34,688 nucleotides of DNA from Candidatus Daviesbacteria bacterium RIFCSPLOWO2_01_FULL_39_12. Its GTDB lineage: Bacteria; Patescibacteriota; Microgenomatia; Daviesbacterales; UBA10151. Both the position numbers and the translations under genes were made by a program. Every line of letters starts with the position of its first letter. Positions within the stretch are counted from its first letter, which is position 1. The DNA lies in NCBI GenBank assembly GCA_001776905.1, contig MFDM01000014.1, positions 8,075-42,762 on the forward strand, given 5' to 3'. The notes beneath the pieces were generated by a model that worked only from the letters and a program-made list of their open reading frames with translations, was not told the origin of the DNA and made no database searches. This document shows, piece after piece, positions 1 through 34,688 of this stretch.

Positions 1-650
1 AAAAAGATTAGGGGGGTAATTATTTTTTTTGAAAACTTAAATTCTCTTCTAAAAATAATCAAGAAAGAGAGTATCAATAGTGGCATCAAAATTGCATGAG
101 AAAAATATGTATACATTGCTATTGCGAAAGAAAGAGATGCGAAATAAAGCCATCTAGCGTGTGTCTTTTTCTCTACAAATATAAGTAAAAAAGAAAAACC
201 TAAGAGCATGAAAAAAATCCCTGCCCCATTTTCAAAGCTTTTTCTGGAGAAAAATATCTCAAATGGAGCAATAGCAGTTAAAAATGCGCTGGCTAAAGCT
301 ATATTGGCATTTTTTAAAAGTTTTAAAACAAATATAAACACTGACGGGATGATTAGGCTGCCAAAGAGGGCTGCCGGAAGTCTAACAGTTGCCTCTCCCG
401 GACCGAAAACTAAATAAAAAATACTGGTTATATAAGTATAGAAAGGTGACTTGAAATCATTGACCGATTCAAAAATAGTTGGTAAGAAATTTCCATAGAT
501 ATCTTTTCCTGTCTGAGCAATAGAGATAGCGTCATAAATTTGTGATACTTCATCATGGTTTAAATGAACAGGATATTTATCCAATTGATAAAACCTCAAA
601 AATATCCCAAAAACTGTTAAAAGAAGCAGTGTATAAGTTAATTTATACAT
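1..650 (-). CDS. PMT/ArnT-like GT-C glycosyltransferase (N-terminal part, cut by window edge)
   Basis: The reverse strand from ATG at 650 stays open to base 1, giving about 216 residues; the C-terminus is outside the window. The protein starts with a membrane segment, then a loop with NHDEV (Asp33-Glu34) and a second loop with NDFKSP near residue 64. This pair of loop motifs is what the neighbouring PMT/ArnT-like proteins carry, and in that family the loop acidic residues are catalytic. Further hydrophobic segments follow. The expected role is transfer of a sugar from a polyprenyl-phosphate donor on the outer face of the membrane; donor and acceptor cannot be read. It overlaps the upstream gene by 13 bp, so it is the sixth gene of the operon that begins at 6489. 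No Shine-Dalgarno is seen. The family call is fairly sure; the specificity is unknown. Confidence 0.8.
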   Translation of the reverse strand, partial: MYKLTYTLLLLTVFGIFLRFYQLDKYPVHLNHDEVSQIYDAISIAQTGKDIYGNFLPTIFESVNDFKSPFYTYITSIFYLVFGPGEATVRLPAALFGSLIIPSVFIFVLKLLKNANIALASAFLTAIAPFEIFFSRKSFENGAGIFFMLLGFSFLLIFVEKKTHARWLYFASLSFAIAMYTYFSHAILMPLLILSFLIIFRREFKFSKKIITPLIF

Positions 651-2230
651 ATCTTGTTTAGTATAAGGTAAGCCGCATTTTTTTCATTGTTATCCTGGTA
701 TATTTTTGATACTTTAACTTCCAGCTTATTTTTAAGCTTATTAAAATCCCTTTCTCCTAAAAATAATGTATACTGCTCATTGCCACATTCATTAAAATTA
801 TTATCCGATTTAATAATTTTAATGTTACCCATATCATACTGAAGAAATCTGTAGGGTGTATCATTGTTCAGATATTGATTAGTCGGATTAATCGAGGTAT
901 ACCACCCAATAAGAGGAGTTATATCAGATATAATATTGTCTGAGATAGCTACAGCTGATTCTTGAGATAGCTTATCAACATCATCAATAATGGATTTTAC
1001 CCAATAAGGTCTTGTATCTGCTGCTTTTTTAATTTCCAGTGGGGTATTAAATAATGTAGTGATGATCTCAAAAATTACAAAAAAAATTATCAACGTTGAA
1101 ATTAATTTATTCATTTTTATAAAACCGATTGCAATAATGAGCGCCATAAATGGTAAGGTTAATGTTAAAAGCTCTAAATTTATCGATGGATAAAAAAACA
1201 AGGCAGGAAAGGTTAATATTAAAAATAGCCAAAATATTAAGCTTAATTTACTTCTTTCTTTAACTACAGAAGCAATGCCGATAAATAGCGGGATTATTAA
1301 TGCTTTTGGCCATGCACCCAAAGATTTAAAATTAAAAATTCCAAAGGTATCAAATTGTCCAAAAAATATTGATAAGTTAAAATGTGATATCCAGTGTAAG
1401 AAACCGACAGTTATAAAATGCAGCTTATTAAATAGTGCTCTTTCCCAAAATGGATTCCAACCTGATTGAATCCCCTCACCTCTAAGAGTATTTATTCCAT
1501 TACTGATTGTTAAGTTTGAAATAATAGAAAAATTATTTTCCAGCAACGATCTTTTTGCCTGAGAATTTGTCAAGAAAAGGAAAATTCCTATCAATATAAC
1601 TGCGGAACAAGCAACTAAAACCGTTATTTTCTTTGGTTTTGATTCCTCTTTTTGTAAAAGCAATGCGAGGCAAACATATGGCAAAAGAATAAAAAATGCT
1701 AATTTTGATGTAAGCACTATAAAAGTTAAAATCGATACTACCAATAATATATTAATACTCTTTTGAATTATTAAATAAAAAAGTATTGCAAAAAGGAGCG
1801 TCAGAACTATTGTTTCATTTGGTATTCTTGATAAAAAAATAAGCGGGGGAGAAAAGGCAATTAAAAATGCAGCTAAGAAAGCAGTTGACTGATTTAGACC
1901 AAATCTTTTTGAAATTTTGAAAACTACCGGAATGATAAATGTTCCAATAATAATAAAGGGTACCCTTGCTCCAAATTCTGATTTTCCAAATATTAGTTCT
2001 CCTAAAGCAGTGATATAGGAAACCACAGGAAACTGATAATCCTCTTGCGCGTTGAAAAAAAGCGGCATTTGTCTACCCAACTCATCTCTACCTTCTGTAG
2101 CCAACCTAAATCCACGATCAGCCAACCTTGCTTCTTCTGAAGTAGGAATAGGAAAATCAATAAGTATTACCCTAACTATGAATCCGAAAAATAGTATAAC
2201 TCCTAATATGGATATGCTATTTCTGTTCAT
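638..2230 (-). CDS. PMT/ArnT-like GT-C membrane protein with Glu-Glu in place of Asp-Glu
   Basis: This 530-residue polytopic protein has the layout of the ArnT/PMT-like proteins here: an N-terminal helix, a first extracytoplasmic loop of about 50 residues, many membrane helices and a C-terminal soluble tail of about 130 residues. The usual loop motif D-E is replaced by SEEA (Glu32-Glu33), while the rest of the loop (GRDELGRQMP, EDYQFP) still matches the paralogues. The change is conservative, so the protein may be active with altered chemistry or may be a non-catalytic relative. Its ATG overlaps the TGA of the upstream gene (ATGA at 2227-2230), and its end overlaps the next gene by 13 bp, indicating translational coupling. 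No Shine-Dalgarno precedes it. The fold family is likely; the substrate is unknown. Confidence 0.8.
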   Translation of the reverse strand: MNRNSISILGVILFFGFIVRVILIDFPIPTSEEARLADRGFRLATEGRDELGRQMPLFFNAQEDYQFPVVSYITALGELIFGKSEFGARVPFIIIGTFIIPVVFKISKRFGLNQSTAFLAAFLIAFSPPLIFLSRIPNETIVLTLLFAILFYLIIQKSINILLVVSILTFIVLTSKLAFFILLPYVCLALLLQKEESKPKKITVLVACSAVILIGIFLFLTNSQAKRSLLENNFSIISNLTISNGINTLRGEGIQSGWNPFWERALFNKLHFITVGFLHWISHFNLSIFFGQFDTFGIFNFKSLGAWPKALIIPLFIGIASVVKERSKLSLIFWLFLILTFPALFFYPSINLELLTLTLPFMALIIAIGFIKMNKLISTLIIFFVIFEIITTLFNTPLEIKKAADTRPYWVKSIIDDVDKLSQESAVAISDNIISDITPLIGWYTSINPTNQYLNNDTPYRFLQYDMGNIKIIKSDNNFNECGNEQYTLFLGERDFNKLKNKLEVKVSKIYQDNNEKNAAYLILNKICIN

Positions 2231-3708
2231 TTCTTATTTTGTTTAAATGATAAACTGTAGTAAGGCATGTTAAGATCTATTTTTTTAAATCCTTCCTTTT
2301 GGAGCAAATATAAATCAGATGAATATGAAAGCACCACTCCATATTCCGGAATAGCTCCTTCATGTTCCCATTTTTTTAGACCGGACGGAAAATAAACCAA
2401 TTCAAAAAACCTGGCACCTTCTCCTTCTTTACCAACCACTCCTCTTTGGATAACCGACTCCAAATTTAATTCTTTTGATTTTTCTGCTAGGTTTTTATAT
2501 GCTTGATACGCGCCAGAAGGAAAATATTCCCTTGCCCTCGAGGGATATTTAAACCACCAGTCATAAAGAAATTCTGAAAAATTTAACATTATTACTATCA
2601 GTGCTAAAAATGCGATTTTTCTAGAGTGGTTTCGAATAGATAAAACTGCTCTAAATCCTAAAGAGGAAATGACAATATAAGAAGGGATAAGCATCATCAA
2701 TCTAGAAGCTCTATGAACCGAATCTACTAAACTGTAAAGAAGAGGTGATAAAAAAAAGACAACCAAGATTAAATATAATATTGGTTTCTTGCTTTTAAAG
2801 ACTTGAAAGCAGCCTATTAGAAAAAGTGGTAAAGTTGCCAAAAGAAACATTCCATGCCGGCCCGTGGTATGAAAAGGAACACTGTCGCCCATAAGATATA
2901 GGAAAGTTAAATCAAATGAAGATAGAAAAGGAAGAAAAAAATCTTGATACGAATCCGAGATTAACGGTCTGGCACTTCCAAATATAGCACCGGGATAGGT
3001 ATATTTAGAGAAATATAATATCGCCATAAAAGGAAAAACTCCGGCAATAAATATTAAATTTGCATTTATAATTTTCCTTAAATTTTTAAAATTCAGAAAA
3101 CTTATGTAGACCAAAGTTAATAAAAAAAGTATAGGTAACACCAAACGCATACCATTATATGAGTAAAGACTTATTCCTAGGCAAAATGCAGAGAAAGCTA
3201 AATTTTTTAATTTTTTGTCCTTTTCATACTTAAAAAGAAACAGTAGCCAGGAAATTACAAAAGGTAGTAATGCTATATTTTCCAGTGCTAAATGAGATTG
3301 GATCATAATAATGGGAGTTGTAACAAACAGCAAAGCACCAAATAAAGCACTCTTAAAACCCAAAATCTCTCTTATTAGAACAAAAAGCAATATTAAGCTA
3401 ACCAGAGCAAAAATTACGCTGGCCAATCTCAATGTAAAAAAAGATGCTCCAAATAATTTAAAAATTAAAACAGTGGAGTAAAAAGTGATAGGCTGTTTCC
3501 AATCTGTTTGTTGAAATGTTGCAATAAATAGGGGTAAAAATCTTCCCTGTTCATCTTTTAGAGTTTTCGAAACGAGGATAGCATTATAACCTATTGAAGC
3601 TTCATCACTATTTATACCGGGAGGAATCTCTGTTAACTTGTAACTAAGAAGTAAGCCCGCGAAAATTAAAAAAAGGATGGATATAACAACAACTCGTAAC
3701 GTATAAAT
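2227..3708 (-). CDS. PMT/ArnT-like GT-C glycosyltransferase with an ATT start codon
   Basis: The gene should read 493 residues from ATT at 3708. A start at the first in-frame TTG (3432) would give only 401 residues and remove the functional loop. The 92 upstream codons are open and encode an N-terminal helix, then NSDEA (Asp35-Glu36) and TDWKQP, exactly the two loop motifs of the paralogues. There is no in-frame ATG, GTG or TTG between the stop at 3709-3711 and 3432. A perfect AAGGAGGTG lies 5 nt (measured from GGAGG) before ATT. The protein has about ten membrane helices and a soluble C-terminal segment, as expected for a polyprenyl-phosphate-sugar-dependent transferase. It directly abuts the stop codon of the GT4 gene, and its end overlaps the next gene (ATGA). 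Family and extension are firm; the exact start codon is strongly supported but unproven. Confidence 0.85.
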   Translation of the reverse strand: MYTLRVVVISILFLIFAGLLLSYKLTEIPPGINSDEASIGYNAILVSKTLKDEQGRFLPLFIATFQQTDWKQPITFYSTVLIFKLFGASFFTLRLASVIFALVSLILLFVLIREILGFKSALFGALLFVTTPIIMIQSHLALENIALLPFVISWLLFLFKYEKDKKLKNLAFSAFCLGISLYSYNGMRLVLPILFLLTLVYISFLNFKNLRKIINANLIFIAGVFPFMAILYFSKYTYPGAIFGSARPLISDSYQDFFLPFLSSFDLTFLYLMGDSVPFHTTGRHGMFLLATLPLFLIGCFQVFKSKKPILYLILVVFFLSPLLYSLVDSVHRASRLMMLIPSYIVISSLGFRAVLSIRNHSRKIAFLALIVIMLNFSEFLYDWWFKYPSRAREYFPSGAYQAYKNLAEKSKELNLESVIQRGVVGKEGEGARFFELVYFPSGLKKWEHEGAIPEYGVVLSYSSDLYLLQKEGFKKIDLNMPYYSLSFKQNKK

Positions 3709-4791
3709 TTACACCTCCTTAACTACTACATCTAAGATATTTTTGGCGAATCTATCTTTGCTAAAAATTTCAGATCTTTTTTTTGCTTTCATACTCATTC
3801 TTTTACCTAAACTTGGACGATTTATTAACTCCAGTGTGAAATTTTTAAGCTCCTCAATCTCGTTCCATAAATATCCATTCACTTTGTTTTCAATTATCTC
3901 TTTAGCCCCTCCTTTATTTACAACTACCGGAATGCAGCCTGATGCCATAGCCTCAACAATTGTTATTCCAAAATGCTCCATCTTTCTTGGGTCTGATTCC
4001 TGGTAACCTGATGCATGCCAATAAATTACCGACTCACCAAATAATTTTTTTAAATCCTCAAAAGGTAAATTAGGATGAATGGAGATTTTGTACTTATTTC
4101 CTTCGTGTCTTAACTCGTCTATATAGTCTTTATCTCCATCAGATGCAGCACCCACCAGATGGAGACTCCAGTCATTTAAATTATTCTCATCAACTAAAGA
4201 TTCGAAAACATTAATTAAAATTTGGTGTTTCTTATCCTTTAAGTAACCAAAGAACCTTCCCACCGAAATTATTTGTTTTTTCTTTTTCAAAGGTTTAAAA
4301 AAATCTGTGGAAACAGGGGGGTAAATAACTTTACCGTTCACAGGCCATTCTTTCTCTATATAATCTTGGGTAAATTGAGAGTTATAGATCGCCATATGCC
4401 AGGAAGACAGTTTAATTTTTCCCCAGAAAGAACGTGCAGTAAGGTTTGGAAAAGGCACTTGGAAGTGGAGAAAACTTTTTTTTGCTGTTGAGAAGAAAAT
4501 ACTTCCATCGGTTAGATAAAACAACCCGTCAAATTGTCTCAAAAAAAATAATCTTTCAAAAAAAGAGCTGTTTTTTCCAATCGGTGCTTTCAAAAAGTTT
4601 ATTTTAGTGAAACTTATATCATGAAGTTTTTGTATTTTTCGCTTAATATTTTCGGCGCCAATCTCTTCCAGATGGTTATCCAGTAATACAAATACCTCAT
4701 ACTTATCGGACAAAACTTCGGCAGCAGTTAAAATATATTTTTCTCCACCCCCCGCAGTGTCTAAGTAAGGACTGTAAAATGCAATCTTCAT
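3709..4791 (-). CDS. GT4-family glycosyltransferase
   Basis: This 360-residue soluble GT-B protein has a glycine-rich N-terminal loop (TAGGGEKY, residues 12-19) and a C-terminal nucleotide-sugar domain. That domain contains the E-x7-E signature (Glu272 and Glu280) followed by AMASGCIPVV and GGAKEII. The N-terminal GGGEKY resembles the ALG2/ALG11 branch, so a mannosyl- or similar hexosyltransferase is plausible, but the sugar cannot be assigned. It would act on the cytoplasmic face, adding a residue from a nucleotide sugar to a lipid-linked acceptor before export. Its ATG overlaps the TGA of the upstream GT2 gene (ATGA at 4788-4791). Its last codons form the Shine-Dalgarno of the next gene, tying the two together in translation. 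Length is normal for the family. Confidence 0.92.
   Translation of the reverse strand: MKIAFYSPYLDTAGGGEKYILTAAEVLSDKYEVFVLLDNHLEEIGAENIKRKIQKLHDISFTKINFLKAPIGKNSSFFERLFFLRQFDGLFYLTDGSIFFSTAKKSFLHFQVPFPNLTARSFWGKIKLSSWHMAIYNSQFTQDYIEKEWPVNGKVIYPPVSTDFFKPLKKKKQIISVGRFFGYLKDKKHQILINVFESLVDENNLNDWSLHLVGAASDGDKDYIDELRHEGNKYKISIHPNLPFEDLKKLFGESVIYWHASGYQESDPRKMEHFGITIVEAMASGCIPVVVNKGGAKEIIENKVNGYLWNEIEELKNFTLELINRPSLGKRMSMKAKKRSEIFSKDRFAKNILDVVVKEV
3712..3720 (-). promoter_or_regulatory. Strong Shine-Dalgarno for the ATT-started gene
   Basis: The minus strand reads AAGGAGGTG, followed by TAA (stop of the upstream GT4 gene) and then ATT. The core GGAGG is 5 nt from ATT, an ideal spacing, and it lies inside the last codons of the upstream gene. 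This is the strongest ribosome binding site noticed in the window, and it decides the start of the downstream gene. Confidence 0.85.
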
Positions 4792-5594
4792 GGATATTTA
4801 AAACCATCCTGAAGGAGCTTCTCGTCGATCTTCTGGTAAGTGTTTTCCAAAGGTGTATCCTTCTGCATCTCCCAGACTCTGACATAAGTTATATACATGG
4901 AAATCACCTGTAACATGGAATCAATTACCCCAATCGTACCTGAGAAAAATCCTCTTCTTTTTATACCTTGGTTAAAAGTTTCTGTAAATAAAATTCTCAA
5001 AAATCTCCATTTACTCATCTTTGGATGGTTAACATTTACTCTTAACTGAGCTTCTATTTTTGACCAATCCATTACTTTTTTCATAAACTGATCCACTCCT
5101 CTGTGAGTTAAATGAAGTAAGGAATTCTTAGTATACCCCAACTTTCCTTTAAACTTCGGTTGCTCGTGTATTTCTCCTACCCACTTTTCAAAATCCTCCC
5201 TTTTGAAAAGCCTGATTACCCAATCCGGCCAAAAAGGACCGTATTTTACTTCTTCCCCAAAAATAATGTTCTTGCGGGATATTGCATGGGCCGAGTAATC
5301 TGCGAACGTTATCAATACCTCTATTTCTCTCTTTAAATCATCCAATATTCTTTCGTCGGTATCAACATACAATACCCAATCACCACTAGATTTATCAAAT
5401 GCTTTATTTCTTAAGCTGGCAAAATCCAAATCTTTAAAAGTAAAGATTTTGTCAGTATATTTTTTGGATATCTCCAAAGTTAAATCCTCTGATCCATTAT
5501 CAGCAATAATAATCTCATCTGCCCATTTAACTGACTCCAGACACGCTCTAATTTTGTCCTCTTCATTTTTTGTTATGATAATTACGCTTAGCAT
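4788..5594 (-). CDS. GT2-family glycosyltransferase (WaaE/LgtF-like)
   Basis: This 268-residue protein has a GT-A fold. The N-terminus SVIIITKNEE is the classic GT2 first strand. ADNGSED follows at 31-37, and DTD at 78-80 is the metal/nucleotide-sugar site. The segment FWPDWVIRLFKRE and the later conserved EIHE resemble the WaaE/KdtX/LgtF-type group that modifies lipid-linked glycans. It should work in the cytoplasm with a nucleotide sugar, possibly bound to the membrane through its basic, hydrophobic C-terminal part. It lies 4 nt after the paralogous GT2 gene and overlaps the GT4 gene by 4 nt. No clear Shine-Dalgarno is seen. The family is certain; the sugar is unknown. Confidence 0.92.
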   Translation of the reverse strand: MLSVIIITKNEEDKIRACLESVKWADEIIIADNGSEDLTLEISKKYTDKIFTFKDLDFASLRNKAFDKSSGDWVLYVDTDERILDDLKREIEVLITFADYSAHAISRKNIIFGEEVKYGPFWPDWVIRLFKREDFEKWVGEIHEQPKFKGKLGYTKNSLLHLTHRGVDQFMKKVMDWSKIEAQLRVNVNHPKMSKWRFLRILFTETFNQGIKRRGFFSGTIGVIDSMLQVISMYITYVRVWEMQKDTPLENTYQKIDEKLLQDGFKYP

Positions 5595-5598
5595 AAGG

Positions 5599-6489
5599 TT
5601 AAAAAATTTTGTCTTTAAATTTTTTCCAAAAACCTTCTCTGGATGGTGCTCTATTAAACCACCAGTCTAACTCTTGCCCGCTCTGTTTTTTTAATACACG
5701 AAGCTCGTTAAGGTTAATTTCTTCTTTTTTAAACTTTTCAATTTCCCATACCTTCAAATATACTAAAAGGAAAGAGAATGATTGAAGTAAACTTAAGGAT
5801 AATCCGTGTAATCCATCCAAATAGCCTTTATTTGCAAAAAATCTGGAAAGAAATTCTCCTGTTGGCTTTTTGATAAGGTCTTGCCAATTAAACTGATAAC
5901 CATCTTCTTTCAACTCTTTTGCTTCAATAGTGGTATAGCGGTTCAATCTTTCTGCAAATTGAGAAATTGTTTGATAGTTGTGATGAGTAATAGCCCACTC
6001 CTCCTTGGCTTCTAAATCTAGACCTTCACCTTTAACTTGCGGGGGCTTATGAATTTTATCACTCCACTTTACGGCTCCCTTTTTAAAAAACCTAATGTTA
6101 AAATCTGGCCACCACATGGCAGCCTTCATCCATTTACCGAAAATGATATTTTTTCTGGGTATTCTGACATAATTTATCTGTTTTAAATGTTGAGCTATCT
6201 GAATAAGTCTGGTTTTTAAATTTTGATTTATCTCCTCATCTGGATCTAGAACTAGAACCCATTCATTCACAACTTTAGAGATAGCAAAGTTTCTGGCAGG
6301 CTCAACATAATCCAACTTTTGGTGGAAAACTATTTTTGCTCCCATTTTTCTGGCAATCTCTACGGTCTTATCCTCAGAGTGCATATCGCAAACAATGACT
6401 TCATCCGCCCAATCGACAGACTGTAATGCCTGTCCAATTCTAGCCTCATCATTTAAAGTATTTATCACAACTGATATACTTGGAGCCAT
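5599..6489 (-). CDS. GT2-family glycosyltransferase (WaaE/LgtF-like), first gene of operon
   Basis: This is a 296-residue GT-A protein: SVVINTLNDE at the N-terminus, CDMHSED at 34-40, and DPD (82-84) as the metal-binding motif. Like its neighbour it carries the pattern WPDFNIRFFKK followed by a conserved IHKPP, so the two genes are paralogues of the WaaE/LgtF-like group and probably add consecutive residues to a lipid-linked glycan in the cytoplasm. It is the first gene of the minus-strand operon that runs off the left edge. ATG at 6489 is the natural start because the conserved first strand begins four residues later. The probable promoter leaves almost no leader. The C-terminal part is longer than in the paralogue and has no recognised motif. 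Confidence 0.92.
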   Translation of the reverse strand: MAPSISVVINTLNDEARIGQALQSVDWADEVIVCDMHSEDKTVEIARKMGAKIVFHQKLDYVEPARNFAISKVVNEWVLVLDPDEEINQNLKTRLIQIAQHLKQINYVRIPRKNIIFGKWMKAAMWWPDFNIRFFKKGAVKWSDKIHKPPQVKGEGLDLEAKEEWAITHHNYQTISQFAERLNRYTTIEAKELKEDGYQFNWQDLIKKPTGEFLSRFFANKGYLDGLHGLSLSLLQSFSFLLVYLKVWEIEKFKKEEINLNELRVLKKQSGQELDWWFNRAPSREGFWKKFKDKIF

Positions 6490-6496
6490 CTACTAC

Positions 6497-6525
6497 ATCT
6501 TATCAGTAAGGTCAATTGAAGTAAA
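6497..6525 (-). promoter_or_regulatory. Candidate promoter of the GT2/GT4/GT-C operon (near-leaderless)
   Basis: The minus strand shows TTTACT (6520-6525), a 17-nt spacer and TAAGAT (6497-6502), each hexamer matching 4 of 6 sigma-70 consensus positions. Only 7 nt separate the -10 box from the ATG at 6489, so transcription would begin at or next to the start codon. The whole gap to the divergent plus-strand gene is 36 bp (6490-6525), so the promoter fills it. For the plus-strand gene I see only a weak TATACT at 6475-6480, inside the GT2 gene, without a good -35. Confidence 0.5.
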
Positions 6526-8997
6526 ATGTCTTTAAGACCCATTATTAATAATCTCTTGGATAAATTAACAGCCTACACAAAATTACCCATATTCCCGGTC
6601 ATTTTGCTAATATTTATTATTACTGGAATCTATTATAAATTAGTTATTTTTGGAAAAATTCCTTTACCGGCTGATCTTTTAGTTGCCAGTTATTCTCCCT
6701 GGTTTGATTACTATAAATTACCTGTACAAAATCCACTAATATCTGACGCTTTCTCACAATTTTTCCTTTGGAAACATCTGGCAGTAGATATTTTTAAAAG
6801 TGGTAACTGGCCCTTATGGAATCCCTATTCATTTATGGGAACTCCACTTTTAGCAACTTACCATTCAGCTACTTTATATCCACCAAATCTCTTACTACTC
6901 CTTCCTAAATATTGGGGTTGGGGATTATTTATTTTTTCCCAAACATTAATTGCAGCTCTAACTTTAAATTTACTGCTCTCACTTTGGGTTAAATCTACCT
7001 TAGCACGAATAGCAGGTTCAATCATTTTTGCTTTGGGGGGACTGATGACTACCTGGTTGGAACTGGGAACTGCCGGGCATGCGATAGCCTGGCTTCCTCT
7101 AATAATTTATTCAATTGAGAAATTTTCTCAAACTACAAAATTTAGATTCTTTTTGCTTTTGATTTTCTCAATGGTTTTACTATTTTTAGCAGGAAATGCT
7201 CAAATTACTACATTTTCTTTTTTTATTGCCCTCTTATATGGACTGTTTTGTAATTTCAAGGTATCAAAAATTTCTCATCTAAATTTAATTTATCTCTTAT
7301 TAGCTTTCATACTTATGGCTGCTTTAGTATCACCACAACTTTTACCAAGTTTTGAACTTACAAGTAAGTCAATTCGCATAAATGAAGGTTATATTGGTGA
7401 ATTCAATTATGGACTTTTAACGACCAAAGATGCATTTAAGTTTTTCATGGCAGACTTTTGGGGTAATCCGGTCACTAGAAATTACTGGGGCTTTTTGAAT
7501 TATGCCGAAACAAGCGGTTTTGTCGGCAGCTTAACTTTACCTCTCTTACTTTTTTCTCTTGTTTACCTAAAGAAAAATGTAAAGGTGGCATTTTTTTTAT
7601 TGCTTTGTTTGACCTCTTTAATTCTCAGCTTTGATAATCCAATTTCTCAATTTTTATACAGAACAGAAATACCGTTACTTACCTCATCTTATGCCAGCAG
7701 AATGCTTTTTGTTAGCGTATTTTCTATTTCGATATTAGCTGCTTTTTCTTTAAACCAAATAATTCTCCGAAAACAAGAAGGTAAGTTAATAAAAACTGTT
7801 ATCTGGTCATGGGCAGCAGTGATTGGCTGCCTGCTTGGTTTACTCCTAACATATTATCAATTTAATCAAATTTATAAGAGCTCATATGCAAAGGATGTTT
7901 TGGCTACCTATCTTAGCCGTAGCGACTTAAATGTCCCTCTTCTAATAATTTCAGCCAAAAATTCTTTACCTGCATTTATTCAATACTCTCTTGTTTTATT
8001 AATTTTTTTGATAATAAAAATTTCCCCGTTAAAAAAATTTGATGAGAAAAAGCTGAAGTTCTTTTATATACTATTCACGCTTTTTATAATTTTAGATTTA
8101 AGCAGATACTTTTTAAAATTTAATCCATTTGTTGACCAAAATATCATTTTTCCTGAAGTTTCTGAGATTAAAATTCTTCAAGAAAAGGAGGGTGTTTTTA
8201 GGGTAGGCAGAGAGCATGCAGAAATTCTCCCCCCAAACACCTGGATTGCTTACAATCTACAAACCTATGAAGGCTACGATCCTCTTTATTTATTGGAATA
8301 TGGCGAATTTATGAATTTTTTAAACCTGGGGAAATTTGAGACTGGTGGCACAAGCAGATACGCGGAATTGTCCTCAAATTATAAATCCCCTTATTTAGAT
8401 ATAGCTAATGTCAGATACTTTATCGCCACTTTAAGAGATAGCACTAAACGCATTCCTGGCGAACATTTAGATAGTAAGTTTACAAAAGCCAATTATAAGT
8501 TAATTTATAAGGGTAGGTCATTTGCTCTGCTGGAAAATCCAAATGCTTTGGAAAGGGCTTATTTTACTCCTTCTATAGAATTTTTAAAAGAAAAGCAGGT
8601 TAAGAAAGTATTCGAAGAAGATAAAGAACATGACCCCAGAAAAAAAGTTTTCCTTTCTGAAAGTCTGAACTTAGATAAAGTGACTGGAAAAGGTATTGTG
8701 AAAATAGTTGATTATTCACCAAACAAAATAAAATTACAAACCTCTACTCAACAAAGTGAAGTATTGGTGCTGGCTGATAAATTTGATGATGGATGGGAAG
8801 TCACAGTTGACGGAAATCCCACCAAGATTGTCAAAGCTAATTTAATTTTCAGAGCAATAAAAGTTCCCCCGGGAAAACATAATATTGAATTTTATTATTG
8901 GCCAAAATCGTTTGATATAGGACTCAAATTATCTACGTTTACAATCATATTGTTAATTAGTTCGACTTTAATTTTCTTAAAATTAAAAAGATTTTAG
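6526..8997 (+). CDS. YfhO-family polytopic membrane protein
   Basis: This 823-residue protein is the only glycan-type gene on the plus strand. The N-terminal helix is followed by a long outside loop with PADLL, then PLWNPY and GTPLLA, hallmarks of the YfhO family (GT-C-like proteins linked in Gram-positives to glycosylation of lipoteichoic acid). About 12 further helices follow, then an extracytoplasmic beta-rich domain (roughly 690-790) containing DDGWEVTVDG and PPGKHNIEFYY, and a last helix before a short basic tail. Expected role: transfer of a lipid-linked sugar outside the membrane. It diverges from the GT2 operon (36 bp) and converges on the long operon (11 bp gap, no room for a classical terminator). 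No strong Shine-Dalgarno precedes the ATG. Family call good; substrate unknown. Confidence 0.85.
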   Translation: MSLRPIINNLLDKLTAYTKLPIFPVILLIFIITGIYYKLVIFGKIPLPADLLVASYSPWFDYYKLPVQNPLISDAFSQFFLWKHLAVDIFKSGNWPLWNPYSFMGTPLLATYHSATLYPPNLLLLLPKYWGWGLFIFSQTLIAALTLNLLLSLWVKSTLARIAGSIIFALGGLMTTWLELGTAGHAIAWLPLIIYSIEKFSQTTKFRFFLLLIFSMVLLFLAGNAQITTFSFFIALLYGLFCNFKVSKISHLNLIYLLLAFILMAALVSPQLLPSFELTSKSIRINEGYIGEFNYGLLTTKDAFKFFMADFWGNPVTRNYWGFLNYAETSGFVGSLTLPLLLFSLVYLKKNVKVAFFLLLCLTSLILSFDNPISQFLYRTEIPLLTSSYASRMLFVSVFSISILAAFSLNQIILRKQEGKLIKTVIWSWAAVIGCLLGLLLTYYQFNQIYKSSYAKDVLATYLSRSDLNVPLLIISAKNSLPAFIQYSLVLLIFLIIKISPLKKFDEKKLKFFYILFTLFIILDLSRYFLKFNPFVDQNIIFPEVSEIKILQEKEGVFRVGREHAEILPPNTWIAYNLQTYEGYDPLYLLEYGEFMNFLNLGKFETGGTSRYAELSSNYKSPYLDIANVRYFIATLRDSTKRIPGEHLDSKFTKANYKLIYKGRSFALLENPNALERAYFTPSIEFLKEKQVKKVFEEDKEHDPRKKVFLSESLNLDKVTGKGIVKIVDYSPNKIKLQTSTQQSEVLVLADKFDDGWEVTVDGNPTKIVKANLIFRAIKVPPGKHNIEFYYWPKSFDIGLKLSTFTIILLISSTLIFLKLKRF

Positions 8998-9008
8998 ATA
9001 GTATTTAG

Positions 9009-10622
9009 CTACTTAGGTGACACTATTAGAAAAGCCAAATCACCACTTGAAAGATATATCTTTTGTAAAATCTCACTATCTTTAATATCTTTTTCAGGCA
9101 AACTCCAAGGGCTACCTATGAATAAGACGCCCTTTTGATATCTATCTTCTCTCCAATCTATTCTTCTTATAGCAAACTTATCGAATTTGAAGGCTCCATC
9201 CTGATTTTCTTTTTTCTCGGATTGAAATTTGGCCGGATCATATTTAGAATAAAATAGCAGGTACATATAGGGAATACTCACGATATTTTGAGCCTTAATA
9301 CCTCGGTACGGATCAAAGACTATTTCGCGGTAGTTATCTTTATTTTCCAAAGCATACAAAACAGTTTCTTTAGTTCCTTCCATAAATGCCTCGCCTTGTT
9401 GATAAGGAAAATAAACACTAAACACCAAAAAAGCATGAATTAAAGAAGTAATTATTAAAAAGGTAAATAAACATAATATGGTAGTCTTTACAAAAAGATT
9501 AGTTAGATTCCGGATAATTTGTAAAAAGTAAATGGTGCCCAAACTTATCACCATAATTAGAGCTGGTAAAATTAACAAGCTTCTGCCGGCACTTTGTTCA
9601 TTATTGGTCAGCGAGGCAGGAATTAAACCTAAAAGAATCCAGAGTATAATTAAAATTCTAAATTGAAATTTCTTCCGTATTAAATGAATAATACCGAAAA
9701 TTAACAGTGGAAGTTCAAAGAGATGTAATACACCCAGACCCAGTATGTTTGAGTTGGTCATGTTTAATCCGTTAAAGAAAAGAAAATCAACTTGAAAATA
9801 ATTTAGGAATCTTTTAATCCAAAAAAATATTAACAGAAAATATTCTCCGGATTTTTCTATATGATCAAGTATCACATACCTGGTATAATCGATATCTTGC
9901 ACTAGAAATACCATTTGCGCCCTAGTGTTGAGCGGCCCAAATAATGTCAAGAAAATTAACGGTAAAATTAACATAATTATTATTATTAAAAAAGTCTTTA
10001 TAGAGGATGGTTTAATCCCCTTTCGATTAAGTACTAAAGTTGATCCAATAAACAGTGGCACAAAAAGCCTATGTGAATGATAGGAATACATAGAGACAGC
10101 CAGAAATAAAGCAGCCGGAAGATAATCCTTAAATCCTTGGATTAGTCTGTAAAAGAAAATAAAACCTAAAAGAAGAAAAAAAGTCCCTATTAGGTGATCG
10201 GAGGCAAACCGTGAATAATAAATGTGCCAGGGAGAAATTGCCAAAAGTGCTGCTCCAATAAAAGATGCTTTAGAATCATTGGTCAAAGTTTTGATCAGTA
10301 AAAAGATTAACGGTATGGATAATACACCGAATAAAGCAGTAACAAATCTGACACCGAACTCATTTAATCCGAATAAAGCTATTGAGGGAACTAATAAATA
10401 TATTAGCACCGGACTTTTATAATCTCCAATTGATCTGAAGGCAATCGGCATAAATTGTCCGTTTTCATCCTTACCGGTTTTTAAAATAGAATAAGCACTA
10501 TAACCATATGCTACTTCATCAATATTAAGGCTGGGAGGATTATTAGTTAGGTTATTAAACCGCAAGAGGGCACCTAAAATAATAATCGATGTTAACAAAA
10601 TTATATTCCTAAAGTTTATCAT
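9009..10622 (-). CDS. PMT/ArnT-like GT-C glycosyltransferase, last gene of the 20-kb operon
   Basis: This 537-residue polytopic protein has the family's first-loop motif NIDEVAYGY (Asp35-Glu36) and a second loop signature GDYKSP near residue 66. Downstream, a large loop precedes the middle helices, and a soluble tail of about 130 residues follows the last one. This is the standard length and layout for the PMT/ArnT-like relatives in this window. The role inferred from the family is transfer from a polyprenyl-phosphate sugar to an outside acceptor (glycolipid or protein). It overlaps the upstream membrane-protein gene by 4 bp (ATGA at 10619-10622) and ends 11 bp from the convergent YfhO gene. 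No hairpin with a T-run is visible in that gap. Acceptor and sugar are unknown. Confidence 0.88.
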   Translation of the reverse strand: MINFRNIILLTSIIILGALLRFNNLTNNPPSLNIDEVAYGYSAYSILKTGKDENGQFMPIAFRSIGDYKSPVLIYLLVPSIALFGLNEFGVRFVTALFGVLSIPLIFLLIKTLTNDSKASFIGAALLAISPWHIYYSRFASDHLIGTFFLLLGFIFFYRLIQGFKDYLPAALFLAVSMYSYHSHRLFVPLFIGSTLVLNRKGIKPSSIKTFLIIIIMLILPLIFLTLFGPLNTRAQMVFLVQDIDYTRYVILDHIEKSGEYFLLIFFWIKRFLNYFQVDFLFFNGLNMTNSNILGLGVLHLFELPLLIFGIIHLIRKKFQFRILIILWILLGLIPASLTNNEQSAGRSLLILPALIMVISLGTIYFLQIIRNLTNLFVKTTILCLFTFLIITSLIHAFLVFSVYFPYQQGEAFMEGTKETVLYALENKDNYREIVFDPYRGIKAQNIVSIPYMYLLFYSKYDPAKFQSEKKENQDGAFKFDKFAIRRIDWREDRYQKGVLFIGSPWSLPEKDIKDSEILQKIYLSSGDLAFLIVSPK

Positions 10623-11788
10623 CTAATTTCAAAATTAATACCAAAAGTTCTCTCAAAACGGGGATACTCCCTAAGATAGATATCAGAAAAGGTTACAAAA
10701 AATTGGAAAATGACTAAGACTACAGCTAAAAGAAAAATTATCCTCTGGGATAATTTTTTATTTTGATAAAGTCTGATTAATCCATAGCTTATTACATAAA
10801 ATATAACAAAAGAGAAAATTACCAATCTATTTAAATCTACGAATTGCTTCGACAATAAGGAAGGGATAATTAAAATCAGTGAGACTCCAAAAAATTTGAT
10901 TGCTGGAGAATATTTGAATAACGAATATACTCCATAAAGAAATGGCAATAGAAATCCCAGAAAAATCGGTGGACTAAAAGAAAAATTAGCCAATTTTTCT
11001 TGAGGAGTAAAGTAGGTTGAGGGAGTTAGATTTTTAATAATTTTTAAGGATGTATACTTTACAAAATATATATACCTGTTTTCGGCTATCTTTGAGAAAA
11101 ATTTAAAACCTACCGCTTGGGCCTGTCCTTGAAAATTATTTATATCACTTAGATGACCACTTCCATTATAGATATTGACTTCATTTCTATAAATATTTGC
11201 CCATCCCACAGGATTTTTAAAAATGGCTATAAAGAGAGGTATGGAAAATAAAATAATCCAAAAAGATAAATTTTTTATATCATTTTTATTAAACAGTTTT
11301 AAAATTAAAACACCCATTATTATTAAGGGAGTCATTATAAACATAACAAACGAGCTATAGAGGAGTAAAACTCCTCCCAAGACGAAAACTATAGAGCCAA
11401 TCTTCCGATAGTCGGATTTAACAAGAATCAGTCCGAAAATCATTGTTAAAATTAGGCTGGTAAGATATATGTAAAAAGAATTAAGTGATGTTAGATATGT
11501 GCTCCAGGGGTTAAAAATATACAAGATCGGTAAGATTAACCCTTGTCTTTTATTCCAAATAAACTGGCTTAAAATTGACAAGATAACAACATTAATATTA
11601 GAGAATATAAAAGCTAACCAAAGTGGAATGACAACTGGTTTAGCTAACAGATCAGCATAAAATAAATTTTCTCCCATCAAATGAATTGGATAAAGAGTTC
11701 TAATCAAAAATGCGATAAAAAGCGAATGGATGGATATTAAGCATAAATTGAAAAAGAAGAGAAATTTATCAACTTTTACAATCTCCAT
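10619..11788 (-). CDS. Polytopic membrane protein, possible divergent GT-C protein
   Basis: I do not recognise this 389-residue protein with certainty. It has about nine hydrophobic segments and one long polar loop near 205-265 (rich in Asn and Tyr, with ENRYIYFVKY and TPSTYFTPQE), followed by a helix with a Pro/Leu-rich pattern. The position of that loop resembles the large central loop of the PMT-like neighbours. However, there is no D-E motif in the first loop and no soluble C-terminal tail. It could be a divergent or non-catalytic GT-C protein or a partner subunit. A GAGGA lies a few bases before the ATG. It follows the upstream gene by 7 nt and overlaps the next by 4, so it is clearly co-expressed with two PMT-like genes. 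Confidence 0.7.
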   Translation of the reverse strand: MEIVKVDKFLFFFNLCLISIHSLFIAFLIRTLYPIHLMGENLFYADLLAKPVVIPLWLAFIFSNINVVILSILSQFIWNKRQGLILPILYIFNPWSTYLTSLNSFYIYLTSLILTMIFGLILVKSDYRKIGSIVFVLGGVLLLYSSFVMFIMTPLIIMGVLILKLFNKNDIKNLSFWIILFSIPLFIAIFKNPVGWANIYRNEVNIYNGSGHLSDINNFQGQAQAVGFKFFSKIAENRYIYFVKYTSLKIIKNLTPSTYFTPQEKLANFSFSPPIFLGFLLPFLYGVYSLFKYSPAIKFFGVSLILIIPSLLSKQFVDLNRLVIFSFVIFYVISYGLIRLYQNKKLSQRIIFLLAVVLVIFQFFVTFSDIYLREYPRFERTFGINFEIR

Positions 11789-11795
11789 TAAGTCC

Positions 11796-13412
11796 TCATT
11801 TTTGTAAATAGTGCATCAGGATGGCGTCTTTTTTGTCTGGGCCTTGTAAAATTTCATAATTTTCCAAGAATTTTGCATCAGTTGGCAACCCTACATATAA
11901 GACACTGCCATTTAGATTACTCAAAAAAGTCTTTATTAAAGTATCCGGGATATAACCTATATAGACATTATTAAATTTTTTAAAGTCATAATTATTCAAT
12001 AGAGTTCTATATTTATTTTGCGAAATCACCACTTCCGGGTCCTCTTTTGTATAAAGGGGATAAGCAAATTCTACAGCATCTATTCTATCTGCAATAATTA
12101 CGAAGTCATACCTATCTTTATTGATGACGGCAACCTCAGATGCCAATTTTCCCGGATAAGCCCAAAAGCTGGAGAACTGATTGGGAGCAAGAAAATAAAG
12201 TTTTTGAGCAAAAAATATAAATTGGATTGCAAATCCTATTGCTACTATCAAAAGTATTTTTTTCTTTCTGTTATCCAAAATTATACTCAGACCCAAAGTT
12301 GAAAAAAGCAGTAGCGGTGGTAACATGAGAGAGCTTCTTAAAGCGTGCGGCGAATCTACCAGGGCCGTAGCAAATGGCGCTAAAACAATCCATCCCAAAA
12401 GAAAAATTACTGTTCTCCTGTTACTTTTCCAAAAACTTACAAAACCAATAAATATTAAAATTATTTCCACAGCATAAATTTGTCCCATGGTGGCCATATT
12501 GTGCCGGGGATTTCTATCTCCGTGTAAAACCAAAAAATCTACAGAAAAATTTTGTAAATAGTCTTCTATAAATACCTTCATATATTCAACTCCCTTATTA
12601 TGAAAATATTTTGCAAATTCTTGCGGCAGGAGCGTTAACGTTCTTTCGTAATTTATTCTTTGTTCAATAGACTCTTTTAAATTTTGTTGAGAAAAAATGT
12701 TAATCTCAGCAAATCTTATCTCAGAACTGGCTATAAAAGTTTGACTCAGTGTGGTTATTCCTAAAAACAAAAATATTACTACTGCAGCAAAGAAATATTT
12801 TTTATCCTTATTGAGAAAACCTCTTCCCCACTGATACCAAACTAATAATGGGATAAATACAGGTAGGGTCAGCTTATAGGTGGGGTAGGTATGTAAGGTT
12901 AAACCGAAGCTTAAAGCAGAAAGTGGATAAAGAAAGCTTTTTTCTTTTGCCTTAATGAAACAGTAAATTCCTAAAAGAGCTAGTAATAGAGCCAGATGCG
13001 CCTCAAATCCTGCTCTAGACAGAGAAATATCCCAGGGAGAAACAGTAGTTACAGCTGCTGCTATCACTCCCACTCTTTTTGAGAAGATTTCCTTGCCTAA
13101 CAAATACATCAAAAATACTATACCTATTCCTGATAAAACAGATAATATCCTAACCCCTAAAGCAGTTGGGCCAAATAGGGCCACAAAAGGAATTGACAAA
13201 TAGACATAAGCAGCAGGTCTTCCTGCACCCATCTCAAAAGTTAAAGGAAATGAGTTTCCCAGTTGATCTTTACCTGTATGCAGCAAGGAGTTTGCATCCA
13301 GTATAATTGTTAACTCATCACCGTACAAAGAAGGGGGATTATTATTTATATTGACAACTCTTAAGATAAAGCCTATTAAGATGATAATTAACAATATTGC
13401 TTTAGTTTTCAT
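11796..13412 (-). CDS. PMT/ArnT-like GT-C glycosyltransferase
   Basis: This 538-residue polytopic protein has the first-loop motif YGDELT (Asp32-Glu33). The second loop carries GAGRPAAY in place of the more common DYKSP, keeping the aromatic/proline pattern. The central outside loop contains FSVDFLVLHGD followed by NPRH, a stretch I associate with the ArnT-like relatives common in CPR bacteria. A soluble tail of about 140 residues ends the protein. It should act as an outside, polyprenyl-phosphate-sugar-dependent transferase; the acceptor is unknown. Its ATG overlaps the TGA of the upstream gene (ATGA at 13409-13412). The gene fits the operon in length and composition. Confidence 0.88.
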   Translation of the reverse strand: MKTKAILLIIILIGFILRVVNINNNPPSLYGDELTIILDANSLLHTGKDQLGNSFPLTFEMGAGRPAAYVYLSIPFVALFGPTALGVRILSVLSGIGIVFLMYLLGKEIFSKRVGVIAAAVTTVSPWDISLSRAGFEAHLALLLALLGIYCFIKAKEKSFLYPLSALSFGLTLHTYPTYKLTLPVFIPLLVWYQWGRGFLNKDKKYFFAAVVIFLFLGITTLSQTFIASSEIRFAEINIFSQQNLKESIEQRINYERTLTLLPQEFAKYFHNKGVEYMKVFIEDYLQNFSVDFLVLHGDRNPRHNMATMGQIYAVEIILIFIGFVSFWKSNRRTVIFLLGWIVLAPFATALVDSPHALRSSLMLPPLLLFSTLGLSIILDNRKKKILLIVAIGFAIQFIFFAQKLYFLAPNQFSSFWAYPGKLASEVAVINKDRYDFVIIADRIDAVEFAYPLYTKEDPEVVISQNKYRTLLNNYDFKKFNNVYIGYIPDTLIKTFLSNLNGSVLYVGLPTDAKFLENYEILQGPDKKDAILMHYLQK

Positions 13413-15442
13413 CTTACTCTATAAATCCTTGAATCTTCATTTTCAAAGACTAAATCTGCGTTAATATTTTCAACCTCAGCAGCAAATCTTTCTTCCCATA
13501 CCAGATATATAAAATCTACGTCGTACTTTTTTAAAAAATCATTCATTTTATTTGAGTCTGTACTGTCGAAAGCTTCTTTCCTCTCATTTACCAATTCATC
13601 TACATCATACCCCATTATATTAATTTGTTCTTCATCAGCAATTAGAGTTTTTCTTGATGTGAATACTGACACATATCCGGTATCATACCAGGCGTAAATT
13701 GGTATCGGCGGGTTTTTATACATATCTTTTTCATATTTATTAAAGGGCGCAGTTAAAACTACTGCATCTCTCTCAGAATTTTGCTTTAAATAATTTAGAG
13801 CTTCCAACTCCCCATAAGAAATTTTAGATAATGCAGGATTAGAATAAAATTGCCATAAAAGTCCAACCTGTGTGGGGATTGCCAGAAATATAATTATTAT
13901 AACTGTTATAACCTTTAAGACCGTAGGTCGCAAGGACGTAGTCCTTATAGCTTTTATTTTGATCTTAATCAATAAATCTGTAACTGCTATTGCTGCCAAA
14001 AAACCAAACAGCAAAAGGAAGTACTGGTTAAATTGAATTGAATTCCAGGCTACTCCTTTTTGTAAAAACAAAACTGGAATCGTAAAAGAAGTTAGGGTAA
14101 TAATTAAAAAAAACAGATTGAAAGAATTTCTAAAAATATTTTCCCTAAGCTGTTTAAAGATCGTCCAAAATCCCAAAAACCTCATTCCTAAATTCCCAAA
14201 AAGAAATATTAAAAAGGCAGTTGTTTCCAACTGAACTACTCTCAAATTAGCATTCCATGTCCCTCTGCTTAAATAATGTTGGCGTCTTAGCTCTAAATCT
14301 AACCAGTTTAATCTATCTGTTGCCACTACCATTGTTCTGATATACCACCAAGGTTGCCAGATCAAAAAATCCTGGGAGCCGGCGCTGTTTGGAAAATAAA
14401 TGCCAAATGACAGTAAGAATGACGCTAAAAAAAGAAGCAGAGTTTTGAAAATTCTCTTAGCAAAGATTTCATAGATACCCACAATTAGTAATCCAAATAA
14501 TATTAATATCCCTCCGTATACCTTAAACCCAATTATAGAACCTCCTAATATGACGCTTAGAAAAAAATACTTATAATCATATGATTTAAAATATCTTAAT
14601 AGACAAAATAAGAAAGCAGTTAAAATAATAAAAGCTGAAGCGTGTGGTGGATTTCCTAAAACTGAATGTGTTTGTGATACCCAAAAAATTGATTCTCCGC
14701 CTAAACTGCCGTGTGTTGGAATATATAATAAATACCCAAAGCTTCCGGCAAAATAGGTAAAAAACATGGCCCAAATTCCTGCAATTTCACTCTTTTTCCA
14801 TTCCCTAACAAAAATAAATGATGTAAGACCTAAAAGAATAGAGAAAAGTGTTGGCATAAACCTAAAATAAATATCCAAATTAGAAAAGTAAAAAAGTCTT
14901 GACATTTCAGACATTAAAAGATCAACAAAGAAGTGATAATTTTGTAACTTCGCTCCGGCCAATTCCGGATTTTGAAATGGAAACTCATTTTTTTTCATCT
15001 GTTCCATTAAGCTCAAATGCCATACGCCGTCGTGACCATGTGAACTCCAAAAATAGACCCCATCTTTGTAAAGTAATCCTGACGGTGCATTTACAGCCAC
15101 TTGCGCAAAAATACCTATTAGAAAAACTAATAAAAAGAGATTTTTGCTATGTATATTTAGTTTGAATTGAAGGAATTCATTTTTAAATTTAATTAATACC
15201 AAAAGTCCAAAAATCGGAAAAGTCCACATTAAAAATCTTAAATTTATAAAGGCAAAAATATATGCAATCAGCGTAAAGATTACTAGTCCTAAAACTGTTG
15301 ATAATGTATACTTTTCTATTGAGTCTTTAACAATAAACTGAAACTTTTTTAGAATAAAAAAGCCCACTGTTGTAAAACAAATAAAATTAATAGCTAAAAA
15401 TAAAATTCCTAATAAAATTTGCAATATTGTACTTTGTATCAT
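13409..15442 (-). CDS. Polytopic membrane protein with HDGVWH motif, GT-C-like
   Basis: This 677-residue protein is a paralogue of the second half of the gene just upstream (roughly residues 500-1151 there). Shared landmarks are GHDGVWHLSL (135-144), QNYHFFVDLL (167-176) and a soluble C-terminal domain. The Asp/His-rich first outside loop followed by many helices is GT-C-like and suggests a catalytic Asp at the HDG, but I cannot name the family with confidence. About 12 membrane helices are visible. It overlaps its neighbours by ATGA at both ends. A pair of tiny palindromes (13919-13946) is embedded in the coding sequence between two helices, adding a short Thr/Ser/Arg-rich stretch. Likely role: a sugar transfer step outside the membrane together with its larger paralogue. 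Confidence 0.75.
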   Translation of the reverse strand: MIQSTILQILLGILFLAINFICFTTVGFFILKKFQFIVKDSIEKYTLSTVLGLVIFTLIAYIFAFINLRFLMWTFPIFGLLVLIKFKNEFLQFKLNIHSKNLFLLVFLIGIFAQVAVNAPSGLLYKDGVYFWSSHGHDGVWHLSLMEQMKKNEFPFQNPELAGAKLQNYHFFVDLLMSEMSRLFYFSNLDIYFRFMPTLFSILLGLTSFIFVREWKKSEIAGIWAMFFTYFAGSFGYLLYIPTHGSLGGESIFWVSQTHSVLGNPPHASAFIILTAFLFCLLRYFKSYDYKYFFLSVILGGSIIGFKVYGGILILFGLLIVGIYEIFAKRIFKTLLLFLASFLLSFGIYFPNSAGSQDFLIWQPWWYIRTMVVATDRLNWLDLELRRQHYLSRGTWNANLRVVQLETTAFLIFLFGNLGMRFLGFWTIFKQLRENIFRNSFNLFFLIITLTSFTIPVLFLQKGVAWNSIQFNQYFLLLFGFLAAIAVTDLLIKIKIKAIRTTSLRPTVLKVITVIIIIFLAIPTQVGLLWQFYSNPALSKISYGELEALNYLKQNSERDAVVLTAPFNKYEKDMYKNPPIPIYAWYDTGYVSVFTSRKTLIADEEQINIMGYDVDELVNERKEAFDSTDSNKMNDFLKKYDVDFIYLVWEERFAAEVENINADLVFENEDSRIYRVR
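13919..13946. repeat. Two adjacent short palindromes sharing a GTA centre, inside a coding region
   Basis: The plus strand shows GACC-GTA-GGTC (13919-13929), two bases, then AAGGAC-GTA-GTCCTT (13932-13946). Both stems are perfect and both have the same GTA centre. They fall in frame in the 677-residue membrane protein gene, encoding a polar linker (around RTTSLRPTV) between two hydrophobic segments. This looks like a small inserted palindromic element tolerated in a loop. Copies elsewhere in the genome cannot be seen from here. Confidence 0.65.
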
Positions 15443-18400
15443 CTATTTTCTACCCCATAAATTGAAATTTGTTTATTTTCAAAAATTAACTTAATTTTTT
15501 TTGTCTGCTCGTTAAATTTAACTTCAAAAATATTGGGGATATAGATATATTTAATTCTGTTTTTATCCAGAAATTCATCTTCACCAAGACCTGATTTTGC
15601 AAAAAAATCCTTTGATGCAACCAATCTCTTCTTATAGTCGGTTAATAAAATCTGGTTTTGTGAATCATCTTCCACATAAACCGACTTTTTGGAAAAAGCC
15701 CCCACATACGCCGTAGAATCATAAACAAAAAGAGGCCAGGGTTCCGCAAATCTTAGTTTCAATTTTTCATCGTATGGATATGTCAAAACTACTCCCTCGC
15801 TTTGTGATTCTAAAAACTGCAGAGCTTCTAATTCTTGAGTGGGAATGAAAGCATGTGGTTTGAAGTATAGATACCCGTTAGCAGTTGCCCAGGAATTTAT
15901 CGGAGTGATAATTAATATTACTGCAGTTACGGGTATAGCAATCAGTTTACTCCATTTGCAGAAGATATATAATAAAACAATTCCGCCACTTATTGCCGAG
16001 ATATATAGAAAATAATAAATGAACTGGATAGTATTCCAGGGGTTTCCTGCTTGTATAAATAAGATTGGAATAGTTAAGGAAGCAGCAGAAAATATCAACA
16101 TGAAAAGATACTCCCTTGTTTGAAAAATTGTTTTAAATTTCAACAGAGAAAACGCTCCGATGACTCTTGTCCCTAAATTTCCAACTATAAATACAAAAAG
16201 ACTCAGTACTTCAGCAGTAATGAATTTAAACCAGTTGCCCTGGCTAAATCCTGTTTCTCTGGCAAGAGCAAACCTCATCCACCCCACTCTATCAGGCGAA
16301 TCTATCATTGAATGTATGAACCAAAAAGGAGAAAAAATAATCAGCTTCTCACTTAAACTGAAATTTGAGAAAAACAAACTGGCTGATAATAATAAACTAA
16401 ATATAAAAATTATTAAATAATTTAAAGATCTTCTTAATATACCAACTATCAATAAACTAATTAATACTAGAAATCCGGCATAGGCTTTAAAAGAAATTAA
16501 GCTTCCGCAAAGAAGTATCAGAATCAATATATTTTTTTTATCAAATTTATTTAACTTAATAAGTAATTGTATTATGGCGATTACCAATACTAGCGAGATG
16601 GCAAATGGCGGATTTAAGTTGAATGAAATTGACTGATTTGCCCAAAAGTTAGACTCCCCCCCAAATCCTCTACCCTTTATTTGCTCAACAATCCATCCAA
16701 AACTGCCGGCAAAATAGATTAGGTACAAGGCAAAAATTATGGATAGTCTAGTTTGTAATTCTCCTACTTTTTTATTAAAAAGCTCCCATATTAAGTAGTA
16801 GCTACCTATGCCCAAAAGTAGCGAGAAAAGAATTGGATAAAATCTGAAAACTAAATCAGAAACCCCAATATCCAAAATATAACTTGTGGCAGCCACCAAA
16901 AGATCGTAAAAGTAATGATAATTCTTTAAAACTTCCCCTCCCAGAATTGGATTTTGAGGAGGAACACTTTTAATTAGCTGATTTATTAAACTAACATGCC
17001 AGACTCCATCGTGAGTATTAGGTCCCCAAAATCCCAAACCATAAGGGAAAAGTAAGCCGCTACTAAAGGTGGGTATGACTTGAAATATTGTACCTGCTAA
17101 AACTATGCCAATAATCAGTAAGTTTAACTTCTGTTTTAGGGGCAAAATAAGATTATCATGAAGCTGGTTCGTTATTTTTTTAACAGCTATAATTTTGGTA
17201 AGCGCTATAACCGCTATAGCAATATAGACATAAATTAGCTGTTTTAATCCTACAAGGCTGAATAGATAGAAAAGCAGTGTTAGTGAAACTAACCCTAGAC
17301 TCATTGCCAGAAAAATCTTTTGTAAGAGAGAACCCTGCTTATAAATTTTGTTTATTAATATGTATGGAACAGCGACTAAAACTAATAAAAAGCTGATAAA
17401 TTTAATCAATTTAAAAAGAGCTGATTGCAAAGACCATTTAAAAGATCCTTTCTCAATGGTAATTTGCATTTTCTCTTTACTAAGATTTTGCTCTGTTATA
17501 CCAAGTATCGTTGAATCAATCGATAAAGTTTTACCATCAACCCCTATATCTTTATCCAGTAACTCCAGACTTCTCTGATTGCCTGCCTCGTTAATATAAC
17601 TTAAAATAAAATTGTCTCCTTTTTTTGTAACTTTAAAATTTGTAATTTTCCCCTCATCAACAATCCATTTATGTCCAAAGCTGACTTCATCCAAAACTCT
17701 GGTGGCAGAAGTTGCAAAGTTAACCTGGTCACATCTTTTTAGAAGGCAGATTTCTTCTCCTCCCGTATACTGGCGGATATCACGAAATACCGAGCCATCT
17801 TTATTGTAAAACCATCCTGCCCGATAATTTAAATTCATAAACCAAACCACCCGCTCCTCTGTTCCTAGTGGATCTGCTGCATCAATAATATGAGGCGGAG
17901 AAAATTGGGGAAAATGCTCCATATACCAGTCGGCAAAATCCTTCATTGTGACAATTGAAAACTGCCCTTCATTCCTCTTTCTTATCAAAACATCAATTTG
18001 TCTTTTATACTCAGGTCCATATTTTGTCCAGGAATACGAATTCTCCAAGCCCACCACGACGTGAGCGAATTGATTAAATTTTTGTTTGGTATAAATATCT
18101 AAAATTGCGGAGAAATAATCTGTAGTTAAGTTATGATAATCTAAGTAATCGTTTGCCTGAATTGAGTATGTACTTTCCGAAACTCCGTTTCCATATCCAT
18201 TAACAGGATCCCTGGCAGCCCACTGCATCATCACCAGGGGCAGTTTATCTTCTATGTTTTTGGCAGGCTCTATGGCATTTCTTTTGGAAGGATAATAGGG
18301 GGTAGACCAAAACTGTCCCCAAATCTGATAGTTATCTGTTGAGTACTGATCTGCCACAATAAGTGCTGCGGTTATCCCATATTTTCTTTGCATGTATTCT

Positions 18401-18894
18401 AAGGAGTATCCGTCTATCCACCATGCTCCAACTGATGTTGGGTAATCCTCAAAAATTTCTTTAAACTTTTCAAAAGCTTCATCAATTAATTTTTCCCTCT
18501 CTTCCCTTTCATAACCAGTCAAAAAAGCGCTTCCTGCAAAATGCCAGCTTTCGGATTTATGGTAAGAAATACCGGCCTGATTTGCCCAAGTAGGTGTTAC
18601 TTCTAAAAATAATCCCTTCTCACTGTCAGGATATTTCTTTACTGTGGAAATAATTTCCGGATCAGCTAAGGCATCATATCTGAGCAGCCAAGTTGGTTGA
18701 ATATTAGACTGGTTAAGTAGCGCTATCTGCTCCAAAACGGTCTTTGCCGGTGTCTGATTTTTATCTTCCCAAAAATCTCCTCCTCTAACAGGATTAACTA
18801 CGGAAACAAACGCAGAATCTTGCGCCGAAACTGTAGCAGGTAATAAATAAAAAATTATCAGTGATAAAAAAAATACGAAAAAAAATTTATACAT
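15439..18894 (-). CDS. Secreted deacetylase/glycosidase-like domain fused to GT-C-like membrane protein
   Basis: This is a 1151-residue fusion. Residues 1-24 form a signal peptide ending VSA-QD. Residues about 27-400 form a soluble alpha/beta-barrel-like domain that I associate, with modest confidence, with the polysaccharide deacetylase/glycoside hydrolase barrels. Conserved-looking polar sites are LEVTP (Glu98), His112 and His118, WWIDGYS (Asp161) and GLENSYSW (Glu284). A beta-rich linker (about 400-490) leads into a polytopic half with THDGVWH (627-633) and KNYHYFYDLL (657-666), homologous end to end with the neighbouring 677-residue protein. The N-terminal domain must lie outside the membrane, beside the presumed active loop. 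It overlaps the flippase gene by 8 bp and the paralogue by 4 bp. Whether the barrel cleaves, deacetylates or only binds glycan is open. Confidence 0.75.
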   Translation of the reverse strand: MYKFFFVFFLSLIIFYLLPATVSAQDSAFVSVVNPVRGGDFWEDKNQTPAKTVLEQIALLNQSNIQPTWLLRYDALADPEIISTVKKYPDSEKGLFLEVTPTWANQAGISYHKSESWHFAGSAFLTGYEREEREKLIDEAFEKFKEIFEDYPTSVGAWWIDGYSLEYMQRKYGITAALIVADQYSTDNYQIWGQFWSTPYYPSKRNAIEPAKNIEDKLPLVMMQWAARDPVNGYGNGVSESTYSIQANDYLDYHNLTTDYFSAILDIYTKQKFNQFAHVVVGLENSYSWTKYGPEYKRQIDVLIRKRNEGQFSIVTMKDFADWYMEHFPQFSPPHIIDAADPLGTEERVVWFMNLNYRAGWFYNKDGSVFRDIRQYTGGEEICLLKRCDQVNFATSATRVLDEVSFGHKWIVDEGKITNFKVTKKGDNFILSYINEAGNQRSLELLDKDIGVDGKTLSIDSTILGITEQNLSKEKMQITIEKGSFKWSLQSALFKLIKFISFLLVLVAVPYILINKIYKQGSLLQKIFLAMSLGLVSLTLLFYLFSLVGLKQLIYVYIAIAVIALTKIIAVKKITNQLHDNLILPLKQKLNLLIIGIVLAGTIFQVIPTFSSGLLFPYGLGFWGPNTHDGVWHVSLINQLIKSVPPQNPILGGEVLKNYHYFYDLLVAATSYILDIGVSDLVFRFYPILFSLLLGIGSYYLIWELFNKKVGELQTRLSIIFALYLIYFAGSFGWIVEQIKGRGFGGESNFWANQSISFNLNPPFAISLVLVIAIIQLLIKLNKFDKKNILILILLCGSLISFKAYAGFLVLISLLIVGILRRSLNYLIIFIFSLLLSASLFFSNFSLSEKLIIFSPFWFIHSMIDSPDRVGWMRFALARETGFSQGNWFKFITAEVLSLFVFIVGNLGTRVIGAFSLLKFKTIFQTREYLFMLIFSAASLTIPILFIQAGNPWNTIQFIYYFLYISAISGGIVLLYIFCKWSKLIAIPVTAVILIITPINSWATANGYLYFKPHAFIPTQELEALQFLESQSEGVVLTYPYDEKLKLRFAEPWPLFVYDSTAYVGAFSKKSVYVEDDSQNQILLTDYKKRLVASKDFFAKSGLGEDEFLDKNRIKYIYIPNIFEVKFNEQTKKIKLIFENKQISIYGVENR

Positions 18895-20362
18895 TCTTAA
18901 TCCACTTTTTTAAGTAATTTAAAACCATCGGTTCTATTGTCATAATAATTAATGTATAAACTACGATTGCTGAAACCAACATTAAACTTACCTGCACGAC
19001 TGATACCGGTGTAAGTTGCCTAATAATCAATAAGACTGTAGCCGAAACCAAAGATGCAATCAAAGGTTTTCCCACAATTTTTAAGTATTCTATCTTTACA
19101 TACCTCAAAGATACCACTATAGCTACGACAGAACTTAATCCCACCAAGCTAAATCCGAAAGCTGCTCCGCTCACCCCATATATTTTTGCCAGCAAAGGAA
19201 CAAAAATCCAGGTCAGAATAGTCCACATAACCATCAATTTAAAGGTCAGTGAGATTTTACCAATAGCATTAAAGACATTAGTTAAGGGAGTGGTGATTGC
19301 TGCCAAAGCTGACGTAATACTAAGCAGAAATAGCGCATTCAACGCAGGGCTCCATTTGGTGTATTTTGGGATTATTTCCACCAAAGATGGAGCAGTTAAT
19401 ATTAAAATTACCAAAGACGGAAAAACCAAAAGGCAGATAAAAAAAATGGCTTTTGAAACAGCATTGGAAAGCTCGTCTTTTTCATCCTGCAGCCTGGAAA
19501 AGGCCGGAAAAGTCACCTTGATCACCTGGTCCATAAAAAATCTTAAAGGAGCAAATGCCCACTTCTGTGCCCAGGCCAACAGGCCTACTCCTGAGGGTCC
19601 GAGTATCCCGCCTAAAAATAATGTCATCCCGTCATCTTTTACCATAGCCAGCAGGGTGTTCAATTGATAAGGAACTCCGAATTTTAAGATAGATTTTAAA
19701 GACGATAGCGAGAATGCCACTTTTGGCATCCAGGGCTGAATGTAAAAAGTTAACACCAGCCCTGATATCCCTCTGACTAAAACTGCTATTGTAAAAGATG
19801 TCACTCCAAATCCTTGCCAGGCCAATATTACCGCAGTTATATTAAAAAGAATATTTTCTGCAATTTGGGGAATGATCAACTTATTAAATTCCAATCTTCT
19901 TTCCATTAAAACCGAAGGGATTGTTTTTAAAGAAGAAAGAAATAGAGAAAAGGCTAGTGCCCAGAGTAAAAACACAGCTTCCTTGTTAAATCCGTAAATA
20001 TTTTGGATGAAGGGGGTAAATATGATTACCAAAATTATTATCAGCAACACTATGATCTGCTGTGTGGTAAAGACTGTTTTAAGTTCTAATGGATTAAGTT
20101 TTTCTTTTTTTTGAATAAGAGAGGCTGCAAAACCAATATCTCCAAAATAGGCAAGGAAATTTATAAAGGCAGAAACTAGAAAAAATACTCCGTATTGTGT
20201 TGGATTTAAAAAAACAGTCAAGAAGATATTGGCGATAAAAGAGGCTCCCTGCATCAAAATTGTTCTGGCTGTTAAAATTGCTGCGCCCGAAATAGTCCGT
20301 TTTTTGACGGTTTCTATACTTATTTCCGAAGTCTGATCTCCTTGCTCAATGCTTTCTTCCAT
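18887..20362 (-). CDS. Wzx-like lipid-linked oligosaccharide flippase (MOP superfamily)
   Basis: This 491-residue protein has about 14 membrane helices after a short acidic cytoplasmic start. The N-terminal pattern TISGAAILTA, then LNPTQYGVF and GFAASLIQ, is typical of the polysaccharide biosynthesis (Wzx/MOP) exporters, and the length is normal. It should move a polyprenyl-diphosphate-linked glycan from the cytoplasmic to the outer face, joining the GT2/GT4 reactions of the left operon to the outside GT-C enzymes here. The ATG shares its A with the preceding stop codon (TAATG at 20362). It is the only transporter seen in the window, with no Wzy or Wzz beside it. Confidence 0.9.
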   Translation of the reverse strand: MEESIEQGDQTSEISIETVKKRTISGAAILTARTILMQGASFIANIFLTVFLNPTQYGVFFLVSAFINFLAYFGDIGFAASLIQKKEKLNPLELKTVFTTQQIIVLLIIILVIIFTPFIQNIYGFNKEAVFLLWALAFSLFLSSLKTIPSVLMERRLEFNKLIIPQIAENILFNITAVILAWQGFGVTSFTIAVLVRGISGLVLTFYIQPWMPKVAFSLSSLKSILKFGVPYQLNTLLAMVKDDGMTLFLGGILGPSGVGLLAWAQKWAFAPLRFFMDQVIKVTFPAFSRLQDEKDELSNAVSKAIFFICLLVFPSLVILILTAPSLVEIIPKYTKWSPALNALFLLSITSALAAITTPLTNVFNAIGKISLTFKLMVMWTILTWIFVPLLAKIYGVSGAAFGFSLVGLSSVVAIVVSLRYVKIEYLKIVGKPLIASLVSATVLLIIRQLTPVSVVQVSLMLVSAIVVYTLIIMTIEPMVLNYLKKWIKNV

Positions 20363-21363
20363 TAGCCAATTCCCTTCTTATAGTAGGCCACCCATTTTTT
20401 TATAAATTTATTCTGATATAAAAAGACAATCATCATTAATATAAAAGTAACTGCTGAAATAATATTAGAAATTATTCTAAGAGGTGTATCAAAAAACCTT
20501 CCCGAAATTTGGTGTTCTCCTTCTCCTAAAATAATTGTCATCAACCCTAAGCTGTTATTTTTGTATTCAAATTCTGTCAATTTGCCATCTATAAAAATTT
20601 GCCAGTTGGGAAAATAATGCTGAGACAATCTGATGATGGTGTGTCTTTTGGTAATAGTTTTAAAACTGAAGTTATTTGATCTTTGGTTAAAATCATAAAC
20701 CTCAGATGTGCCGGTTAAAATCTGCAGCTTTTCTCTGGCAACCTCTTTGGGATATTCTGATGCATAAATTGGCAGGTAATCCATGCTAGTTGCAAATAGC
20801 TTTTGATGAATTAAATTTCCCTCGAAGATTAAAGGTATAAGATAAAATGCACAAAGTGATACTCCTGAAATTAAGGCAGTAAAAGAATAAATTAAAATCT
20901 TTCGGGATTTTACTCTTAAATAATAAGAAATCACCCAAATAAAACTGACAGTCAAAAATACTGCCGACAATAAATTATTCGAACTTAACAAAATTGCCGT
21001 ACAAAAGGCCAAATACAACATATTGGATACATTGACTGTATTGATAAATCTTAAAAAAGCCCAAATAAAAAATGCGGAGATTACCAAAGGTACTAAATAT
21101 ATTACTGATGTTGAGAAATTAAGGTTTCCGGTGTAATAGTAAAGTAACTGACCAAAATAATAAGGTAGAGGCGGCAGGTAATTAAACAGGGGACTGCCAT
21201 ATCCAAATCCTGTACCAGGAGACCATCGGCAGGGGATTTGCTTATCTTCAAAACAAAGATTCATCTGAGAAAGCCTGCTAGATTCAACACTAAAATCATT
21301 AAAAAAAAGCGGCCATAAAAAGATAGTGGAAAGAATTGCTGATATATAAATTCTTTTTTTCAT
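20362..21363 (-). CDS. Reduced PTPS-related membrane protein, acidic motif lost
   Basis: This 333-residue protein is a shortened relative of the three 552-567-residue PTPS-related genes in the same operon. It keeps QIPCRW (42-47), GYGSPLFNY, the internal LLSSNNLLS (SHN in relatives) and the C-terminal outside beta region PNWQIFIDG ending in FFDTPLR. Two internal blocks are missing: the one holding PYKALDLYVRGA in relatives, and the long middle part from the second outside loop to just before DYLP. The DD motif of the relatives falls on Phe24-Ser25 here. The reading frame is intact, so it is expressed as a small protein, perhaps a regulator or structural partner without catalysis. It is 3 nt after the GT87-like gene. 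Confidence 0.78.
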   Translation of the reverse strand: MKKRIYISAILSTIFLWPLFFNDFSVESSRLSQMNLCFEDKQIPCRWSPGTGFGYGSPLFNYLPPLPYYFGQLLYYYTGNLNFSTSVIYLVPLVISAFFIWAFLRFINTVNVSNMLYLAFCTAILLSSNNLLSAVFLTVSFIWVISYYLRVKSRKILIYSFTALISGVSLCAFYLIPLIFEGNLIHQKLFATSMDYLPIYASEYPKEVAREKLQILTGTSEVYDFNQRSNNFSFKTITKRHTIIRLSQHYFPNWQIFIDGKLTEFEYKNNSLGLMTIILGEGEHQISGRFFDTPLRIISNIISAVTFILMMIVFLYQNKFIKKWVAYYKKGIG

Positions 21364-21366
21364 AAG

Positions 21367-22629
21367 TTAAGAGGAAACCGTCGATAATTTTTTAGGAAAA
21401 TATCTGTAGGTGAAATAGAAAGCCGCGCCAACAAATAATGTATGGAGGATGCTTCTGAAAAAATTAATGTCTAAACTAATTCCCATCAATTGCCATAAAT
21501 CCTTTCCCTGATAAACCTGGGGATTTATCGGGGCGAACAGTCCGATGGTCAGGGATTGGTCAAAGAAAAATAGTAACATAAACCAGCTGAAGAAGGCTGT
21601 TGTAGTCGCCAAAATATTTCTGAATCTACCTACGATTACCTCTATTATCAAAAATGGGGTTAACCATAGAAACCATTGCGGATGAGCATGAGTAAAAATA
21701 AAAAATAACAAAATTACCACAAAATAATATTGCCATAAATTCTTTTGATCTGAAATTTTAAGGCAAATTAGGTAGAAAAAAGTAAGAGCCGCCAAAAATA
21801 AGATGATACTCTCTCCGCCGGAAACCGGAATTTGAGGATAAAAACTCTTACTAAGCTGATTTGCCAAAAGAGCGTTACTCCTAAAACCAAAGGATGGAAG
21901 AAAGGGGAATATTGTCAAAAGATATGGGGCTAACCCTAAAGCTATTATTTTTGACCTAACATAGAATGATTTTGTTAACGACGCCAAAGGTATCAAGAAA
22001 AGAAAAGGGTAAATCTTAAAGGCCGCCCCAATGCCCAATAAAATGGCTGCTAAATAAATATTTCTTAAGCCGGACTCTTTTCCCCCTTTTACCATATACA
22101 AGGAAGCTATAGTGAAAAAGGTGGGAATAATATCATACTGACCCATCATGAATGTGGCATATAAGGTTAGCGGATTAAACATCCAGATGGTAAATGCCAA
22201 AAGTTTCGTTTTAAAATCATCAAAAAATTTAAAAAGCAAAACAGCACATCCCAGATCAAAAAATAGCAGGGGGAGTTTTAAGGCTAAAAGATGAAGAAAT
22301 AAAAACATATTGCCTAAGATGTTTCTTGTGTTGAATAAAAAATCACTATGTATTTGGGTTGGGGTGATGGCGGTAAATATTAAAGAGGATCCTCCCAAAA
22401 GAATATAGGTAAGCGGTGGGTAATTTAGGCTAAATGGTGGGAAATTTTTAATGATCTGATCATCAAGGGGCAAGGTATATAAATAATCATAAAAATTTAA
22501 CAGATGTCCCCCTTTTAAAATCTGGCCCGCCAGATCAAACACCTGTATATCGGGATGAAAGGTGAAACTCGATAAAATCAACCTTAATATTAATCCTGCT
22601 GCTAAAATTATCCATATATATTTACTCAT
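21367..22629 (-). CDS. GT87-like/ALG6-like GT-C mannosyltransferase-type protein
   Basis: This 420-residue polytopic protein has FHPDIQVF (Asp27) in the first outside loop, NYPPLTY (69-75) before the second helix, and a MGQYDIIPTFF signature with KIYPF downstream. This combination is typical of the GT87/DUF2029 and PIG-M/ALG6-like GT-C enzymes, which use polyprenyl-phosphate mannose or glucose outside the membrane. About ten helices are visible. It lacks the long soluble C-terminal domain of its PTPS-related neighbours. AGAGGTGG lies about 10 nt before the ATG, a usable Shine-Dalgarno, and its start overlaps the upstream stop (ATGA at 22626-22629). The GT-C class is likely; the exact CAZy family is my best guess. 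Confidence 0.8.
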   Translation of the reverse strand: MSKYIWIILAAGLILRLILSSFTFHPDIQVFDLAGQILKGGHLLNFYDYLYTLPLDDQIIKNFPPFSLNYPPLTYILLGGSSLIFTAITPTQIHSDFLFNTRNILGNMFLFLHLLALKLPLLFFDLGCAVLLFKFFDDFKTKLLAFTIWMFNPLTLYATFMMGQYDIIPTFFTIASLYMVKGGKESGLRNIYLAAILLGIGAAFKIYPFLFLIPLASLTKSFYVRSKIIALGLAPYLLTIFPFLPSFGFRSNALLANQLSKSFYPQIPVSGGESIILFLAALTFFYLICLKISDQKNLWQYYFVVILLFFIFTHAHPQWFLWLTPFLIIEVIVGRFRNILATTTAFFSWFMLLFFFDQSLTIGLFAPINPQVYQGKDLWQLMGISLDINFFRSILHTLFVGAAFYFTYRYFPKKLSTVSS

Positions 22630-24329
22630 ATTTGATGACCACCTCTAATTTTGCCAGATTTAACCGGATTAAACAAATCAATTCTAAGTACCAGCAGTAG
22701 TGCCAAAATAAAACCTATCAGTGAAATTGAGTCCAAAAAAATCTTTGGTGGTGTCTCCTTAAAGGTGATCTCTATTTGATGAAATCCGGCCGGCACTTGA
22801 AGGCTGATTTGGCCAAAAGGCTTACCCGGTTCAATATCTGTAGTTGTTCCATCCACTTTGACACTCCATCCCGGAAAAAAGTATTTATTATAATCCAGCC
22901 TGCCCCCATTTTCCGATATAACCTCCAAACGAGTATCCAAATCATTTATTTTAGAAGCATTTTTAATTTGCCCATCTTGAAATAAAACCAATGGAAAGTT
23001 TCTATCAGGCCTGATTCTTGTATAGATGGGGAGCCTTAAATACTCCTCTTTCGTACTCAGATATTCACTACTGGCAACAGGTGTTGGGATATAACGGTTA
23101 AGATAATAATCATCCTTTCTGCCTAAAAAATCTTGTGGTTTAAAATAATATGCAGATGTAGTAATTGTTAATGCAATCATCAGTATTGCCACCACATGAG
23201 TTAATTTGAAATATTTCAAGCTAATTACCAAAATTGGTATACAGACAGTTGTCATAACTAAAAATCTCCAGGGAAATTGAAAATATGGCAGAAGCGGAAT
23301 ATTTTGCCAAATCAATCCAGAACGATAGTTCATTAAAAATACAGCGGCCATTGAACTTATCAGACTCCAAATTACTATCACTCTTTCATTAATTGAATAT
23401 TTTTTGAAGTGAAAAAATAATGAGAATACTCCTAAAATTAATACCAAAATATTAGAAATCCCCAGAAAAAATGACATGCCGTCATTGGGACCCGGCACAG
23501 ATGCTCCATACCCCCAATAGGGGGTGATTAACTGTCTAATGGTTGGAAAATGATCCGCAAAATTAAAGACAGTATCATACTTAATAAGCTTACTCTCCAC
23601 TAAAGCCGGCAGCCAAAAATATGCGCTGATTAAAAGCCCCAAAAAAAATGTTAAAAATAAATTAACAGCTTTTCTAGTCTTCTGGCTGCCTATAAAAAAC
23701 ACCATCATGGCGGCAAAAAGAAAAATAAAAGGAAAAAACATGTATGCGGTAATATTGTGCGACAACACTAGGGAAGCAAGCGATAGTGCACCAATCCCAA
23801 TCCATCTAGTACTCACACCTTGGAAAATTTTTATAATAGAAAGCAAGATTAGGGGTAAAAATACAAAACTTATTATCTCCCCTATCGCTCCCCTGATATA
23901 AATATCAACCGCTCTATACGGTGTATAAATATAAAGTATTGCACCTGATAAAGATAGCCAGACATTACCAAATTGTCTTAAAAGAAAATACATACTAAAT
24001 CCTGATAAAGGAATGCTAAGGAAAAATAACATTTTAATGCTATCCACTAAACTTAAACCTAACAGATGGAAAATTTCCGCAATATAAAAAGGCAAAGGAA
24101 AGACAAAATTAAATAAGGGATAACCAAATCCAAAACTTAAATCAGGTACGAACCGGGGCGGGATTTTCCCAGACATAAGCGTTTGGTGCATCTGATATAA
24201 CCAACCGATGTGTAAATCATCAGATGCGCCATAAAAACCTGGCACTAAAAGCACCCAAAAAGCAGGGATGGATAAAACTACTACTATAATCCACCAATAT
24301 TTATCTAAAAATTTTTCTATCCTTTGCAT
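22626..24329 (-). CDS. PTPS-related polytopic membrane protein, GT-C-like (copy 3 of 3 full-length)
   Basis: This 567-residue protein is of the type annotated as '6-pyruvoyl-tetrahydropterin synthase-related membrane protein' (a misleading name with no pterin chemistry implied). It has GASDDLHIGW with Asp37-Asp38 in the first outside loop, then KIPPRF and GFGYPLFNF, then PYRAVDIYIRGA and SHNITA. The middle loop carries PYWGYGASVPGPNDG, then FQFPWRFL. A C-terminal outside beta region with PGWSVKVDG and HQIEITF precedes the last helix. It is the most divergent of the three full-length copies (PPRF instead of PCRW). It overlaps the upstream copy by 29 bp. Probable role: an outside glycosyltransfer step. 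Confidence 0.82.
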   Translation of the reverse strand: MQRIEKFLDKYWWIIVVVLSIPAFWVLLVPGFYGASDDLHIGWLYQMHQTLMSGKIPPRFVPDLSFGFGYPLFNFVFPLPFYIAEIFHLLGLSLVDSIKMLFFLSIPLSGFSMYFLLRQFGNVWLSLSGAILYIYTPYRAVDIYIRGAIGEIISFVFLPLILLSIIKIFQGVSTRWIGIGALSLASLVLSHNITAYMFFPFIFLFAAMMVFFIGSQKTRKAVNLFLTFFLGLLISAYFWLPALVESKLIKYDTVFNFADHFPTIRQLITPYWGYGASVPGPNDGMSFFLGISNILVLILGVFSLFFHFKKYSINERVIVIWSLISSMAAVFLMNYRSGLIWQNIPLLPYFQFPWRFLVMTTVCIPILVISLKYFKLTHVVAILMIALTITTSAYYFKPQDFLGRKDDYYLNRYIPTPVASSEYLSTKEEYLRLPIYTRIRPDRNFPLVLFQDGQIKNASKINDLDTRLEVISENGGRLDYNKYFFPGWSVKVDGTTTDIEPGKPFGQISLQVPAGFHQIEITFKETPPKIFLDSISLIGFILALLLVLRIDLFNPVKSGKIRGGHQI

Positions 24330-25959
24330 AAAAAATTATTACCAATAAAAGAAGGAAGGAAATTATTGTTACCCAGTTTGACAAAGTCCTTATCAGGGTA
24401 TTTTCAAATTGACCCTCTACTAAATACTCCCCCCTATCTAAGCTGAAAGCTATTCTTCCGATGGTACCTTGAGTATGCGGGATCACCTTATCATTAGCCA
24501 GAACCTGCCAGTCTGGAAAATCGAAGATGGGAACTTCTATCTTAGCCTCCTCTACTACATCTATATTAAACTCAAATCTGTTTGATCTAATTTTAAAATC
24601 TTTAATGTTTGCTTGACCAAAAGTTATAATGGGCATGGATGGGGCAGCTTCCTGTGGTTTGAGGGCAGTTTGCGGTAAATAATCTAAAATTGCCGCCTTT
24701 TGCTGTTGCTCCCAAAATTGACCTGAAAGTTTTTGTTGATCTGACAAATTTGGATAGAATTGATCAGGTTTAAAAAAATTGGAATTAAGAACCACTGCTA
24801 AAGTAACAATTAAAATCATTGAATATTTCTTGTATTTAACAGAGGTGGAACTGACCAGAAAACCTCCCAGTAAGCTGGCACTGAAAACGGCCACTGATAA
24901 AAATCTCCAGGGAAATTGGACAAACCTTAACAATGTAAATTTTTCCCAAATAAAGGCTGACCTTATATGTGTCATGAATATGGCAACGATAAATACCAAC
25001 AGTATCAATAAAGCATATTTTGAGCTTCTTTCCTTAAAATAAATTGCCATGGAAATAATCGAAGCAATTACAATCCACCAGTGTGGCCAACCAATCTGAA
25101 ATGAGATGGTATCATCACTTCCCGGGGATGAGGCTCCATAGCCCCAAGATCTATCAAAAAATAATTGATTTAAGCTGACAAAATGGGCTCTGAAATCCAA
25201 GTCTAACCTGGTTAAATTTTCAATTTGAACTAAGTCTTTCTCAAAAAAACTGGGGATAGTAAAAAACGCCGATAACCCAAAGCCTAAGGCTAAACTTAAT
25301 ATTAATGGGATAAATAATTTAGATTTCTCAATATATATCCAAAAAGCACAAAATAATATGAGCGTCGGGATAAAAAATATCGTCATGATATTATGGGAAG
25401 TTAACAGTATGGCTAAAGAAATGGTCAAAATTATAAAATATCTAACTTTAAATTCTCTGATTAATTTATATGCAAAAAGAAAACATAAAGGAACGATGGA
25501 GATGGCAAAACTTTCTGCCAAAGCTCCTCTGACATATAAATCCAAAGCTTTGTATGGAACAAATTGGTATAAAATAGCGGCCACAAATCCTGCTTCTTTC
25601 CCAAAAATCTCTTTACCTAAATAATACATTGAGATCCCACCTGAAAGTGCAGCCATAAAAAATAAAATTTTGGCTGACAATATAAATCCAAAAATAAAAC
25701 TCAACAAGCCTCCCACATAATATATAAAGGGATTATAATAATTAAAAAGCGGGTAACCATTGCCATATCCCATATCACTTACCCATCTGCAGGGGATTTG
25801 CAGATCCTCAAAGCATTTTCTCATCTCAAAAATCCTCATCACCTGTAAATCATCATGATGTGAAAAATAACCCGGCAAAAATAAGGGCCAAACTACCAGT
25901 AATGAAAAGGCCAAAAGTAAAATTAAATAAATATTTTTTTTAATGTTTTCCAAAGTCAT
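24301..25959 (-). CDS. PTPS-related polytopic membrane protein, GT-C-like (copy 2 of 3 full-length)
   Basis: This 552-residue paralogue of its two neighbours has HHDDLQVMR (Asp36-Asp37) in the first loop, then QIPCRW and GNGYPLFNY. PYKALDLYVRGALAE and TSHNIMT follow, then RSWGYGASSPGSDD in the middle loop and VQFPWRFL. The C-terminal outside region has FPDWQVLANDK and FENTLIR before the last helix. The string of conserved outside-loop residues (DD, RW, RGA, WGYG) suggests one active site facing outward. It overlaps the upstream gene by 20 bp and the downstream gene by 29 bp. Its closest relative by eye is the upstream copy, pointing to local tandem duplication. Confidence 0.85.
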   Translation of the reverse strand: MTLENIKKNIYLILLLAFSLLVVWPLFLPGYFSHHDDLQVMRIFEMRKCFEDLQIPCRWVSDMGYGNGYPLFNYYNPFIYYVGGLLSFIFGFILSAKILFFMAALSGGISMYYLGKEIFGKEAGFVAAILYQFVPYKALDLYVRGALAESFAISIVPLCFLFAYKLIREFKVRYFIILTISLAILLTSHNIMTIFFIPTLILFCAFWIYIEKSKLFIPLILSLALGFGLSAFFTIPSFFEKDLVQIENLTRLDLDFRAHFVSLNQLFFDRSWGYGASSPGSDDTISFQIGWPHWWIVIASIISMAIYFKERSSKYALLILLVFIVAIFMTHIRSAFIWEKFTLLRFVQFPWRFLSVAVFSASLLGGFLVSSTSVKYKKYSMILIVTLAVVLNSNFFKPDQFYPNLSDQQKLSGQFWEQQQKAAILDYLPQTALKPQEAAPSMPIITFGQANIKDFKIRSNRFEFNIDVVEEAKIEVPIFDFPDWQVLANDKVIPHTQGTIGRIAFSLDRGEYLVEGQFENTLIRTLSNWVTIISFLLLLVIIFYAKDRKIFR

Positions 25960-27625
25960 AAATTTTAAAGATTAAAAATATTAAGATCAAAAAACTTCCT
26001 AAAGTAATTGTATCCCCGATTGTCCTGATAGGAGTATTTTTTAATTGAGCTTTTATAAAATGCTTCCCGGTAGTTACAGGAACAGCAATCAGCCCAAAAC
26101 AATATTCCTCTCCTCTGCAATCATTGTTAACATGGGCTACTTTTTGCCCATCAATACTAACTTCCATTCCCGGAAAATCAAAAAGAGGCAACCTCAATAA
26201 GGCACCTTCCTGCACATTTATCTCTCCATATTGATAGTCGGTTCCCTTTTGGTAACTTAAAAATTCCACTTGTCCTGCCAATACCTCAGGCAACTTTGGA
26301 GCCTCATGATTAGGAGGTAGTTTGGCATAGATTGGCAAATAATCAAAAATAGAAATTGTTAACTGCTTTTGCCATAAACTGCCGGAAAATTTATCCTGAT
26401 CAGTAATTGGAAGCCAGTTTTTCGGTTGAAAAAATTGCCCATGTAGTATAAAAATTCCCAGTAAAGTTATCACGACAAAAATCTTGGCATATTTTTCATT
26501 GAATTTTGAAATATAAAATACTGCTATGGAACCTAAAAAAGACAGCAGAAAAATGCTGACAGTTAAAAATCTCCAAGGAAACTGCAACCAAACCAAAACC
26601 GGCAATGTACTCCAAATAAATGTTGACCTTTGATGAATTAAAAATAGCACCAACAATTCAGTCAAAGATAATATGATTGTCATAGTTGCCAGCCTTTTAT
26701 ATTTTTTAAATAAAATTAAAGAAAGTGTAAGGGCAAGTAAACCCAAAATCCAATGAATCTGTCCGGTTGATAAAGTCAAATCATTATCCTGCCCTAGTCC
26801 GGATGATCCATAACCCCATCTGTTTGATATGAATAGCCTTTCCAAATTTACAAAGTGTTGCCTGAAATCAAAATAACCTCCCAGTAAAGTTTCCAGATGG
26901 GCATATTGTCTTTCGAACACCACAGGTAGTGTATAAAAGGCAGCCAGCCCTAACCCCAATAATCCTGAAAAAATTATTTTTAATAAGACCCTCCATTGCC
27001 TTTCTACAGTAAGTAAACTGACACACCAGATTAGGGCAACTGGTATAAAAATCATGGTCATTAAGTTATGGGTAATTAAAAGCCCACCAATAGATAAAGA
27101 GAGCAAAACTACATATTTTAAACTTTTTTTAGTGATCAACTGATAAATAGCTAAAAAAATTAATGGATAAAAGACTAAACTCCACAGCTCGCTCAACGCA
27201 CCTCTCACATAGACCTCCAATGCTTTGTAGGGCACATATGTATAAAGCATGGCGCCTAAAAAAGCAGGCAGAGCGGCTTTTAGAAAAGTTTTTAGAAAAA
27301 TAAACATCAAAAGAGTGGATAAGACATATCCCAAAATAAACAAAAGTTTTACTGAATCGATAATTTGCACTCCCAAAAGGTGGAAAAAGGCACCAAGATA
27401 ATAAATAAAGGGGGGATAATATAAAAACTGCGGGTAACCATAGCCGTATCCTGCGTCAGGCACCCATCTGCAGGGAATTTGCAAATCCTGCAAGCATTTA
27501 GACATTTCCAAAATTCTGAAAGCTTGTAGATCATCCTGCATAAAGAAAAAGCCGGGGCGTAAAAGTTGGTAAAATGTGGGCAATGTTAAAATCAATAGTA
27601 CTAAAAACAAAGCTGCTTTTCTCAT
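25940..27625 (-). CDS. PTPS-related polytopic membrane protein, GT-C-like (copy 1 of 3 full-length)
   Basis: This 561-residue protein starts with a hydrophobic helix and FMQDDLQAFR (Asp31-Asp32), then QIPCRW, GYGYPQFLYY, PYKALEVYVRGALSE and THNLMT. The middle loop has NRWGYGSSGLGQDND, then LQFPWRFL. The C-terminal outside region contains FPGMEVSIDGQ, a Cys pair around NDCRGEEYCFG not seen in the other copies, and LKNTPIR. The two Cys residues could form a disulfide outside the cell. The ATG overlaps the TGA of the first operon gene (ATGA at 27622-27625). As with the other copies, activity is inferred from the conserved acidic loop and the context only. Confidence 0.85.
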   Translation of the reverse strand: MRKAALFLVLLILTLPTFYQLLRPGFFFMQDDLQAFRILEMSKCLQDLQIPCRWVPDAGYGYGYPQFLYYPPFIYYLGAFFHLLGVQIIDSVKLLFILGYVLSTLLMFIFLKTFLKAALPAFLGAMLYTYVPYKALEVYVRGALSELWSLVFYPLIFLAIYQLITKKSLKYVVLLSLSIGGLLITHNLMTMIFIPVALIWCVSLLTVERQWRVLLKIIFSGLLGLGLAAFYTLPVVFERQYAHLETLLGGYFDFRQHFVNLERLFISNRWGYGSSGLGQDNDLTLSTGQIHWILGLLALTLSLILFKKYKRLATMTIILSLTELLVLFLIHQRSTFIWSTLPVLVWLQFPWRFLTVSIFLLSFLGSIAVFYISKFNEKYAKIFVVITLLGIFILHGQFFQPKNWLPITDQDKFSGSLWQKQLTISIFDYLPIYAKLPPNHEAPKLPEVLAGQVEFLSYQKGTDYQYGEINVQEGALLRLPLFDFPGMEVSIDGQKVAHVNNDCRGEEYCFGLIAVPVTTGKHFIKAQLKNTPIRTIGDTITLGSFLILIFLIFKIYDFGKH

Positions 27626-29148
27626 TTTTGAGAGATGATCCTAAAAAGTTGGATGGCATCCTGTTGACCATCTAAACTTTTAACCTTTGGAAACTCCATG
27701 ATAAGTTCTAAACCGCTCTGATGTTCCATCAGCCTTGATCTGTTAGCCACAAAATAAACCTCATTATCTTTTAAAGCTTCTCTGAGTTGCGCAGAAATAG
27801 TGGCATGGGAGCCAATAATTGGTATGCCAGCTTTATCCAGATAAATTTGCAACCCATCAGGCAATGTTCCAAAATACCCCTCTGTCCCTACAACAACATT
27901 AGTTTGTTTCTTCCTCTCCACCAGATATTCTGCAATCTCTTTAAACCCATATCCTGCTGTCCACTCTTCAAAATATCCGATTCTCTCGGCTCTTGGCAAA
28001 GGCGCTTTTTGGGGATCTGTTAATAGTAGGTAATTAAAGTTAAGAGCCGGGATCAGTAAAATTACCAGTACTACCATTTTTACTATCTTACTTGATACTT
28101 GATACTTGATACTTGATATTTTCTCTATCCCATAACCTGCAATCACCAAAAAAGGCGGGATAGATGCCAGTAAATACCTGGCAGTAAAAGGTCTTAAAAA
28201 AGCCATCTCTAAAAGAAGCGGTATTAACCCCCAAAGCAAGACGACTAATCCTAATCTATTCCTCTCCCCTATCACTCTTATTACCCCAATCCCCCCTATC
28301 AATAAAACAGGCCAACTTAACAGCTTGGGAAACCAATCTGAGATATCCCTCAAATGAGGGATAAATGGATCTAGAGGTCTGCCAATTAGCTCCAGTGGGG
28401 AGAAAACATAATCGGCATTCCTGGCTGAAAGTTGGTGAAAGTTTGGTCCTAATCTTAAAAGATTGTATGCAACCAGGGCAATCCCAATTGCCACAGCCCA
28501 AAATATCATAAGCTTTACCAGCTTATGACCCCTATTTTCTCGCTTCGCGAAACGAGCCCCACCATCTCTAAAAGCCAAGAAAGAAACAGGCACCAGCAAT
28601 AGATTGATCATTCCAGGAGTCTTAGTCAAAATCCCTCCACCTAAAATAAATCCCAAAATCATGGATAAATCTAATCTGACTGTTTGAGAAAGCCAAATGG
28701 CAAAATAAATTGCCCAGACGGTAAAGGCAGCCAGCATTGAGTCAACTAATGCCATTCTGTCAAAAAAGACAATGTAGGGAGTAATTACATAAAGAAACCC
28801 TGCCCAAAGAGCCACTTTTTTACCAAACACTTTCCACCCCAAAACTATTACACCCACCAAGCTCATAAAGCCAGATACCACAGATAAAAACCTGCCTGCA
28901 AACAGAGGATCCTCTATAAATTTTAGAACCGGCATCATGCTCCACATAAATAGAGGGGTTTTTCCATCAAATAAAGGCAAAAATCTTAAGGTTGACTCAG
29001 CTCTCATCACCTGAGCCCACCTGATATAAATGGCCTCATCTGCAAAAATGGGCTGAAGAGTAAGGTTTGGTACTCTTAACAGAAAATATAAAACTATCAG
29101 CAGGAAAAAAGCTAAAATTTCCAATTTGTATTGGGAGATAATCTTCAC
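27622..29148 (-). CDS. PMT/ArnT-like GT-C glycosyltransferase, first gene of the 20-kb operon, GTG start
   Basis: This 508-residue protein has FADEAIYI (Asp37-Glu38) in the first loop and DGKTPLFMW (from residue 61), very close to the ArnT-type E/D-K-P-P/T-L second motif. It then has about ten helices and a soluble tail of about 110 residues. It is the most ArnT-like of the set. GTG at 29148 is the only plausible start: the next Met falls after the catalytic loop, and the -10 box lies 6 nt upstream. Two features interrupt the gene without breaking frame: a palindrome pair (28507-28556) encoding a basic cytoplasmic-loop stretch, and a four-unit 7-bp repeat (28090-28117). The family call is firm; sugar and acceptor are unknown. 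Confidence 0.9.
   Translation of the reverse strand: MKIISQYKLEILAFFLLIVLYFLLRVPNLTLQPIFADEAIYIRWAQVMRAESTLRFLPLFDGKTPLFMWSMMPVLKFIEDPLFAGRFLSVVSGFMSLVGVIVLGWKVFGKKVALWAGFLYVITPYIVFFDRMALVDSMLAAFTVWAIYFAIWLSQTVRLDLSMILGFILGGGILTKTPGMINLLLVPVSFLAFRDGGARFAKRENRGHKLVKLMIFWAVAIGIALVAYNLLRLGPNFHQLSARNADYVFSPLELIGRPLDPFIPHLRDISDWFPKLLSWPVLLIGGIGVIRVIGERNRLGLVVLLWGLIPLLLEMAFLRPFTARYLLASIPPFLVIAGYGIEKISSIKYQVSSKIVKMVVLVILLIPALNFNYLLLTDPQKAPLPRAERIGYFEEWTAGYGFKEIAEYLVERKKQTNVVVGTEGYFGTLPDGLQIYLDKAGIPIIGSHATISAQLREALKDNEVYFVANRSRLMEHQSGLELIMEFPKVKSLDGQQDAIQLFRIISQK
28090..28117. repeat. Four perfect tandem copies of ACTTGAT inside a coding region
   Basis: The plus strand reads ACTTGAT four times without a mismatch, followed by ATT. 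Because 7 is not a multiple of 3, three units (21 nt) make one 7-residue period in the protein, here around IKYQVSS. It lies before a hydrophobic segment of the PMT-like protein, so it is in a loop. A gain or loss of one unit would shift the frame, so the tract could act as a slippage-prone phase switch for the first gene of the operon. Confidence 0.8.
28507..28556. repeat. Two palindromes inserted in a cytoplasmic loop coding region
   Basis: CATAAGCT-TTACC-AGCTTATG (28507-28527) has a perfect 8-bp stem. CTCG and CGAG at 28539-28556 flank TTCGCGAA with one mismatch pair. On the minus strand the block encodes the very basic ARFAKRENRGHK stretch between two hydrophobic segments of the PMT-like protein. 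This looks like a small palindromic insertion that stayed in frame. Confidence 0.6.
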
Positions 29149-29154
29149 TTAATC

Positions 29155-29182
29155 ATTATATACAATTTCAGCCTTGGATCAA
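29155..29182 (-). promoter_or_regulatory. Promoter of the 12-gene GT-C operon, leaderless type
   Basis: The minus strand shows TTGATC (29177-29182), a 16-nt spacer and a perfect TATAAT (29155-29160). Only 6 nt lie between TATAAT and the GTG start at 29148, so the transcript should begin on or within a base of the start codon, leaving no room for a Shine-Dalgarno. It is the only good promoter seen for the 20 kb of genes that follow. The rest of the 84-bp divergent gap (29149-29232) holds a possible TTAAAT (29219-29224), 8 nt before the plus-strand ATG, without a good -35. Confidence 0.75.
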
Positions 29183-29232
29183 AAGCTCATTTTATCTGGA
29201 TCAGCCCTATAGTTTGACTTAAATTCCGGAAA

Positions 29233-30318
29233 ATGATACCATTCACAGATTATATGAGTAAACTACCTGAAATTCGAGACGAAATTGTGGAGAATACTTA
29301 TCAGGACGCTATAACAACCCCCTTTGTCTTTATCGAACAGGCAGGGGAGCATCTGGGCGAAAGTAGTCCTGCTTTGATGACTGCCCGTATTATTGATGCT
29401 TTGAGAATGTCTCATCTTAACGGATTAAGAGATACTTTGTGGCACCTGAGAATGACATTTTTTATACCAGAATGTTTCGCCAGATTTGCCTTAGCAGCCG
29501 ATTCTCCTCCAGTTCGTATTGCCAGAAAAACCATGGATGTTTTGGAAAAAAGACCTATTCCTCCTAATCAGGTTATCGAGCAAAGATTGGCTCGCTTGAG
29601 CCCTAAAATGGCTGATTTGACCCGTCATATTTTTATCTTGGCTCAGAAAGATGGTATGAAAGATGATGCTTTAAATATGTCCTACACAAAAATGCTTCGT
29701 TCTTTATTACTGCTGGAAAAACAAGCCGAGGATCAGCAATCTTTAGATCCGGTAGAAGATCTTGGTCTTGGCGAAGGTTCTCCCTCTTCATTAATACTTG
29801 TTAGAAAACCAGTGATGAGCAAATTATTTATTGCTTTTATAACCACACCGGAAAGTTTTATACAGTCATCTTTTGAACCTCTTGGAAAAGATAATCCGGA
29901 GTTTTTTACACTCACTGCCGGAGTATCAACTGTCATGGGATTTCCTGCCATCGTAACTGCAGCTATAATCAACAGGGCAGTTATAGAAGAATATCAAAAA
30001 AGAGGATTAGAGATACCTTGGGTAAAAAAAGAGGCTATTGCTTTCATTTCAAAATCCCAACAGGAAGCTATGAGAAAAGGTGGAAATGACACTCTACAGA
30101 TATTTAGAGAGCTTGGCATCGAGAGAGATGAATTTAACCAGTTAAGCAGGAAAGAGAATCCTCACATTTGGCAGGGATTAGATCTTTTAAAAAGAATATG
30201 CCATTTCAATCCGGCCATAGTTGATAATATGGCTTACTTAACTTATAGGGCTTGGAAAAATCAGACAGTCATAAATTATATGAGAAACCAGGTAGATTCT
30301 ACGGAAGAGACTGATTGA
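29233..30318 (+). CDS. Unknown soluble helical protein
   Basis: This 361-residue protein belongs to no family I recognise. It is predicted by eye to be almost entirely alpha-helical, with no signal peptide. A moderately hydrophobic stretch near residues 230-255 (FFTLTAGVSTVMGFPAIV) could be a buried helix rather than a membrane one. There are no obvious catalytic or metal motifs, and the sequence is Arg/Lys/Glu-rich near the C-terminus. It stands alone on the plus strand, divergent from the glycan operon (84 bp) and overlapping the opposite-strand DUF3175-like gene by 43 bp at its 3' end. ATG at 29233 is the first in-frame start; ATG at 29254 is an alternative. Codon use looks like real coding sequence. 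Function is not inferred. Confidence 0.75.
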   Translation: MIPFTDYMSKLPEIRDEIVENTYQDAITTPFVFIEQAGEHLGESSPALMTARIIDALRMSHLNGLRDTLWHLRMTFFIPECFARFALAADSPPVRIARKTMDVLEKRPIPPNQVIEQRLARLSPKMADLTRHIFILAQKDGMKDDALNMSYTKMLRSLLLLEKQAEDQQSLDPVEDLGLGEGSPSSLILVRKPVMSKLFIAFITTPESFIQSSFEPLGKDNPEFFTLTAGVSTVMGFPAIVTAAIINRAVIEEYQKRGLEIPWVKKEAIAFISKSQQEAMRKGGNDTLQIFRELGIERDEFNQLSRKENPHIWQGLDLLKRICHFNPAIVDNMAYLTYRAWKNQTVINYMRNQVDSTEETD

Positions 30319-30467
30319 AAAGGTGTCCCCTTTCTTCTTAAACTATCCTCAGCAGATCTTTTTAAAGATAGGGCAATCTTTTTGGGATCATCCCAGGTAA
30401 ACACCCCTTCTTCCAAATCCAGGGCAAAGGAGTGTTTAGTGACATATCCTAACCATTTTTTTCTCAT
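30276..30467 (-). CDS. DUF3175-like small protein, C-terminally shortened
   Basis: This 63-residue protein begins KKWLGYVTKHSFALDLEEG and continues FTWDDPKKIA, SLKRSAEDS and RRKGTPFQS. That is the conserved core of DUF3175 as I recall it. In that family the sequence normally continues with a Met/Phe/Tyr-rich segment (roughly AMSMLNFYINRAG). Here that part is absent, and the last 14 codons run as the antisense of the C-terminus of the plus-strand 361-residue protein (overlap 30276-30318). The gene follows the 79-residue gene by 1 nt, so the two form a small operon. It may be a functional short variant or a decayed 3' end. No biochemical function is known to me for the family. Confidence 0.65.
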   Translation of the reverse strand: MRKKWLGYVTKHSFALDLEEGVFTWDDPKKIALSLKRSAEDSLRRKGTPFQSVSSVESTWFLI

Positions 30468-30468
30468 A

Positions 30469-30708
30469 TCATTCAGAAATTATAACTTCTTTTGCCACAA
30501 TATACATTGTCCTGCCATTCCTCTTTTGTGGATATAAAGAGACTGTTGGTTCTATTCCTTCCGATCTGGGAAAAGTTTCCAGCCACTTTCTTTGTAATCT
30601 TCTATATTCCAAAACTGCAGGGTCAGGTGCAGGTGGAAAATACCCATCTTCTCCAAAAATCGGCGGGAAAAGTTGTTCTTCTAGAGTTTCTATCCTTCTC
30701 TCACCCAT
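30469..30708 (-). CDS. Small hypothetical protein
   Basis: This 79-residue protein is of no family I know. The sequence is acidic at the start, with a Pro/Phe/Tyr-rich middle (QLFPPIFGEDGYFPPAP) and a more ordered-looking C-terminus (TMYIVAKEVII) that may form beta strands. Reasons to accept it as real: an excellent extended -10 box 8 nt before its ATG, and a stop codon 1 nt before the start of the DUF3175-like gene, making a compact two-gene unit. It has no signal peptide or membrane segment. The upstream gap carries the GGTGTG palindrome. Confidence 0.6.
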   Translation of the reverse strand: MGERRIETLEEQLFPPIFGEDGYFPPAPDPAVLEYRRLQRKWLETFPRSEGIEPTVSLYPQKRNGRTMYIVAKEVIISE

Positions 30709-30716
30709 AGAACCAA

Positions 30717-30725
30717 ATTATACCA
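30717..30725 (-). promoter_or_regulatory. Extended -10 promoter of the small two-gene unit
   Basis: The minus strand shows TGG-TATAAT, a perfect -10 with the TGn extension, 8 nt before the ATG at 30708. The -35 region is poor (about 30739-30744, inside the GGTGTG repeat), which an extended -10 can tolerate. As at 29148, the leader would be near zero. The overlapping palindrome could serve as an operator. Confidence 0.6.
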
Positions 30726-30735
30726 GGATACAAAT

Positions 30736-30768
30736 CCCGGTGTGCCTATTCTGCACACACCCGGTGTG
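30736..30768. repeat. CACACC/GGTGTG palindrome with direct repeats
   Basis: The plus strand has CCCGGTGTG twice (30736-30744 and 30760-30768, 24 bp apart). The second copy forms a palindrome CACACC-C-GGTGTG (30756-30768), and the first can pair as GTGTGC with GCACAC (30740-30745 with 30753-30758). It starts 10 nt after the stop of the exonuclease gene and ends close to the -35 region of the small two-gene unit. It has no T-run, so a classical terminator is unlikely. It resembles the hairpin at 32421-32437. Confidence 0.7.
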
Positions 30769-30777
30769 AGTAAGTCA

Positions 30778-31386
30778 CTACTCAAATATCATTCTTTTAT
30801 AGATTTTTCTGGTCAATTCCACATCTCTTTCACAATATTCACAAATATCATTAATCCTACCATCCCTATACGCTTGTGCTACATCTTTTCCTTCAATACC
30901 ACCATCTTTTGATGTTGGTAATCCGAGAATTTTTGCAAGAGTATCCAAAGAAATAGAAGCAGTCATATTCCATTTTTTCCATTCATGCATAATATCAAAT
31001 ATAGGATCATTCCTGTATCTTGCAAAGTTTAATTCTCTTGTAGGTTTTACCTGTAAAACAATTGACCTTTGGTAAATAAATCTTAAATCAAACTCCATTA
31101 TATTAAACCCAATAAACAAATCCATATCTTTTGCAACTTCCCAAAATTTTTTGATAATTTCAACTTCATCACCGCTTAAAGTCTTAACTGGTTCATCATT
31201 TATAGCATAAGAGATGCATGCAATCCGGCCAAATCCACCATCAAAAGAAGTTTGGGCTAAATATTTTTCAAAGTCTTTTTCTACTCTTGAATTTTTTTCG
31301 GAGTTTTTATGGTGGATTTCACGCAGGACTTCATGGTTATTCTCGTGAGCAGGAATCGTTTCTATATCTAAAAAGATTTTTTTCAT
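30778..31386 (-). CDS. Predicted 3'-5' exonuclease of the PolB exonuclease type (DEDDy)
   Basis: This 202-residue single-domain nuclease starts FLDIETIP (Asp6 and Glu8, ExoI). It continues with FIGFNIMEFDLRF (about 91-103, ExoII with Asn and Asp) and ends with CEYCERDVELT (near residue 187, ExoIII with Tyr-x3-Asp). It matches the stand-alone DNA_pol_B_exo2 family, related to the proofreading domain of family B DNA polymerases but without a polymerase. It should remove nucleotides from 3' DNA ends using two metal ions; all four acidic residues are present. It sits 75 nt after the Bro-N-like gene, which it may follow in one transcript, and is bounded downstream by the GGTGTG palindrome. A role in repair or in the neighbouring restriction/phage-type genes is possible but not shown. 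Confidence 0.88.
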   Translation of the reverse strand: MKKIFLDIETIPAHENNHEVLREIHHKNSEKNSRVEKDFEKYLAQTSFDGGFGRIACISYAINDEPVKTLSGDEVEIIKKFWEVAKDMDLFIGFNIMEFDLRFIYQRSIVLQVKPTRELNFARYRNDPIFDIMHEWKKWNMTASISLDTLAKILGLPTSKDGGIEGKDVAQAYRDGRINDICEYCERDVELTRKIYKRMIFE

Positions 31387-31461
31387 AAATAATTTGTAAA
31401 GTTTGAATCCTTATCACATAAATTTCTCTTACGATTTGGATTGTAATATTGAGACATAAGT

Positions 31462-32298
31462 TTATTGTAACTTTTTAGGTGTGTTTTTTCCTGGTAGCTT
31501 AAAATTTTCCCCTGAAATAACTTTTTTACCACTTCTTTGTTCCAATTCCAGTCTGGCATTTTTAGCAATCCGTCCGCCTTTTTTGGCCGGAATTTTATTT
31601 TTTTCTAAACCTTTTGTTTGCATATTTTCGGCAATCTGCCTGGTTGATAATTCTGCCAGTGCCGTAAAGATGAGTTCTGCCTCTGTCATATGGTCACGTA
31701 GGTTCTCTGTTTTTAACCCTTTTAGGTTCCTATGGTCCTTAACTGATAAATCACTCCATTCCTCATGAATAATATTTGTCAAAATTGCATACTCATTCTC
31801 TTTCTTGACGTCATGGGTTTTCCAGTAATCCGTAAGCTTATTTCTGGTTTCCTGACCCATCATTCTCTGCTGAATCCATTTCTGGCTTCTGCCTAATCTT
31901 TGCCAGTTTATTCTTCCTCTATTTATGGATTTTTCCGGGTCAGATACTTCTTGTATTCTTTCATAACCCACTTTTGCCAACCAAAGCTTTATCGGCTCGG
32001 CCTTTTTACTTGGAATAGATTGGATAATCCTAAATAAGTGCTCCGGAGTTCCTGCTAACATTTTTCTATTTTTTCCGGTTTCCGAAGCCATTTCTACCTG
32101 GGGACAATTTGTCCCTATGTAGTGGCCAAGTTCAGAATCTCTTTTTCTCAGTTTTTTCAAATAGTCAGTTGGGTTAGCGCTTTCAGTAAGTGCGGAAATA
32201 ATATCCACTACAGAAAAATACCACTTCTGCTTTTTTTCATCCCAATGACGGCGGATTTTTTTAGTTTGGAAAGCAATAATTTGATTATCATTTTTCAT
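31462..32298 (-). CDS. Bro-N / DinD-like protein (prophage antirepressor type)
   Basis: This 278-residue protein has a Bro-N-type N-terminal domain (about 1-110: IRRHWDEKKQKWYFSVVDII, LAGTPEHLFRIIQ). A C-terminal half follows with KGLKTENLRDHMTEAELIF, EIA-like RQIAENMQTKGLEKN and GGRIAKNARLELE. The latter matches what I recall of the DinD C-terminal region. Bro-N domains bind DNA and occur in phage antirepressors; DinD is a LexA-regulated protein reported to inhibit RecA filaments in E. coli. The C-terminal part ends with basic residues (GKNTPKKLQ). It lies 114 nt after the restriction-modification gene and has its own promoter candidate. It may be a mobile-element remnant or a regulator of the neighbouring genes. 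The domain call is good; the role is open. Confidence 0.8.
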   Translation of the reverse strand: MKNDNQIIAFQTKKIRRHWDEKKQKWYFSVVDIISALTESANPTDYLKKLRKRDSELGHYIGTNCPQVEMASETGKNRKMLAGTPEHLFRIIQSIPSKKAEPIKLWLAKVGYERIQEVSDPEKSINRGRINWQRLGRSQKWIQQRMMGQETRNKLTDYWKTHDVKKENEYAILTNIIHEEWSDLSVKDHRNLKGLKTENLRDHMTEAELIFTALAELSTRQIAENMQTKGLEKNKIPAKKGGRIAKNARLELEQRSGKKVISGENFKLPGKNTPKKLQ

Positions 32299-32308
32299 AA
32301 CAAACTCT

Positions 32309-32338
32309 ACTTTAAACCAAAAATTACCCGAAAGTCAA
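32309..32338 (-). promoter_or_regulatory. Candidate promoter of the Bro-N/DinD-like gene
   Basis: The minus strand shows TTGACT (32333-32338), an 18-nt spacer and TAAAGT (32309-32314), 10 nt before the ATG at 32298. The -35 matches 5 of 6 and the -10 matches 4 of 6 consensus bases. The leader would be only a few bases. The remaining bases of the 114-nt gap (32299-32412) show nothing further. Confidence 0.5.
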
Positions 32339-32412
32339 GATACGAGGGCTATTTTGAATTTTCTTCCACAATTGCAATTTTCATAATTTCCCTCCGAAGA
32401 TTTACAACCACA

Positions 32413-34688
32413 CTACTTAACACACCCTAAGGGTGTGCATGGTGCATACCATTTCGCAATTGCAATTTCTTCCGGCGTTAAGCCGTAGAGTTTATAAACT
32501 TCTTCATCTATTTTCCTATCAATTCTTTCAATTTCCTCGTCAAGAGACAATGATTTATTAGAATCCTTTGGGGTTGATTGAAATACTTTTTTAAGATTTA
32601 TGATTTTGTGAACCAGCTTAATTAGCTCCCTTTGCTGGTCTTCGGTTGCTTTAGCAATGGGTAATACTCTCAATTGAGGAGCTTGGAACTGAAAATAGCC
32701 CCCACCCATTTTTAAGCCTGAAAAAATTTCAGAATAAACGAAACTGATCAATTTAGAATTTACTATTGCCGCCAGGTACTCTAGGCTAGAACCAGATTTA
32801 GGAGAATGAATACAGTTAGTATTTATTGAAGCAAACTTGCCGTAATCAAGAAATCCTTCGACTTTTAGAGCCAGTTTTGCAATAAGTATTTTTGGTGAGT
32901 TATATAAATTTTTTCTTTTATAACCAATTTTAGATACGTCCAAGTAAGGCTCCTGCAATTGTTTACCTTTATTTTTGAAAGTGGTCATTCCATACGAGGT
33001 TGCGTATCTATCAATTGTGCCTGAATTTATAATTGGTAATCCTACCTTATTCTCATCAATATATTGTGAAAATTCATCCGCTTCAGCAGCGGTGCTTGTC
33101 GCTTGAACTTCTGAAACTTCTCCCAAAGAAAAATTATTTGAAAACACCTTGTTTATTATTTTAATATTTTCAGATAATATAGGACCCCAAAGATATTCAG
33201 GCATTTTTTTAAGAATATTTGAATCAATTTTTGCATTTTTTATTTTGCTCAAATCGTCAGTTAACGCCTTCTCTGTAATTATTTGATAACTTGACGGGGG
33301 TTTATTATTTTTGATTATAGTTATGACTGGATAAACAGAAGGACCAAGGAATATTTTTAAATCGGATACATTCAATATTTTTTCCAATATAAAATTATCG
33401 GCAATGAATTTTCTAAGTGATTCACCATATGGCGAGGATAAATATTTATTCGGTGTAATAAAGGAAACATATCCATCTTTTCTACAAATTTTAAGGGCTT
33501 GCTCAAAAAATAAGATGTAAATATCGTATGTTCCCTTTGCAGATTGGAATTTTTCCTTCCAAAAATCCTTTACATTTTCTCCAGCAATCTCTTTTAACTG
33601 AATTGCATTGATGTATGGTGGGTTACCGATGATTACATCAAATCCTCCTTGTTTAAAAACTTCTGGAAATTTTTCTTCCCAATTAAACGGTTTTTTGTCT
33701 CTATAATTTTTGCCAAAATATTTCCTAAGCTCATCTTCGGTTCCTGAAATCAAGGAATTACCGTTTCTGATATTTTTATCTAATTTTGGAAGCTGCATCC
33801 TCTTTTCTAATGTATTTAGAAGAAGATTCAATCTTGTTATTTCAATAGCTTGTTCGTCCAAATCAACTCCGTAAATATTTTCTAATAGAATTGTTATTTT
33901 GGTATATTCATCTCCCTTATTACCAAATTCTTTATACTTATCATTAATCACCTCTAGAGCTTTTATAAGAAATGATCCTGAACCACAAGCTGGATCTAAT
34001 ACTTTGATTCTCTTTATGTCATCTATACTTCTACATCTATCCAGAACTGGTTTTAAGGTATTTTTAACTATATAGTCAACAATAAATTCGGGGGTATAAT
34101 AAATTCCTTGTTCTTTTCTCTTTTTAGAGTCTTTATCTGCAGTAACTCCCTTTTCAGATTGCGCTAATCGATGGCCTAAATAGTTTTCGTAAACTGCTCC
34201 CAAAACATCGGCCGGCATAACTTTAAAATCGTATTCGTAATATCCTGCTTTTCCTTGTAGTATCTCTATTACATTTTCAGTAACTCCAGGCGATTCGTCC
34301 CATTTCTCAAAAGGGTGTTCGGTAAATAAACTTGAGTTGTATATTGAATCTAGTTCTCTGAACTTATCTATCATAGATTCATAAATAGTTTTGCCTTTTT
34401 TATCATTTTGCCAAGCCCTTACTAGGGGAATTAGGGTAGGTGGTTCTATTCCTCTATCTTCAGCTACTCTAATAAAAATTAACCTATCCAATAATCTTTG
34501 AACTCCCTCGTCAAGCAGATTTCGATCTTTGATACCATTCCATACACCTAGTTTTTCAATTAGCAATTTTCTGCATTCGTTAAGATGTTTGTATAATTGA
34601 TCGCCAACAGATATTTTTTGTAATTTTTTCCCATGTTGTATAGCGTATTCGTCTAATTTATTTGTGTTAAAAGATTCTTTAGATAACA
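32413..34688 (-). CDS. Type IIG-like restriction-modification protein, N6-adenine methylase (N-terminus outside window)
   Basis: The reverse strand is open from the stop at 32413 to the right edge, about 758 codons. The TTG at 34566 is only an internal codon, because about 40 in-frame codons precede it with family-like sequence. Visible in order: a linker with RLLDRLIFIRVAEDRG, motif X YYTPEFIVDYIV, motif I LDPACGSGSF (about 33967-33996) and motif IV NPPY (33613-33624). A C-terminal part follows with FQAPQLRVLPI and DRKIDEEVYKLYGL, the end of a target-recognition domain. This is the Eco57I/TaqI-like layout: adenine methylation with specificity in one chain. The nuclease part would lie upstream, unseen. 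The last 11 residues (YAPCTPLGCVK) come from a palindromic repeat and appear to be an added tail. Confidence 0.88.
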   Translation of the reverse strand, partial: LSKESFNTNKLDEYAIQHGKKLQKISVGDQLYKHLNECRKLLIEKLGVWNGIKDRNLLDEGVQRLLDRLIFIRVAEDRGIEPPTLIPLVRAWQNDKKGKTIYESMIDKFRELDSIYNSSLFTEHPFEKWDESPGVTENVIEILQGKAGYYEYDFKVMPADVLGAVYENYLGHRLAQSEKGVTADKDSKKRKEQGIYYTPEFIVDYIVKNTLKPVLDRCRSIDDIKRIKVLDPACGSGSFLIKALEVINDKYKEFGNKGDEYTKITILLENIYGVDLDEQAIEITRLNLLLNTLEKRMQLPKLDKNIRNGNSLISGTEDELRKYFGKNYRDKKPFNWEEKFPEVFKQGGFDVIIGNPPYINAIQLKEIAGENVKDFWKEKFQSAKGTYDIYILFFEQALKICRKDGYVSFITPNKYLSSPYGESLRKFIADNFILEKILNVSDLKIFLGPSVYPVITIIKNNKPPSSYQIITEKALTDDLSKIKNAKIDSNILKKMPEYLWGPILSENIKIINKVFSNNFSLGEVSEVQATSTAAEADEFSQYIDENKVGLPIINSGTIDRYATSYGMTTFKNKGKQLQEPYLDVSKIGYKRKNLYNSPKILIAKLALKVEGFLDYGKFASINTNCIHSPKSGSSLEYLAAIVNSKLISFVYSEIFSGLKMGGGYFQFQAPQLRVLPIAKATEDQQRELIKLVHKIINLKKVFQSTPKDSNKSLSLDEEIERIDRKIDEEVYKLYGLTPEEIAIAKWYAPCTPLGCVK
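32421..32452. repeat. Perfect hairpin plus second small palindrome at the 3' end of the RM gene
   Basis: CACACCC-TAA-GGGTGTG (32421-32437) is a perfect 7-bp stem with a 3-nt loop. ATGGT-GCAT-ACCAT (32439-32452) follows. Both lie inside the last codons of the restriction-modification gene and encode its YAPCTPLGCV tail. There is no T-run after it. The CACACC/GGTGTG core is the same as in the element at 30736-30768. Confidence 0.7.

Follow-up and report, generated by a model that had tools for sequence, protein, structure and literature searches.

The IF3 gene infC is known to begin with AUU, AUA, AUC or CUG, and these conserved start codons serve IF3 autocontrol. The glycosyltransferase gene described here is similar to infC in that a near-cognate start codon lies behind a strong Shine-Dalgarno (SD) sequence, and such an infC is present both in the same genome (CTG) and in its family; it differs in that the infC start is conserved and under IF3 autocontrol, while the ATT of the glycosyltransferase gene appears lineage-specific. 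In S. aureus, cvfC1 (AUU) and ccpN (AUA) likewise combine a near-cognate start with an extended SD sequence, and for both the start was established with ribosome profiling and reporter assays and is conserved among relatives (PMC13009471). The E. coli gene pcnB, as the work of Binns and Masters 2002 is cited in that paper, provides an AUU start outside infC, for which a translational limitation was shown by experiment (PMC13009471). In contrast to these genes, the ATT start is predicted from the sequence. Streptomyces sigR (GTC) is a further rare start that was overlooked by automated annotation, but its IF3 dependence has been shown, its codon is GTC, and its start was misannotated upstream, whereas the ATT gene is truncated (PMC5472188). 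The gene described here is most likely one more case of a natural AUU start, of which a small number is already known.

The open frame and the encoded glycosyltransferase

The window, which denotes the whole stretch of 34,688 nucleotides analysed here (G000:C14:8075-42762), belongs to a source assembly of 1.0 Mb in 34 contigs. Its minus strand, read directly from 5' to 3', carries TTAAGGAGGTG-TAA-ATT-TAT-ACG-TTA, in which the SD sequence TTAAGGAGGTG (3712-3722, minus strand) lies within the codons for the C-terminal K-E-V residues of the upstream gene product, with its GGAGG core 5 nt before the ATT. The TAA stop of the upstream glycosyltransferase (3709-3711, minus strand) abuts the proposed ATT start codon (3706-3708, minus strand) in the same frame, and the ATT is located near the aligned start of the orthologues. 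From the ATT, the frame stays open for 493 codons and reaches 2227. No canonical start is present in frame across the conserved N-terminus, and the earliest ATG, GTG or TTG is the TTG at codon 93 (3430-3432, minus strand), where the ORF lister begins the gene to give a 401-aa product. The earlier note had placed the ATT at 3706-3708, immediately 3' of a stop codon and behind the SD sequence, had read 92 open codons upstream of TTG 3432 free of ATG, GTG and TTG, and had expected automated calling to shorten the gene; direct reading bears out each of these points, and the ORF lister indeed drops 92 residues.

The gene (2227-3708, minus strand; 493 codons plus stop) encodes a PMT_2-family glycosyltransferase of GT-C type, which matches the PF13231 profile at 9.7e-14 (52.3 bits against a cut-off of 26.1) and has orthologues with up to 49% identity and E-values down to 1e-147 in protein searches. 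These searches covered 57 relatives and 45 genomes of the family, among which no genome of the same genus was found. Residues 11-92 of the ATT frame can be aligned to the orthologues, and 14 sequences, each aligned from its own start, share D35, E36, D52, P59, W70 and P73 without exception. By this homology, the 92 codons before TTG 3432 are genuine coding sequence, and the rare ATT start suggested by the earlier note is supported by both the N-terminal homology and the strong SD sequence.

The invariant acidic pair D35-E36 (codons at 3601-3606, minus strand), identified by alignment and comparison with ArnT, would be the active-site pair of the GT-C type, located in the loop that follows TM1. 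In a published alignment, the two acidic residues between TM1 and TM2 correspond to ArnT D55/E56, positions described there as critical for catalysis (PMC7801869), and the aspartates of the first loop were also reported to be required in GtlB (PMC5836110). The PF13231 match and the DE pair after TM1 are thus shared with ArnT-like PMT_2 enzymes, with the GT-C assignment made here from sequence and the GT-C fold a predicted one; a profile search of PDB sequences with the glycosyltransferase returned no match. The earlier note went too far in assigning NSDEA and TDWKQP loops to all paralogues, since E36 is the sole invariant residue of the NSDEA loop across the paralogues in the window and the variants SEEA, IDEV, GDEL and ADEA occur. 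A start at TTG 3432 would remove residues 1-92, including TM1 and the GT-C active-site loop. Because TTG 3432 is the first canonical start, standard callers would cut off the active site, which serves as a warning that gene callers truncate such enzymes through their catalytic region.

The Shine-Dalgarno sequence and the rearranged junction

The 3' end of the genome's own 16S rRNA is GGATCACCTCCTTTCTGGAG, and the duplex predicted between this tail and the ATT leader has an energy of -14.4 kcal/mol, ranking second among 327 starts. The 326 canonical starts used for comparison, each chosen in a way that favoured a strong SD sequence, have a median of -3.15 kcal/mol, and just one of them is at least as strong as the ATT leader, while the next-best duplex in the surrounding glycan cluster reaches -10.6. 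Regarding the spacing of 5 nt given by the earlier note, the figure stands when counted from the GGAGG core, whereas 3 nt (the TAA) lie between the end of AAGGAGGTG and the ATT; among strong SD sequences of the same genome, a spacing of 5 nt is one of the shorter ones. In the 2 x 975 kb of the two strands, the motif AAGGAGGTG was counted 27 times, with 11 occurrences shortly before a canonical ORF start, and simple arithmetic from the 27 occurrences puts the chance of a match within the right few positions at about 1e-4. No canonical start that this SD sequence might serve lies nearby in any frame. A scan of 975 kb for strong SD sequences which have a long open frame and no canonical client picked out the ATT gene, and this SD-based scan revealed no second long frame of the same arrangement on a near-cognate codon. 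The mRNA folding around the ATT start is not unusual (z = 0.10). Generally, stronger SD sequences tend to accompany weaker start codons (PMC5622118).

The starts of 17 orthologous genes were compared across 16 genomes. In 15 of these genes an ATG lies close to the position aligned with the ATT, and the remaining two offer GTG or TTG options only. The ATG of most orthologues sits within the tail of the upstream gene. The alignment of orthologues proposed in the earlier note thus yields mostly ATG starts together with conservation of the first 30-90 residues, so that a different start codon goes along with a conserved N-terminus and the suggested refutation, another codon and an unconserved N-terminus, does not apply. 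An infC-type conservation of the near-cognate start was not seen among the 17 orthologous genes, and the ATT is, as far as these alignments indicate, lineage-specific among the genomes compared.

The neighbourhood of the gene has also changed. The upstream glycosyltransferase (Glycos_transf_1 by Pfam, 360 aa; 3709-4791, minus strand) has orthologues that lie upstream in relatives as well, and the downstream gene (638-2230, minus strand) is a PMT_2 paralogue by Pfam, which the ORF list starts at an ATG with a 4-nt overlap. In several relatives, a gene of about 380 aa separates the upstream glycosyltransferase orthologue from the GT-C gene, and the end of this intervening gene usually overlaps the GT-C start; in G012, a different ORF of 267 aa lies between the two glycosyltransferase genes. 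In the source genome the two glycosyltransferases abut, and the orthologue of the intervening gene, a 420-aa membrane protein with 43-49% identity by tblastn, is found at 21367-22629 (minus strand) instead. Since the intervening gene is located elsewhere here, the ATT marks a rearranged junction, which is probably derived. As the tail of that gene overlaps the GT-C start in relatives, the old ATG probably left with it when the gene departed from the junction; we infer that this rearrangement removed the overlapping ATG and left the ATT, at a divergence where the breakpoints are unalignable. The case suggests that rearrangement can leave a near-cognate start which a strong SD sequence may compensate for.

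Near-cognate infC starts in the genome and its family

Classic IF3 autocontrol is associated with near-cognate infC starts, such as ATT in E. coli and ATC in Streptomyces (PMC5472188). In the source genome, the homology census described below located infC with a CTG start behind GGGAGGAAGG (L054; G000:C2:8456-9035, minus strand). The locus was read in 17 family genomes (L054 and the relatives L140, L142-L145, L150-L153, L156-L160, L163 and L165), and the start, taken by best SD, is ATA in 11, CTG in three, ATT in two and TTG in one, with SD energies from -8.5 to -11.8 kcal/mol. In G007 and G012, ATA and ATT are adjacent and either could be the start. Since infC begins with ATA, CTG or ATT in 16 of the 17 family genomes, the ribosomes of this lineage evidently use such start codons, as judged from the reading of these loci. 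This family-wide pattern suggests that IF3 autocontrol is conserved in reduced candidate-phylum genomes; elsewhere in the class, beyond the family, the infC starts give a mixed picture.

Alternative readings and the proposed initiation at AUU

The ATT could be explained by a base-call or assembly error in an ordinary gene whose true codon is ATG (or GTG or TTG). The orthologues mostly carry ATG, a single base (T for G) would suffice, and the assembly is a draft with N gaps. A homology census covered 975 kb of the source genome and 800 kb of the relative G012 and collected homology-supported frames aligning well upstream of the first canonical start, with SD sequences not used. After inspection, two genes without a canonical start were left in the 975 kb, namely the ATT glycosyltransferase and infC (CTG), and the reverse census in G012 left infC alone by the same inspection. 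Other apparent non-canonical starts could be traced to antisense ORFs, ORFs in rRNA regions, N gaps or loose alignment ends, and apparent split genes were scaffold gaps, neighbours matching a gene fused in G012, or antisense ORFs. No stop-creating error was seen in 388 well-supported genes. Of the single changes possible in these genes, 57,174 create a stop and 2,716 abolish an ATG start, a ratio of 21 to 1. With not one stop break observed, for which the 95% upper limit is 3, the expected number of false start losses is at most about 0.14. In addition, a random error would strike a gene with such a strong SD sequence in <1% of cases, and length errors in AAA or TTT runs would add no G and hence make no start. 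Given the rank of the SD sequence and the lack of stop-creating errors, a miscall of the ATT, or an assembly error at this codon, is unlikely.

A recent natural start loss, in which the ATT is real but its translation is too weak to be of consequence, so that the gene is a nascent pseudogene or yields a truncated product from TTG 3432, is favoured by the rearranged junction and by the lineage-specific ATT. However, the 493-codon frame is intact and keeps every invariant residue, the very strong SD sequence is of the kind expected for a weak start in use, and the product from TTG 3432 would be devoid of TM1 and D35-E36, which makes this explanation unlikely. The two genes also share a frame with TAA 3709-3711 alone between them, and read-through of this stop would give one fused protein of both glycosyltransferases. 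The SD sequence would then have no task, and the chance of about 1e-4 for the AAGGAGGTG match argues against such a fusion; moreover, relatives carry two separate genes that are usually non-adjacent, with an upstream protein that terminates at a similar position. Read-through is therefore very unlikely indeed.

The best explanation, which we consider probable, is that the gene is translated from AUU 3706-3708, held by the SD sequence, to yield the full GT-C enzyme. A 30S subunit, either newly bound or left from termination at the abutting UAA, would be positioned at the start and held there by an SD/anti-SD duplex that is almost complete and lies 5 nt upstream, and AUU would serve the initiator tRNA as a near-cognate start codon. 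This would yield all 493 residues of the glycosyltransferase, including TM1 and the D35-E36 loop, at a lower rate than from AUG. Termination-reinitiation has been reported to require short distances (PMC10666635), such as the abutting UAA-AUU here. We infer the use of the codon itself, and the ATT is most likely a true, weak, SD-driven and stop-coupled AUU start.

Previous work in S. aureus showed that AUU and AUA starts with extended SD sequences reach about 10% of the AUG level, and up to 30% once (PMC13009471), and low expression from the ATT would fit these published measurements. Sensitivity of the ATT gene to IF3 is plausible by analogy, because the lineage keeps near-cognate starts on infC. 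The further idea that strong-SD near-cognate starts might form a small IF3-sensed set beyond infC, including a surface-glycan enzyme, is doubtful; if it were true, the glycosylation of the cell envelope in this candidate-phylum bacterium would track the balance between IF3 and ribosomes.

The window as a whole contains a glycan cluster (638-29148), in which membrane proteins of the PMT_2, PTPS_related and YfhO types abound and a polysaccharide flippase is also encoded; its genes include overlapping ones and stand mostly on one strand. Two large proteins of this cluster (677 and 1151 aa; 13409-18894, minus strand) have no Pfam match. The window begins just past an N run (G000:C14 about 8060-8074) inside a further PMT-like gene, whose split appearance beside C6 and A8 runs reflects only a scaffold gap. 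At the cluster edge, a BRO-N domain gene adjoins an Eco57I-like restriction-modification methylase (31462-34566, minus strand).

Follow-up and report, generated by a model that had tools for sequence, protein, structure and literature searches.

A 20-kb operon of membrane enzymes in a tiny uncultured bacterium, with an apparent role in assembling a sugar coat on the outer side of the membrane

Results

The DNA analysed here, referred to as the window, is a stretch of 34,688 nucleotides (C14:8075-42762, on contig MFDM01000014.1) within the 1.0-Mb assembly (G000) of Candidatus Daviesbacteria bacterium RIFCSPLOWO2_01_FULL_39_12. It forms the middle part of a glycan locus of approximately 64 kb that extends from about C14:2365 to 66943; positions given without the C14 prefix are those of the window. 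Twelve consecutive open reading frames on the minus strand, from A1 (27622-29148) to A12 (9009-10622), overlap by up to 29 nt or are separated by no more than 7 nt, in agreement with a preliminary description that reported twelve minus-strand genes with gaps of 7 nt or less. A7 (18887-20362) matches the Pfam family Polysacc_synt_3 (2.4e-53) and, below the cut-off, the NCBIfam MOP flippase model, and hydropathy analysis gives 7–15 membrane segments in ten of the eleven other proteins and about four in the short A6. The proposed set of eleven membrane proteins and one Wzx/MOP flippase is confirmed by these results.

The same description placed one good promoter at the front of the operon. A promoter-like sequence, TTGATC-16-TATAAT, is indeed present on the minus strand at 29155-29182 (printed 29182-29155), but the stretch holds six such sites where 4.3 ± 1.9 are expected, which is not above chance. 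Only 6 nt separate the −10 box from the GTG codon that begins A1, so that a leaderless mRNA would be implied, and a real promoter at this position is plausible. Rfam and tRNA scans gave no matches.

Pfam places six of the eleven membrane proteins in GT-C families. A1, which begins with GTG and carries a FADEAIY motif, matches PMT_2 (5.4e-10) and is the most conserved enzyme of the operon, with DE37-38 present in all full-length orthologues of the alignment. A10 (11796-13412; GDE motif, DE32-33) and A12 (IDE motif, DE35-36) are also of the PMT_2 type (4.7e-12 and 1.6e-12 respectively). The remaining three belong to the YfhO/PTPS group and, like the three PMT_2 proteins, score over the Pfam cut-offs: A2 (25940-27625; MQDDL motif, D31) with 34.8 bits to YfhO, A3 (24301-25959; HHDDL motif, D36) with 1.2e-12 to PTPS_related, and A4 (22626-24329; SDDL motif, D37) with 29.5 bits to PTPS_related. 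A3 has a C-terminal outside beta-domain, and its predicted structure (pLDDT 83, pTM 0.86) matches the folds of AglB, STT3, ArnT, Pmt4 and AftD. A5 (21367-22629) is PIG-M-like, since a profile of its family finds GPI mannosyltransferase 1 with an E of 7e-11, and H25 and D27 of its HxD motif (HxD25-27) are invariant in the family alignment. A11 (10619-11788), which is without a first-loop acidic motif, is GT-C-like by a profile-profile match to the A1 family (prob 89%, E 2e-6) that begins behind the first loop; in the loci of relatives it often stands directly before A12.

The assignment of all eleven proteins to the GT-C fold or family is supported by Pfam for six, by the PIG-M match for A5, by structural models of A3 and of A8, the latter also covering its paralogue A9, and by homology for A6 and A11. 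Structure prediction had been named as a check on the GT-C claim, and the A8 and A3 models both give this fold. Profiles of the A8, A1 and A3 families found no match among PDB sequences. For A9 and A5, comparing the family profiles with that of A1 yielded nothing in favour of the assignment, and these two proteins were settled instead by the A8 fold model and the PIG-M match. Orthologue alignments contain a conserved acidic motif in nine of the eleven (A1–A5, A8–A10 and A12) and none in A6 or A11. The earlier count of at least eight such motifs is therefore upheld, but their placement in the first outside loop does not extend to A8 and A9, where HDG comes after membrane helix four instead of helix one; it is still outside according to the positive-inside topology.

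A8 (15439-18894) is predicted to consist of a signal peptide, an extracellular NodB-fold domain of about 470 residues, which amounts to nearly half of the protein, and a GT-C part with an HDG motif (HD628-629). Pfam gave no convincing match for A8, its N-terminal domain included. The A8 model has a mean pLDDT of 65, with low confidence in parts that include some of the NodB-fold domain. When it was compared by Foldseek, the membrane half matched AglB, DPY19, PglB, AftA and ArnT, and the N-terminal domain matched several CE4 deacetylase structures with TM values by target of 0.5–0.7, so that the model has a NodB-type barrel there. The barrel is common to the CE4/NodB deacetylases, but their metal-binding histidines are absent from A8: the Asp-His-His triad (TFDDG, HxxxH) is missing and no histidine is conserved at 90% or more in 32 sequences. 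Instead, R37, E98, D161, D187, D229, D249 and E284 are invariant in 32 of 32. The lack of conserved histidines together with the invariant carboxylates rules out a standard CE4 deacetylase; our guess from the sequence is a glycosidase or transglycosidase. Among relatives the NodB-fold domain adjoins or is fused to GT-C proteins in both orders, lying behind the GT-C part, the reverse of A8, in genome G038. Elsewhere it occurs alone with a membrane anchor or fused to other membrane segments, and several families have just the GT-C half of A8. A9 (13409-15442; HDG motif, HD137-138) is a paralogue of this half with 35% identity.

A tree of 72 YfhO/PTPS proteins contains four groups from the operon. 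Those of A2 and A3 both have support of 100/98 and each spans families, six in the case of A2; that of A4 is more weakly supported. A2, A3 and, less firmly, A4 thus appear to be separate ancient orthologous groups, which fits a distinct step for each enzyme. The fourth group, that of A6 (20362-21363), has support of 100/100 within the host's own family. Here A6 is a shortened member that groups with full-length orthologues of 565–591 residues; it retains the outside beta-domain and is without the DD motif and the later membrane helices. Short forms occur in three genomes (333 residues here, 386 in G004 and 442 in G017), all with the outside beta-domain and all without the same central block and DD, while about fifteen relatives have longer proteins, mostly of 565–591 residues. 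The topology test weakly rejects one common origin for these short forms (p-AU 0.03). Because conservation of the C-terminal domain remains high and the shortening is similar in G004 and G017, we prefer to see A6 as a retained short form rather than a decaying pseudogene, with decay possible given the long branches.

To the left of the operon lies a plus-strand gene for a YfhO-family GT-C (6526-8997; YfhO 5.8e-21, over the cut-off), which is often found in the loci of relatives too. It is followed on the minus strand by genes for two cytoplasmic GT2 proteins (5599-6489 and 4788-5594) and a cytoplasmic GT4 (3709-4791; Glycos_transf_1, 2e-23); gene-order comparison places the first GT2 downstream of the flippase and A8 as a conserved neighbour, and the second GT2 and the GT4 belong to the conserved core. 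Two more minus-strand GT-C genes complete the left side, one with an NSDEA motif (2227-3708) and one of the PMT_2 type in the left operon (638-2230; 6.7e-10). The listed start of the former, 3432, is too late, and its open frame has no ATG, GTG or TTG between 3708 and the motif.

The absence of a donor synthase from the window, correctly noted before, is an edge effect. Three predicted donor synthases lie within 6 kb of the right edge, namely an ArnC/DPMS/PgfS-like GT2 (C14:43276), a GT2-PMT fusion (C14:44028) and a GT2-GtrA protein (C14:47406), and a donor-synthase-like GT2 (C14:6453-7193) lies just left of the window, all by homology. The earlier view that the donors are made elsewhere does not hold well, as they would probably be made by these genes adjoining the operon. 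Beyond the right-hand synthases follow a GDP-mannose 4,6-dehydratase-like (Gmd-like) gene and the dTDP-rhamnose genes RmlABCD, the latter assigned by sequence and position.

No initiating phosphoglycosyltransferase (PGT) was found in the locus, PF02397 being matched only on contig C23 and PF00953 on C11 and C23. The rest of the genome encodes a PGT, two WecA/MraY-type enzymes (PF00953), an LCP protein and several Wzy_C proteins. When the genome was searched for STT3/PglB/AglB, the sole result was that A10 cross-matched weakly, with 19.9 bits and under the cut-off, and STT3 was rejected as the ligase. The locus is likewise without a recognised Wzy. An ordinary Wzx/Wzy cluster, in which at least one of the poorly conserved members A5, A11 and C14:46195 would be an unrecognised Wzy polymerase or ligase, could accommodate the flippase, the strong divergence of Wzy proteins and the missing acidic motif of A11. 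It is nevertheless very improbable, given that Pfam matches to Wzy_C (PF04932) fall only on contigs other than C14, that A5 matches PIG-M and that A11 can be aligned to the GT-C family of A1.

Comparison with relatives had been proposed as a check on the operon, and gene order proved strongly conserved; so far as they could be run, neither this check nor structure prediction refuted the earlier proposal. About 14 families of the class share the order donor synthase, A1, YfhO/PTPS paralogues, flippase, A8, GT2, GT2, GT4, in loci that were picked by a match to A8, so that the presence of A8 is ascertained and that of its neighbours is not. Gaps in this core are mostly below 50 nt. In most loci A7 immediately precedes A8, or one half of it (N- or C-terminal), ahead of GT2-GT2-GT4, with A1 and the YfhO/PTPS genes upstream, and in many an ArnC/DPMS/PgfS-like synthase of the C14:43276 type directly precedes A1. 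The YfhO/PTPS genes, A5, A6 and A9–A12 vary in presence, which indicates that the full assembly line is not universal. Matches were found in a Ca. Daviesbacteria MAG (JAUYKM010000009.1), Ca. Woesebacteria and Beckwithbacteria, whose class we take to be Microgenomatia. In a sample of 153 genomes of the phylum, 12 had a match to A1 at E ≤ 1e-20, every one from the host's class and none from another.

Within the genome, 13 of the 27 PMT_2 matches are on the 72.6-kb contig C14, although this contig makes up just 7% of the assembly. With a binomial p of about 1e-8, a figure that measures clustering only, the grouping is not due to chance. PMT_2 genes occur in 136 of 137 genomes of the class, often in numbers from 10 to at least 24 per genome. 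Richness in GT-C proteins is therefore ordinary for the class, and the special feature of this locus is its conserved order. Literature searches of open-access papers found no paper on it.

Discussion

The best reading of the locus would be a class-specific, lipid-linked glycan pathway with two sides, resembling both ALG assembly and Gram-positive transmembrane glycosylation. The operon would encode its outer-leaflet half, with a core common to the class, and we give this proposal an even chance. An initiating transferase encoded outside the locus would begin the sugar chain on a lipid carrier inside the cell, the conserved GT2, GT2 and GT4 would extend it on the cytoplasmic side and the flippase A7 would turn the lipid-linked chain outward. 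There, A1–A5, A8–A10, A12 and the YfhO protein might each add single sugars from polyprenyl-phosphate donors, supplied by the DPM/ArnC-type synthases adjoining the operon (C14:43276-48593 and 6453-7193). The NodB-fold domain of A8 could cut, trim or read the growing glycan, A6 and A11 could be non-catalytic partners, and an LCP- or WaaL/Wzy-like ligase from outside the locus may join the finished glycan to the wall or a surface protein. Gene content, the GT-C fold, motif conservation, conserved order and the fusions were obtained directly; all of the reactions, the direction in which A7 flips its substrate, the acceptor and a location at the surface are inferred, and the product itself would be a surface glycan. 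Weighing against the pathway, the genome has no convincing STT3-type ligase and two of the eleven GT-C proteins are without a catalytic motif.

This proposal keeps only part of the stepwise outside assembly line suggested earlier. The separate A2, A3 and possibly A4 groups fit distinct steps, but the conserved unit contains cytoplasmic glycosyltransferases (3709-6489), which makes the assembly two-sided rather than outside-only; furthermore, A6 and A11 have no catalytic motif and nearly half of A8 is a NodB-fold protein.

Multi-component transmembrane glycosylation systems (CsbB-GtcA-YfhO, GtrABC; PMC8035078, PMC11127046) have in common with the locus a polyprenyl-phosphate sugar synthase, a GtrA- or MATE/Wzx-type flippase and GT-C proteins including YfhO. 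Each type of component is present here: GT-Cs with an outer acidic motif, a GT-A synthase (by homology, outside the window), and the flippase A7 plus the GtrA domain of C14:47406. The membership that we claim, from sequence comparison, is one of component types and not of acceptor or product. The operon might then decorate the side chains of a polymer made elsewhere, such as a teichoic-acid-like or secondary wall polymer, adding branches rather than a linear chain. Synthase, flippase and GT-C lying together in the locus would suit this, as would the YfhO gene, YfhO being a founding member of such systems (PMC8035078). Yet those systems use one or two GT-Cs per sugar, whereas about nine motif-bearing GT-Cs stand here in one conserved operon, together with a flippase, cytoplasmic glycosyltransferases and a NodB-fold/GT-C fusion, and the core order is kept across families along with the cytoplasmic enzymes. 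Decoration, which differs from the two-sided pathway mainly in the acceptor, is in our view rather unlikely.

Alternatively, each GT-C could place sugars straight onto proteins that are secreted or form an S-layer, in the manner of S. mutans PgfS/PgfM1/PgfM2 or of PMT, with no lipid-linked chain extended outside. This possibility draws on the relationship of the PMT_2 family to protein O-mannosyltransferases and on the PgfS-like character of the adjoining GT2 and the PgfM-like character of the YfhO gene, below the cut-off. PMT_2 also includes ArnT-like enzymes that act on lipids and glycans, however, and the conserved core holds a MOP flippase and cytoplasmic glycosyltransferases that pure PMT-type transfer would not need, which makes direct protein glycosylation decidedly improbable. 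The S. mutans pgf operon (PgfS-PgfM1-PgfE-PgfM2; PMC5856776) also combines a GT2 with YfhO-like membrane proteins, but it has two membrane transferases only and its acceptor is an adhesin protein.

For the two-sided pathway, the eukaryotic ALG pathway (PMC4973528) offers the same design of cytoplasmic glycosyltransferases, a proposed flippase, several outer-side GT-Cs, lipid-linked donors and DPM-type synthases. The likeness is of design only, as no STT3 ligase was found and the GT-Cs are PMT_2 and YfhO types and not ALG orthologues. Mycobacterial arabinan assembly (AftA-D, EmbA-C) likewise builds stepwise outside with several GT-Cs, and AftA (for the A8 model) and AftD (for the A3 model) are among the best fold matches, although the families differ.

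Two parts of the system are new. One is the predicted extracellular NodB-fold domain of A8, which lacks the CE4 histidines, matches no Pfam model and is fused to a GT-C; the other is the shortened, apparently non-catalytic A6 seen in three genomes. We suggest tentatively, as a possibility somewhat short of even, that the class keeps by vertical descent a two-sided, ALG-like pathway of its own for a lipid-linked glycan, with about ten GT-Cs acting mostly outside, an extracellular glycosidase-like NodB domain fused to a GT-C, which would let a single protein both build and process the glycan, and short non-catalytic GT-C partners that arose more than once. The lumenal ALG transferases appear to be unique to eukaryotes (PMC4973528), and the pathway, if true, would be an independent bacterial design with ALG-like logic, by resemblance and not by descent. 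Microgenomatia cells are uncultured and their surface is little known; the class-wide core of this locus names candidate enzymes for their envelope glycan, together with the donor genes that flank them.

Variation in gene content and arrangement

The interval between A1, the PMT_2-type GT-C gene at the front of the twelve-gene operon, and the donor synthase gene, which encodes a putative polyprenyl-phosphate-sugar GT2 to the right of the window, is an insertion spot within the glycan locus, since the two genes are directly adjacent in many relatives, some genes of the block found here are present between them in G030 and G009, and G020 has different inserts at this position. In the window the block spans 29233-34686 and encodes a type IIG-like restriction enzyme-methyltransferase, a Bro-N/PDC-S13 defence candidate, a DEDDh/PolB-type exonuclease and an unassigned protein of 361 residues.

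Further right, the gene at C14:44028-46172 of the same genome, G000 (L010:4028-6172), fuses a GT2 donor-synthase domain to a PMT_2 GT-C; in several relatives these are two separate genes. A6, a member of a fourth YfhO/PTPS group, occurs in a shortened form lacking the DD motif in three genomes (window 20362-21363; L045; L051/L052), with closely similar deletion boundaries and the outer beta-domain retained in all three. A similar locus, containing a MOP flippase, GT-Cs, genes resembling the GT-C half of A8 and YfhO, two GT2s and a GT4, was observed in a genome titled candidate division TM6 (L037; CP011212.1), where it might reflect exchange or a mislabelled genome.

The GT-C frame at 2227-3708 contains no ATG, GTG or TTG between the preceding stop and the conserved DEA motif; it seems likely that translation would begin at ATT or a similar codon. 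Directly left of the window edge, 13 N (C14:8062-8074) interrupt a single GT-C gene, so that the break in the partial gene at 3-650 appears to come from a gap in the assembly.

Possible replacement of the flippase

Flippases occupying the A7 slot in relatives fall into two ranges of identity to the MOP/Wzx flippase A7, about 35–39% or 50–71%, and this identity does not follow that of A8 across relatives. This pattern suggests that the flippase has been replaced in place.
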